From Aldrovandia affinis (Eukaryota > Chordata > Actinopteri > Notacanthiformes > Halosauridae), in the NCBI GenBank assembly GCA_029706075.1, contig JAINUG010000047.1:4833830-4897829 (forward strand): 64,000 nt of DNA. The letters are read 5' to 3'. The position numbers were made by a program, and so were the translations under genes. Below the pieces are notes generated by a model, which saw only the letters and a program-made list of their open reading frames with translations, had not been told where the DNA came from and did not search any database. Positions 1 to 64,000 of this stretch are shown here, piece after piece (the first letter of the stretch is position 1; the number at the start of each line of letters is the position of its first letter).

Positions 1-621
1 CTACTCAGTCCACTGAAACCAGACCAAGTGGTCAGACTTTGGACGAAGTAAGGCCATGACAAAATGGGGATTATGAGGAAAAAGTGTGACGAATGTGGAA
101 TCTGAGGGAAGGGAGTACAGGAGAAACCGACACATCCTGCCAGTGGCAGAGCCCTGACATCTCATCATTCAGTAGGAGTGCCACCCTGCACCCTTAACAC
201 CTCACAAGGAGCCAGACTCAAACCAAGCTTACTGTACACCACCTGAGGAAGAAGCAGTATGTAGTGGGCAAACTCCAGTCAAAGCAGGTTTATTTTGAAA
301 TAGCTTGTGAGGTGGGAGCCACCTCTCACGGGCTCACTCGGTAACGGAAATGTAAGGTTCTTCACAACTCACTGCCAAGTATAAGAAATTAAAAACATTC
401 ATCCTGCCTCCACATCGGTTAATCAACAGCAATAACCTAAAGTTCTTAGCCAGCTTAACTCTAACCAACATAATGTCACCTCCCCCGAGTCTTGGGCAAT
501 TATGCATCGACCCCCTAATTGTCATATCAGTGTACAACTTTATCAACTTTAGCAACTGGTTTGCTATAAAATCCTCCACTCCGTTTAATACAATGGTTTA
601 TAAATCATATTATTTTAGTAT
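1..621. other. Unannotated flank of NA1
   Basis: I see no gene, repeat with defined ends or RNA here. ORFs are under 100 codons and show no family motifs. The stretch ends at the 4-bp target duplication of the NA1 element. Confidence 0.5.
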
Positions 622-651
622 GTATTGTGGCAGCCCAAAGGGTTGCCCCAG

Positions 652-690
652 AAAATGGCTGCCTGGCCTCCAACACATGGCAGCCATTTT
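652..690 (+). promoter_or_regulatory. Inverted pair of YY1-like sites in the NA1 LTR
   Basis: AAAATGGCTGCC (652-663) and its exact reverse complement (679-690) face each other across 15 bp in the U3 part of the LTR. The AAATGGC core is the core of vertebrate YY1 sites. The same pair recurs in the 3' LTR, and the NA2 LTR also has one CAAAATGGC core. YY1 binding is an inference; the sequence shows only the inverted repeat and the motif. Confidence 0.5.
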
Positions 691-776
691 CACTACATTT
701 CCCAGCAGACCACAGAAACACCTGAACGAAGTCAGGCAATGGGAGCTAACGACCAGCTGAAGGCCATTGCAAGGCC

Positions 777-784
777 TATTTAAA
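777..784 (+). promoter_or_regulatory. TATA-like box of the NA1 LTR
   Basis: TATTTAAA lies mid-LTR and is followed about 30 nt on by a likely start region before the AATAAA at 1090. The 3' LTR carries the same box. Confidence 0.6.
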
Positions 785-1197
785 GGGCTGAATCCCATTG
801 TTCTGGGAGAGGAGTAGGAACGTGAGTAGAAAGGAGTTGCTGAGTGCTGTGTGTTATAGAGAGAGAAACCTGTGAAGTCGCTGACCAGCCAGGATTAGAA
901 AGGAGTGTTGGAGTGTGTTTGTTTGTGTGTATTGGATTGCTTTGGATAACGAATACGGACTGGATTACGGACTTGGAACTGGATTTTGGATTTGGATTTG
1001 GACATTGACGACGAGAAAGGATTGCGGACTTTGTGTTTGTATTCCCCTGAAGACCCCACCCTGTGTTTTGTGTTTGTAAATAATAGTTTAATAAATTATC
1101 ATTTTGTTTTCAAACACTGCCTCCTCCTTGTGGTTAAACTTGCCTACGCCCTCTGCAAGGTCCGTGCGTGTCGCCCAACCCCTGGGGACACCACATA

Positions 1198-1214
1198 TGG
1201 TGGAGAACGCGGGC
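1198..1214 (+). promoter_or_regulatory. NA1 primer binding site, tRNA-Ala-like
   Basis: TGGTGGAGAACGCGGGC starts two bases after the LTR. Its complement ends in CCACCA and differs by about one base from the 3' end of a vertebrate tRNA-Ala as I remember it. The tRNA assignment is tentative. NA2 has a nearly identical site (39959-39975). Confidence 0.65.
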
Positions 1215-1267
1215 AGAGGGCATCATATATAGGCAAGAGGAGGTAGTAGTACTAAAAAAAATTAAAA

Positions 1268-2431
1268 ATGGAGTGTTTGAAACTGGGATGGATGTCAGAT
1301 CCGAAAATCTTCTCTTGGCTAGAGAAAGAGGGAAAGAAGCACTTGTCTCGGGAGCAGAGAGAGGTGATATCCGCCTTCCTGAGGTTGCCAGAGCAAACAA
1401 AAAGACGGACAATGGAAGCATGCCCAATGTTCCTGAGAAAGAGCCTGTCTGCTGTGTCTAAAGTGCTGTGTGAGATGAGTCAGGAGGTGTGGAACAAGGA
1501 GCAGGCCAAACTGGCACAAAGTGGTGCCCTGTGGTGTATCTGCTGTATGGAATATGGCCACCAACCCAGTGAGTGTTCCATGAGGGAAGAAGTCGGCTGG
1601 AAAGACCCAAAGAAGGAAGCCCAGGACTACCCCTGCTCTGTGGTGCCCCCTAGGGAAAAGAGTAAAAAGATCCCAGGTAGGCTGCAAAAGCAGCATAAAA
1701 GTGTCGCAGACAAGTGTGCTGATTTAGAGTCAGAATTAGGAGAGGCAAAAGTTGTGATCAAGGGCAAAGAGGACAAGATCCACAAACTGGAGCAATGTTG
1801 TCATGACCAGAAGGAAGCCCTGGTGAAGAACCAGAAGCGGGCGACCATTGTTGAGGACCAATGGCGAGTCACCCTCCGGGAGGTCCAACAACTGAAGAAT
1901 GCCCAGACTGAACTGTACCAGCTGAAGGTGGAGTTGGGGACCTCGGAGGAGCGCCACCTGCTGGCCGTGGGGAAATTGCGGGAGGAGCACATTGACTCCC
2001 TGAAAGTGCTGGGAATCATGGCTGGGGAGCTGGAGAAGGACAAAGCATCCCTGGGCAATGAAGTGCGGCAGGTAGAGGCCCACAACCTGGCGCTCGAAGA
2101 GCGGGTGAGTAACCTCACTAAAAAGTTGGAGGAAAAGAACCGACAGTGTCGGGACATCCAGGAGTCCCAAGACCAGGCTAAAGAGGAATATGCCAGGGCC
2201 TTGGAGGATGTCCAGAACAGGCTCGCCCAGAAGGAGGCGGAGCTAAAGAGAGCAGCGGAGACCCATGCGTCGAGGCAGAGAAACTCCGGAGCCGAGCGGA
2301 GCAGGAGATTGAGGAAGGCGGGAGCTGGAGGCTCAGCTGGAAGAGGTGAAGTATGTTCTAAAAGAACAAGAAGAGAACATTTTTGTTTTGCAGGAACTTC
2401 ACCTAACCACCTCTGCAGCCCTCCTGACTGA
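1268..2431 (+). CDS. NA1 gag-like protein, N-terminal part
   Basis: The 387-codon frame starts at the first ATG about 55 nt after the primer site. Residues 1-63 form a tryptophan-marked segment (W8 and W17 spaced W-x8-W-L) that aligns without gaps to the NA2 protein. A CCHC zinc knuckle follows: C90, C93, H98 and C103 with the CX2CX4HX4C spacing of retroviral and retrotransposon nucleocapsids. From about residue 140 the sequence is a long charged coiled coil rich in E, K, Q and L. After about residue 330 the frame loses coiled-coil character, and the coil resumes in the +1 frame from 2346, so an indel near 2270-2340 probably splits one protein. The likely role is packaging element RNA in a particle; no enzyme domain is present. 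Family name unknown to me. Confidence 0.7.
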   Translation: MECLKLGWMSDPKIFSWLEKEGKKHLSREQREVISAFLRLPEQTKRRTMEACPMFLRKSLSAVSKVLCEMSQEVWNKEQAKLAQSGALWCICCMEYGHQPSECSMREEVGWKDPKKEAQDYPCSVVPPREKSKKIPGRLQKQHKSVADKCADLESELGEAKVVIKGKEDKIHKLEQCCHDQKEALVKNQKRATIVEDQWRVTLREVQQLKNAQTELYQLKVELGTSEERHLLAVGKLREEHIDSLKVLGIMAGELEKDKASLGNEVRQVEAHNLALEERVSNLTKKLEEKNRQCRDIQESQDQAKEEYARALEDVQNRLAQKEAELKRAAETHASRQRNSGAERSRRLRKAGAGGSAGRGEVCSKRTRREHFCFAGTSPNHLCSPPD

Positions 2432-3554
2432 ACAAAGCAAAAATGAAGAGCTCCCTCTAATGCGAGAGGAAATACAGGTCTTAACTGAGAGGCTGGACCA
2501 GAAAGAAGCCCAGCAGCGGGCCACCGAGAATTCATTTCTTCAAATATTAAAAAACCAAACCGACACTCTGCTGGATCTACAGGATCAGTTGAAAAGGGTG
2601 AGTGAGGAATTTGAATTTGTGACTCCTAAACCCGATGTAAAAGACTCTAGCACGCAGGTGGAGAACGCACAGCCAGGTGAGCTGGCAAGAGATGATGACC
2701 AGACATTGGAGTGGGGACAATGGTCCTCGGTCCCACTCAGCCTGCCGGACCTTCAAGGGAGCCTAGAGGAGCTATGGGGGGACCATAGTGTGAAGGAAAG
2801 CCTCTTGGCAATACCAGAGGCCTGGTGGACCACCCAACCCTCTCCTGAAGTGGTGAGTATATCTCCTTCCCTGAAGTTGAGGAACGAGAGAAGAAAAGTG
2901 GATATTGGTGGTTTTCCCTTGAAGAGAAATGGAAAACTGAACAGGCTGACGGTTAAAGGAAAAGGTGATTTGAAGGAAAGAAGGACAAAGAAAGACAAAG
3001 ACAAAATTAACAGTGTTGTGAAGAGCATGTTTTCCCCAGTTACCCCACCTGACCCCCTGAAAGGAAAAGGGATGTGGAAGAAAAGGCCAAAGAATGGACT
3101 ATGGAGGAAAAGGCTGCACAGGGTTCGCTGGAGCAGCCATGGAAGGCGGGTGAGGACCAGAGCAAGACTGGTACTTGTCCGGTCCATGAAGCCCAGAGCC
3201 AGTACCCACATGTGGCCAGTTGGGGGCAAACAAGGTGAGCGACTTTCGCCATTTCCTAACGGCTTGCAGATGCTTTTTCAGACCGTGAATGGAGAGGGAA
3301 TCTGGACGTTTGACCCGGGTGGAAAACTGCCTGAGTGGACCTGGAGAGGGGGACCCTCCTGGTGGCCGCGGGACATAGGCCGCTCAGCCCTCCCGAGGTC
3401 AGAGCTGAGGAGGAGGGTGTGTGGCAGCCCAAAGGGTTGCCCCAGAAAATGGCTGCCTGGCCTCCAACACATGGCAGCCATTTTCACTACATTTCCCAGC
3501 AGACCACAGAAACACCTGAACGAAGTCAGGCAATGGGAGCTAACGACCAGCTGA
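2346..3554 (+). CDS. NA1 gag-like protein, C-terminal part (frameshifted)
   Basis: This frame opens at a GTG and overlaps the upstream ORF in another frame, so it is better read as the continuation of the same protein than as a separate gene. Its first ~90 residues continue the coiled coil (heptad-like L, E and Q pattern). An acidic Trp-containing stretch and a long Lys/Arg-rich basic region (about residues 170-290) follow; the basic region may bind nucleic acid. The last codons run through the polypurine tract into the 3' LTR, so the true stop may lie inside U3. No pol motif (DSG, YxDD or DDE) is seen. Confidence 0.6.
   Translation: MKYVLKEQEENIFVLQELHLTTSAALLTEQSKNEELPLMREEIQVLTERLDQKEAQQRATENSFLQILKNQTDTLLDLQDQLKRVSEEFEFVTPKPDVKDSSTQVENAQPGELARDDDQTLEWGQWSSVPLSLPDLQGSLEELWGDHSVKESLLAIPEAWWTTQPSPEVVSISPSLKLRNERRKVDIGGFPLKRNGKLNRLTVKGKGDLKERRTKKDKDKINSVVKSMFSPVTPPDPLKGKGMWKKRPKNGLWRKRLHRVRWSSHGRRVRTRARLVLVRSMKPRASTHMWPVGGKQGERLSPFPNGLQMLFQTVNGEGIWTFDPGGKLPEWTWRGGPSWWPRDIGRSALPRSELRRRVCGSPKGCPRKWLPGLQHMAAIFTTFPSRPQKHLNEVRQWELTTS
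3402..3419 (+). promoter_or_regulatory. NA1 polypurine tract
   Basis: A purine-rich run containing GAGGAGGAGGG abuts the 3' LTR, where the plus-strand primer of an LTR element is expected. Confidence 0.7.
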
Positions 3555-3989
3555 AGGCCATTGCAAGGCCTATTTAAAGGGCTGAATCCCATTGTTCTGG
3601 GAGAGGAGTAGGAACGTGAGTAGAAAGGAGTTGCTGAGTGCTGTGTGTTATAGAGAGAGAAACCTATGAAGTCGCTGACCAGCCAGGATTAGAAAGGAGT
3701 GTTGGAGTGTGTTTGTTTGTGTGTATTGGATTGCTTTGGATAACGAATACGGACTGGATTACGGACTTGGAACTGGATTTTGGATTTGGATTTGGACATT
3801 GACGACGAGAAAGGATTGCGGACTTTGTGTTTGTATTCCCCTGAAGACCCCACCCTGTGTTTTGTGTTTGTAAATAATAGTTTAATAAATTATCATTTTG
3901 TTTTCAAACACTGCCTCCTCCTTGTGGTTAAACTTGCCTACGCCCTCTGCAAGGTCCGTGCGTGTCGCCCAACCCCTGGGGACACCACA
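3420..3989 (+). repeat. NA1 3' LTR
   Basis: This is the second 570-bp LTR copy. I found one substitution relative to the 5' copy. The target duplication GTAT follows directly. Confidence 0.93.
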
Positions 3990-3993
3990 GTAT

Positions 3994-4582
3994 GTAGCCA
4001 GGGTTGTAACATGTAATACTGTATCTTGAAATACTGCATCTACTGCAGCGAAAAAAGCTATCCTGCAGCTCTGGATAAACCCAGATATAGCATTGAAGGA
4101 ATATTGGATATTAACGGTACAATACATTGGGAATTTAGAATGTACTACAGCAAGATTAAATAAAGCTAAACCTGCAACAGTGCAGGCCTGGGCAGCAATC
4201 TCTTTAACAATCAAGAACTTTCTTTTGGATAAATCAATTTTATAGCTGTTTTTATGATCCTGTATATAATCCTGGTATCATACATGACTTATTTATTAAA
4301 ATGTCCTTCTCATCAGAAAGGTGATGCATGATCACTGTATGGTGTGAATATGTAGTGTTGACTGTAGTGAGAGTATGTCTGTAGTGTTTGAGTTTTGTGT
4401 TTGTATAGGTTAGTTGTATGTGTATGGTAGTTATATATGTCTGAAAATCAATAAAAATGTTAATCACAAACAAACAAAAAAATACTGTATCATGAAATAC
4501 TGTACCTCTATATTTATTTTTGCCCACCGCTAGCACCAGGTAAGGGGGAGATATATACATATAGTGGCCATCATTACATATA
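3994..4582. other. Unannotated intergenic DNA
   Basis: The stretch is AT-rich with no gene. A short motif (aatactgtatc..tgaaatactg) occurs twice, near 4013 and 4489, which may be the edges of an old small repeat; I cannot define its ends. Confidence 0.4.
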
Positions 4583-5260
4583 CAGTGCCCTACAAGTCTA
4601 CACCCCATTTCAGAAATGTCACCTTTTGTAGCCTTACAGCCTGAAATGAAAACATTAAATAAATAATTTTCTACCTTTATTTACACTTTTTACCCTTTTT
4701 AACTTCCAAAAACTGTCAATTTCTCTACATTCATTAAAAATAAAACAATAAAACAACTTGGATTCATGAGTCTACACCCCACTGAGTTAGTACCTAGTAG
4801 AAAAACCCATTGCTTGAATTACAGCCATGAGTCTGTTTGGATTGGGCAACATTTGCCCATTCTTCCTTACAGAACAGTTCAAGCTCAGTCAGATTACATG
4901 GAGGCTGTCGATGGACTGCACTCTTCAAGCCATTCCACAAGTTCAATAGGATTTAGGTCAGGGCTTTGACTAGGCCACTCAAGGACATTCACCTTTTTAT
5001 TTTTTAGCCACTCCACTATTGCTTTCGCTGTGTTCCTTGATTTGTTTTCATGCTGAAAGGTGAGCCTCCTCTCTGATCAGTCTTCTTCTGGCGCAGTTAT
5101 CCAGCTTGAACGGACGGTCTGATCTAGGCAAGGTCCTGGTTGTGCCATGCACTTACCACTTCTTAATTATGGTCTTGACCGTGCTCCAAGGGATATTTAA
5201 GGTGTCCGAAATCTTTCTGTACCCATTTCCTGATGTGTGTGACCACTACAAGAGTGGGGT
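4583..5260 (-). mobile_element. Degenerate Tc1/mariner-like remnant
   Basis: It begins with CAGTGCCCTACAAGTCTACA next to a TA, resembling the CAGTGCCTTGCAAAAGTATTC type of end in fish Tc1-like elements. Inside are phrases typical of the reverse complement of such elements, such as the stretch around 4876-4980 with GGATTTAGGTC and TTTGACTAGGCCA. No usable transposase frame survives and the matching right end is missing. The family call rests on remembered similarity. Confidence 0.5.
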
Positions 5261-8200
5261 CTTACAATACTGAACTACGCCACTTTGGGAGTGTTACCTA
5301 AAGAGAACCTTAGCTTTATCACCTTAAGAAAAGAGGGTTTTCCCTGCCTATGTCACCTATGCCAGAATCCGCCACTGATCAAGGAGTTTAGATGCCGTGG
5401 ACAAGACAAATGTGAGTGAAACAATGATGATGATATGTTGATCACAAGAACAGATTGCCATGAACAGAGAAGCAAGGCTTTCCCAACATTATTTTTGTAA
5501 ATCCAATGGATCAATTTGAACCTGAATTGGAAATCACTATAAACCTCAAATGTAATTTAATTGTAACTTTTTGCAATAACATTTTTAATATGCTTTATAT
5601 TACTCTGCACACGTGGAACTGCATATCCATGGAAATGTATTTAGTATCTTCAAAATAATCTTTATAAAATATAAAGATTATATAAAATATCTAAAAGTTC
5701 CCTGAGACTTGTTGGAATGATACAAGTGGGTTTCATTTTATCATTAGCCTTTTCTTAGGTTGAATTATGTATTTAGCTATGCTGGAAAAGCTCAACAATA
5801 TTTAATTCAAAATAAGAACTAAAAAAAAGTTGAGTAAAAGGCTACCATCTGGTCATCTTTGAACTTAAATCTGTTAATGAAACAATTCTGCAAAATGCTA
5901 GAAAACTTTGGTTTTCTATTGTGAACACCCAGCAAAGTTCCTATTCTCTCCACATACAGTTGAACATCTTACATTTAGAAAACAACACCACATGGTTGTG
6001 TTTATCTTAAGCCATATAATTAACATGAAAAGGAATGAAGATGTGTTCAATCCTGGGTGGCTCACAGAGCATGTCTGCCTTCTGGGGTGTAAATTTGTTG
6101 GGCTACCAGTTTTAAAGATCTTGAGAGTAACACTGCACTACTCTTGGGAGTAGAACAAACATATATCAATGTGCCTCAATACAAACTGAGGAATGTTCTC
6201 TGACATTGAGAGGAGCAGCTAAGGCAGTCTTATATCACCATGTAGTCTGTCTGTAATCCCGAACAAACAGAAAACTATGAAGAAAAGTATTTCGATTTTT
6301 TGAAATGGCCTGAACAATTTTACAAAAAACTATAATATAATAACATACATTTATATTAATCAATTTAATATTTTAGCTAATAGCAACATACTAGCAAGCT
6401 AGGGAAATATTGTAATTTCTAGAATATGTATCTTTCTTCTACATAATTAAATGTCAAACCAATATCAGTAATTCATTTTAGGAAGCATGCTATTCTCAGC
6501 CTAGATATCCAACATGCTTGAGTAAAACCTGGATCTGGAAAACAGGAAACACACGCACATTAATGAGAAATATATTTGTAGGTCACATCCTATGAATTTA
6601 ATATACAGTAGTTTGCCTGGAAAGTAAAGGCAAATATATTGGCAGTTCTGACATGACATTGTCATGACATGATATTGCCATGACGCTATCCATCATAACC
6701 TTCAAGGTCAGCTGTATAAAGTATATATACTTTACAACAAAGGTGTTTTTACTCAAAGTAAAGCACATTCAGTCTTTTAGCTTTTTGTTTAACTATATAG
6801 AACCCTTGATCACGTAATGCAAACAGCCATTGAGTAAAAATAGTGATTCCTGCATTGCCTCCTCTGCAGTCACATTTCCAATAAAATAGCTTCATATGTT
6901 ATTTTTTGAGTGAAATGGTGATATATTTGGCAACATTGTCTTGCCCAGGGCAGAATAAATAATTTAATTCCTGTTGAGCTCATTGCTTTTGATGGCATTG
7001 AGGCAGGCAGGAGAGTTTGCAGAGCATTAAAATTTGAATTGGGTGGAAGTCATGCATATGTAGTGATATTGTAACATAAAACACTGATGAGGACTTTTGT
7101 ATGGTCATATATAATACAGTAACCTTATTATAAATATTACAGCTATGTTATTATTGGATTATGTTTACATAATAGAAATGAGCTCATAATGATCAATATA
7201 AGGCAATTCTTTATTAGTGGGGTGCATCTGATGATTAATAAATATTCTTCACAATATTTATTTCCTGATATGGCTTTTAAAATTCATCATTAGATTTTAA
7301 AAAAATGTTTCCCTGCTTCAAACATCGAGACATAAAAAAATGTTTGGGTAATTCCCTTGGCTTTTAAAATAGAAGCACTTGGGTATTCTAAGCTTCCCAT
7401 ATATGTTTTTACTGGCACAAGTTGCCATGGAAATAAACCTCAACCTATGCAACACCAATGACAGGATAATATAGTGCAAGCTATGGTGGGACCCGTTTGC
7501 ATACAATAATCAGTTTCCATTTCTCTCTTTCCTTTTGCTATGCCTGGTGGTCCCCTGATCCCAATGACCTTAGCCATGTGTTTCCCCTTTTTCTTCTGAT
7601 CTCAATTCAGTGGCCAGTAGAAATACCAATACCATACAAATTGAACTCTTAACCATTCTCAGGCCCCTCATTTCCCACTGCTCTCCAGTCTGCTTTCCGT
7701 GTACTGGAGGAATAAAGATATATCTTTAGTGTTTCACTGAATAGCTTTTGAAGCCTCTTAATCTCAGTTACACACATTTATTTTTGCAGTTTTGGACAGA
7801 AACATGTTGTATTAATACAAAACCCCTGCATACATATTGGACCCATTGCAACTAATACAGTTTACTTGGCATGAGAAAATTTGATCATCCAACCTAGTTA
7901 CTCTTTCCCCTGAAAATGAATGATTTTAATTAAATTAATGATTTTCATTTGTTGTGCATTTATAAGCATGTGAAAATGTGTTGTGACCAGGACCTTTCCT
8001 TTTTGTTGTCAAGGTGTAGTTTGTATTATAAAGCCCCCTTTTCAAAACAAGCTCATTAGAAGCTTACTGGACAGTGGTCACACACAAGTGGCAGGGTGTG
8101 TTTATTTAGATTTTATTTACATTTTATTTTTTGGTGCTTTGTGCAATCCCTGGATTTCCTCCACATGCAGGGTTTATTCTTGAAAAATGTTTATGTCTAT

Positions 8201-8362
8201 GCATATTGTTCAACTGAAATAACTCAAAGAAATATGTGAAATGGGGAAATCTAACACTGTGAGTGATTAATTCTTTGTTTTTAGTAACTATTGCTTTTGT
8301 TACATGTGTTGTGGCAGAATGTGGTCACTTTCTGTATGTTGGTTTATTGGCCAGGACTCTCT
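5261..8362. other. AT-rich intergenic DNA
   Basis: About 3.1 kb without a recognisable gene, transposon end or RNA. Frames are shorter than 85 codons. Stretches near 6880-7060 and 7900-7960 are AT-rich and low in obvious repeats; whether they are conserved noncoding elements cannot be judged without alignment. Confidence 0.5.
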
Positions 8363-8566
8363 TGTAAAATATTTATAATGCTAATGAGAGTTTTTAACCT
8401 GGTTAAATACAGGATAAATAAAATAAACAGGATAAATAAAATAAACAATATATATTATATTATATATATATATATATATAATATATATTGTTTATATATT
8501 GTTTGTTTTATTTATCCTGTATTTAACCAGGTTAAAAACTTTCATTAGCATTACAAATATTTTTAT
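8363..8566. repeat. Long inverted repeat around an AT core
   Basis: The left arm, about 8363-8425, containing CCTGGTTAAATACAGGATAA, is repeated in reverse complement at about 8506-8566, with a TA-rich centre at 8450-8490. The arms match over roughly 60 bp with few mismatches, so the DNA could fold into a cruciform or hairpin. The GGTTAAATA..GGATAAATAAA phrase is common in fish interspersed repeats, so this may be two facing copies of a short element. Confidence 0.75.
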
Positions 8567-8582
8567 TTGTATAAAATATTTG

Positions 8583-8608
8583 TATATATATATATATATA
8601 TATATATA
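8583..8608. repeat. TA dinucleotide microsatellite
   Basis: About 13 uninterrupted TA units. Confidence 0.9.
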
Positions 8609-8609
8609 C

Positions 8610-9472
8610 AGTTGCCTGGAAGACTGACATTTTTCTGTGTGTCCTCTGGCTCATTTCCAGGCATAATTATGTTTTTTAAATCTTGAGTTCAGATGCCAGG
8701 GGCGAGCTCACCCAAACCTAGACTTACCCTTTAACTTTCTCTGTTAAAATGCACTTATGTGAAGGAGGTGTAGCTAGAGACATTAATGTGCTACTGCATA
8801 AACATAATTTTTTTTCAGGTTTAAGGACTACACACTATGATTTAAAGCTCCAGTCACAGTCATGCTGGCCTTCACTTTCCCAGAAAATTCCGTCCACAGT
8901 TGGAAGTTCCAGATCACGTGACCCAGAAGAGTGAGGGGTTCCCAGCAATGCCAGAAGAAAAAGTCATAAACCTAAGAAAGGATCCATAAAATAAATATAT
9001 TTAATGCTTTAAACTCAGTCGTTTTGGCTGTCATTTGTGCTTTTTCTCATTCTCTCTTGCTTCTCAACATTCAAGTTCAGGGTCAGTGATGTATTACACT
9101 GGGGAGCTCTTAAGTTTTCTTCGCTGTGGTAATGTTGAATATTTAGTATTGGGTTTCAGCACTAATTAAAGCTTTATTTCTTCTCCTTAGAAGCAGGTCT
9201 TCACAGTCATACAACTTTAATTGTACACCACATGCCTTCATTATATTTCCTTAATGTAGAGTATATCTCAATGTATGAATTATTTTTAATGTTTTAAATT
9301 CTCCATTCTTAAATTTTCTGCTACTGAACACCCATTTAACGTGTGCATACATTCACTGGCCATTTCTTTCTTTCTCTTTTCCCCATTCATGATGATGACA
9401 TCCAAGCTAATTTAATAGTATTAACTTGAATATGTATTTGTATAAATACTCTCAATGAGTTACACTCAAAAC
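8610..9472. other. Unannotated intergenic DNA
   Basis: No gene or defined repeat seen; frames are at most about 60 codons. It ends at the target duplication of the SINE at 9484. Confidence 0.45.
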
Positions 9473-9483
9473 TACTGTATGGT

Positions 9484-9840
9484 GGGGCCTCCCGCGTGGT
9501 CTAGTGGTTTCAACGTCCGATGCTGGCCACGCGACCAGGGTTTGATTCCCTGTCGCGCCAGAGTCGGCTCTGATCGGGAGTGCCATCGGGGTGGCAATTG
9601 GCTGTCCACCCCAGGGAGGGGAAGCCGACACACACAGTTTGCTGTGCACAGGAGTGGTTCTGGGGTACCGGAATTACAGTCGACGGCACGACGAGTGCTG
9701 TCTCGGAGGAGGCAGCGCTTCAGCCTTGTCACTGCCGGTCACAGAACTACGGCAGCGAAATATGAGGGAAGGGGGATTGAACTGAGCACAGCGGGTAATT
9801 GGCTACCAAATTGGGAGAAAAATGGGGTAAAAAAAAAAAA
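9484..9840 (+). mobile_element. tRNA-derived SINE
   Basis: The 5' head is tRNA-like. It has a pol III A box TGGTCTAGTGG (9497-9507) and a B box GGTTTGATTCC (9539-9549), one or two bases off the tRNA consensus. A body of about 250 bp follows and ends in ATTGGGAGAAAAATGGGG plus an A-rich tail. An 11-bp target duplication TACTGTATGGT flanks it at 9473-9483 and 9841-9851. The copy at 24744-25131 (opposite strand) has the same body, with matching GGAGTG.., TCTCGGAGGAGG-like and tail segments. The LINE that moved it cannot be told from the tail. Confidence 0.88.
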
Positions 9841-9851
9841 TACTGTATGGT

Positions 9852-10704
9852 ATGACCATTACGCTGAATCCAACTGTTCTGTACTACAAACATTATTTAA
9901 ATCCTCCAAGGATATTACATCCTACTCAGAATAGTACTCATTACTCAGTACTCAAAGGACCAGCTCTCAGTGTTGTGACACACCCCAAAATCTTATTGAA
10001 TCCTAACCATGCCAGTACTGACTGTGGCTGGCAGCCCTGCAGGGTGACTGGCTATCGCACTGGCTGTCACATCGCACAGAAAATGAGGGTTTCCACGTGG
10101 CAGGGTTGACCCCGTCTCATTGTGCGTTCACCCTGTCTCAAGAGTGACTCCTGTGGTTGATCGGGTGCTTGCAGTCTGCATACTCTATCCATTCAATGCA
10201 ATGATTGGTCAGCTCTGCTGGTGGACTGCAGAGATGAAAGAGGCATTGGATGGCACCACATTCTTCAGAGGAGATGTGTGCCGGTCTGTGCTTCCCAAAT
10301 TGATGAAGGGTATTGCAGTGCTCGAACAGATCTGTAAATATGATTGAGTAATCCAAATATGTAAATAATGAAAATACATAAAAAATAAAACCTGATTAAA
10401 AAATGTATATATATCATTGACAGATCATGATGTTCCCCCTCAAGGTCATTATAATATTTTTTATGTGAAATTAGCACCATCTGGTGGACTTGCTATGTCC
10501 ATCTTATTTTCCTGCAAAGTGTTTAGCCATGGCTGGCAATACATTAAATATATGGATATCCAACAAAATACCTTTGTTGTAAAATGTGGCTTTTGTAATG
10601 AAAAATAATTATACTACCTTCCAGGTGTATTTGGAGGTGTCAGTATGGCTATTCAATCTGCACTGTAGATTGAATTGTACACATGCCTTGTGAACTCTGA
10701 GATC
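9852..10704. other. Unannotated intergenic DNA
   Basis: No gene is recognised. Around 10010-10080 the phrase CTGTGGCTGGCAGCCCTGC resembles 58430-58470, which hints at two old copies of another short repeat. The rest is AT-rich. Confidence 0.4.
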
Positions 10705-10709
10705 ATATC

Positions 10710-11449
10710 TGTGAGGGTGGATGGTGATAGGTGCCACTCGCAGAACCCCGGGGATCAATAAGTTAAACTGTACTGCCCTACAGTCTAACCACTAGCTCTG
10801 ATAATCAGAGAAATAGGGAAGGAACGAATAATAAGGAGGAACGGAAATTATCACCCAACGGGTGGTTAAATGTCACACAGACACAAACAAAAGAACTGAA
10901 GAAAACTCTACAGAGTTAATAAGGTAAGGGTAGCGAAAACACCCGACAAACAAAATACCTTATATAATTTATAATCAGTAAACAAAACACACGGTGGTAA
11001 AAATACGTCCACCGGATTACCCAAAGGTAATAGAACACAAACAATAAAACCAGAGACAACGAGTGTCCGAAAACGAGAAAGGCTAGTAGAGCCAAAACAA
11101 CGAGAATGTAACCCAAACACAGTCGAACCGACTGCACAAAAGAAACCAAACAGAAGCTCCTATAAGAGAGCAAGGTTCCTATATCAGGTACAATAAAGGT
11201 GTTCTATTTTTTGAGAAGGTTTTGAACAGAGATAGTCTTTTCTACAGTAAGTCTTTGTGTTATGTCTTGAAAAAGACACAACTACCTTACCGGCTAAATC
11301 GCAAAGATGGCTTACGATTTCGCACCGATCAAACACCAGGTGCGTGTTTAAATAGGAGGGTGATTGCAAATTGAACCCCACCTGTGCACCTCCCACAAGG
11401 AAGGCGCAACACCGCCACCCGGCGGTGAGTCTGGGGAACAACCATGACA
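10710..11449 (-). repeat. Gypsy-1 3' LTR (740 bp)
   Basis: TG...CA ends. It is longer than its partner because the 16019 copy lacks part of the segment next to the left end. An 11-nt stretch complementary to the primer site lies at 11313-11323, with a TATA-like box on the minus strand at 11347-11354. Confidence 0.92.
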
Positions 11450-11464
11450 GGACCCCCCCCTTAA
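11450..11464 (-). promoter_or_regulatory. Gypsy-1 polypurine tract
   Basis: On the minus strand a run of eight or nine G plus adjacent purines abuts the 3' LTR. Confidence 0.75.
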
Positions 11465-11877
11465 GGGGCGACTCCTGACGACCCTTCGGACCCACGCCGG
11501 TGAAAATCCTGGATCAAAGACGGATCCAAGATGTGACGGGACGGGACCCAACTGCGCTCCTCAGGACCGTAACCCTCCCAGTCCACTAGGAACTGAGTAC
11601 CCCTGCCTACTCGCCGCGAGGCCAAAATACTCCGCACCGTGTAAGCGGGACCACCCCCAATGATACGAGGCGGCGGCGGCGGTACCTCGGGAGGCGCCAG
11701 GGCGCTAATGAGTAGCGGTTTGATGCGGGACACGTGGAACGTGGGATGAATCCGCATGGATTGTGGGAGCTGTAAGCGGACGGTGATGGGGTTAATTTTA
11801 TGACTGATTTTAAAAGGTCCAATAAAGCGAGTTTGCGGGAATCTACCCATAACGGCAGATCCTGTGTCGAAAGCCAC
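11461..11877 (-). pseudogene. Gypsy-1 integrase C-terminus and chromodomain
   Basis: The 138-codon frame carries the end of integrase (RFIGPFKI ... [14 protein letters not shown]) and a chromodomain: YTVRSIL, then [17 protein letters not shown], with the aromatic residues usual in these elements. Chromodomains in this group steer integration to particular chromatin. A deletion of a few bases near 11850 has shifted it out of frame with the integrase core. Confidence 0.88.
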
Positions 11878-11996
11878 ACCCGTTGCCCCACCCGATACGA
11901 TGGAGCAGCCCGTCGACGACGGTTAGCGAACTCCCTCTGGCGATCCATGGCATGCAACAGTGCCGCCAGCACCCTCCGCCAGGTGGCCCGACAATG

Positions 11997-12818
11997 TCAC
12001 ACAAAGGCGGCTGCGGAGGGCACCCCTGCGTCACCCTCCAGCTCAGGAAACAGAGGAGGCTGAAAACCAAACTGAGCCTCGAACGGAGAGAGACCTGAAG
12101 AGGCATTACGCAGGGTGTTATGGGCGTACTCCGCCCAGGCCAGATGCCGACTCCACGATGTGGGATTGGCGGAGGCCAGACACCGGAGAGTGTTCTCCAT
12201 AGTTTGGTTTGTGCGTTCAGTCTGTCCATTAGTCTGTGGGTGAAAACCCGAAGACAGACTGACCGACGCCCCTAAAAGGGAACAAAAGGCCCACCAGAAT
12301 CTGGCCGCAAACTGAGGCCCCCGATTGGACACCACGTCTTGCGGCAAACCATGAAGGTGGAAGACATGGTCCACCATCAGGCAAGCTGTCTCGGGCGCGG
12401 ACGGCAGCTTAGGAAGCGGAATGAAGTGGGCTGCCTTAAAAAACCTGTCCACCAGTACCAGAATGGCCGTCTGACCGTTCGAACTGGGTAGGCCAGTGAC
12501 AAAGTCCAAGGCAATATGGCTCCATGGACGATGCGGAACGGGTAAAGGCCGAAGTAACCCTGACAGTGCCAGCTGTGAACCCTTGTTGCGGGCACAAACC
12601 GTACAGGCTGCCACAAACTCCCGCACATCCTTCTCCATCCCGGGCCACCAGAACCGTCTGCCCAGGAAATCGTGCGTACGGTGTATGCCCGGGTGACCCG
12701 TGAGCCGAGAGGAGTGACCCCACTGAAGTACTTGGGCGCGAGCTCCTAACGGTACAAAGAGGCACCCCCGAGGACCCCCACCAGGACCCGGCTCAAGGCG
12801 CTGAGCCTCGTGCACCAC
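11997..12818 (-). pseudogene. Gypsy-1 integrase core
   Basis: The frame contains the HHCC zinc-binding region ([11 protein letters not shown] ... CTVCARNK) and the DDE core: D in ALDFVTG, then a site that reads SNRGPQF where SDRGPQF is standard, then E in [11 protein letters not shown]. The second catalytic aspartate is therefore Asn (codon at 12324-12326), which should abolish strand transfer. The frame stops at 11997-11999 where an Arg CGA has probably become TGA, a typical CpG decay. It is in the same frame as the RT-RNase H ORF. Confidence 0.9.
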
Positions 12819-12953
12819 TTTCTCTATCTCCCATGAGACCGGAGATAGAATTTGTGCTCCTGGGATAATGGGTGTGGGCGGACGGTCCTGCTCTGACCCA
12901 TCGTACAGGCGGGAAAGAGCGTCTGGTTTAGTTTTTTGATCCCGGACGGTATG

Positions 12954-14465
12954 TTAAAAGAAAATTAAATCGGGTAAAAACAACGCCCATCGAGCTTGCC
13001 GCGAATTATGCCGCTGAGCTCCCTGGATGTATTCCAGATTCTTATGATCTGTCCAGACCATAAAGGGATGCTCTGCCCCTTCTAGCCAGTGACGCCATTC
13101 CTCCAGTGCTAGTTTCACCGCCAATAATTCCCGGTCCCCAACATCGTAATGTCTCTCGGCAGGAGAAAGGCTCCAAGAGAAATATGCACAGGGGTGAACC
13201 TTCTGGTCTAAGGCCGACTGCTGGGATAATATAGCCCCTGCACCGAGCTCAGAGGCGTCAACCTCAACAATGAAGGGCAGCGAAGGATTAGGGGAAATTA
13301 AAATGGGCTCCGAACAGAATCTCCTCTTTAGTTTGGCGAACGCCGCCTCCGCTTTAGGAGTCCATTGGAACCGAGAGGGAACCGTCTTTCTGGTAAGCAC
13401 CGTGATGGGGGCGACCACGGAACTAAAATTGCGGATAAACCGTCTATAAAAGTTAGCAAACCCCAAGAACCGCTGGACCTGCTTGACTGAGCCCGGGGAT
13501 GGCCAATCCCTGACCGCAGTCACTTTTTTGGGGTCCATTTGGATCCTTCCCTCGGAAACAATGAATCCTAGGAAGGAAACTGAAGGTACGTGAAACACGC
13601 ATTTCTCTGCTTTTACAAACAGTCTGGCGTTTAACAGGCATTTCAGCACCTGTCTGACGTGTTTGATGTGCTCAGAGAGAGAAGTGGAGAAAATCAGTAT
13701 ATCGTCCAGATAAACTAAGACAGATTTCTCCAACATCTCCCTGAGAACGTCATTCACTAGTGCCTGGAAGACTGTGGGAGCGCACGTGAGGCCAAATGGC
13801 ATGACCAGATACTCATAGTGGCCACTGTGAGTATTAAAAGCAGTATTCCACTCGTCCCCCTGTCGAATCTGAACCAAATTATATGCGTTACGAAGATCCA
13901 ATTTAGTAAAAATGGACGCCCCTTGGAGACGTTCAAAAGCAGAATTCATGAGGGGAAGAGGATATTCATTTTTTATAGTTATGTTGTTTAACCCCCTGTA
14001 ATCGATACATGGTCGTAAGCCTCCGTCTTTTTTGCTAACAAAAAAGAACCCCGCCCCAGCAGGAGATGTGGATGACCTGATAAACCCGTTAGTTAATAAT
14101 TCAGAAATGTACGTTTTCATAGCCGCACTCTCAGGAACCGACAATGAATACAAAGCTCCACGCGGAGGAACCGTGCCCGGCTGCAACTCAATGGCGCAAT
14201 CATAAGGTCGGTGAGGCGGTAGCTTAGTAGCCCTTTGCTTACTAAAAACCTCGCTCAGGTCAGAATAACCCTTAGGAATGCCTGTGGGCAGAGGATATAA
14301 TTCCGCGCTCATGAGTTCCATCCCCTCCTGTGCTTTAGGGGAACCTGGCTCGATGACGTCAGGTCGGAACCTTTTATGGGGATCGCGACTGGAGTGACTA
14401 ACGGGTCGTTTAGGAACCCGAGACTGAGTCGGCTCCGTGTCAGTAGAAGGTATGTCGGCCTCCAA
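12954..14465 (-). pseudogene. Gypsy-1 reverse transcriptase and RNase H
   Basis: The 503-codon frame holds a full Ty3/gypsy RT with [15 protein letters not shown], the [11 protein letters not shown] block, [23 protein letters not shown] and the catalytic YLDDIL (13701-13712), followed by RNase H ([40 protein letters not shown]). All RT catalytic Asp residues appear intact. Two compensating indels around 12930-12965 create the stop that separates it from integrase. Confidence 0.92.
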
Positions 14466-14485
14466 AGAATCAAACGATAGTGATT

Positions 14486-15058
14486 CTAGGTCACTAATCT
14501 CCCCCCCAGTGGACTCCTCAAGCAGGACTCCCCAGTCACACTGCGGATCCCATTCGAGTTCTCATTGGAATGTATGGAGGACGGTACGCGATTAGGCGAA
14601 CAGCACAATGATTCGCCGGTCTCAGAATCGGTCTCGCTGTTATTAGACCAACCGAGACCGGACGACGAGGGGATGGGAGGTAAGCAACCGCGCGAGCACT
14701 GAACCCCCCATTGTACAATTGTGTTCCTGTTGCTGCCCCAGTTAACCTGTGGTTTGTGTTTAATTAACCAGGAGTGTCCAAGAACTAATGGATACGTGGG
14801 AGAATCGACCAAAAATAACTTTATTCGTTCGGTGTGTTCCCCGTAAGCGATACGCATAACCACAGTCTCGGTCGACTCCTTAATGCTACCGGAACCAAGG
14901 GGGTGACCGTCAAGAGCTGTGACACCACAGGGTTGTGAAAGGACCCGAACAGGTAATTTAACTCTTTTGGCCCATCCGGAATCCACAAAACAATCTACCG
15001 CCCCGGAATCGAGAAAAGCGTTTATTTTTGTGTTTTGTTTTTTCCAGGATAGCTCCAC
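14486..15058 (-). pseudogene. Gypsy-1 aspartic protease
   Basis: The 190-codon frame has the retropepsin active site FLDSGAVDCFVD and the downstream LVLGHSWL flap-end block typical of Ty3/gypsy proteases. It lies between gag and RT in a different frame from gag, either by programmed shift or by mutation. Confidence 0.85.
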
Positions 15059-15123
15059 CGGAATAAAGGTTCGGAAGATTGATGACTGATGTCTTGCTAC
15101 CTGCTTCCGACCTGATAGCGAGA

Positions 15124-15948
15124 CTATTCGTTTCCCTTAAGTTTGGGACAATTCTTCCGGGTGTGACCCTTCCGTCGGCAGTACCGACACCAGCCCATAC
15201 GAGCATCCTCTCCGGCCTGGTCCTGAAGGCTAGTACTGTCTACCTCCATGGGTTTATCTGGCTTGCCCAAAACCCTTGAATATGGAGATGAAAACCCTTT
15301 CATCGGGACCAGGTGCTTTCTATCCTGTTTCTCACGCTCACGCTCTCTAATACGGTTATCGATCCGTATAGCAGTGGTCACTAACTCATCAAATGAATCC
15401 GGTATACCAATAGCTGCCAGAGCGTCTCTCACCGGATCGGATAGAGCGTTAGTAAAAAACGTCATGATAGGGCTCTCAGGCCAACCTGTAACCCCCGCCA
15501 GAGTTCGGAAAGTAATAGAAAATTCAGCAACACTTTGGTTACCCTGACGCATGCGCGTCAACCTCGTAGCAGACTCTCGGTCGTGAAGTTCATGGTCAAA
15601 AACCAACTCCATCCTTTTCATAAACCCCAGAGAGTCTGCCAACACAGGAGCTTGGGAACGTATTAGTGGCACCGCCCACTCGAGGGCAGCACCCGTCAAT
15701 AAGGATAAAACGAGTGCTACTCGCAACTCCTCTGAGCCATATCTAGAGGGTTGTGTCTGAAAAACAATTTGGCATTGTGCCAAAAACCCCCTACACTTTC
15801 CAGACTCGCCGCTAAAACGAGGAGGACCGGAGAATCCCACCGCTGATTGGGAATTACCAAGCTGACCGGAGAATCGATTGGGAATTGCCTTAATCATGCC
15901 CTCCAAATTTTGTAGGGAAGAGACGATACCAGCCTGATTATCCTGCAT
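15124..15948 (-). CDS. Gypsy-1 gag
   Basis: The 274-codon frame starts about 70 nt after the primer site. It shows the capsid-like core of sushi-type gag (GFLAQCQIVFQTQPS ... LTGAALEWA ... FMKRMELVFD ... VAEFSITFRTLAG) and ends in a CCHC zinc knuckle CRYCRRKGHTRKNC. It would assemble the virus-like particle and package element RNA. Confidence 0.9.
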   Translation of the reverse strand: MQDNQAGIVSSLQNLEGMIKAIPNRFSGQLGNSQSAVGFSGPPRFSGESGKCRGFLAQCQIVFQTQPSRYGSEELRVALVLSLLTGAALEWAVPLIRSQAPVLADSLGFMKRMELVFDHELHDRESATRLTRMRQGNQSVAEFSITFRTLAGVTGWPESPIMTFFTNALSDPVRDALAAIGIPDSFDELVTTAIRIDNRIREREREKQDRKHLVPMKGFSSPYSRVLGKPDKPMEVDSTSLQDQAGEDARMGWCRYCRRKGHTRKNCPKLKGNE

Positions 15949-16006
15949 GACTCTTTTGTTGATTGGATGGTCGCTTTCTGTTTTAAGCTACTTTGATCAA
16001 TGTGTG

Positions 16007-16017
16007 GCGAAATCGTA
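16007..16017 (-). promoter_or_regulatory. Gypsy-1 self-primer site
   Basis: The 11 bases GCGAAATCGTA (plus strand) sit one base inside the 5' LTR. Their exact reverse complement is at 11313-11323 in the 3' LTR, and a 10/11 match is at 16537-16547 in the 5' LTR, 31 nt downstream of a minus-strand TATTTAAA (16571-16578). The RNA 5' end could therefore pair with this site and prime synthesis, as known for Tf1. No tRNA end matches the site. Confidence 0.75.
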
Positions 16018-16018
16018 C

Positions 16019-16673
16019 TGTGAGGGTGGATGGTGATAGGTGCCACTGTTTATCAAGTTTACAGCTACTTTGATAATCAGAGAAATAGGAAAACCTACTA
16101 GTTGTTCGACACAAACAAAAGAACTGAAGAAAACTCTGCAGAGTTAATAAGGTAAGGGTAGCGAAAAACACAAACAAAATACCTTATATAATTTATAATC
16201 AGTAAACAAAACACACGGTGGTAAAAATCGTCCACCAGATTACCCAATGGTAATAGAACACAAACAACAAAACCAGAGACATCGAGTGTCCGAAAACGAA
16301 AAAGGCTAGTAGAGCCAAAAGAACGAGAATGTAACCCAAACACAGTCGAACCGACTGCACAAAAGAAACCAAACAGAAGCTCCTATAAGAGAGCAAGGTT
16401 CCTATATCAGGTACAATAAAGGTGTTCTATTTTTTTGAGAAGGTTTCGAACAGAGATAGTCTTTTCTACAGTAAGTCTTTGTGCTACATCTTGAAAAAGA
16501 CACAACTACCTTACCGGCTAAATCGCAAAGATGGCTTACGATTTTGCACCGATCAAACACCAGGTGCGTGTTTAAATAGGAGGGTGATTGCAAATTGAAC
16601 CCCACCTGTGCACCTCCCACAAGGAAGGCGCAACACCGCCACCCGGCGGTGAGTCTGGGGAACAACCATGACA
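16019..16673 (-). repeat. Gypsy-1 5' LTR (655 bp)
   Basis: It starts TGTGAGGGTGGATGG and ends AACAACCATGACA, followed by target duplication ATATC. It is shortened near its left end relative to 10710-11449. Confidence 0.92.
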
Positions 16674-16678
16674 ATATC

Positions 16679-18509
16679 GCCACTTGAATTTGCATTACGG
16701 AAACAACATTGATCTATATCATTTAGCATATGCCCCCCCCTCCAAACAAACAACAAAAACAACAACCTGTTATAAAGTCAGCTGCTATTGGCACAAGGTG
16801 CAAAGCGGCGAAATGTTTGTGGATAATCCAAATAAATTTGGCTGGAAAGCAACGAGGGTGCAATTCTTGTGGTTGAAGGCGATAAGATTGGTATGACTAC
16901 TTGGACAGATACAAAGATTATCTGTGTGTTTTGTGCTTAATCTCTTCAGATTAACAGTGGTCAGAAGAATTACATGCTGAGATAATGAAAGACAAAAGGT
17001 TCAATTGTGTGTTCCCCAAACAAGTCAGACAACCAGAAGCATGAGGCAGGGGGACAGAGGAGGCCAGGGGCGTGGACACAAGTTATCCAAAAATGTATGC
17101 AACACATAACAACAATGCAACCACTTAATCCATATTGGGGAAAAACCTAATTTAATCAGGAAATAAAGCAGATGTATTTATTATTTATCAATTTAATTAA
17201 TAACAAACTGTATATCAGAATTTAATGTGTGGGATGTGATTAGGTTTGCATTGTTCATGTTTGCATTGGCTCAATGATGCATTGACAGACAATTTTCAGT
17301 CATTACAGCAGGTGGGTTGGGTAAGATTAGACACTCAACTAAGTATTGAACCTCCACGGTAAAATATTATAGAACAGCTGCAGGCTTTGTTACCAAGGCA
17401 GGGTGATTAGATAAAAATGGCAACAAAAACTCCCCAAAAAACAGAGGAGGTAGCTATACAACATGGACATTAAAGTTCAAGTTGCCTTGGCAGGAATTTC
17501 TATCAGAAGATTTTAATTTGTCTAACATATCAGTACTACCAGGCAAAGAGGAGCTGTAGAGCACTGCTCAGCAGTGACCCATATTTGCTGCAGTGTAGTA
17601 TCAGAGAAGACAAAGCAGCTTCTTCTTTACAGTTTCCTAGAGTGTTGGCTTGATTGAAGTAGCTCACGACTACAGTGAACTAACTAGATGACAATTCTTT
17701 AAAAAGCGCTTTGCAAATAAATACCTGCCATCGACAAGTATAATCTTTTTGCTGATTCCACTTAAATCTGGGTCGGGTTAATGTGCCCATCACCCTGCCT
17801 TTCAATAAACTATAAACTCACATTGAGATGAAAGCCGATGCATTCTCGCCAAGTCGCTTCGGCAAAACAGACCGCGATCAGCTGATAGGAGAAGATTACT
17901 GCATGTTCCGACGTCAGGTCGGGGAAACTGTGGAAAAACAATCATTTCTTGTGTCAAAATATGAGCATTAAAGCCCACCATTCCTATTGGTAGTATGTAA
18001 GGTGGAACGAAGGAAACTGCATCTGTTTTGACGGCTGGTCTGGTGAACGTAATTCGTCCCAGTTTAACTGAAACGTTGTTCAGTACGAGAAAGAGGGAAT
18101 TCACTTGAAAAATAGCTTTAAAAAAATATGAAATACGTTGAGGGTTTTGAAACAGGATGAAAAATAAGAGTAAAAAGAGTAATCTAAAAAATAGTGAAGG
18201 TGACATGAAGGGTTTGGTACTGGATTAATTTTCAGCCCCCATGGCTCTGACCTCTGAATGTGGTAACCAACATCATGCTAGACTGCAAAGGGTATCAAGC
18301 ACAGGATTGATTTCTAAAGCTAAATAAAGACCATATGTTGACCAGAATACATCTGAAACAAAAAACTTTATTTTCCTTTACCTTTGACCTGTCATAGGTA
18401 TGGTGTTCTAATTCATTAATGATACAGTGTAAGTATCAATGTAATGATTCACTGATTCAATATCTGCCTCAAAGACCTTCCATTAACATGGCTACCCCAA
18501 AGGGTAGAT
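16679..18509. other. Unannotated DNA holding one dispersed repeat
   Basis: No gene is recognised apart from the unknown repeat at 17081-17354. The minus-strand 134-codon frame at 17802-18206 has no domain and a Phe/Leu-rich start, and I do not accept it as a gene. Sequence around 17830-18100 is richer in CpG than its surroundings. Confidence 0.4.
17081..17354 (+). repeat. Unknown dispersed repeat, copy 1
   Basis: The reverse complement of this stretch occurs at 24323-24614. Over the core (17149-17343 against about 24339-24533) I read about 94% identity, including CAGGAAATAAAGCAGATG and GACAATTTTCAGTCATTACA. I see no coding capacity, terminal repeats or tail. Confidence 0.75.
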
Positions 18510-18679
18510 ATACAGTGGGTGTAATAAGTATTCACTGCCTGTGGCATTGTTCATGTTTTAGTTTCTTACTTCATGGAATCAAAATGGGTTTAATTGGGGT
18601 TTCTTGTCACTGATCAACACAACATACTCTATAATGTCAAATAAAAAACAACTCTAAAGCTTTTTGTTAATTAATTAAT
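18510..18679. mobile_element. Tc1-like transposon end, truncated
   Basis: TACAGTGGGTGTAATAAGT at its start resembles terminal sequences of fish Tc1-like elements, and the following 150 bp fits such a terminus. It is cut off by the Gypsy-2 LTR at 18680. Confidence 0.4.
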
Positions 18680-19269
18680 TGTTAGGAGGCTTCCCAGAAC
18701 GAACCCAAACGCAAGACATGCATATGGAATGGAATGAAAATGAAGGTTTATTTTCTGGACAGACAAACAAGCCTGAAGGTGAACAGGGAAGATGGCGAGT
18801 GGAACCAGTAGGCTGGCGAGATGAACAGGCAGGCTGGCTGGACGTGCAGGCTGGCAGGCAGATGAGGAGTAGCTGAATATGAGAGGGGAAAAACAGGAAC
18901 AAACGTTAAACAAGACAAACATTAAACACGAAGCAAGGTGAGGAATTATATCCACGATATACAGTCAGGAGAGAGCAAAAACTACCAGGGTAGTCGACAT
19001 AAAAATCTGACGAGGAATGGCTGAAGAACTGGGGTAGAAATACTGTTGGGTGATGAACTTGATGGAAGGCTGGTGTGCAGGAGCAGATGAGGAAATTGGC
19101 AGCAGGTGAGTGGAATCTGGAAATCAGGAAGCCGGTAAGTGGATAATTAAGTACTAAACGAGAAACAGTTAACACGGACAAGACACCATAATGAAAGGAG
19201 AAACAAAGGGAAACAAAACAGGGAAACAGAACAGGAACACCAAAGGAAAGACATGAGGGAACCGTGACA
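18680..19269 (-). repeat. Gypsy-2 3' LTR (590 bp)
   Basis: TGTTAGGAGGC ... ACCGTGACA ends, followed inward by a C-rich run (polypurine tract on the minus strand, 19270-19280). An AATAAA signal on the minus strand lies near 18749. The probable transcript start is at 19011, with TATTTCTA at 19035-19042. Confidence 0.88.
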
Positions 19270-19278
19270 GTACCCCCC

Positions 19279-19716
19279 TCAATGGATGCCTCCAGGCAAC
19301 CAAACCGCCTTGGCGGGATGCGCCCAGTGGAAGTCCCGAATGAGAGAGGGATCCAGGATGAGGGCGTGGGACACCCAGCTGCACTCCTCCGGACCGTAAC
19401 CTTCCCAGTCGGCCAGGTATTGGTAACCACGACCCCTGCAGCGCACATCCAGCGACCGCCAGACGGTGTAGGCCGGATGGTCATTGATGATCCGGGGGGG
19501 AGGAGGGGCAACGGCCGGAGGCCACAATGGGCTGGTGGACACCGGTTTGAGGAGGGAGATGTGGAAGGTGGGGTGGATCTTCATGGATGCCGGAAGCCGG
19601 AGCTTGACTACAGAGGGGTTGATGATGGAGTCGATGGGAAAGGGACCAATGTAACGGGGTCTGAGCTTACGGGACTCGGTTTGCAGGGGAAGGTCCTTAG
19701 ATGACAACCACACCAT
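19279..19716 (-). pseudogene. Gypsy-2 integrase C-terminus and chromodomain
   Basis: The 145-codon frame has [22 protein letters not shown] and a chromodomain with [11 protein letters not shown] and [16 protein letters not shown]. It is out of frame with the core ORF upstream. Confidence 0.85.
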
Positions 19717-20444
19717 CTGACCCGGTTGGTAATTGGGTGCCGGGGAATGGCAGCGGTGCGGCGTTTCCGGTCGGAGGAACGAAGCAGGGTGGAGCGGGTG
19801 AGTTCCCAGATCCTGTGGCAGTGATGGAGATGCGCCTGGACCGATGGAACCGCCAGTTCCTCCTCCTGGTCACGAAAGAGAGGGGGTTGGTAACCCAGGG
19901 ACGCTTTGAAAGGAGAAAAACCTGTGGCAGTGCTGGTCAGGGAATTGTAGGCGTATTCAACCCAAGGCAGCTGCGAGCTCCAGTCCGAGGGGTTGTCGGG
20001 TGTGATGCAACGGAGTGCCGCTCCCAGGTCTTGGTTGGCCCGTTCCGTCTGACCGTTGGTCTGAGGGTGGTAACCAGACGACAGACTGACTGAAGCTCCC
20101 AGGGTGGTACAGAATGCCTTCCAAACTTGGGAGATGAATTGGGGACCGCGGTCGGAAACAATGTCGGCAGGGATGCCGTGCAGGCGGAAGATGTGGTAAC
20201 AGAGGAGATCGGCTGTTTCGGAGGCTGTAAAGAGTTTGGGAAGAGCAACAAAATGGACGGCCTTAGAAAAACAGTCAACGTTGGTAAGAACCACCGTGTT
20301 ACCATTAGATGGTGTCCAGGGCAATGTGGGACCATGGCCGACCAGGAACAGGCAGGGGACAGAGCAGTCCAGCGGGCAGTTGATGAGTCGCCTTGGACCG
20401 GGAACACACGGTGCAGGCCAGCACGAAGGCACGGGTGTCGGCAT
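19608..20444 (-). pseudogene. Gypsy-2 integrase core
   Basis: The frame preserves [10 protein letters not shown] and [11 protein letters not shown], so the second Asp and the Glu of the DDE triad are intact, unlike Gypsy-1. The first Asp region and the HHCC finger lie in other frames around 20305-20530, showing frameshifts. The tail after about residue 215 is out-of-frame noise. Confidence 0.85.
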
Positions 20445-20480
20445 CCATCGTGGGCCACCAGAAGCTGCGTTTAAGCAAAC

Positions 20481-21350
20481 TCAGGGTGCGGTTGATGCCG
20501 GGGTGGCAGGCAACCGGGAGGTGTGGAGCCACTGGAGAACCTGGGAGTGGACTGGGTCAGGCATGAATAGATGGTTAGGCGGACCATTACCTGGGTCAGG
20601 GTGGTTCTGCTGGGCTGCGTGGACCACAGACTTAATCTCCCAAGTAATTGCGGCCACCACACAGGATGAGGTAAGGATGGTCTCGGGAACTGCAGGAGCC
20701 TCCTCGGGAATGTAGAGATGGGACAGGGCATCAGGCTTGATGTTACGGGAACCTGGACCATACGTGAGGATAAAATTAAAGCGCCCAAAAAACAACGCCC
20801 AGCGAGCTTGACGGGAGTTCAGGCATCTGGCTGTTTGGATGTAAGATAGGTTATGGTGATCAGTCCAGACGATGAAGGGAAGGTCTGAACCCTCCAGCCA
20901 GTGACACCACTCTTCCAATGCAAGCTTTACTGCCAGGAGTTCCCGGTTCCCAACGTCGTAGTTCCGCTCAGCTGGGGACAAGCGACGGGAAAAGAAGGCA
21001 CAGGGATGTAGCCTTTGGTCTGCGGCAGAGCGTTGGGAGAGCACCGCCCCGACCCCGGTATTCGAGGCATTGACCTCAACCACGAACTGGCGTGAAGGAT
21101 CAGGCAAGACGGGGATGTGTGTGGATGTTAACTGTTCCTTCAACTCCGCAAATGCGGAGTCAGCTTCAGGAGACCAAACGAAGTGAGTAAGAGAGGAGGT
21201 GAGATGAGTAAGGGGAGCGGCAACACAACTGTAGTCCCTGATGAAGCAACGGTAGAAGTTGACGAAACCCAGGAACTGCTGGAGCTGCTTCAGGGATGAT
21301 GGTTTCAGCCATGTTGCCACCGCCTGGATTTTCTCAGGGTCCGTCCTCAC
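20481..21350 (-). pseudogene. Gypsy-2 RT connection, RNase H and start of integrase
   Basis: The frame contains [16 protein letters not shown], then RNase H with [17 protein letters not shown] where VDAS is standard (Asn codon at 21069-21071), [20 protein letters not shown] and TDHHNLSYI. Loss of the first RNase H Asp should inactivate it. Confidence 0.87.
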
Positions 21351-21417
21351 CTGATCACTCGATGATGTACCCCAGGAAGGAGATGGAAGGGAATGTGGAA
21401 CCTACACTTCTCGGCCT

Positions 21418-22083
21418 TCACAAAGAGTTTGTTCTCCAGGAGACTTTGGAGAACCTGGCGGACATGCTGGACGTGTTCCTGCTGACTGCGGGAAAATAAT
21501 CTAAATTACACAAAGACAGAGCGGTTAAGGAAGTCACGGAGGACGTCATTGATGAGGGCTTGGAAGACTGTGGAGCGTTGGTTAACCCGAAAGCCATAAC
21601 CCAATATTCGAAGTGCCCCATGGGAGTGTTGAACGCCGTCTTCCACTTGTCACCCTCGTGGATCCTGACCAGGTGGTAGGCGTTACGGAGGTCCAACTTG
21701 GAGAAGATGGTGGCCCCTTGGAGTGGCTCGAATGTGGAGCTGATGAGCGGAAGAGGATACTTGTTTTTAATGGTGATATTATTTAGACAACGATAGCCGA
21801 TACAGGGACAAAGGGACTTGTCCTTCTTGGCCACAAAGAAGAAGCCAGCACCTACCGGGGATGAGGATGGTGCGGCTAGGGAGTCATGCATGTAACGCTC
21901 CATGGCTTCTCTCTCCGGGCGAGAAAGGTTGAAAAGGCGGCTGGAAGGCAGGGGAGCTCTGGGAAGGAGGTTGAGACAGGGCACAGTGTTTGTTAAAGAC
22001 CTCTCTGAGGTCAAGGTAAACGGCAGGGACAAGGGAAAGATTGGGGAGTTCCAAAGTGGGGGCCGTGGCCACAGCTGGAGCAA
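21418..22083 (-). pseudogene. Gypsy-2 reverse transcriptase, N-terminal half
   Basis: It has [38 protein letters not shown] and MAFGLTNAP, after which the frame shifts. In the region of the catalytic motif (about 21490-21505) the sequence reads through a stop and lacks the two Asp codons, so RT is dead. Confidence 0.85.
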
Positions 22084-22348
22084 GGGCAGACTGCAAGCAC
22101 AAGGAATGACAGCTCACACTCCAGTTAGTAACTCTGCTTGTGGTCCAGTCGAAATGGGAGTTGTGCTTAAGTAACCTGGGCTGACCAAGGACCACAGGTG
22201 CATGGGGTGAAGAAAGGACACGGAACCGGAGGGTTACGTGGTGGTTACCGGAGAGGATCAAATGAAGGGGTATGGTGTGGTGGGTCACCCGGGCGAGGAG
22301 CTTGCCATCAAGGGCATTGGCATTAAGGGGTGTGGTGAGAGGTTCCAC
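21884..22348 (-). pseudogene. Gypsy-2 protease region
   Basis: The frame shows the protease C-terminal block (VVLGQPRLLKHN) and runs towards RT (EVFNKHCA). The DSGA active site lies just upstream, at about 22395-22410, in a shifted frame. Confidence 0.7.
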
Positions 22349-22480
22349 GGCTATGCCCGCTTGGGAAACCAGGTTGGAGTCGGTGAAGTTTTCATAGGCA
22401 CTGGAGTCAACTAGCGCCGACAGGCAGGGACTGCTGGTTCCAGGAAATTATGGTGTTAAGCTGCATGCGGGACCGTGGTG

Positions 22481-23390
22481 TCAGCCGGCGAGAGGCAGGT
22501 ACGGCCCAGGTGCATGGGTTCTTCTCCAGAAGGAGCAGAGGTGAACGAACCAGAAGCCGACCGGGAGACAGGGAGATTTCATTCTCGAGGTGTCAAGCGG
22601 AGAAACAAGAGAAGAGAGCACTGAGGGAAAACGACCAGCCTTTTCACGGTGACGCTCCCGGAGACGATTATCCAACCTCATTGTCAGAGAGATAAGGCTG
22701 TCAAGGCTCCGGGAGTCATCCCTGGTGGCTAGCTCGTCCTTGACTGGGTTGCTGAGTCCATGCTGGAAAGCCCCTCGAAGCGCCCTATCGTTCCAACTGG
22801 CATCCGCAGATGTGATCCGGAATTCCACCACATAGTCCGCCACACTACAGGAACCCTGGCAAATGGTGAGCGGGCATTGGCAAGCGCTGGTGCCCTGAAC
22901 GGGGTGGTCGAAAACCTTCTTCAGTTGTGAAACAAATGGGGTAGGAAGAACAACATGGAGACTGACTATCCCAAACAGTCAACGCCCAGGCTAGCGCATT
23001 GCGCTTTAGGAGACCCATAAGGTAAGCGATGCGGGACCTGTCGGTGAAGTACATAGAGGGCTGCTGTTCAAACACTAGGGAACATTGGATGAGAAAGGCC
23101 CTGCACATTCCCAGGTCCCTGGCATAATGCTCCGGGGCTGGAACATGAGGCTCCCTGGACGAGGGGACTGGCTGGACCTGAGGTGGAGTGAGGGCAGGAG
23201 GGTTAGGCAGAGAGCTCTGAGAGGGAAGGAGTGAGGAGATCTGTTCCATCTGGATCCCGAACTGTGTCACGGTGGAGGAAAGTCCACGCAGCGTCTCCAT
23301 CACCTCCTGGAGGGCCAGGCTGTGTTGGCCCACGAGTGCACCCTGTAGGGTCACGGCTTGGCGGAGCTGGTCCGTGTCTGCTGGGTCCAT
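22481..23390 (-). pseudogene. Gypsy-2 gag, two frames
   Basis: Residues from 23390 begin MDPADTDQLRQA, the start shared with the gag of Gypsy-3, and include CRAFLIQCSLVFEQQPS. After a break near 22845 the second frame continues with ADYVVEFRI and the LDSLISLTMRLDNRLRER block. The expected CCHC knuckle between this and the protease is missing, probably deleted near 22440-22500. Confidence 0.85.
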
Positions 23391-23394
23391 GTTG

Positions 23395-23405
23395 GTCGGA
23401 TTGTT
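23395..23405 (-). promoter_or_regulatory. Gypsy-2 self-primer site
   Basis: GTCGGATTGTT (plus strand) lies one base inside the 5' LTR. Its reverse complement matches LTR bases 19001-19011 at 9 of 11 positions, and the inferred RNA start there is 31 nt from TATTTCTA. The two mismatches fit the general decay of this copy. Confidence 0.6.
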
Positions 23406-23406
23406 C

Positions 23407-23571
23407 TGTTAGGAGGCTTCCCAGAACTAACCCAGACGCAAGACATGGACATGGAATGGAATGAAAAGGAAGGTTTATTTTCTGGACAGACAAACAAGCA
23501 GGCTGGAAGGTGAACAGGGAAGATGGCAAGTGGAACCAGTAGGCTGGTGTGACGAACAGGCAGGCTGGCTT
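23407..23571 (-). repeat. Gypsy-2 5' LTR remnant
   Basis: It matches the first 165 bp of the LTR at 18680 with scattered substitutions, then ends abruptly in AT-rich sequence. Confidence 0.85.
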
Positions 23572-24322
23572 TTATATTTATTTTTAAAAATATATTATTT
23601 TCATACCAGTTCATACTAATTAAAATCACCCATTAGGATTAGCTCCTTATTCTGGTCACATTCTTTGAAGAGTTTATAGAATGCACATGAATGCTACATC
23701 AGCGCTCAGCAAAATACTGCTGCTTTCAGGTATTATTCAAATTGTCTCCCAAATTATTTAGACTTTCGAAGTTTGAACTATTGGACTTTATTCTTGCATG
23801 TTTTGACTATAAAAGTCAAAAGTTTCAACTTTAATTTTGAAGGTTTTGGTTGTAACTGATTGGTCTGATCTATCTGCAGTTCTCAACATGCAGCTCTGTA
23901 GCCTACAACCCCATAAGGCCTGAAGTATGTTTACTCGTAAAATTATTTTCAGTAAAAGGGTAAAGTAAAAGGTTCAGACTTTTAAAGTCAAAATAATTAG
24001 AAAAAGGTTTTTCACATGGCCCTAATACTCTTCCATATAAATAATTCCTTAACAAATATAAAAGGTTTTATGGAGTTTCTGAGTTCACTTTTGTTGAACC
24101 ACAGCTTTGTGTAGAATATCATCATTACCTACCAGCAGAAAAGGCCTATTCTTACAAACAAAGTCCTGACTCAAAGCCAAATATCAATTATTAATGCAGC
24201 CTAATGACCTATACATTTTCTTAAAGCCCAGGTATGAGGGGATTAGAAATTTGAGTATGTTCATATTAACTTTTGTTGCTACAGCTGTAGCTCTTGGCAC
24301 AGCTAAGTGCCTCTTGCACCCA
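23572..24322. other. AT-rich DNA, no gene
   Basis: Nothing recognisable; low-complexity A/T runs and no frame over 70 codons. Confidence 0.5.
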
Positions 24323-24614
24323 GAGGTGCAATACTTAGTTGAGTGTCTAAACTTACCCTACCCACCTGCTGTAATGACTGAAAATTGTCAGTCAATGCAT
24401 CACTGATCCAATACAAGCATGAACAATGCAAACCTAATCACATCCTACACATTAAGTTCTGATATACAGTTTGTAATTAATTAAATTGATAAATAATAAA
24501 TACATCTGCTTTATTTCCTGATTAAATCTAGTTTTTTTTACAAAACCTAAATCAAATCCTGAAAAGTGTAGACTGTGTATAAAGCTATGTGGTTGCATTG
24601 ATGTTGGATAACTT
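24323..24614 (-). repeat. Unknown dispersed repeat, copy 2 (inverted)
   Basis: This is the reverse complement of 17081-17354 (see there). The pair faces inward around Gypsy-2. Confidence 0.75.
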
Positions 24615-24743
24615 CGTAAAATAATATTATGCTGTTGTTATCAGAGTTGTAACTTTTCAAGTCATCGACAGCTAGCTATCCAATTAATTAGATATACAGT
24701 ATAGTTCGGTATCATACCTGACTAAGATGATCAATGTTTTATC

Positions 24744-25131
24744 CTTTAAAAAAAAAAATCTGTTTCAGATTTTCTCCCATTTTCTCCCAATTTAGTACCC
24801 AATTACACCCTCTATTTTTCATGTCAATTCCTCCCTCGTATTGTGAGTTTGCTGTCATAGCCCTGAGACTGACAGTGACAAAGGCGAAGTCTCGCCTCCT
24901 CTGAGACGGCACTCGCCAAGCTGTCGACTGTAACTCCGGTACCTCAGAGCCACTCCTGTATGCAGTGAACTTCATGTCAGCTTCCCTCCCCCCTCCCTGG
25001 GGCAGACAGCCAATTGCTGCCGCCTGGTGGCACTCCCGGCCAGAGCCGACTCTGGCACGATCGGTGGAATCTAACCCCGGTCTGGGTGGCCAGTGTCAAA
25101 AGTTGTAACCACAAAACCACCTGGGAGGCCC
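24744..25131 (-). mobile_element. tRNA-derived SINE, second copy
   Basis: On the minus strand it has an A box over 25109-25119 (TGGTTTTGTGG) and a B box over 25066-25076 (GGTTAGATTCC). It shares its body and tail with 9484-9840. A 14-bp target duplication ATCAATGTTTTATC flanks it at 24730-24743 and 25132-25145. Poly(A) on the minus strand appears as the T-side A-rich run near 24749. Confidence 0.88.
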
Positions 25132-25145
25132 ATCAATGTTTTATC

Positions 25146-25297
25146 TTGATATGTTCATTATTGTTAAAACATTATTTAGGCAGATCCACCTTAACAAATT
25201 TTTGTATTCTATTTTTGCATAAACAACTGGCTTGTTAATTAGAACATGTTGTCTTGATTTCACTGCAAATATATTACTACTATAGACTACAACAGAC

Positions 25298-25358
<61 letters not shown>

Positions 25359-26282
25359 GATTATATGATTGTATTGTACGATTATGTTGCTTATTTTTTG
25401 TATTATTATTGTATGATCAAATAGAAAGTTATATAGTCTAACTGTGCTTGTTTTTATTTTGTATTCACTTTTCCCATTTCCCCTGACATTATTATAGCTA
25501 CATTCACATCTTTGTGTAGGATTAATTCTAATAGCACATGTTTCATGTGATGGATGGATAGCTAACATTGTATGCTATTCCCACACATTTTCATTTGAGT
25601 TGCTAGACTTGAAAACTTTCAGAAATGGGTGCAAATGCAAAGCAATTTTAAATGTAATGTGCTCAGCTGGCCACCCACATTTTATTGGGCAGTAAAATAA
25701 ATACATAACACATTTTTCTGCAGTTTGAAAACAAAGACCTGGATTAGGTATAGAACAGTTGTTTAAAATGGCTCTCTGAATAGCCTCACACTTGTTGTAT
25801 CCATTTTTATGCCTCCTATTCTAAAATGTGTTTTCGCTGGAGGAGGCGTGATGACTAAACCCACAAATTCCACATTGCCAAATGAAAACAAGCAAAACCA
25901 AAACCAAAAAGTATTTGAACCGTTGGGGCTGAATTCTGGGCACCATGTGAAATTTATGAAAACTGTTTGAAAACTAGTTTAACCCAAAACTGGAGATCAT
26001 GTCAAACAAATAACTTAAAACTTAAGCACTTTGTAATTATTTGCATTGCATTTGATTTAATTATTTTAAAAATCAAATTAAGCTGATGAGAGAGAATAAG
26101 ATCAAGCTTTTTTAATTGTATAGTTAATTGTAGTCCCACCCATTGCAAATTACACAAGGTCATTCATTGCTTTCACAAGACTGTCTTTATAATCTCAATG
26201 GTCTCTGTGTCCTTATTTAAAATGGACATAGTTTTAATGTAAATAAAGGTCATAGATTACAAACTTGACTTGACTAGCCTAG
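25146..26282. other. AT-rich DNA, no gene
   Basis: No gene recognised. It contains the trinucleotide palindrome at 25299-25357. Confidence 0.45.
25299..25357. repeat. Trinucleotide palindrome (ATA)n-(TTA)n
   Basis: About ten ATA units are followed directly by about nine ATT units, so the two halves are reverse complements and form one near-perfect hairpin without a loop. Confidence 0.9.
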
Positions 26283-26419
26283 TAGTGTTGCACTGATACT
26301 ACTCTTTGGTATCGGAATCTGGCCGATTCAGCACTTAAGTAATCGCATAGGGTATCAGAGAATTAATTATTCTAATTAGCCTAATTATTTGATTCCAATA
26401 CTAAGGTGTATAAATTGCC

Positions 26420-27204
26420 AACTGAGAAATACTGCATCATCCTATCAGTCTTTACTGTCTGTGTTTTCTTCTGCCGTCACTGCCGCTAAGGCAATCTTCT
26501 ACCAAACTAAAATTCAAAATTCAATATCTAAACCTTGTCAACTGTTCTCTATTTTCTCCTCTCTCCTCAGCACACCTCCTCCCCCACCTCAGTCCCCCTT
26601 CACTGCAGATGACTTTGCTGCTTTCTTCGAGGAGAAAACTGCAGACATCCGCAGCTCCTTTGTGCCCTCCACTCCCGCTGCGCCCTCCACTCCCGCTGCG
26701 CCCTCCACTCCCGCTGCGCCCTCCACCCCCGCTGCGCCCTCCACTCCCGCTGCGCCCTCCATTCCCGCTGCGCCCTCCACTCCCGCTGCGCCCTCCATTC
26801 CCGCTGCGCCCTCCACTCCCTCTGCGCCCTCTGCGCCCTCCACTCCCGCTGCGCCTTCCACTCCCGCTGTGCCTTCCACTCCCGCTGTGCCCTCCACTCC
26901 CTCTGTGCCCTCCCCCTGCTTCCCCTCTTTTTCTCCCCTCTCAGACTCTGATATTTCCCACCTCCTCCTCTCCCACCGCCCTACCACTTGTGCCCTCGAC
27001 CCTATCCCTTCATCCCTCCTCCAGGCGATCACACCTGACATCCTCCCATTTGTCACCTCCCTTGTGAACTCCTCCCTGTCTTCTGGTTGTTTCCCCTCAC
27101 CCTTCAAAAGGGCCCATATCACCCCTCTGCTGAAAAAACCCACTCTAGACCCCCTCAGTTATCCAGAATTATCGCCCAGTGTCCCTCCTCCCCTTCCTGT
27201 CTAA
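26420..27204 (+). pseudogene. L2 ORF2 linker region with expanded STPAAP repeats
   Basis: The frame includes SSFVPSTPAAP repeats, then SPLSDSDISHLLLSHRPTTCALDPIPSSLLQAI and the start of RT (SLSSGCFPSPFKRAHITPLLKKP). It breaks just before the NYRP block near 27165. Confidence 0.82.
26663..26920 (+). repeat. 18-bp coding minisatellite
   Basis: About 14 units of GCCCTCCACTCCCGCTGC, each coding Ala/Ser-Thr-Pro-Ala-Ala-Pro, including one 9-bp short unit. They sit in the linker between the endonuclease and RT parts of the LINE, a segment that in the copy at 59449-59901 is not repetitive. Confidence 0.9.
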
Positions 27205-28389
27205 AACCCTCGAAAGAGCGGTATCTAACCAACTCTCTGCTTTCCTCACAGAAAATAACCTGCTGGACCCCCACCAGTCCGGCTTCAGACCTGGCCACTC
27301 AACAGAAACCGCTCTCCTCTCGGTCAATGAGGCTCTTCACACCGCACGAGCCGCCTCCTCTCCTCCATCCTGATCCTGCTTGATCTCTCAGCTGCCTTCG
27401 ACACTGTGGAGCACTCCATCCTCCTGTCCTCCCTGGCAGCAACAGGGATCTGCGGTACAGCCCTCGCCTGGATCGAGTCCTACCTCTCCGGTCGCTCCTT
27501 CCAGGTTGCCTGGGCTGGTAAAGTATCACCGCCTTGCTCCCTCCCCACCGGGGTTCCACAGGGCTCAGTCCTCGGTCCCCTTCTCTTCTCCCTGTACACC
27601 CGCTCCCTTGGCTCTGTAATCTCTGCCCACGGCTTATCTTACCATTGTTATGCTGATGACACTCAATTCTTTCTCTCCTTCTCCCCATCAGACACTCAGG
27701 TCTCTACCCGCATCTCTGCTTGCCTGGGGGACATTCAGAGCTGGATGGACAGTCACTACCTAAAGCTCAACCCAGGTAAAACAGAACTAATCTTCATTCC
27801 TGCCCTAAACTCTCCCCACCTTGATTTCTCAATTTCTCTAGGTGACACCCTGGTGACATCATCACCCTGCGCGAAGAATCTCGGTGTGGTGATGGACAAC
27901 AGGCTGTCCCTATCAATGAACATTGCAGCGGTAAGCCGGGCATGCAGATTCTTCCTGTATAACATCAGGAGGATCCGTCCCTTCCTTACCACGTACTCTA
28001 CCCAGCTCCTGGTCCAAGCAATGGTACTGTCCCGCTTGGACTACTGCCACTCGCTCCTGGCTGGCCTTCCCGCATCTGCCATCAGACCCCTGCAACTCAT
28101 CCAGAATGCCACAGCCCGTCTGGTCTACAACCTTCCTAGACACTCCCATGTCACCCCCCTGCTCACTACCCTCCACTGGCTGCCTGTCATAGCTCGCATC
28201 AAATTCAAGACATTGGTCCTAGCATACCAGGCAGTCAAGGGATCAGCCCCAACATACCTCCTCAAGATCTTCAAACCCTACACACCTGCCAGACCTCTCC
28301 GTTCTGCTACCTCAGGACGCCTAGCACCTCCCCCCCTCCGCTTCCCGGTCACGTCTCCTGTCGGTTCTGGCTCCACGATGGTGGAATGA
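27179..28389 (+). pseudogene. L2 reverse transcriptase and C-terminal domain
   Basis: Two frames cover it: 27179-27373 (SLLPFLSKTLERAV, GFRPGHSTETAL) and 27406-28389. Between them the [11 protein letters not shown] motif is readable in the second frame. [13 protein letters not shown] and the catalytic YADDTQ are intact, followed by [12 protein letters not shown] and the C-terminal block [30 protein letters not shown] in part, which is characteristic of L2 elements. The frame ends shortly before the usual WNDLP motif because of a shift. Confidence 0.9.
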
Positions 28390-28727
28390 CCTTCCTGTGG
28401 AAGTCAGAACAGCTGAGACCCTGGCTACCTTCAAGCGACGACTGAAGACTCACCTCTTCAGGGTGCACCTCTCCCCGTAGTCCGTTTTTTGTTAACTTAG
28501 GGACATAGTTGCTTAGTTTACACGTCTACTTGTTTATGTATTGTATTAGGCTTAGGCATTATTTCCTGCATTGAGTGCTTTACTGCTACCTCTGAATTGT
28601 GGCTACAGTTTTACCTACAGGGTCCTAGTTTAACTATGTGGTTGCTCCTAGCACCCAGGAATTGTACTTCCCACTAGGGTGGCTTTCAGCTAAACTGTTC
28701 TTGACTACGGTTAACACTTTGTTGTAC

Positions 28728-28792
28728 GTCGCTCTGGATAAGAGCGTCTGCCAAATGCCTGTAATGTAATGTAATGTAATGTTATGTAATGT
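28728..28792 (+). terminator. L2 3' stem-loop and TGTAA tail
   Basis: GTCGCTCTGGATAAGAGCGT forms the loop, followed by CTGCCAAATG and tandem TGTAA/TAATG units. In UnaL2-type LINEs this is the RT recognition signal for target-primed reverse transcription. Confidence 0.88.
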
Positions 28793-29042
28793 GAGTGGAC
28801 TACTATAACTGAGGACTTCCACTTTCTGATAAAACTATAACTAAAACTATAACCTGAACGATTAGCCCGCCGAGCTAAAGACTCAAGTCCCCAACCCTGG
28901 GAAATAATCACCCTTTGCAATGAACGCTCACGCGCTCAACTTTAACTCACGGCTTCTGAGTTCCGCTACACTAGCTAATATTACATACCAGAAAGCTTCC
29001 TGCAAGCTAACGTCATACATCATGCTTTCTGCAAGCTAGTAG

Positions 29043-29681
29043 TGTTATGTGGTACAGAACGAACCCAAACGCAGACACAGACAACGTGGTTTTGAATGAA
29101 AAGAGAGATGATTTATTAGTTAACAGAGGTAGTGGAATCGATGAGCTGGAGGACTGGTGACGGGAACAGGACAACCAAAGAGGAGCGCAGGTGGACTGGG
29201 CGAGGAGAATGGCCAGGCAGGCTAAGGAAACCGGAGGGCAAGCAAGGCGGGCAGGCTGGCAGGACGAACAGGCTGGCAGACGGGGAATGAACCTGAACAC
29301 GTAGGAGAGACAACAGGAACAACGGTTAACATGTACAAACAACAAACACAAAGATACGCTAAAACAGAATATAAATTCGGATTTCGAGAGTCAAGTTCTA
29401 CCGGGGTAGAGAGAACAACGATCAATGATGAATGACTGGAAAACCGGGGTAGAAATACTACAGGGCTGATGATCTAGATGGGAGGCTGGTGTGCAGGAAA
29501 CGGATGACGGGATTGGAAACAGGTGAGCAGGATGAGGAGTAACCAGGAGTGAAGATTGAAAAATGTCAAATAATAAAACAATTAACACAAACACTCACGA
29601 GGGAAGAACACCAGAGAACAAACGAACACAGGGGAAAACAAGACAAGGAAAAGATGAGACAGGAACAAATGGAATGTGACA
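29043..29681 (-). mobile_element. Solo LTR of a gypsy-like element
   Basis: TGTTATGTGG ... GGAATGTGACA ends, with a perfect 5-bp target duplication AGTAG at 29038-29042 and 29682-29686. A minus-strand AATAAA lies near 29112. No internal region, so LTR-LTR recombination removed it. The left portion (GAACCCAAACGCAGAC) resembles the Gypsy-2 LTR. Confidence 0.87.
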
Positions 29682-29686
29682 AGTAG

Positions 29687-30030
29687 CTGTCAAGCCAGCT
29701 AAGCAAGCTAGCCATCTATCTAGCATTATATACATTATTTCAGTTTATATTTGAACTTGTATGTAAACACTAGTTAGCTACAGTAACAGTATATTTCCTA
29801 TTCCTAATAGCTATCTTGCTAGGTGAAATTTTTTTCACCTCTCTTGGACCAGCAGTGCTTGCTTGGTGGATAGGCTTTCTTGCTACTCAAGCTTGCTACA
29901 AGCTAGCTATCAATCCAGCTATTGTTATCGGCCAGAATTCTTGCTACAAACTGATGTTATATGCCATGGAAGCTAGCAACTATCTATCTAGCTAAGCAAG
30001 CTATCTATCTATCTAATATTATAGGATGTG
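29687..30030. other. Internal hAT-shell DNA with CTAGC-rich repeats
   Basis: The stretch is rich in ATCTATCTAGC and AAGCTAGC words. Bases 29776-29855 reappear at about 31469-31546 with roughly 80-85% identity. Confidence 0.5.
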
Positions 30031-30577
30031 TGTTAGGATGACACAGATCGGACCCAAATGCAGACACAGACACTGAGGATTAGATAAAGTGAAATTATTT
30101 ATTACGAACAAAGACTGGGGTAGGGAAGTGATGGTGAGGGCAGATTAGGGAGGCAGGCAGGACAGGTAAGCAGGCAGGCAGGCAGGCGAGGAGTGAACCT
30201 GGACACGGAGAGGACGAATAAACATAAAACAACAGACAGAGATAATAACGCTGAAAAAATCACGGTTTAGGAAAGGTATTGATGCGTGTTGCTACCACTG
30301 AAGTGAAGACAATGATCTGACGGTGAGTGGATGAGAAACTGGGGTTGATATACACTGCAGGGCTGATAATTGATGACAGGTGTGCAGGCAGCAGAGGTGT
30401 CGCAGATCCATTGTAATAAGGAGGGAGCCGGAGAATGCCGAGGAGGAAAGCCGCGCCCACAACACATACGCACAAACACGAAACTGACAGGGAGAACAAG
30501 AACACAGGGGAAAGGGAAAAAAGGGAAAACACGAGGAAACACAAAAAATAAACAAAGTTGCGGCCATGGCCGTAACA
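30031..30577 (-). mobile_element. Solo LTR, second gypsy-like family member
   Basis: TGTTAGGATGACACAG ... GGCCGTAACA ends, with GGACCCAAATGCAGACACAG near the left end as in the 29043 LTR, and a minus-strand AATAAATAA near 30098. No clear target duplication was found, so the ends may be slightly off or eroded. Confidence 0.72.
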
Positions 30578-30730
30578 GGTTTTATTTTAACATGTATATA
30601 CTATCGGCTATGTGGGCTTGTAACCCCCCTATCATATTGCAATGGTTCACTTACATTTATGGGTATCTTATGCCTAGTCAGTACTGTCACTTTAAGAGGA
30701 CCATGATGCTAAAGGTCAGGCTTGTGGGTG

Positions 30731-30823
30731 GGATTTCTCTGCATTACATTCTGCGAGCTGGCAGTTCACCAGTCGTTACCGTGATTGCAAGCAAGTGCCT
30801 GAACATTTAATTTCTTATATTAG
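30731..30823. repeat. Direct repeat within the hAT shell
   Basis: About 90% identical to 31178-31270 (TTTCTCTGCATTACATTCTG ... TTTCTTATATTAG). A gap of about 355 bp separates the copies. Confidence 0.8.
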
Positions 30824-31177
30824 GTAAGCATGTGTAAGCTTATTAGTACCAGGGGTAACATGTTTTGTGTTGAATATCTCAAGTACCCAGCAAGTGAAAG
30901 TTTCAATATCGTTGTTCATAAATATAATTGCAACATTGATGTGGCTAGGCTAGCTTATGGTTGCTAGTCTTCACCACACCATGTGTAGCTAGCATTAGCC
31001 ACCAAATGTGAATGTAATTCTTTGTTATACTGTGGTTTTTAATATATTCTAGAGGTTGAGGTACTTCGGAAATGTTTACAAATGTTCACTTAGGTTTGTG
31101 AGTAGAAAATATTGTAGGTGGTAATTTTATTTGTTAACTTTAAGCGTGGGATGTATATTGCAATAGCAGCTAAACTG

Positions 31178-31270
31178 GGTTTTCTCTGCATTACATTCTG
31201 TGAGTTGGCAGTTCACAAGTTGTTACCGTGATTGCAAGCAGGTGCCTGAATATTTCATTTCTTATATTAG
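31178..31270. repeat. Direct repeat, second copy
   Basis: Partner of 30731-30823. Confidence 0.8.
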
Positions 31271-31514
31271 CGAACTGGTGGTTTGGACGTGGGCTACAAC
31301 CTAATCACTAAGGTTGCATCTTCCTGCCATTCTACTTTGCGAGCGGATGTGGACAAACAGATTCATCCTTCGGCAATCGTCCATCATTGACTGCGTATTG
31401 CCCTCTGCTGGCAAACTCGATGAACTGTGAGCCAGGAAACACTTCACGGATTTACTCAAGTAAGACTGGGCTACAATAACAGTATATTTCCTATTCCTGG
31501 TAGCTAGCTTGCTA

Positions 31515-31604
31515 GCTGACATATCGTTTGCCTCTCTTGACCAGCGTTAAAGGAGGCAAGCTGACATATCGTTTGCCTCTCTTGACCAGCGTTAAAGAAG
31601 GCAA
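31515..31604. repeat. 45-bp tandem duplication
   Basis: Two adjacent 45-bp units beginning GCTGACATATCG differ at a single base (GGAGG against GAAGG), indicating a recent duplication. Confidence 0.92.
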
Positions 31605-31771
31605 CGTGGTTTGCGAAGCATGAAATTAACTTGTTTCTTTACAGTGTTGCTGCAGCCGCACTGTCAAACAGCTGTGTTTACGGATACTCCATATCAGCTA
31701 ATTATTTTAGACAGTACTCAATATCAGAATTGGCCAAGAGAAAATGGTATCAGTGCATCACTAATGACTAG

Positions 31772-32395
31772 TTATAAATAGGCCTAGTATTTTCCAGTGG
31801 ATAATTAAATCAAATATGATTTATGAAATTATTAAATTAAATCTGACTCTATAATTTGTTTGGTCTTATTCATATTCATGGCATGGGTCTCTCTGAATTA
31901 TGTTGTGGTGAGTGAGAGGGGGAGTGTATACAAACTTTAAAACAAATGCGTGCTTGAAAAGATGGTAAAGCGCGAGAGGCAGTCCACCTTGTCAAATGTA
32001 ATTCTTAACTGAGGTCTCAGGCTAATGTTATACATGGTTTATGTACATAAGTTGTACATAAGTAATCACTGTGTACAGTTCATTTGTCATGCGACTACTA
32101 AACAATCATCCTGTCATGTGAAATGGAAAGTTTCAACAAGACAGGACCTCACGCAATTCGTGCTGATGAATGGCACCTTCATAAGGCAGTCCTGAATATT
32201 GAGTTCCTGAATATTACGGCATTCATATTCAGCATCATGTTCAGACTTTTATTGGCCTACCTTTACTTAGTAGAGAAGAAATATGTTAACTGTGTGCCAG
32301 ACAAGATTAAATTAAACCCTCATCAAACTTACATTGCTTCCTAAAATGTAAATAGGAAGGGCACATTTTTTACATTTTTAACACTGGGAAGGAAA
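31772..32395. other. Unannotated intergenic DNA
   Basis: No gene or repeat with defined ends. The 73-codon frame at 32123-32344 has no family motif. Confidence 0.4.
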
Positions 32396-33310
32396 AGGTT
32401 AGTCATTTATTCTTATTATTATTTTAAATGAGTAAGCAGGGATACATATACAAGAAGTATTGAACAAGTAGGCAGTGGTGATGACAATTGACAGAATTAA
32501 GTGGTAGTGGAGTCTGAAAAGGTGGGTTTTGAGTCTCTTGCGGAAGATCGCAAGTGATTCCGCGATCCTGACTGATTGCGGAAGGTCGTTCCACCACTGA
32601 GGGGTCAGGACAGTGAAGAGGCGAGACCGCGAGGAGCAGCTGCCGGGCGCCCAGAGGGATGGGACAGTCAGTTTGCCAGAGGAGGCGGAGTGGAGGGGTC
32701 TGACTGGGGTGTAGGGTGTGATGAGTGTCTGGAGGTAAGGGGGAGCAGTTCCTCTAGCCGCTTGAAAAGCAAGCACCAGTGATTTGAATTTGATGCGTGC
32801 TGCGATGGAGAGCCAGTGCAGAGAGGAGTGTAGAGGGGTGACATGGATGAACTTAGGTTGATTGAACACCAAACGTGCGGCAGCATTCTGGACTAGTTGC
32901 AGTGGCTTGATGGCACAGGCTGGTAGGCCTGCCAGCAAGAAATTGCAGTAGTCCAGACGTGAAATCACCAGGGCCTCGACCAGGAGTTGTGTGGCCTCTT
33001 GGGTGAGGAACGGTCAGATCCTCCGGATGTTGTGGAGGGAGAATCGGCAGGTCCGGATGATCGCTGCGATGTGGCCCAAGAAGCACAGTTGGTCGTCCAG
33101 GGTCACTGCAAGACTCCTGGCAGGCTGGGATGGAGACACTATGGAGCCTTCCACGGTGATTGAAGCATCAATCATCGGGGAGCCCTTCGCTGGGAGGAAG
33201 AGCAGCTCAGTCTTCCCCAGGTTCAGCTTCAGGTGGTGGGTGGACATCCAGGCAGAGATGTCAGCCAGGCATGCAGAGATCCACACCGGATTGGAAGCTG
33301 ACACTTTTTT
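32396..33310 (-). mobile_element. L2-clade LINE fragment
   Basis: The minus strand codes the end of RT and the C-terminal domain: HHLKLNLGKTELLFLP, then ISRLDYCNFLLAGLPACAIKPLQLVQNAAARLVF and PQWWNDLPQSVR in the 189-codon frame 32399-32968. A frameshift near 32990 separates the two. The 3' stem-loop and TGTAA tail are not visible, and the 5' end stops at about 33310 just before the YADD region. Confidence 0.9.
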
Positions 33311-33315
33311 AAAAT

Positions 33316-34647
33316 AGAATACTGAATGAATGATCTCACTCCAAGACCAAGAAGTCAGCACCAATTCACATTGTCTCACCTGAAGTGACATAAAACAGGA
33401 TACAAACAATACACCCTGCAGCATAGCCCTTTTTGGGAGGTACTCCTGGAGACCCATTCAGTGCAGCATATAAGCAGTGTGAACCTGTTATATGCTAAGG
33501 CTATATTACACAGTTGCAGGAAAGGGAGAATCAGGAAGCATTTAATGAAAACAAGCTGGTTTTCCTTTTGTCTGTGCTGATAATGACCAGTTGTATTCCT
33601 GTGTCTTGATATCCTGTAGACCACTCCACATGCATCATATGTGGATACATTTAATTACATAAATAACTTTGTGTATTGGATAGTTGTTCTTAATTTACTG
33701 CAAATGGAGTGTCAGGACTGTAGACCTTTCTGGTGTGAAACAGCCAAAGGTCTGTAATAGGAATCTTTCTGCCATCCTTGGGCCTTCAGTGTTAATTTTA
33801 ATAAAATATGAGGGAAATAAACAAAGTCCTTGCACAAAATCATTTGGTGCGTTGGCTTAATAAAGAATCCAATATAAAGGATTGCATGTTGTTTAAATGT
33901 ATCACTTTTTTATTTGGCACGTGTTAAATTAAAAAGTCATACATTAAAACAACTGAGTGTGGATAAACTTTCTTTATATATAAAAATAAAAGAGGAAAAG
34001 AGCAACTGCTGTTATGTAGGGCTGGGCATATAATAATCAGAGGCATAGGCATGATCTCCCCAACAGGCTTTCACATGAAAGGCATTGTGGCAACTGTTGA
34101 TTTCCGTATGGCTATGAAATGGCCAAAATTTCATACAGTGTGTGCCTTTTTCTATTGTGTAATTCATTCTAAATATTCCAACTGCCTTAAGAACTCCTTT
34201 ACTGTGTGAACAGGTTACAAAAAGGATGTAACTACCTACTACTTTATTACTTCACAGTATATAACAGACTGTAAATTGTTTTTTAGACGCTGTTAGACTT
34301 GGATTTCTTAAGGCCGACCACTAAAAGTGGAGACGATTTCTGAGAATTATCCAAGATCGTTGTAATCCATGTCTCATACAAGCCTTTCTTCTTCACAATA
34401 AACACTGAGTTTAATGCCATCAAAACCATTACAACCATTACAATCAGCCCCATTTAAATAATGGATGATGAATTGCTCTCCACTTCTAGTGTGTTTGTTG
34501 ATGCTTAATTTCACAGCACCCCCACCTTCCTCATCCCCCTGAGTTAAAGACAGCTTACTGCACAGAGGACTGACTGGCACACAGCCTCCCTCTCTGCACG
34601 CTACGCTACCAGGGGTGTCTGCTGCCGATTCGCTCAGCCCCCATAGC
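33316..34647. other. Unannotated intergenic DNA
   Basis: About 1.3 kb without recognised genes. The 114-codon minus frame at 34374-34718 starts inside the CR1-like LINE end and has no domain. Confidence 0.45.
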
Positions 34648-34750
34648 GTGAATGAACATAAGAACATAAGAATACATAATAATGAGAACGGGCCGTTCGG
34701 CCCATCTAGGCTCATCATGTCCTAATCTAAAGAGTATCTAGTACTACATC

Positions 34751-35678
34751 TGTGATGAACGGGATAAGGACCCAGACGCAGACCAGGATCAGGCAAAAGG
34801 AACGTTTAATACAGGCAGGGATCAAAAACCAGGAATCAGAGAATCGGAGGTACAAAACGCGAGGCAGAGAGAAGTCGAAAAACAGGCAGTCAAAGGTCGA
34901 TAAACAGGAAGGCAGAAAGGCAAACAAACAAAATCGCTAGGCAGGCTCGGGGTAGTCAACAGAAGGGTAGTCTCGGAAAAATCTATAAACACTGGCTTCG
35001 GAAAAGTAGGCTCAGGGAATAAGAATCAACGTACTGACACGGAGAAATGAAAACACTGAACATATATACTGGGAGACACAATGGAAATCAGGTGAGACAA
35101 TGAGGAGAGAGAGGAGGGAACACAGGGAATCGATAATTAAATAACAAGGGGAAACGCAAGACACGGACACTAAAGCATACAAACATATAGACAATAAACG
35201 ACCTGGGAGAACAGGCAGACACGTGCATAGTAAAGGGGAGGTACGCAAAGAGAAACGTTGCGTGCGTATGAAGAGAGAATGGAGGCGAACAGGGATAGGA
35301 TAATGAGAGAATGAACGATAGATAGAAGCGTGAGATAATTAGTGATTAGTAGTGTTAGTAACTAAATCTAAATCCCTAACGTTAGTAGATTAGTTAGTTA
35401 GTACTGTACACATCTAACTAATATATACAAAGTGCGATAAAGAAAGTAGGAAGGAAGAAAACGAGAATATAAGCGAATGCGGAAATACCCGAAAGTAACG
35501 ACCCGAAGTGCATGACAAGACAGGGAGTGGATCACGAACTAAGACGGAACAGAAACAGACAGGGAGCGGGATGTGACAGAACAATGAAAACACAATACAG
35601 AATAACGAATAACGAAAGGGAACAGATGAAACATAAACTACGACCAAAAACCACAGAACAGGGACTCAGAATATAACA
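34751..35678 (-). repeat. Gypsy-3 3' LTR (928 bp)
   Basis: TGTGATGAACGGG ... AGAATATAACA ends. The inferred RNA start complement AACGTACTGAC is at 35028-35038. A 333-bp piece of the same LTR family lies at 50949-51281. Confidence 0.94.
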
Positions 35679-35690
35679 GTACCCCCCCCC
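35679..35690 (-). promoter_or_regulatory. Gypsy-3 polypurine tract
   Basis: Ten G in a row on the minus strand, three bases from the LTR. Confidence 0.75.
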
Positions 35691-35767
35691 AAAGGAACGC
35701 CCCATGGCGTTCTAACAGGGGGCACAAAAACAAAAACAGAAAAAACAGGAAAAGCAGGGGGAAGCCA

Positions 35768-35962
35768 GACAGACAAGGGACAACGCAGGTGGCAGAATCT
35801 CAGACCGGCAAGGGGCAAAGCACGGGACAGGAACTCCGACAGGCAGGGGGGCAAAACACGGAGCAGGATCTCAGACAGGCAAGGGGCAAAACACGGAGCA
35901 GGATCTCAGACAGGCACGGGTCAAAACACTGGACAGAATCTCAGACAGGCAGGGTCAAAACA
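35768..35962 (-). repeat. 35-bp tandem repeats in the Gypsy-3 3' untranslated region
   Basis: Five to six diverged units with the pattern GGCAAGGGGCAAAACACGG ... ATCTCAGACA (plus strand) lie between the chromodomain and the polypurine tract. Confidence 0.85.
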
Positions 35963-35964
35963 CT

Positions 35965-36636
35965 AGACACTTGAAAGTCTCTGATTAAAGTCTTGTCCAA
36001 GATGAAGCGGGATGGGACCCAGCTTCGTTCCTCGGGACCGTAGCCCTCCCAGTCCACCAGATATTGCGACCACGGCCCCCGGCGAACGTCCAAAAGTTTG
36101 CGGACCGTGTAGGCATCTCCACCATCAATAAGACGGGGGGTGGGGGTGGCTCAGGGGCGGGACACAAAGGGTGGGTTACAAGGGGTTTGAGGCGGGAAAC
36201 ATGGAAAGTGGGGTGAATACGTCGCATGGTGTGAGGTAATTTCAATCTAACAGCAGTGGGACTGATGATTCTAATGATGGGAAAGGGGCCAATAAAACGG
36301 GGTGCGAGCTTACGGTGATCCATCTTAAGGGGAATGTCTCTGGTGGTCAGCCAGACCCGTTGTCCCACACGATAACGGGGAGCCTCGGAGCGTCTCTTGT
36401 CAGCAATGTCCTTCATACGGGAACTTGCTCGGAGAAGGTTGCGGCGTGTGAGTCTCCAGGTGCGCCGACATCGGCGGATGAAAGCCTCGGCAGAAGGAAC
36501 CCCCACCTCCTTCTCCTGGCTAGGGAATAAGGGTGGTTGGTAACCAAGACAACACTCAAAGGGGGACATCTGGGAGGAAGAGGAGGTATGGGAGTTGATG
36601 GCATATTCAGCCCAGGGCAGCTGTTGACTCCAGTAG
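35965..36636 (-). pseudogene. Gypsy-3 integrase C-terminus and chromodomain
   Basis: From about 36636 the frame reads the end of integrase ([19 protein letters not shown] ... [16 protein letters not shown] ... APRFIGPFPI). The chromodomain ([17 protein letters not shown]) is readable at about 36100-35965 in a shifted frame; within the ORF that ends at 35985 this part is garbled. Upstream lies the deletion junction with RT. Confidence 0.85.
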
Positions 36637-37476
36637 ATACTTATTCATAGTGTCAATCTCGGGACGGGACAAGGAAAACAGGCGCCCCCTAGGAGGGGTA
36701 GTACCAGACAGAAGTTCGATGGCGCAATCATAGGGGCGATGGGGAGGTAGGCGGGTGGCTCGGGATTTACAGAAAACCTCCTTGAGGTCCAGGTACTCGG
36801 GGGGAATGCCAGATAGGTCAGAGGGTTTCTCGGGAGAAAGGGAACTCGGAACAGAAGACAGGGGGCTCGGAACAGAAGAATGAGCTTGCTGTAGGCACTG
36901 AGAGAGACATTGTGGGCTCCAACCCACAATCCTGTGCCTGCTCCACTCCAAGGAGGGGTTATGTCGAACTAACCAGGGATGACCCAGAACAATGGGAGCG
37001 TGAGGAGAGTCAATAATGTACAACTTTATCTTCTCCTGATGGTTGCCGGAGATGCGCAAGGTCAAAGGAGAACTAGAATGGGTTATGTGGGCAAGTGTTT
37101 GCCCGTTGAGTGAGTTGGCCACCAGAGGGCGTGAAAGCCTGGAAACCGGAATACCCCACCTCGCAGCCACACCAGCATCCAGAAAACTCTCCTCAGCGCC
37201 GGAGTCAATGAGGGCGGTGGTCTCACGCATCTGGTCTCCCCACTCTATCGTCACAGGCAGGCAGGTGCGTTGTTTGGAGGAAGAGTCGACATGGAGTACG
37301 CCCACTAGTGTCCCTCTACTCACTAACGGGCGTTGGCCTTTAACCGGGCAGCTGGCAATGAAATTACCCGGTTGACCGCAGTAGAGGCAGACCTTGGAAA
37401 CCCTCCTCCGCTCACGCTCCTCTCTGGTCAGACGAACCTGGTCCACTTGCATGGGTTCCGGTTCCGATGTAGGTGT
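36637..37476 (-). pseudogene. Gypsy-3 gag end, protease and start of RT
   Basis: The frame resumes gag at the NA2 insertion point and passes a zinc knuckle that reads CLYCGQPGNFIASC, where Asn stands in place of the usual His. Protease follows with ALIDSGAEESFLD and IVLGHPWLVRHN, then the RT leader [29 protein letters not shown] in part and FSLSRPEID. It ends at the deletion junction near 36640. Confidence 0.88.
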
Positions 37477-37975
37477 TGTGACATCATGAGAGGTTTGACC
37501 AGGGCAGGTCGGTGTGGGGCAGTGCAACAACACACAAAAACAGGCAAAACACAGATAGTTCAAACTTAAAGTCCAGGTTTATTTCTCCTCAGGGCATCAA
37601 TGGGTACTTTCCTCCAAACAATAATCCATAATCCAAACATTCAAAAAATGCCTCAATCAAAAATGTTACAAGTCATCCCAGCAATAATCCTCTTCTTAGA
37701 AAACAATTCTCAATTCAAAAGGTTTACTTTCCTTGGTGTGGTTTGTTTCTTCCAGCTCCTTCCAGCCATGTGCTCGGCTCCTCTCTCTCTCTTCCTTTGT
37801 CCTGCGTGTGGGCTTTTTATGCTGGCCTTGATTAGGTGGCCCAAACACCTACACCTGGAGTTGTGTTGCATTGTGGGGCTTGTAGTGTGTACAACGGCGG
37901 CCATTTTGTGAAGTGGCCACCGATCAGCAGGGGAATGCAGCACTCCTCCACCACACGTCCCCCTGTGATGCCACA
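37477..37975 (-). repeat. NA2 3' LTR (499 bp)
   Basis: On the minus strand it begins TGTGGCATCACAGG and ends CTCATGATGTCACA. A TATA-type GCATAAAAAG lies at 37813-37822, AATAAA near 37579, and a YY1-like CAAAATGGC near 37905. Confidence 0.94.
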
Positions 37976-37995
37976 CATCCCTCTCCCCGTGCCTG
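37976..37995 (-). promoter_or_regulatory. NA2 polypurine tract
   Basis: GGGGAGAGGGA on the minus strand directly precedes the 3' LTR. Confidence 0.7.
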
Positions 37996-38714
37996 CCGCC
38001 CTCGGCAGGGTGAACGAGGCCCCCCGGATCGAACACTCGGCTCTCCCAACAGATCAGGGAGATGATGCAGAAGTTCTGTAACGCAAAGGGCACAGTTATG
38101 CTGAACGTGAGGCACACACTCACCATGGCTCCCCCTAGCTGGGGAAGGAAGACGGTTGATCCCTTGGACCACAATGAGGGCACAGTTACTGGAAGACCCA
38201 CACTGGTGTGGGGTGAGAAAACCACCGGACGGGTGTCCAGCCAGGGCAGCATGGTGCCTTCCACTTGCCCCACGGGACAAGGCAACCTGCAGGCCTCATC
38301 TGGCCTCACGGGACCAGGCAACATGCGGGCCACCAGCAGACCCACTGGGCCACGCAGTGAGGCGACATTAGCTGGGCCCTCCAGGTTGTCGCCATCTATG
38401 CCAAACACTACCATAGGCTCCACTGGTTCAAATTCAGCTTCTGCCTCCGCCTCAAACTCAGCTTCCGCGGGCTCGGGTTTGACGATGGGCACTGCTTCCG
38501 GGACAGGCTCCAAGTCACTTTGTGATTCCTCTGTGCTTCCTGTGGCTGCGAGACTGACTGGTGCAGGCTCCTCCATGACAAGGTGAGGAACTTCCTCCTG
38601 GGCAGGTTCTGGGGCTTCCTCCCCAGCCTTCGTTTCAGGCTCCAGAATGGGCTCTGGCGCCAGGTCTGCAGTGGGCTCACCTGCTGGGACAGGCTCTTCT
38701 GCTTGACTGCCCGT

Positions 38715-38759
<45 letters not shown>

Positions 38760-39554
38760 AGGTTCGGGCTCAGGTTCGGGCTCAGGTTCAGGTTCAGGCT
38801 CAGGTTCGGGCTCAGGTTCGGGCTCAGGTTCAGGCTCAGGTTCAGGCTCAGGTTCAGGCTCAGGTGCAGCTTCTTCCACTGCCGGTTCTGTGGTTGCAGT
38901 CTCGTCTGTGGGTGCCAGGACCTCGGTACTCACCGTCTCCTGGACAATCTCCTGGACTGCCTCAGCCACCACGGCTAACGCTGCAACATCACCTTCTGCC
39001 TTTTCTGCTACGGTGACCTCGTCTGCGGGTGGTGCCTCTTCTGCGGCCGGTGTCTCTAACACTTCAGCCGGCACTGGTTCCTCAGTCACTACGGCTGTCA
39101 CCACCTCCACGGCCCCTTTCTGTGAGGCTGCGACCACCTCTACGGCCCCTTCCTGTGAGGCTGCGACCACCTCTACGGCCCCTTCCTGTGAGGCTGCGAC
39201 CACCTCTACGGCCCCTTCCTGTGAGGCTGCGACGGCCTCCACGGCCCCTTCTTGTGAGGCTGCGACGGCCTCCCCCATGGACTCAGCAGCAACTTCATCA
39301 CTGTGCGCTTTCCTATCCATCGCTTTGGGAGCGGCAATGGGGGTCACCTCGGTCTGCTTCTCTACCGGGCTGGCAGTCTTCTTCTTATTCTTCTTCTTTT
39401 TCTTTTTCTTGGGGTCGGTAGCCTGGCATGGCTGCGGCTGGGGCTGGGAGTGTTGACTAGTGGGAGGGTGTAGTCCGTCCTCTTCTGGCTCAATGGCCCA
39501 TGGAGAAGGACAACTGGAGCCACCATCTCCATGAGACGAACAAGGTAGGTCCAT
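37976..39554 (-). CDS. NA2 gag-like protein, low-complexity C-terminal part
   Basis: The open frame (which runs on into the LTR to 37710) contains a basic [11 protein letters not shown] stretch, about six units of EGAVE(A/V)VAASQ, then a Pro-Glu alternating tract coded at about 38697-38873, then an acidic region. No enzyme motif is present. The lysine run may serve in place of the CCHC knuckle of NA1; that is inference. The frame differs from the N-terminal part at 39362-39901, and the best joint is a small indel near 39460-39480. Confidence 0.65.
38697..38873 (-). repeat. Pro-Glu coding microsatellite in NA2
   Basis: Hexameric GGTTCAGGCTCA-type units (plus strand) code about 28 Pro-Glu pairs on the minus strand. 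Confidence 0.92.
39086..39274 (-). repeat. 33-bp coding repeats in NA2
   Basis: Five to six units of 33 bp containing GCCCCTTCCTGTGAGGCTGC (plus strand) code the EGAVE(A/V)VAASQ repeats. Confidence 0.88.
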
Positions 39555-39901
39555 TTCACCTGCAGCAGTTCCTCCCTCTGGGTAGCCTCGTCTTCATCCA
39601 TGAAGTCCAGGATTGACTCAATGTCCCGCTGATCCAGGTACAGCTCCCCGTCCATCTGCAGCCAATGGTACACCTCTGGGGACCTCAGCCATCTCAGGTC
39701 CGCTTCCACATCCCGGCAGGGTTTGGGTGCTCCCTGGAGCCCTGGGTTGGGGCATTCCCCACCTTTTGGCTGGAAGTTTGCGGCAAGGCACAATAGCTCC
39801 GCTAGGAATTCTGCGGGGCAGGCTTCGAAGTCCTCCCATGTTATGCTCATTGGGGTGAAGGGCATCTCACCGAGACTAGGGCTTCCCTGCTGTTTAGCCA
39901 T
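39362..39901 (-). CDS. NA2 gag-like protein, N-terminal domain
   Basis: The frame starts at the first ATG about 60 nt after the primer site. Residues 20-60 form a Trp/Phe/Leu-rich segment. W71 and W80 with following Leu match W8 and W17 of NA1, and the alignment runs without gaps for about 43 residues (shared L, W, P, W, L, G, L, E, I, F, E, T, R). After about residue 140 the frame becomes Arg-rich and probably continues in the other frame. I do not recognise a named family; a matrix- or capsid-like role is inferred only from position. Confidence 0.68.
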
Positions 39902-39958
39902 TTTGCTGTGGCAGTGCTGAAAAAAGTTGAGTCAAGTCTTCCGCACTTAGGCCCCAGT

Positions 39959-39975
39959 GCCCGCATTCTTCACCA
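39959..39975 (-). promoter_or_regulatory. NA2 primer binding site, tRNA-Ala-like
   Basis: On the minus strand TGGTGAAGAATGCGGGC begins two bases after the LTR. It differs from the NA1 site at two of 17 positions. The complement resembles a tRNA-Ala 3' end; the tRNA identity is tentative. Confidence 0.68.
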
Positions 39976-39977
39976 TC

Positions 39978-40476
39978 TGTGACATCATGAGAGGTTTGAC
40001 CAGGGCAGGTCGGTGTGGGGCAGTGCAACAACACACAAAAACAGGCAAAACACAGATAGTTCAAACTTAAAGTCCAGGTTTATTTCTCCTCAGGGCATCA
40101 ATGGGTACTTTCCTCCAAACAATAATCCATAATCCAAACATTCAAAAAATGCCTCAATCAAAAATGTTACAAGTCATCCCAGCAATAATCCTCTTCTTAG
40201 AAAACAATTCTCAATTCAAAAGGTTTACTTTCCTTGGTGTGGTTTGTTTCTTCCAGCTCCTTCCAGCCATGTGCTCGGCTCCTCTCTCTCTCTTCCTTTG
40301 TCCTGCGTGTGGGCTTTTTATGCTGGCCTTGATTAGGTGGCCCAAACACCTACACCTGGAGTTGTGTTGCATTGTGGGGCTTGTAGTGTGTACAACGGCG
40401 GCCATTTTGTGAAGTGGCCACCGATCAGCAGGGGAATGCAGCACTCCTCCACCACACGTCCCCCTGTGATGCCACA
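39978..40476 (-). repeat. NA2 5' LTR (499 bp)
   Basis: No difference from 37477-37975 was found by eye. The internal 103-codon frames at 37600 and 40101 are the same LTR read twice, not genes. Confidence 0.94.
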
Positions 40477-40480
40477 GTGT

Positions 40481-41299
40481 AGAGAGAGTTCTAGGGTGTG
40501 TGACGAAGATGGTGGGAATCTTGGACCTCTCAGTGTCTGGCCTGTGGAAAACCCCTAGATCCCGGAAGCGTTGGCATTCTTGTAGCCGAGAGTCAACACG
40601 AAGGGCCAGACTGATGAGGTCGTCAAAGGACTCGGGTAGGTCACGGGTCAGGATTTCATCCTTAAGCTGTTCGGATAAGCCCAAAATGAAGGTGTCGTAG
40701 AGTGCCTTCTTATCCCATCCACTGGAGTTAGCCAATGTCTGGAACTCAATGGCGTAGTCCGAGACAGACCTTCTCTCCTGGCGCATGTGAAGCAGCTCTC
40801 TCGCCGCTTCGTGGCCATGCTTGGAGCGATCGAAGACCCTCTTCATCTCTGCGGCAAACAGACTGAAGCTCTGGCAGTAATGAGAGGACTCCTCCCAAGC
40901 AGCGGTTCCCCACATCATGGCTTGACCGGTCAGCTGGGTGATGACGTAAGCCACTCTGGATAGCTCAGTGGGAAATGTCAGCGGCTGCAGCTGGAAAATG
41001 AGCTGACACTGAGTGAGGAAGGAGCGACAGCCACCAGGCTCGCCGGCGTACTTCTCCGGGGGAGGCAGATGGGGTTCGTGCACCGGTGCCGGAGGAAAAC
41101 CAGGATGGGATGGGTCAGCAGGTTGCTGGGGTGCGGTGCTGGATGCAGGAGCTTGAGAAGTCATCGCAAGTCCAGCCAAACTGGAGGTCAGGGTCTGGAG
41201 ATGGCAGGTGACCATCTCCAGGTGGGACTGATGACGCTCGAGCATAGCCCCCTGCTGCTCGAGTGCGAAGCGTAGTTGGTCAGGGTCTGCTGGGTCCAT
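40481..41299 (-). CDS. Gypsy-3 gag, N-terminal part
   Basis: The frame begins MDPADPDQLRFALEQQ, the same start type as Gypsy-2 gag, four codons after the self-primer site. It has the capsid-like core (CRSFLTQCQLIFQLQP, QAMMWGTAAWE, FAAEMKRVFDRS, VSDYAIEFQTLA, LPESFDDLISLALRVD). It is intact up to the NA2 insertion at 40476/40481. Confidence 0.9.
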
Positions 41300-41303
41300 C
41301 TTG

Positions 41304-41314
41304 GTCAGTACGTT
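41304..41314 (-). promoter_or_regulatory. Gypsy-3 self-primer site
   Basis: GTCAGTACGTT (plus strand) lies one base inside the 5' LTR. Its exact reverse complement AACGTACTGAC is at 41595-41605 in the LTR, and 30 nt upstream on the minus strand is TATATAT (41629-41635). The transcript would thus begin with 11 nt able to pair perfectly with the primer site. Confidence 0.82.
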
Positions 41315-41315
41315 C

Positions 41316-42249
41316 TGTGATGAAAGGGATAAGGACCCAGACGCAGACCAGGATCAGGCAAAAGGAACGTTTAATACAGGCAGGGATCAAAAACCAGGAA
41401 TCAGAGAATCGGAGGTACAAAAACGCGAGGCAGAGAGAAGTCGAAAAACAGGCAGTCAAAAGGTCGATAAACAGGAAGGCAGAAAGGCAAACAAACAAAA
41501 TCGCTAGGCAGGCTCGGGGTAGTCAACAGAAGGGTAGTCTCGGAAAAATCTATAAACACTGGCTTCGGAAAAGTAGGCTCAGGGAATAAGAATCAACGTA
41601 CTGACACGGAGAAATGAAAACACTGAACATATATACTGGGAGACACAATGGAAATCAGGTGAGACAATGAGGAGAGAGAGGAGGGAACACAGGGAATCGA
41701 TAATTAAATAACAAGGGGGAAACATAAGACACGGACACTAAAGCATACAAACATATAGACAATAAACGACCTGGGAGAACAGGCAGACACGTGCATAGTA
41801 AAGGGGAGGTACGCAAAGAGAAACGTTGCGTGCGTATGAAGAGAGAATGGAGAGGCGAACAGGGATAGGATAATGAGAGAATGAACGATAGATAGAAGCG
41901 TGAGATAATTAGTGATTAGTAGTGTTAGTAACTAAATCTAAATCCCTAACGTTAGTAGATTAGTTAGTTAGTACTGTACACATCTAACTAATATATACAA
42001 AGTGCGATAAAGAAAGTAGGAAGGAAGAAAACGAGAATATAAGCGAATGCGGAAATACCCGAAAAGTAACGACCCGAAGTGCATGACAAGACAGGGAGTG
42101 GATCACGAACTAAGACGGAACAGAAACAGACAGGGAGCGGGACGTGACAGAACAATGAAAACACAATACAGAATAACGAATAACGAAAGGGAACAGATGA
42201 AACATAAACTACGACCAAAAACCACAGAACAGGGACTCAGAATATAACA
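41316..42249 (-). repeat. Gypsy-3 5' LTR (934 bp)
   Basis: It matches 34751-35678 except for about four substitutions and several 1-2 base indels. Confidence 0.94.
41595..41635 (-). promoter_or_regulatory. Gypsy-3 promoter: TATA box and predicted start
   Basis: Minus-strand TATATAT at 41635-41629 and predicted start GTCAGTACGTT at 41605-41595, 30 nt apart. Confidence 0.72.
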
Positions 42250-42254
42250 ACATC

Positions 42255-42829
42255 TACCCTGGACTTGAATAGCCCAAGCGTTTCTGCCTCTACTACCCGA
42301 CCTGGCAAGCTGTTCCAGGCATTGACGACTCTCTGTGTAAAGAAAAACTTCCTAATATCTGTGCGGAATTTCCACCTGTGGCCTCTTGTTCTGCTGACCC
42401 CACTTATCTTAAAAAATCTTTGGTATTTTACTTTGTTAATCCCTTTTAGGAATTTAAATCCCCCCTAAGTCTCCGTTTGCTAAGTTTAAATAGATTGAGT
42501 GCCTTAAGTCTATCATCATAACTTTTACCTTTCATACCATGTATCAGTTTAGTTGCCCTTCTTTGGACTTTTTCAGGAGCTTCTATATCTTTCTTGTAGT
42601 GCGGTGCCCAGAACTGCACACAGTATTCTAAGTGGGGTCTGACAAAGGCATTATATAACATTAATATAACCTCCTTTAATTTATACTCAATACTTTTTGC
42701 TATGTATCCCAGCATCCTGTTGGCTTTTTTCACTACTGTAGCACACTGCTTTGATGCAGATAGGCTTTGATCAACTACAATTCCTAAGTCCTTTTCAAAT
42801 TGAACACCTACTAACTTTTCTCCTCCCAT
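42255..42829 (-). pseudogene. CR1-like LINE ORF2, C-terminal part
   Basis: The frame shows ANRMLGYIAKSIEYK, LYNAFVRPHLEYCVQFWAP and QRRATKLIHGM, then RLKALNLFKLSKRRLRGDL, the C-terminal signature of fish CR1/Rex1-like LINEs. Confidence 0.88.
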
Positions 42830-43072
42830 AAAATACTACTGTCTACTGTTTGTATTTCCCACATGCATAACTTTACATTTAGCAATATTGCATGTCATCT
42901 GCCATGTATCTGCCCATTTTTGGATTTTGTTTAAGTCATCTTGGATTACTTTAGTCGATTCCAAACTGTTTGCCAAACCCCCAAGTTTAGTATCATCTGC
43001 AAATTTAACTATTTTGCTACTAACGTCCATGTCAAGATCATTTGTGTAAATAAGGAAGAGCAGAGGTCCCAG
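42830..43072 (-). pseudogene. CR1-like LINE RT, catalytic segment
   Basis: GPLLFLIYTNDL and the catalytic FADDTK (codons near 42991-43003) are followed by CKVMHVG. The SINE at 43073-43428 splits this from the preceding [10 protein letters not shown]. Confidence 0.88.
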
Positions 43073-43428
43073 GGGCTGGCACGGTGGTGCAGTGGGTAGC
43101 GCTGTCGCCTCACAGCAAGAAGGTCTCGGGTTCGAATCCAGGCCGGGGGCCTTTCTGTGTGGAGTTTGCATGTTCTCCCCGTGTCAGCGTGGGTTTCCTC
43201 CGGGTACTCCGGTTTCCTCCCACAGTCCAAAGACATGCACGGTAGGCTAATTGGAGAGTCTAAATTGCCCGTAGGTATGAGTGTGTGTGTGAGTGGGGAG
43301 AAGACGACAGCCTTCATGCGGGCCTCCCCTGCAAGTAACGAGAAAGCTCGTGAAAATAATGTCGTCACCAAATCGCCAAGCTGGCAGACCAAGGTCCGTC
43401 AGTGATGGCGATACACGAAAGAAGAAGA
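43073..43428 (+). mobile_element. tRNA-derived SINE with GAA tail
   Basis: A box TGGTGCAGTGG (43085-43095) and B box GGTTCGAATCC (43129-43139) match consensus exactly. The body contains TTTCCTCCGGGTACTCCGG and CCACAGTCCAAAGACATGCA, phrases found in a very widespread fish SINE. A GAA-rich tail ends it, and an 11-bp target duplication AGAGGTCCCAG (43062-43072, 43429-43439) flanks it. It differs from the SINEs at 9484 and 24744. Confidence 0.9.
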
Positions 43429-44179
43429 AGAGGTCCCAGCACCGATCCCTGTGGGACACCACTGCCCACAGCACCGAGGTCAGATACGGCCCCACCTACT
43501 GTTACTCTTTGTATTCGCCCTTGCAGCCAATTATGAACCCACTGTGAAACTACTCCTGCAATTCCTACTGAATTCATTTTTGCAATGAGCCTCTCATGTG
43601 GTACCTTTTCTGAAAGTCAAAATATATAATATCATAAGCCTGGTTCAGGTCAACACACTTTGTAGCCTCTTCAAAAAAGTCCAGGAGGTTTGTTAGGCAT
43701 GACTTCCCTTTGAGAAATCCATGTTGGCTCTCCCTTAAAATACTATTATTTTTCAAGAATGATTCCAACTTATCCCTAATAATACATTCCAGCATTTTAC
43801 ATGCGATGCAAGTTAAAATGACAGGCCTATAGTTCCCTGGGTCAGTATGGCCCCCCTTCTTATATATTGGAATTATACTACCCTGCTTCCAGTCATCTGG
43901 TATTTCTCCAGTGATTATGGATTGAATGAAAATATCTGTCAATGGTTTATATATAATTTCCCCAAGTACTCTGGGATATATGCCATCCGGGCCTGCTGCC
44001 TTATTTGTCTTAAGTTTTTGTAGTTTTTGTAGTACTTCTACGTCCCTTATCTCAAAGTCCTCCAAAACATTCTGTACCTTGTCTATACATTTAGGCATAT
44101 TTATAACCTCTTCTCTAGTAAAGCTCTCAACAAAGTAACTGTTTAGTGTGTTAGCAATATCCTTATTATTATAAACCAA
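43429..44179 (-). pseudogene. CR1-like LINE RT, N-terminal segment
   Basis: The frame 43574-44179 has KLKTNKAAGPDGIYPRVL, PDDWKQGSIIPIYKKG, NYRPVILTCIACKMLE and QHGFLKGKSCLTNLLDF. A shift at about 43590 leads into [12 protein letters not shown] in the frame 43429-43577. Confidence 0.9.
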
Positions 44180-44238
44180 TGTTCCTTCTTTATTCTTAAT
44201 GCACTTAACCTCATCCTTATTCCTCTTTCCTTTTTCTA

Positions 44239-44765
44239 CTACAATATTGAAAATGTTTTAGGATTACTTTTTGCATCTTGGGAAATGTTAATTTCAAACT
44301 GCCTTTTAGCTGAACTTATTTCCTTTTTAGCCTTAGCCCGCATATTACAATAATCTAACTTGTTTCTCTCTGAGTTATCCTTTTTATATACTCTGTACAG
44401 TCGTTTCTTTTGCCTCAAAATCTCCCGTAAAGATTTAGTCATCCACTGCGGAGACAGTTTTTTCATCCTAGTTTTCCTTACTTTGGGGATGAATATACAC
44501 TGTATATCTACAATAACACTTTTAAATATAGTCCATTTTTCATTCACAGTTCTGCAATCTAGAAGTTTTACCCAATCTATATTACTTAAATTCTCTCTCA
44601 TTTTATTGAAGTCAGCTTGTCTAAAATTAAAAATTCGAGAGTTAGAGGAGGCTGTCTTAACTTGCCAAAAAATATCAAAAATAATTGCACTGTGGTCACT
44701 TGCCCCTATTGGTTCTCCTACCTCTGTGCTGCAAATTCTATCAGGAAATGGAGGGGGATTGGGCA
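44239..44765 (-). pseudogene. CR1-like LINE endonuclease end and linker
   Basis: The minus strand shows the endonuclease terminal motif GASDHSAI (SDH codons at 44692-44700), then FNFRQADFNKM and the linker with PQWMTKSLREILRQKKRLY. The LINE is truncated at about 44765. Confidence 0.82.
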
Positions 44766-45035
44766 GCTAAGTGGTCCCCATGGCACACACTCTGAATCTC
44801 CCTCTCCATAACAACCGTGCCTGCCCTTCATAGTGTACGGTTCCAAATGTCCTCTTCAACAAGACAATTGCAGCCCTGATATTTTCCCTTTACTTCAAAA
44901 CGTCAAAGGATATTACAGTGACTTTACTGGTACAGATGTTTTATAACTGACCCTTAAATTGCATTGTCACAGCACTCAGATAGAGAAAAAAACACATAGG
45001 GCATCCCTATAGGTTTAAAAAGGATCCCCACCACT
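44766..45035. other. Unannotated DNA
   Basis: Short stretch with no recognisable feature between the LINE end and the hAT MITE. Confidence 0.4.
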
Positions 45036-45677
45036 GATCAGACCAGGGGCGTCATTTTGGTATGGCAAGGTATGGCACTCGCCATACCTTGGCTTCTAGC
45101 CACATTTTTAATTTTAAATCAATCTGAAATAGCCTACGTTTCACATGATACAATCACATCATTTTATGTGATTTTATCCGCTCCACAAAGGTAACTCAAA
45201 AACCTTGTCCGTTATTCTCATTCATTCAGGTGGGTTAAACAAACTGTATAAACGCCATAATACTGTTAATTAAAATGTAACATATTCATGAACAAGTCCA
45301 TGTCATGCTGTGCGATACGAACACGTTCTCTATGTTATTTTAGTGAAAAACCGGACTGAACGTCACCCGCGATTGTGAAGCTAACAAGCTAGCTAGCTAA
45401 CGTGCCTTACGCTGATGAGGTCCTGTAGCGCTTATCACTACATTTCACTAAAAAAAGATTTGTATAACACTATATCATTATGATCCACCGGAATTAAAAA
45501 ATAGGTTTACTAGTTACATACTGTAGTTGTCTCCTTTGTTTATTAATGTTACCTAAATATATAAGTAAATTGTACAGAAACAACTCACCAAAATTGACTA
45601 TTGCACAACTGATTTGACAAAAAAATTGCACCATGCCATACCTTGGCTTTTGCTGAAATGACGCTACTGGATCAGAC
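45036..45677. mobile_element. hAT-type MITE (626 bp)
   Basis: A perfect 8-bp target duplication GATCAGAC (45036-45043, 45670-45677) flanks termini CAGGGGCGTCATTT and, inverted, CAGTAGCGTCATTT (12 of 14 match). Just inside the left end a hairpin of GCAAGGTATGGC and its complement (about 45064-45093) recurs as one arm at the right end. There is no coding sequence. Confidence 0.9.
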
Positions 45678-46806
45678 CATGCTGAATTACACAGGATGGA
45701 CAGGGCTCTGACCTCATTCTTTAGCTGTAGTTACAGACTGCCAGGACTACAGTACAGTGTACAGGAGCTGAAAACCAAGCTTCTGCATGTTTAGTGTGCT
45801 CAGAATTTGATAGCCATACCACCATGCAGTAATGGGTGAAAAACAACAACAACAATAATACCACCAAGGTACATGGGACTGGGAACAAGTAAATGAGTGC
45901 CCAACTTCAGATGTGGCTACCTTCAATCCCGCTGACAAACAGTGCGTGACAAGCCACTGGTAGCCAGACATGAATGGCAATTATTTTTGCTGAGTTTGCC
46001 TTTGGACTTGAATGTTTGATAGAGTGTCCTCTTTCAGAAGTTCTGAATATTTCAGTCCTTAATTAGTTGAAGTGTAAAATGACCACCATGCTTTTAATAA
46101 AGGCTGGGAATAATTTGAAAGTGCCTAACAGTTTTAAGGGACAATATCTTTGATTATCTTCAAGCTGTTAATAAAGTTTCTTGAGATTGCTGTACCCACC
46201 ACACAGTTTTGAGTTGCAAGATTAAATAAATGACAGGCAAGAAACAAAAACGACATATTTGACATAAACCCTGTTGTGGAAGGCATCGGTCTCGGCAGCT
46301 AATCAGGGCGATTAGCGGCCACGCCTACTGGCAGAGCAGCCAGCGCACACACCGGTCTTGTGTCTGATAATCACATCTGTGTGCTTTAAAACTGCTCTGC
46401 TCTCTTCAGTAGGTGGCTGGAACCAGGGAGGAGACCGAGGAGACCGAGGAGCGAGAGGAGACCGAGGAGCGAGAAAGAAAGTGAAAGAAAGCGAAAGAAA
46501 AGGGAAAGTTAAAATATCGAACCAACTGAAAAGTTCCGGTTCTATATTGTTTAATTGTGTTTGCTATTTTCAGTTTATGGTTTACCTGAAAGCTTCGCGG
46601 CAACTAGGGTAAAGTGTACCCTCCCAGTTCTCGTTCTCTGCCCCGTGTATGGGGAAAGAGAACTGCATAATTAATACAAGGGATTGTCACATGGCGTGTG
46701 ACACCTGTGTTTAATGCGTTTTGAAGAAATGCATTTTGAGCTATTCACTATTATGAATTAAATGAACGCAAATAGATAATTAAATATTTGAATGTATTCC
46801 CTTTTT
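45678..46806. other. Unannotated DNA with a purine-rich block
   Basis: No gene recognised. At 46428-46505 a GAGGAGACCGAGGAGCGAG-type tandem motif grades into GAAAG repeats. The sequence from about 46274 on has CpGs and a GCTTTAAAAC word that could be part of an LTR, but I cannot find matching ends. Confidence 0.4.
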
Positions 46807-46810
46807 GCAT

Positions 46811-47546
46811 TGTCGGAGTTCAGATCGGGTCTCAGCCAGGGCCAGATGGACTGAGTGATCCGACGCCGCCATATTTAATACTTCTTAAAACAACACATTT
46901 CGAGTCAGATGTAATCGGGTTTTATTGTATGCAATGCGAAATCACCTACAAGGAAACCAGGCTGTTCGCGAAGCAGCTCTCGCCTCCTTTCCGTGCATCC
47001 ACCTTTTAACTTCTCATAACTCCTCCTGCCTGGGAGCTTGACGTCATAACCACACCCCCTTGGACTCAGTTCCTTCCCACGATCTCACAACACGTTCTCT
47101 GCACCCCAATTGGTTCCCTTCTGTTCTTATCCATTAACGTTCTTATGGTTCCCGTCACTAATCAGGCAATCAGGAGAAGTATGAGGAATGTGAAGATTCT
47201 AGCCAGCTCTCTCCCCCCCTTGTGACCCCTGCTTTCTCGGAGTTTATTGCTGTGATAATGGACCCTTGGATCACCAATTCAGATTTATGGTGGTCCCGTC
47301 TGCGTGTCCCTTGGGGTTTTTTAAGGTGTGTGATCTACCCAGCCTTCAGCGTGATAATCTAAGTCCCATCTGTAGGCCGTCTCTATGGCTTTATGGTTAT
47401 CTGTGGCTTGCCCCAGCTAGCAGACCGTGCAGGAATTTGGCCAGCTGCAGGCACCAAGCCCTAAACCCCCAACCCAACTCTACCAACTGAGCCACAGAGA
47501 TCCACACAAAATAGGCTTATATTCACATTACAAAAAATCTCCCACA
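46811..47546 (-). repeat. LARD-like element 3' LTR
   Basis: TGTCGGAGTTCAGATCGG ... TCTCCCACA ends. Confidence 0.93.
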
Positions 47547-47558
47547 TTCCCCCCTCTG
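47547..47558 (-). promoter_or_regulatory. LARD-like element polypurine tract
   Basis: Minus-strand AGAGGGGGGAA directly before the LTR. Confidence 0.75.
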
Positions 47559-50251
47559 TGACTTATAAGTCACAGCTACATGTATCATGCCAACAAAAAC
47601 ATAATAAACCGGGTCAGCTCACATCGACTCGTTGACGAGTAAATAACTCAACAGATTCCTTAGCGGCTTTTCTGTTGCTTCCCTTGCGCCACTAGTAAAC
47701 TAATTTGCCCTGCAGCTGTCACTCAGGCTGCGCCCGTACGACTCAGTCAGACTCAATCTTTGCTGCAGAACGTTGCTTGGGCATGCGAGTACCCTTGTTG
47801 TTCTTGCATTATGCCCCCCCACATAGATACCACCTGTGGTTATGGTGGTAGGAGTCTTTCTTCATCGCTCGGACCGCCTGTATAACACTTACAGGGCAAA
47901 TCGTGGCCATAGATTCACAACGACGCTCAATGCGAGCTGATCTCGGTCTAAACAGACTACGTGTTCATTCCTAAGCATTATACATCTAAACATAATACAG
48001 CTATATAACAAACATAATAATTGCTACGCAGGATGATGTCTTCTCTTCTTTCATGGTCCTGCGTCGACTTTGCTGGACCCGTGTACAGAGGAGAGGTTGC
48101 CTTGTTGCAGTTCATGATTTTCTCTGGCAGAATGGGTGTGAGATAGCTCACTTTGATCCTTCGAGCCTCCCTCTTTCTCTCTCCTTCCCTCTCTCTAGGG
48201 CGCAGCTCCAGGCTGGATCCCTTTCCGCTGAGTTCCTTCTCCCCCCGACTCCTCGGAGTGAAGGGCTCTCAGCCTCTCTGCTTCCCAGTATTTTCTTTTC
48301 AAAAATACTGATCACAGAAAGCACTACTCGCTTACTAATGCATTCGGTTTCAGCTTATAGTGGCCTGACTGTACATTGAGCCGGACGCGGCGGCCATCTC
48401 TCATGGTCTTAATGCCATCTGCGATCCGACCGGCCGGTGACCCAGTCGATAGCGATCCCTAGTCCTGCATCTAATCAGGACCCCATAGTGGCTGTTAACC
48501 ACCCAGTTAGGAACCGACGGTCTGATCCCTATCCCACTTCGCTATGGGTATAGAAACTTTGACCGTTTTCACCAGCCTTGCCTGTTCACAGAGGTCGTCT
48601 CTTACGCCCCTCTGCTAGGTGTGGACTGTCATCCACGTACCACGTACTGCCTGCATACTTACATGCGACAGCTACGCCGACTAGACGGTACCACGGCAGT
48701 ATGTCCATTCATACTTCATCAGACACGGGGCCTTCAGTCTTCTCCCCGGCACTATAAAACGTCTTTAACGTGCCCTCGGAACTTTGCAATTCCGCCGCCG
48801 CCTGTTACACACTAGGTTCGGGGTGCCTAATCCCCTGCCTAATGTGTGTGTCTTAAGGGAGCGCCAGGCTCCTGTGTGTGTTCAGTCCGCTTCAGTCCAT
48901 CTTGCGTATGTACTCAGTGTAAATGTTTTCATTGATCCCGGTGCTTTGCACGCCGTAGAGAAGAAGGAGAAGTCGCCTCAGCCCGCATGATGTACAACGC
49001 CTCGGATCACTGCTCCTCGTCCCGTTGGCGCCGTCTCCTCCATCCGGGCTGTCACCCACGTAGCCGGCCCGGAGCCGGGGATCCTCCACCTGCTGGCAAG
49101 GGGATGGTAGTTCCAGCACTCCCGTCCCGCGCCTCCTCTCACACCGTACTCGCAGAGGCGGTTCCCGAACGGGCAATCACGTGGGCCCCCTCTGGCCTTC
49201 ACCGGGTTTCCTCTCCTGTCTCAATACTGGTGGGTCCTATTTGGATGATAAGTACAGTGAAACACCCCACCCCCTTCGCCGTGCAACGTCACATGCATTG
49301 GCTCACTCCATTCGGGGCAGTAGGCTTAACCCGCTTCTCGCATTCTAAATGTTTTCCTCCTTTCGCCATATAATATAATATGCATCACTTAGATCCTTCC
49401 TTAACCATCATTCCCATTTATTATACATCACCTTCCCTGGTCTGGTCAGCGGAACAGGGAGACACGCCGTCTTACTCCCTTTGTTGCTCATCCTGCTGCT
49501 CAACTGGACAAAAATGAACGCACCCTTCCTTTTCCCTTTTTACCCGGCCTGTTGCCCTCAATCTTTCACTTTCTATTTACTCAATTCATTCGCAGTCACA
49601 TTCGTTTCCCTTCATTCCCATGAGAGTTTTGCTCGTAATCACATTCAGTTTCCACTGACCTTTTCAATCATGTCCCTGCCAATACCATCTTGCCTTGTGT
49701 TGTAACTTTAATTTGACCATTCTTATGGTATTGACTCCTCCTCCCTTCAAAGTTCCCAACCCTAGACCTTTAATCAAACACTCACCCACGAGCGGTAAGT
49801 GTCACATACACTTACTCCGCCCAACACCTCCTAAACTTACTCCTTTGCCACTTTTGCACTAGAAACCAGTCCCATGAGCGGGACTCTGCTATTACACTGG
49901 TTACCCCCACCTAACATTAATTGTCCAGAAAACAGTCTCACCCTTTATCTCAGTTCAGGATGGTGTCATCCACCACAGGTTCCGCAGTTTCCAATGTGGG
50001 GCTTCCAATCCTCCTACGAGAATAGAAGGGATGGGTTCCCCTAACCATCAATAATGGTCAACCGTGCACTGGACCATTGGAATTGCTGTGGCCCCCTCTA
50101 GCGGATGTTATCATCACATTACTTTAACACTTGTTGTTTACCACTTCTATTGTCAAAGGAAGCGAGACTGTGATCTTATGTTCGAGGGTTTTATAATTGC
50201 CTCGCCCGTAGGCGAGCGGTCTAACACTCAGCATGAAGAACATCCGAGTAT
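47559..50251 (-). other. LARD-like element interior, left part
   Basis: The plus strand is C/T-rich with only short frames. The 94-codon minus frame at 48892-49176 has a few Cys but no recognisable domain. I see no protease, RT, RNase H, integrase or envelope motif in any frame. Confidence 0.5.
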
Positions 50252-50633
50252 TTAACCCCCTGAGGTCGGCTGGATCGGCGCCGATCCAAGCAGCAATACA
50301 AGTATATTACTATTTCTAACTTCGCGATATTTTATCATACACACGCGACAAAAACATTGACAGAAACCTTAGAATCGCGACTTCCGATTTGAGCACTGGC
50401 AAATCAAATGGGATTTTTTAAATTAGGTTAATTAGACCAAAAGTAAACCTTGCCTTTTACTCTCTTTTTTACCTGGTAGTAACGTCCCCCTTCTATTGAC
50501 ATGGTAACTAGGTGCGAGTTTCGGGGGAGGTGTGGGAGGGGCGTGGGGCCATGTGTGAAAACGCCGGCGTAAACACATAAACTGTCCCGACAATTTGAAG
50601 CAAGATTTTATACAGACATACAATTTTATTCAA

Positions 50634-50699
50634 GATGGAAAGATTTTCTGCGCTGCAGTGTTTGAGAGTATTGATGAAAAGCGACGAAGACAATAACTG
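50634..50699 (+). pseudogene. Possible start of a piggyBac-type transposase
   Basis: A 21-codon frame begins MERFSALQCLRVLMKSDEDN and stops. A hydrophobic stretch followed by acidic residues at the N-terminus resembles piggyBac transposase starts, and its place inside the element fits. It is too short to be certain. Confidence 0.35.
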
Positions 50700-50734
50700 A
50701 CGAACAGTAAGTAACTATATTTGATTTGCCATGT

Positions 50735-50963
50735 TATCAAATACTCGTATATATATTCAATATATGAATTCCGCGTCTTGTGACTACATATTCCGCGTGT
50801 TGCAACGTAACAAATTGCAATATGCACACAAGATCTACGGAAGAATACTTTTCTAAAGAAGAACAGCCTAAAATGTTATTTATTTCGCTTGTTTTCAAAT
50901 ACTCGTGAAAATATATGAATTCGCGTCTTGTGACGCCAAACATATTCCGCGTGTTAGTAACTT
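50735..50963. repeat. Direct repeat inside the piggyBac-like MITE
   Basis: TCAAATACTCGT ... ATGAATTC.GCGTCTTGTGAC ... CATATTCCGCGTGTT occurs at about 50735-50810 and 50890-50963 with small indels. Confidence 0.7.
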
Positions 50964-51281
50964 AATCTAAACCCCTAACGTTAGTAGATTAGTTGGTTAG
51001 TACTATACACATCTACCTAATATATACAAAGTGCAATCTAGAAAGTAAGAAGGAAGAAAACGAGATAATAAGCGAAGGCGGAAAAACCCCGAAAAGTATA
51101 AACTCCCGAAGTGCATGACACGACAAGGAGTGGATCTCAAATAAACGGAACAAGGACAGACAGGGAGCAGAACGTGACAGAACAGGGAAAATGCAATACT
51201 GGATAAAGAATAATGAATAAGGACTGAATGAAAAATAAACAAAGACCAAAAAACAACAGAACAGGAACTCAGAATATAACA
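50949..51281 (-). mobile_element. Gypsy-3-family LTR fragment
   Basis: It matches about 35350-35678 of the Gypsy-3 LTR with roughly 10% divergence, ending AGAATATAACA at the LTR terminus. It lies inside the piggyBac-like MITE. Confidence 0.85.
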
Positions 51282-53019
51282 CTGATGGCCCAGTGAGATG
51301 GCCCATCTGACAGATCTTAGAGGTGTGGACAATGAATAATGAATATTCAGGTATTTAGCATTTAGCCCTCCCACAGCCTGAAATAAATGTGACCAGTTCT
51401 GATAAAAACAGGTTTTTAGCTATTTAGATCTCAGATGTGCTAAACTGTTTTCACACCCTTACATAACCAAGACCTTGATGAACAAACGTACATTGGCAAA
51501 ACAATTCGTCACTATAGTTTAGTGTGTGCTTTCACAACTTTTGTGACAGCAGAAAAATTTACTATTTTTAACTTGTGTGTTTGTAGATCTATTTACAAGC
51601 TGCATATGATACTGACCAAACTATTGATGGCATACAAATGTAGCTGTGATTGTCCTTCAAATAAAAATATCAAACACTTTGGAGTAAGTGTGTGTTAAAT
51701 TGATGAAATTGAGATAAATATCAGACCATGCCAAAATCAAAAAACATCTAAAAGCTTAGCACGGACCTCAGAGGGTTAAATAGTAATAATAATAATAAAT
51801 CTCTCTTCCTTGAGATCCCTGTTGGCTGTAGGAATTTCACCCATTGCCCCTGAATTAAACCTTATTTATTTAGCGCGCCAAACACACGTTTTATCTTCCC
51901 AGCATATGTGTTTTTCTATACATTGGGACGGGGTCCCTCTAATTTACGACCTTTCAGTAAGTTTCCCTCCGTGTTGCTGTAATTTGGGTAAATCACGAAG
52001 CCCATTCCCAAAGGACTGACCTTATCTGGCAATACACTTAGCTCTCTGCTCGGAGGGGGGTTCTGTCAGCCTCCACGAGCGGGTTTAACTCCCCCTCCTT
52101 CACCATGACACGCCATAACTTACGCTAATGAAGAGGTGAGTATCACCAGATCTGTTCTTTGGTTGTGCGCGCACGCATCAGAGTGAACCACACCGCCTAA
52201 ACTGAGAAGTGTGTGCGCCCAACTGTGTCTCTTGAAAGAGCTCCTTAACCTCCAAACTCGAAATGGCCCAGTCCCCACATACAATTCTTTAGTTTCATAT
52301 TCGCCAATAAGATCACCCACCTCGGGCGTATCCGAGATACAAGTTCGGTAAATATTTTATAACGGAAAACTGCTCATACCTACGTGTTCGAGCAGGATTT
52401 TAAATTAACTACTGGTTAAGTTAATAGTGTGCACTACGCCCACTTTTGGGCCTCTCTCCCTTTCCTCCTCCGTTTCCTTTTATGTATTCTAATGTACATC
52501 TTGAATGTCTCTATCCATGCATTTTACCCTCCTAATTTATTCCTGTTTTCTTAATTCTGCTTGCAATTGCGGCACTATTATTACTTTGTCACTCCTGAAA
52601 TCGCTTATGTCGGTTATTTTGAGTCCAGATCTTTCCGTCCATCATCAATACTCATAGATAAGGAAATATGCCACTTCGTGTTCATTTCAAATAAATGCTT
52701 TCTGCTCTTTACTTAAGTAGTCCCGTGATTCCAATCCTGGCCGCTCAGGGCCCAAACACGCAGTTTCGTCACTCTTTTCCCTATTCCAAATACGCTCACA
52801 CTCCATTTCCACTCGGGCTGTAAATAATTGCGACGAGATGACCGCCTTGTTGTTCTTATCTAATAACATCACAGTTGTAACCAGGAATGTGCTTAATTAC
52901 TTCCCGCTGATAACACATAATGGGTCTGTTCCCGGTTCAAAGAAGGAGTTCCCCACTAAGTCTACTACATTGCACTTGCGCAAACTATTATTGTCCACAC
53001 CATGTGTTTCTACGCATCT

Positions 53020-53066
53020 GGTAGATCGCTCCAGATAAGAGCGTCTGCTAACACTTGAAATGTAAA
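53020..53066 (+). repeat. UnaL2-type 3' tail fragment
   Basis: TCGCTCCAGATAAGAGCGTC followed by TGCTAA and an ATGTAAATGTA tail matches the L2 3' stem-loop type at 28728. It is only the tip of a LINE or of a SINE using that tail. Confidence 0.7.
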
Positions 53067-54305
53067 TGTACACTTAGGATCACTTTGTTTCCCTCATGTG
53101 CTGTGCTACTGAGGTATTGCCACACTTCTCTGTTGGATCAATAATGCACACAAATTGAATCACTCAAACTAAAGAACATATGAAAATGCACTGTCTCTAT
53201 ACTCCTCCCACTATGCCTCACCCATTAACACCATTCTATGCGCCTTTTCAATATGCGTTTCTTCCAATCTTTATCTAATGTCGACACACGCGTTGCGGAG
53301 TCGCTTCCTGCATTGCGAATATCCATTTTTCCATTAACCCCACATCAAACTCTAAACCAGAACTACCATGAACATTCAACCAAGAATCGTTTTAATGTTC
53401 ACTCCATCAACTTATCCTGCAACTCATTAACCAACACAATTAATTCGCAGTATCCATTTTTCCATCCTTTTTAACACATTCCATTCTCCGTTTCTGATTC
53501 CGTGATCAGTAACACAGGTATTTATATTCACAATGCTATTATTGATTTCACCACTAGCACCAAATTTATTCTAAATACTTGTCGATAACTAACGTCCCCT
53601 TGTTTTACTTTCTAGGGCCACTTAGACTATGTGTTTTATCACTTACTTGATCTGTTCCTATGTGGTTATTAATCATTAACTTTACTCCGTTATTTCGGGT
53701 TTCAAATATGTCCCTTACTTCCGGGCTCATTAGGCTATTTACGGGGCTCATAACAGTCACAGTCTTTATCCTAATAGACTGTAACCTCGACAAGTACACT
53801 GCAGTGTTTATTGTACCTAAAACAGGCTGTATCACACAGTCCACATAGCGTAATACAATAACAATTCCCACAATTTCCACAACACCCTTTATTTATAATA
53901 CCTGCCGACCACTCAGCGGTGGCGACTGGCCTCTAGTAGTTTTTCTATTCACTCTTCCACACTCCTCATTTCCAATAATTCCGCCAATTCATTATACAAG
54001 ACAGAGGGACGTCCCAGACAGCACAAAACCCCACAGGATATACAAAAAGCACACAAACGGCACAAACAGCTTGCAGCACGCACATATAATTTTACAAAGC
54101 ACATAGAACACTCGCAGCGCACATGTAACAGTTTGCAGACTCACTCCAACTTCACAAATCGCACACTCTCATTCAATTGTACCGGTACACATCCAAACCT
54201 GACCAGCTGTCGACAGCGGGTCATTTGCCTCTCTGGCAAAATGCGCACTGCAATTCACTTTTAGCAGCACGGGCCACAATTCTCATTTAGCAGCCCCCCT
54301 TCGCT

Positions 54306-54620
54306 TGCACACTGGCAAGCGGTAGGTCGTAGCCCGCTCTGGGCCCGACCGTATGCTGTCGACAGCGGCGCTTGCACACTGGCAAGAGCTCGGTCATAGT
54401 CCGCTCTGGACTTGTCCGCTCTGGACTGGACCGTATGTTGTCGACAACGTCACCTGCACACTGGCAAAAGCTTGGTCATAGTCCGCTCTGGACTTGTCCG
54501 CTCTGGACTGGACCGTATGTTGCCGACAACGTCGCCTGCACACTGGCAAAAGCTTGGTCATAGTCCGCTCTGGACTTGTCCGCTCTGGACTGGACCGTAT
54601 GTTGCCGACAACAGCACTGG
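54306..54620 (-). repeat. 82-bp tandem repeats in the leader of the LARD-like element
   Basis: Units start at 54375, 54457 and 54539, exactly 82 bp apart, with a diverged shorter unit at 54306. Each contains two copies of GTCCGCTCTGGACT and a TGTCGACA- or TGCCGACA-type palindrome. They lie about 300-600 nt downstream of the primer site, where leaders carry packaging signals. Confidence 0.9.
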
Positions 54621-54911
54621 TCAGTGCCACTAGTTCCTCCATAGTGGGAACCTCGGTGACATGCCCTCTCATACTCGCATGCGCCTCAGATCATTCAAAC
54701 ACACAAAACATAAAATTACATCTGACTCGTCACTTACTAGGTTCTTTGGAGGAGAGGTCCGTGATTGCCGTGGCCCGGACGATGTCTACTGCCCTCCGAT
54801 ACGACCAACACTGGCAGATTTTAAAGGGCTCCGCCTACCTTCTCTCTTGTGTGGCCACAGTCGCATCGAAGAACAGCAGTTTCGCCCAGGTGTCGGGCCC
54901 TCGTATCGGCT

Positions 54912-54929
54912 CTCCTGGCTGGCTCGCCA
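54912..54929 (-). promoter_or_regulatory. Primer binding site complementary to tRNA-Arg(ACG)
   Basis: On the minus strand TGGCGAGCCAGCCAGGAG begins two bases after the 5' LTR. It is the exact complement of the 3' end of vertebrate tRNA-Arg(ACG) as I know it (CTCCTGGCTGGCTCG plus CCA). Confidence 0.8.
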
Positions 54930-54931
54930 TT

Positions 54932-55667
54932 TGTCGGAGTTCAGATCGGGTCTCAGCCAGGGCCAGATGGACTGAGTGATCCGACGCCGCCATATTTAAT
55001 ACTTCTTAAAACAACACATTTCGAGTCAGATGTAATCGGGTTTTATTGTATGCAATGCGAAATCACCTACAAGGAAACCAGGCTGTTCGCGAAGCAGCTC
55101 TCGCCTCCTTTCCGTGCATCCACCTTTTAACTTCTCATAACTCCTCCTGCCTGGGAGCTTGACGTCATAACCACACCCCTTGGACTCAGTTCCTTCCCAC
55201 GATCTCACAACACGTTCTCTGCACCCCAATTGGTTCCCTTCTGTTCTTATCCATTAACGTTCTTATGGTTCCCGTCACTAATCAGGCAATCAGGAGAAGT
55301 ATGAGGAATGTGAAGATTCTAGCCAGCTCTCTCCCCCCCCCCTTGTGACCCCTGCTTTCTCGGAGTTTATTGCTGTGATAATGGACCCTTGGATCACCAA
55401 TTCAGATTTATGGTGGTCCCGTCTGCGTGTCCCTTGGGGTTTTTTAAGGTGTGTGATCTACCCAGCCTTCAGCGTGATAATCTAAGTCCCATCTGTAGGC
55501 CGTCTCTATGGCTTTATGGTTATCTGTGGCTTGCCCCAGCTAGCAGACCGTGCAGGAATTTGGCCAGCTGCAGGCACCAAGCCCTAAACCCCCAACCCAA
55601 CTCTACCAACTGAGCCACAGAGATCCACACAAAATAGGCTTATATTCACATTAAAAAATCTCCCACA
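54932..55667 (-). repeat. LARD-like element 5' LTR
   Basis: 736 bp, matching 46811-47546. The 74-codon frames at 47266 and 55389 are the same LTR sequence read twice. Confidence 0.93.
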
Positions 55668-55870
55668 GCATCTACAGAAAAATTTAAATCTGCCTACTTC
55701 TTTGCAACATGCACCTCATTTGTGATAATGAAATGATTATTTGAGATCATAATATGTTGATTGCTTAATAAGTAGCTCCAGAAAGTTGTCCATTGGCCTC
55801 TTGGTGCTGGAAGATGGAATTGCAGGTTAATGAGAGAACCAAATCATTTTGCATGGCCCTACTAATGATA

Positions 55871-56804
55871 CATTATAGCAGTGGTGGGCCGTCAGGGCCT
55901 GCAAGGCCTTCTCTGCTGGCCTAAAAAATATCTGAATCACAGACTGATGTTAATTATATTTTGTCCATGAATACTTATTAAATAATTCCAAATGGTCTGT
56001 CCGCTTCCTGTCATAGCTTTCCCCCTGGTTGCGCTGCTTCCAGACGTGTATTTTCATATTAAAGCATTTAACCAATCAAATTTCAGCCATCATTTGTTGC
56101 CAGGGTCAAAGAAATCTGCCTGGAGGCCTTCACAATCAGTTCTGCGGGCCCTGTAGCATAAAATAAGTGTCGATCAAACTGTTGCTTCAACCAATCAGAT
56201 TTTGAGTTGGCGACACCAAGGCCTTCTAGCAGGCGTACGGTAACGTCAGCGTATTCACACCCTTTGATTGGATAGTCAGAGAGTGTACTAGCCATAGCTA
56301 GCGAGCTGACATTTTCAGCCCTAAAGCGAATTAAAACTTATGCCAGAAATACGACAGGGCAGGCTCGACTTTCAGCATTAGCTTCGATGGTGATAGAAAA
56401 GGACTTCTTGATGGAACTGAAATGCACGGATAATCTGTACGACAGAGTAATTGAACTCTTTTTGAGGAAAGAAAGGAGGATGGATTTTGTGTACAAATAA
56501 TAAGGATTTTTGGTGAGTAAAATGTTGCTATTTTCCTAAATAATATTGGAATTTTATGAGGTTATTATTGATGCTTTTTTATGTGTGTCAGAGACTTGTG
56601 CACCCCAGGTTTGTTTCTTCAGTAAAGGCATTTATTCTGGCTACACGAGTTATCTTTCTGCGATGCAACGGCTCTTTATACTGCATTTCTGCATAATAAG
56701 ATGTTTTTTATAGCCATAAAATAGTTCTTGAGGGGTGGATTGATTCAGACGGAGCACTACTGAAGGCCTAGGTGTGAAATGCACGGCCCGCCACTGCATT
56801 ATAG
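55871..56804 (+). mobile_element. hAT deletion derivative (918 bp)
   Basis: A perfect 8-bp target duplication CATTATAG (55871-55878, 56797-56804) flanks termini CAGTGGTGGGCCGT and, inverted, CAGTGGCGGGCCGT (13 of 14). Near the right side it keeps the last coding segment of a hAT transposase, so it arose by internal deletion of an autonomous element. Confidence 0.92.
56312..56500 (+). pseudogene. hAT transposase C-terminal fragment (ZMYM1-like type)
   Basis: A 62-codon frame ending in TAA reads RLSALASMVIEKDFLMELK and later LYDRVIELFLRKERRMDFVY, the C-terminal dimerisation end of hAT transposases annotated in fish as zinc finger MYM-type 1-like. A splice-acceptor-like TTTTCAG lies at its start, so it is probably the last exon. 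It has no ATG of its own and is not a working gene. Confidence 0.75.
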
Positions 56805-57684
56805 TCATTTGAAGTTAAGCCACAACATTACAAGAATGTAAATTACTTCTCCATGAATAAATTCAAAAGGAAAAAAAACTTGTTCTGTCAGAAAATAATG
56901 TACTTTACTGTGTCATAGGTAAGGGCATGTGGGAAAGCATACAATGTTGGGAACTGTTGTGTGTTGCCATTCATTTTTAATCCACATGGAAATTCAAACT
57001 GGCCATAATGACGGGTTTAAACTCTGGTTTAAATAATAACACTTTATGTTATTTTTTAAGTTTTTTGTAGCACTATTAAATTACAGTACATACATTTTAA
57101 TTATTGGTCACAAACTGATATTTTCCAGAGATATTTATAAATCGAAAATGTTTGAAGCAACTGTATTTAAGCAGTGAAATACACTTCCTCCATATTATGT
57201 TGCTTAATATTACTTACTTGTTCAGAAATACTATGTGTATTTTTTAGAATTATGCCATATCAAGTTATTTTGTAAAGCACATCAGAATGAACATTAAATA
57301 AAATACATTTAAAACATCATTACATATTTCATAAAATATGTTGTAGACTGATGTCAACTTGGATGGATTTATAATTTAGGGTAAACATAACCTTTCCTCT
57401 TCAATTTATCACCATATATATCACAGTGTATATATATATATATATACAGTATATATATATATTTCAGACATGTTTTAATCTATGTAGACATTTCTAGAAA
57501 ATTGTATTATACTTGTACAGAAATGGTTTAAATACAGTGCATTACAACAAGAAAATATAAAAGTATTTGATTGCAGGCAAACTCTTGAGCTTGACGCAGA
57601 TGACAGTGCTGTACAGTGGATGTAAATTAATCCAGAGAAGTTTGCAAAGCATCTTGATAATGATGATAAGTAAAACTATTATAC
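56805..57684. other. AT-rich DNA
   Basis: No gene seen. It includes an interrupted TA microsatellite at about 57429-57463. Confidence 0.5.
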
Positions 57685-58297
57685 CATTTCTGTTATGTCT
57701 CCGTCCCGTCCTGTCCACCTCCCTTGTGTTTCCTGACAGTTTTTCCCTTGTTCCTGTCTCGGTTTTCCTTTTCTCCCTTGTGATTGTTGTGTTAATTGTT
57801 TTATTATTTTCTATTATCCTGTTATCATTCCCTCGTTGCCACTCATCATGTTCACCTGTTGCCTATTCCGGCACACCAGCCTCCCATCAAGTTCATCAGC
57901 CCTGCAGAGTATATGTACCCCGGTTTCCCCTTCATTCTTTGTCAGATCGTTGTGTGTTTTCCCTGCCTGGCTCCTTCCCCGTTGGTATCCCAGTTCCTGT
58001 CCTGCCTGTCCTGCCTGTCCTGCCTGTCCTGCCTGTCCTGCCTGTCCTGCCTGTCCTGCCTGTCCTGCCTGTCCTGCCGCGTGCCCTCGGACCAGCCAGC
58101 TCCCTGCCCTGCCTCCAAGCCAGCTTCCCTACGTGCTTGCCTGCCAGCCAGCTTCCCGGCCTGCCTTCGTCTGCCCTTACCTCTGTTCCCCTGTTCCAGT
58201 CTTCGTGTTTATATTTAATAAATACCCTCACCTATCTCATCCCCTGTGTCAGCGTCCTGCGCTTGGGTCCTACCTGTATCTACACGTAACACATTTC
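57685..58297 (+). mobile_element. Solo LTR, gypsy-like, plus orientation
   Basis: TGTTATGTCTCC ... ACACGTAACA (57691-58291, 601 bp), with the duplicated flank CATTTC at 57685-57690 and 58292-58297. An AATAAA at about 58218 and the GCGCTTGGGTCC word near the end match the minus-oriented LTRs at 29043 and 30031. The 240-codon frame running through it is LTR sequence, not a gene. Confidence 0.86.
57996..58078 (+). repeat. 10-bp tandem repeat in the solo LTR
   Basis: About eight perfect units of CCTGTCCTGC. Confidence 0.95.
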
Positions 58298-58870
58298 ATC
58301 CAAGTTTCTAAATACAATGGTTATAATTGGGAAATCTTAATTAAATATCCAAATTAAAATAGTAATATGAGGGCTGCATGGTGGCTCATCCTGTTAAGGC
58401 ACTGGTCTAGTGTGTGGATGAGCCAGTGCCACTGTGGCCAGCAGCCCTGTGGGGCAATGCACACAGTGCACTTAACCTGTAGACTGCAGTGTAAAAAGAA
58501 GTGGTGGCTGAAGCCACCTTTTCAGAGAGCACCTGCTTGTTAAACACTCAAAGAATGTTTGGGTTTTAAGGTTTGGAGTTTCAATCTCTTACAATAATTA
58601 GATCCATCTTTATTGACAAACTTCCCCTTCTCTTCATTGTTTATGATCTAATAATGTTGAATTTACATGCTATTATAGAAGAAGGATGGCAGTTGAAGTG
58701 ACAGCAGAATACTAATTAATATATATTGTTTAAATTCCACCTGCCTGGACCTAACAGTGATGTAATTCCAGACAAATCCATGGAACCATTAATTAATTGG
58801 CACATTCAATTGTTCCAAAAAAAAGAATGGTATTGCAAACATGTACAGAAATGCTTGTTTACACTGAGAT
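58298..58870. other. Unannotated DNA with a possible old SINE
   Basis: Around 58372-58520, GGGCTGCATGGTGGCTCATC and CTGTTAAGGCACTGG look like a tRNA-derived SINE head with a degraded A box. No convincing B box or target duplication. The rest holds nothing recognisable. Confidence 0.35.
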
Positions 58871-59076
58871 GTGTGCGGCCTACTGTGTGATTTATGCTCC
58901 TCTTAAATGTAGATTGATCATGAAAAAAAGTAATTGTTTTCTCAGCATTCACCTATTGATCAGTGTGGTCATGTACGAGCACACTGATCAATAGGTGAAT
59001 GCTGAGAAAACAATTACTTTTTTTCATGATCAATCTACATTTAAGAGGAGCATAAATCACACAGTAGGCCGCACAC
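58871..59076. repeat. 97-bp perfect palindrome
   Basis: 58871-58967 and 58980-59076 are exact reverse complements with a 12-nt spacer. I find no mismatch in 97 pairs. Confidence 0.96.
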
Positions 59077-59448
59077 AGACACCCAGAGCTGGGGCACAGC
59101 TTACAATTACTTAATTCACAGCCAATCATTGGTTAATCATGAGAACCAATGAAAGGGTTACATTTTACATTTTCACATTTTTGGCATTTAGCAGACACTC
59201 TTATCCAGAGCGACTTACAAGATTTGCATATATACATGGTAAGATCAATCATTGTTTGCGCAAGAGATCAGTGTAGTAATACAGTAATAGACATTATTGT
59301 TGGCAGCTACATACCATACCTGTAACACAGGGAAAGAAAAAGGTTTTTCAAATATATATATATATATTTAAAAAAATATATATAATACAGTATTAAACAT
59401 AGATACAAAATATGAAATGCAGTATTAAACAGTGGTGATGACAATTAG

Positions 59449-59901
59449 TTAATGTACAGAATCAGTGGCAGTAATCTGAAGAGGGGGGTTTTCAGTCTCT
59501 TGCAGAAGATTGCCAGTGCAGAAGATCATTCCACCACTGGGGGTCAGGACTGAGAAGAGGCGAGACCACGAGGGGTGGCTGCCTGGGGCCCGGAGAGATG
59601 GGACAGTCAGTTTGCCAGAGGAGGCAGAGCGGAGGAGAGAGGGAAATGTAGAGAACAGTTTGCGTAGGTTAGAAGCAAAGGATTTAATTTTGGAGAAGAA
59701 AAATGTAGACTTAGCGGAGGACAGGTTAGAGGAAAAGGTAGCCAGGAGAGCGTGGAAGTCAGTCAGGTCAGCCGGGGATTTGGATTTTCTCCATTTCCTT
59801 TCTGCCGCTCGCAGTTTGAGTTGGTCAGCACGAATGCAGTCAGTTAGCCAGGGCTGGGTGGTAGGAGACGAGCAGGTTTGGTGGAGATAGGAGTGAATCA
59901 A
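59449..59901 (-). pseudogene. L2 ORF2 linker fused to C-terminal end
   Basis: The frame reads PWLTDCIRADQLKLRAAERKWRKS and SSAKSTFFFSKI (linker), then abruptly RSASSGKLTVPSLRAPGS and LFSVLTPSG from the C-terminus. Confidence 0.85.
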
Positions 59902-59966
59902 AGGAGGAGGAGAGAGAGGATAGGAAAGTGGATGAGGCTTCCTCAGCAGCTAGCTGAAATAAGGTA

Positions 59967-60683
59967 TCAGTAGGGGGAAGAGATGATAGAACAGTAGCTG
60001 ACAGGGCTGTGAGGAAGAGAGAGCGGAGGTTGCAAAAGACAGAGACAGTGGGGGGAGTTAAGAGGGTTTAGGTACAGAGGGGAGGGGGAGGGAAAAAGAC
60101 AGCAAAAGCAATGGTCAGACACATGAAGAAGAGATACTACAATGTTGGGGGAGGTGCAGTTCCTGGTGAAGACCAGGTCTAGTTGGTTGCCATCCTTGTG
60201 GGTGGGCGGGGATTCAGCCATGGTGAAGTTGAAGGACTGGAGGAGGGGGAGAAAGGCGGAGGATTGAGGGGTGTCCAGCAGTAGGTTGAAGTCACCGAAT
60301 AGTAGGACAGGAGTGCCATCCTCAGGGAAGGAGCTGAGTAGGGCAACCATCTCATTTAGGAAGCTCCCCAGTGGACCTGGTGGGCAATACAGAACAGTGA
60401 TAGTGACAGCATGGTATTCAAAGGAGGTGGGTGACAAATGAGGAAGAGGAACCGTACCAAATTCTCCACAGGGGTGAGATTAGTATACCTGTCCCTCCAC
60501 CTTTACCTGGTGGTCATGGAGTGCGAGAGAAGGTGCAGACCGCGAAGAGAGCAGAAGGAGTGGTTGTGTTCTGAGGGGTGATCCACATCTCAGTGAGCAC
60601 CAGGAACAGCAGGAAGAGTAAGGAGGCCTGGGCCAAGATGAAGTCAGCCTTCCGGACAGCGGATTGGCAGTTCTATAGCCCAC
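59967..60683 (-). pseudogene. L2 endonuclease domain
   Basis: The frame 59967-60437 has VLLFGDFNLLLD, THKDGNQLDLVFTRN and VSDHCF, the DFN, LDL and SDH blocks of the L2 apurinic-type endonuclease. Upstream, 60480-60683 covers its N-terminal part with frameshifts (a QSAVRKADFI-like block and TEMWI are readable in another frame). Confidence 0.85.
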
Positions 60684-60790
60684 CTGCTACCACGACATCT
60701 ACACTGGTGGATCTGGGAGGGTGTATCAGATTGGAAACCTAGGAGAGGAGACACGGACTGAGATAGGGAGGTTGCACATGGTGTTAGATG

Positions 60791-61110
60791 TGCCAGAAGT
60801 ACTATTGGAAGAGGCAAATTAAAGTACTTACCGTGCTGCGTTCACTAGCTGGCCTCAAAAAAATATATTTGTTCCGAATTCTGAAACTGCACAAATAAAA
60901 GCTCACTTATGCATATTTCTGATTGAAATTTGTTAAAAATATTAGCGGATTGACAATATGTTCCATCCTAACAAAATGCTAATATGGAAGAAATAAAATG
61001 CCAGCAAATTGTGCTCTTCAGCTCCAACTGAATGCTATTGTAATCCTATTCTTACTGTAAATAAATAAATATTATAGGCTCCCATCCAGCTATATTATAT
61101 TTATGCTAAT
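60791..61110. other. AT-rich DNA
   Basis: Nothing recognisable. Confidence 0.45.
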
Positions 61111-61817
61111 GTATATGTAGTGTGGATCGAAGGTAGAAGAGCCACACGCAGATCTCATGGGTATCTAAAAGCTGAACGCAAGCGATCAGCCACAAAATCT
61201 GAAAACAGACTAGGGAGCTGGGAAAACAAATAGAAAAGGAAAGGGATAAGAAAACCCCGGGACAAAACTCCACAGGAATAAACCCAACAGAAACAACCCA
61301 ATAAGGGCGAACACTCCTCACTGAGGAGTAGGAAAATAAATGGCTATAGAGACTTTAGCTCTGGGGAACATTAGCCCCGACAAGCAAATAATAAATCTCA
61401 AAAGGAAACCACTGAAGTGGTGAGCTTAAAACCTTTCGTTGGAGATGATTATTCTCCCTAAAAGGCTACCACAGAGTGGTGACGCTAAACCTTTATTTTG
61501 AGATAAATAAATTAGAACCTTCTCTCTTTAACTGAGAGAACCACAGGGTGGTATGCTAAACCTTTGTTTGGAATACTGGCTATCGTGTAACAATTAGTTT
61601 GACACAGAAGTGTTTGCATTAGGGAAACAGAGACCTTAAATAAGGGACAGAATTAACACTGATAGCTCTCAGCTGAAAGTAATCAGAAAACTCACCGACA
61701 CAAGCCCATATAAGGATGGCGGAAATGACAATGATTCTTCAAGCAGACAAGGGAAAAGACTATCACATGACCACACGCCCTCCAGAGGCCAAGCGAGGTA
61801 AAACCATGACAGTACAC
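61111..61817 (-). mobile_element. Solo LTR related to the Gypsy-1 type
   Basis: Likely 61116-61812, TGTAGTGTGG ... AAAACCATGACA, with flanks GTATA and GTACA that match at four of five. The last ~25 bp resemble the end of the Gypsy-1 LTR. Confidence 0.65.
61405..61565. repeat. Three diverged hairpin-bearing repeats in the solo LTR
   Basis: Three units contain ACCAC..(A/G)GTGGT followed by GCTAAACCTTT-like words. Each has its own short inverted repeat. Confidence 0.7.
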
Positions 61818-63128
61818 TGTCCCAAATATGACAGAGGACATTGCAGTAACGAGATTAGCCTACAACTATGATTCGACATTACAAATTGGAGAATTAAAAA
61901 AATGGGATTAAAAAAAAAGAGTACAACCTACTCGATGAATTCCCAGTTATTGAAACCATTACCTTAGTATACGTACATGAACATTCTACTCACAAAAGGG
62001 ATCCAATTGTCTGGGTTCTCTAAAGGAAATGTAGATTTTGTTACACTTTATTGATTGACACATTCCAATATTTATTTTAGATTCAGAATTGATTTAAAGT
62101 TGTTGCATATGATTATCACACATAATTGATTCAGTGTTCAGTGTGTTAAACTTGAACAAGTGCCATGCATCGTCAAGAGAAGTGGACAGTGCTTAGTTAA
62201 AATTCAAAACACCACCCTCATCCAAAACTACTTTAATTTATCAATGAAACACTGATAAACAACGAAAACCAGCAGACCCTGTTGCTCTCCCGGACCAGAG
62301 TTGGGTACCCCTGATCTAGAGAGACTCCTCCCCTGACTTTGTCAGCCTTAACCTTCAGCACTCAAGAAGACCAATAGGTGATTACATTTAATATTGAGGA
62401 GGTACAAAAACAACCAGGGGCCATATGTATCAAGCCACTCAAAGTAAACAATTGGTCTTAAGTGTAAATTAAGTGTAAGAATTGGTGACTTTTACTCCTA
62501 CACTCAACTTTAAGAATAAAAGTAATTTATCAAATTTCTCTGGACTTAAAAGTACTGTAGGAGCCATTTGCCACTTTGTGTTTGAGATTTTTTGCAGTTT
62601 TTCTTGTACTACACATTTCACACACTGGGTGGTAGTATGACCAACACAGAGAGCACTTAAACACCTGCAACAGCACGCACAGGTACAGGTAGCTGACACA
62701 GTTCTTACCAGGCAACAGGCAACAGGCGAACAGGTGAAGGACAAAATTTAACTGGAATTGTAAACCTGACATTATCATTTCAAATAATAAATCAACTAAA
62801 CGAAAGGTATCTTCTGGACATTTAATTATTTGCCTGCGTAAAGAACAAGCATACTTCGGAACTGTGCGCCAGTGGCTGTTATGAGAAAGGAAACCTTTTT
62901 GTTGTTTTTGACCATGAAAAAATAGCCACTACAAAAATGTAAGAACTATCAGTTCACAAAATAAGAACTGTAGCAAAAGTAAGAACTGTAGCTTGAAAAA
63001 GTAAGAACTGTAGCTTAGGAAGTAAGGACTGTAGCAAAAAAAAGGAAGAACTACCAGTTCAAAAAGTAAGAACTGGAAGTGGAATCTACAACGCAAGCAT
63101 TGTCAGAGTTTGAAGATTTTACCTACCT
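61818..63128. other. Unannotated DNA
   Basis: No gene recognised. Contains the degenerate minisatellite at 62935-63078, and words common in fish repeats near 62290 (GACCAGAGTTGGGTACCCCTG-like) and 62425 (GGCCATATGTATCAAGC), which may be edges of old MITEs. Confidence 0.4.
62935..63078 (+). repeat. Degenerate AAGTAAGAACTGTAGC repeats
   Basis: About seven units of 17-25 bp sharing GTAAGAACTGTAGC, with the first and the last two units changed to ACTATCAGTTC or ACTACCAGTTC. Confidence 0.8.
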
Positions 63129-63876
63129 GGGCTGTGTTCGAAACAGCTCCCTATTCCCTATATAGTGCACTATATAGTGTGTATGCCATTTTGTAGTGTT
63201 GTTCGAATTCTAAACTGTAAAATACCCACAATTCACAGCGATTTGTAGTGAACAGCGAATGTACCCTACAATTTATCCCGTGTACCACAATGCAATGCGG
63301 TCGTGTCATACCGTCATACATACACCTCCGTTTATGCCTCAAGAACAAAAGTTGAGCCAACAGCAGTAAAACAGAAACAGGAATCATGGTGGTAACGTTA
63401 GCTAACTGCTTTAGCCACCGATAGCTACCGTTATTATCGCTATGGGAGTTGGTGCTAATTGTGAGCTTGTGAGTTATCCTAACGTTAGCACACGAGCTAG
63501 TTAGCTCACGACTTCCATAAAGGTAGCTATTGGTGGCTAAAGCAGTGGCTAGCAGACAGCACCACAGTTGACAAAACCACACTTGCACATCATTAGAATT
63601 TCAACAATTTATTTGGGATTTAACATTCAAAACTGAACATGCAAACCCGATACCACCTGAGTACATTTCAACCTGCTGTCATGAGTGCTCGGTTTGTTTA
63701 CGTGATACTGGGCGCATCCGCTTGCGTTACCTGAATATCCGGCACTTTTTTTTTTGACGCAAATGACGTTCAGTTGTAGTATCCGAAAACAGTTTAATCG
63801 TTCACTACATAGGAACACTATATAGTGAACACTATATAGGGAATAGGGAACGAGTGAGCGGTTTCGAACACAGCCC
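63129..63876. mobile_element. MITE with GGGCTGTGTTCGAAA ends
   Basis: The left end GGGCTGTGTTCGAAAC and inverted right end match exactly for 16 bp, and CCCTATTCCCTATATAGTG continues on both sides with a short indel. CACTATATAGTG palindromes recur near both ends. An internal inverted repeat (about 63399-63430 with 63522-63555, AGCTAACTGCTTTAGCCACC type) lies in the middle. The 145-codon frame inside is not a gene. I could not identify the target duplication, so the superfamily is open. Confidence 0.8.
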
Positions 63877-64000
63877 TGGATTGTTGTTTCAAACATTTCC
63901 TGCTTAAACAAAGAGGAAGGAAGCCACCCGGCATCCTGTCGAAAGCACAGCACAGCACAGAACACAATGACTTGGGCACGGATTCTCCAGCAAAGGAAAG

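Follow-up and report, generated by a model that had tools for sequence, protein, structure and literature searches.

The TR-GAG elements of plants are terminal-repeat retrotransposons with a gag domain, and elements of this type are thought to build their own particle while borrowing Pol. To our knowledge, non-autonomous LTR elements are otherwise mostly non-coding or carry a recognizable gag. The SCAN domain is linked to the gag of Gmr1-like elements. These Gmr1-like Ty3/gypsy retrotransposons are described in PMC3587641 as having the integrase upstream of the reverse transcriptase.

Here we analyzed NA1 and NA2, two elements in a window of 64,000 nucleotides from Aldrovandia affinis (contig JAINUG010000047.1). 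They resemble the TR-GAG elements in having LTRs, one coding part, no pol and a presumed mobilization in trans, but differ from these in that they reside in an animal, lack a gag recognized by Pfam and encode coiled-coil and Pro-Glu-repeat proteins. They share the LTR ends, the two-base gap, the primer site and the 4-bp duplication with C1101, a Gmr1-like element, but unlike Gmr1-like elements they have no integrase or reverse transcriptase detectable with Pfam, and their protein is different. We consider it likely that NA1 and NA2 represent two lineages of non-autonomous LTR retrotransposons that are trans-mobilized by Gmr1-like elements.

Structure, signals and copies of NA1 and NA2

NA1 (626-3989, plus strand) and NA2 (37477-40476, minus strand) are genuine LTR elements, and both qualify as non-autonomous LTR retrotransposons by their paired LTRs with TG...CA ends, their primer site and their purine tract, the tract being identified by eye (Table 1). 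The 4-bp target duplications described in the earlier note were confirmed for both. The primer sites, ATGGTGGAGAACGCGGGCA in NA1 and ATGGTGAAGAATGCGGGCA in NA2, differ at 2 of 19 bases, with TGG beginning two bases beyond the LTR in each element. A scan of the window with up to five mismatches revealed no third such site, and the other LTR elements in the window were rejected as partners on the same ground. Both LTRs open with TGTGGCA and contain AAAATGGC, at LTR positions 27 and 69, respectively; outside the common ends, the alignment of the two LTRs scored 24, as compared to 30 for the best of 300 shuffles. Their 3' ends are similar as well, with FDPGG encoded close to the purine tract in both elements.

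Table 1. Features of NA1 and NA2, in positions of the 64,000-nucleotide window.
Feature	Position	Strand	Remark
NA1 target duplication (5')	622-625		GTAT
NA1 5' LTR, 570 bp	626-1195	+	TGTGGCAGCC...GGACACCACA; 1 mismatch vs 3' LTR
NA1 primer binding site	1198-1215	+	TGGTGGAGAACGCGGGCA; two bases past LTR
NA1 first open frame, 387 codons	1268-2431	+	N-terminal W domain, CCHC knuckle, coiled coil
NA1 W-x8-W-L domain	1283-1414	+	residues 6-49
NA1 CCHC knuckle	1535-1576	+	C-x2-C-x4-H-x4-C; motif by eye
NA1 second open frame	2346-3554	+	remaining coiled coil, basic stretch, TFDPGG; extends into 3' LTR
NA1 purine-rich stretch	3407-3419	+	ahead of 3' LTR, polypurine-tract-like; by eye
NA1 3' LTR, 570 bp	3420-3989	+
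NA1 target duplication (3')	3990-3993		GTAT
NA2 target duplication	37473-37476		GTGT
NA2 3' LTR, 499 bp	37477-37975	-	identical to 5' LTR (0 mismatches)
NA2 purine-rich stretch	37976-37988	-	ahead of 3' LTR; by eye
NA2 second open frame	37710-39554	-	lysine run, repeats, Pro-Glu repeats, VFDPGG; extends into 3' LTR
NA2 first open frame, 179 codons	39362-39901	-	holds W domain
NA2 W-x8-W-L domain	39566-39697	-	residues 69-112
NA2 primer binding site	39958-39975	-	TGGTGAAGAATGCGGGCA; two bases past LTR
NA2 5' LTR, 499 bp	39978-40476	-	TGTGGCATCA...GATGTCACA
NA2 target duplication	40477-40480		GTGT

The view that each element has an interior of about 2 kb coding for a single protein holds for the length (2,224 bases in NA1 and 2,002 in NA2) but not for the reading frame, which changes in both window copies; a single long frame is found in some relatives, with 674 codons in L012 and 684-792 codons in L040-L042. 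Similarly, the lysine run and Pro-Glu repeats of NA2 are present but in a different frame from the W domain. The coiled coil of NA1 is divided between its two frames, and a CCHC knuckle was recognized by eye in this element and several of its relatives but not in NA2; the Pfam scan gave no zinc-knuckle match in the window frames, including those of NA1 at the CCHC motif. By eye, the tails of the NA1 and NA2 proteins look unrelated. The claim that neither element has pol was borne out by Pfam, which detected no protease, reverse transcriptase, RNase H or integrase in the four window frames, nor in the L012 frame and one L014 frame.

Both families are multi-copy in the A. affinis genome, with at least 41 LTR matches for NA1 and at least 152 matches to the N-terminal domain for NA2; among the NA2 matches listed, 29 have open frames of 600-792 codons. 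An exact 4-bp duplication was found at the drawn ends of 16 of the 20 inspected NA1-family insertions and in all four fetched NA2-family copies, although several of these lie inside AT repeats and are individually weak. Of the four NA1-family insertions without one, three are LTRs adjoining a further NA1 interior on their left side. A protein search with the 387-codon NA1 frame (7,997 candidates scored) retrieved 17 database proteins with E values no higher than 2e-4, each from A. affinis and annotated as hypothetical or uncharacterized only. These share the coiled coil with NA1, and P0001 (81% identity over 68% of the query) also has the CCHC knuckle; they differ from NA1 in that the W domain was not seen by eye in any of the 17. 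No relatives were found in the protein collection for NA2 (0 of 63 candidates) or for residues 1-175 of the L041 protein (0 of 746), and none in viral contigs when searched by primer pattern, NA1 protein, two-domain alignment, L037 gag or the presumed tRNA end.

The shared N-terminal domain

In both elements, the 44-residue W domain lies toward the N-terminus of the protein encoded by the first open reading frame. The ungapped alignment around W-x8-W-L was reproduced, with 13 identities across 43 residues and a Smith-Waterman score of 75, which no shuffle out of 20,000 attained; the fitted p lies at about 1e-6 to 1e-7. Furthermore, we searched a profile of five NA1-type domains against the frames of the window and of loci L009-L032, 3,584 in total, and identified NA2 at E 2.7e-5 and 22.4 bits; the runner-up from beyond the NA1 family was a frame of L017 at E 1.3, and the best of 2,000 shuffles reached 11.5 bits. 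An identity of about 30% over so short a stretch could in principle reflect chance and composition, but given the shuffle controls and the independent cis traits we attach almost no weight to this explanation. The common descent proposed in the earlier note is thus supported for the N-terminal domains of NA1 and NA2, as judged from the alignment and the profile search, and the missing profile match that the note would have taken as a refutation did not materialize. Within the NA1 lineage the domain is under coding constraint, with dN 0.19 versus dS 0.68 and dN 0.16 versus dS 0.77 as examples between subfamilies. The domain is missing from several NA1 copies.

We also considered the possibility that NA1 and NA2 are independent elements, with Gmr1-like ends acquired by each and the W domain taken up twice, in separate events, from some third source. 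The LTR bodies do not align and the tails appear unrelated, and recombination is plausible because NA1 and L009 share 97.9% identity from base 295 of the interior onward but differ upstream of it. The domain is nevertheless N-terminal in the first frame of both elements, which also agree in their primer site and resemble each other at the 3' end, and we regard two separate captures as rather unlikely. Alternatively, the W domain may derive from a host protein and have entered the elements through a single capture by their ancestor, with which the lack of a match to any Pfam gag family would agree. This we consider quite improbable: the relatives retrieved from this genome by the NA2 search were NA2-family copies where inspected, and the best of the six matches of NA2 to solved structures, none of them significant, was to Tapasin (E 0.18).

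A Gmr1-like candidate partner

The search for an autonomous partner with matching primer site and LTR ends led to C1101, a Gmr1-like Ty3/gypsy element in the same genome. Its frame of 1,479 codons, which opens at 1271499 and, going by its length, ends near 1275935, holds gag, integrase and reverse transcriptase in that order. The gag match falls inside this frame, the integrase core is a Pfam rve match (E 4e-13) and the reverse transcriptase residues were recognized by eye downstream of it. The LTR reads TGTGGCAGCC...CCTGCCACA, ending in CCACA, and is followed by TT and the primer site TGGTGGAGAATGCGGGCA; a second LTR at C1101:1275733-1276242 is 97% identical to the first, and ACCT is duplicated at both flanks. 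The LTR ends, the two-base gap, the primer site and the length of the duplication are thus common to C1101, NA1 and NA2, the complete set having been read in this one pol-bearing element. The LTR interiors show no clear alignment, with a score of 31 for C1101 and NA1 (best of 300 shuffles 28) and of 25 for C1101 and NA2 (best shuffle 29).

Primer sites were counted at 135 places in the genome, 11 of which were inspected: eight were NA1 relatives, two (L033 and L038) belonged to neither group, and the remaining one, L037, pointed to the Gmr1-like family. The latter is a second, decayed element with the same primer site ahead of a related frame. The complement of TGGTGGAGAATGCGGGCA, the commoner form of the site among the relatives, looks like the 3' terminus of a tRNA, CCA included, and the primer may be tRNA-Ala.

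The proposal of trans-mobilization gains strength from C1101, which resides in the same genome, bears pol and agrees with NA1 and NA2 in its LTR ends, gap, primer site and 4-bp duplication. NA1 and NA2 carry the end signals of an enzyme-bearing element and therefore probably move on its machinery, a reading that we infer from the shared cis signals. What had been described as one undescribed family is related by domain and signals, but is better regarded as two lineages that have diversified and are linked to an established clade, the Gmr1-like Ty3/gypsy elements; that the enzyme donor is identifiable and belongs to a known clade is our main correction to the earlier reading.

The encoded proteins and their possible role

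The label "gag-like" was retained solely for the CCHC knuckle of NA1, as seen by eye. No Pfam gag family matched NA1, NA2 or the scanned relatives, which sets them apart from TR-GAG elements; the fold search with a model of the NA1 domain gave no assignment, and residues 1-155 of NA1 had no match among solved structures. Like SCAN, the NA1 domain is a small helical domain, and the SCAN domain of ZNF24 was among its Foldseek rows, but a relationship to SCAN is without support because that row had E 7.3 and TM 0.31; nor did Pfam find SCAN in the NA1 and NA2 frames. Homology of the W domain to the Gmr1-like gag of L037 was rejected (3.0 bits, rank 69 of 2,358 scored, the remainder being shuffles), as was a match between NA2 and this gag, the score of which was reached by 275 of 5,000 shuffles.

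That the NA1 and NA2 proteins are Gag is unproven. One hypothesis is that they are true, fast-diverging Gags, which build their own particle and borrow only Pol from Gmr1-like elements. Long open reading frames maintained in many copies, the CCHC knuckle seen by eye in NA1 and the constraint on the NA1 domain are consistent with such a role. In addition, the start of the L041 subfamily resembles the start of the C1101 gag (score 37; 52 of 5,000 shuffles scored as high), and a second resemblance, FIPKLGVTDDVEADL in L041 and FILKLMDNDDIEAYL in C1101, follows in the same order. The second is within chance (3,073 of 20,000 shuffles), and we treat the two short N-terminal similarities as a lead only. 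Considering also the missing Pfam and fold matches and the NA1 copies that lack the W domain, we find the Gag hypothesis plausible but short of probable.

Under the trans-mobilization that we favor, NA1 and NA2 would be recent copies of two related lineages in A. affinis, each encoding one protein in which the common W-x8-W-L domain at the N-terminus is joined to a tail unrelated to that of the other lineage. Their RNAs would be reverse transcribed and integrated by enzymes of Gmr1-like elements residing in the same genome, which share with them the primer site at a distance of two bases from the LTR and the TGTGGCA...CCACA ends, and which make a staggered cut of 4 bp as well. The role of the element protein is inferred: it probably works on the RNA of its own element or attaches to the Gmr1-like particle, and would supply no enzyme. 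More speculatively, and with some doubt on our part, the W-domain proteins may be adaptors rather than Gag, serving as docking factors that tie the element RNA to the Gmr1-like particle. Their replaceable tail would then comprise a zinc knuckle plus coiled coil in the NA1 lineage and tracts of lysine and of Pro-Glu in that of NA2.

NA1 and NA2 thus represent two multi-copy lineages that retain a protein without a fold match, and their genome also harbors an identifiable candidate for the enzyme donor. With this donor and two coding lineages at hand, the contribution of a coding satellite to its own spread can therefore be tested with a defined pair of elements. If the proteins were indeed adaptors, these elements would represent a protein-coding parasite of a parasite, in which the docking domain has been kept and the remainder swapped.

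The two elements and their common domain

The two coding LTR elements of the window, NA1 and NA2, are both structurally complete, with 4-bp target duplications, LTRs that start with TGTGGCA and a primer site spaced two bases from the 5' LTR, with 2 of 19 bases different between the two elements. The pair is real and well observed. No pol was identified in either by Pfam. Both proteins contain FDPGG shortly before the purine tract, and within both LTRs lies AAAATGGC followed by ACTACA, presumably similar to YY1 and ZNF143 sites. Read as they stand, with no base restored, the window copies have one frame change each in the coding part; the single proteins described earlier are therefore not single frames in these copies, whereas single long frames are present in some relatives. 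NA2 sits inside another Ty3/gypsy-like element, and since the long repeats of this host are themselves nearly identical, the two seem to be young nested insertions.

The N-terminal W domain (W-x8-W-L) aligns without gaps between NA1 (residues 6-49) and NA2 (residues 69-112), with a local score of 75 that was reached by none of 20,000 shuffles. A profile was built from five NA1-type domains (NA1 and the genomic stretches L014, L029, L030 and L032) and searched against 3,584 frames from the window and loci L009-L032. The earlier note had called for such a comparison, and NA2 was recovered at E 2.7e-5, with 22.4 bits versus 11.5 for the best of 2,000 shuffles. The frames at E 0.065-2.9 are NA1 relatives without the W domain, except for one L017 frame (E 1.3). 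Furthermore, a second NA2 subfamily (L041 and L042), with a different N-terminus ahead of the W domain, scores 85 against that of NA1 (0 of 5,000 shuffles). Thus, the domain is common to all three, and the parts before and after it have been exchanged. Among the NA1 subfamilies the W domain evolves under constraint, with dN/dS of about 0.2-0.7 in ten pairs (Nei-Gojobori, small samples) that exclude L029, which is too distant for usable dS in most pairs; L039 in this set has a stop inside the domain. The comparison of NA2 with L041 (0.11 against 0.17) says little.

Two further repeats were observed in the window. A directly repeated segment of about 740 bp (two copies 8.1 kb apart, 99.2% identity) has no recognised LTR-like ends or duplication, and no stop-to-stop frame exceeds 165 codons in 46800-55640. 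An array of 9/18-bp repeats codes for (PSTPAA)n within a frame, after which comes a frame that appears RT-like by eye.

Coordinates of features in the window and of the Gmr1-like element on contig C1101
Feature	Position	Details
FDPGG, NA1	3309-3323	
FDPGG, NA2	38033-38019	
Ty3/gypsy-like host of NA2	34749-42249	minus strand
Repeats of this host	near 34749-35678 and 41314-42249	nearly identical, long
Direct repeats	46810-47546 and 54931-55667	
(PSTPAA)n array	26611-26967	
C1101 5' LTR		524 bp, TGTGGCAGCC...CCTGCCACA
C1101 gap and primer site	directly after 5' LTR	TT then TGGTGGAGAATGCGGGCA
C1101 second LTR	1275733-1276242	97% identical to first
C1101 target duplication	directly before first and directly after second LTR	ACCT
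C1101 frame	1271499 to near 1275935	1,479 codons; end computed from length

Copies in the genome

The NA1 LTR has at least 41 matches in the 1.22-Gb assembly (40 scored of 4,370 candidates). Twenty stretches around such matches were fetched; L009-L014 are LTR pairs with an interior, and the others are solo LTRs or fragments. A 4-bp duplication was found in 16 of 20 NA1-family insertions, the misses being L013, in a TA repeat, and L014, L017 and L025, whose LTRs are directly bordered by another NA1 interior and which are perhaps tandem elements sharing an LTR.

The W domain is absent from the interiors of L009-L012, L023 and L028, which keep the protein region that follows. Bases 53-294 of the NA1 interior have no counterpart in these copies (L009-L012 have 85 different bases instead), and the profile meets them at its two ends only, as expected of an internal deletion. 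The existence of several such copies points to a domain that is either dispensable in cis or provided in trans. NA1 and L009 are 97.9% identical after the missing-domain point and not ahead of it, which suggests recombination between NA1 subfamilies.

Likewise, the N-terminal 134 residues of NA2 have at least 152 genome matches (150 scored of 524 candidates). Among those listed, dozens show 93-99% identity, 29 lie in open frames of 600-792 codons without a stop in the matched part, and a further group covers residues 62-134 only. Four fetched copies have LTR pairs that are 98.4-99.8% identical, and all four have 4-bp duplications, although several of those in the NA1 and NA2 families fall within AT repeats, and each of these is weak evidence on its own. 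The copy number of an 11-letter repeat in the NA2 protein differs between copies (L043, reverse strand, 1571-1987). In L041 (from 802) and L042 (reverse strand, from 788), the primer site shares the frame of the long ORF and would be translated as M-V-E-N-A-G, a possible start codon overlapping it.

A probable Gmr1-like partner and the possible role of the protein

The genome contains 135 occurrences of the primer pattern CACANNATGGTGRAGAAYGCGGGCA (at most 2 mismatches), against 0 in the reversed control; the pattern is one base longer than the NA1/NA2 primer stretch, so the count covers relatives with a longer gap. The 11 places fetched comprise eight NA1 relatives, two that are neither (L033 and L038), and L037, a decayed relative of the partner, with the primer site ahead of a frame that has weak Pfam matches only (Mitovirus polymerase, E 0.011; SCAN, E 0.041; Retrotrans_gag, E 0.12). 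Judged by its place and relatives, this frame is probably gag. It has at least 150 genome matches (150 scored of 1,315 candidates), with open frames of up to 1,485 codons, and the second-best of those listed, the best apart from L037 itself, is C1101 (80% identical).

In C1101, the frame of the gag match also contains an integrase core (rve, E 4e-13) and, downstream of it, RT residues recognised by eye. Gmr1-like elements are marked by an integrase upstream of RT, according to passages of PMC3587641. By its length, the frame reaches about 200 bases into the 3' LTR, and the NA1 and NA2 frames likewise extend into theirs. The proposed search for an autonomous partner has thus succeeded, with all traits read in one element.

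The template of an LTR element must have a primer site at the right distance and suitable LTR ends, and it must enter the particle. With the first two present, the NA1/NA2 templates would suit Gmr1-like enzymes, and the protein most likely acts at particle entry. It may be a divergent Gag, given the CCHC knuckle seen by eye in NA1 and the weak, in-order resemblance that the N-terminus of L041 shows to the start of the C1101 gag (score reached by 52 of 5,000 shuffles) and, not significantly, to L037 gag (3,073 of 20,000 shuffles). However, NA1, NA2 and the relatives scanned match no Pfam gag family, the W domain has no significant match to L037 gag, and the model of 72 residues, built from an alignment of two sequences and showing six helices at pLDDT 78, matches no solved fold. 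Alternatively, the protein may serve as an adaptor that docks on the Gmr1-like particle, or it may be a helper that binds RNA.

Non-autonomous LTR elements that carry a coding ORF belong to a known kind. A literature search, covering titles and the starts of abstracts with Repbase outside its scope, returned no description of NA1/NA2-type elements, and the protein and its pairing with a Gmr1-like partner look new. We favor common descent and trans-mobilisation of NA1 and NA2, as the earlier note had suggested, with the partner clade now named as Gmr1-like.
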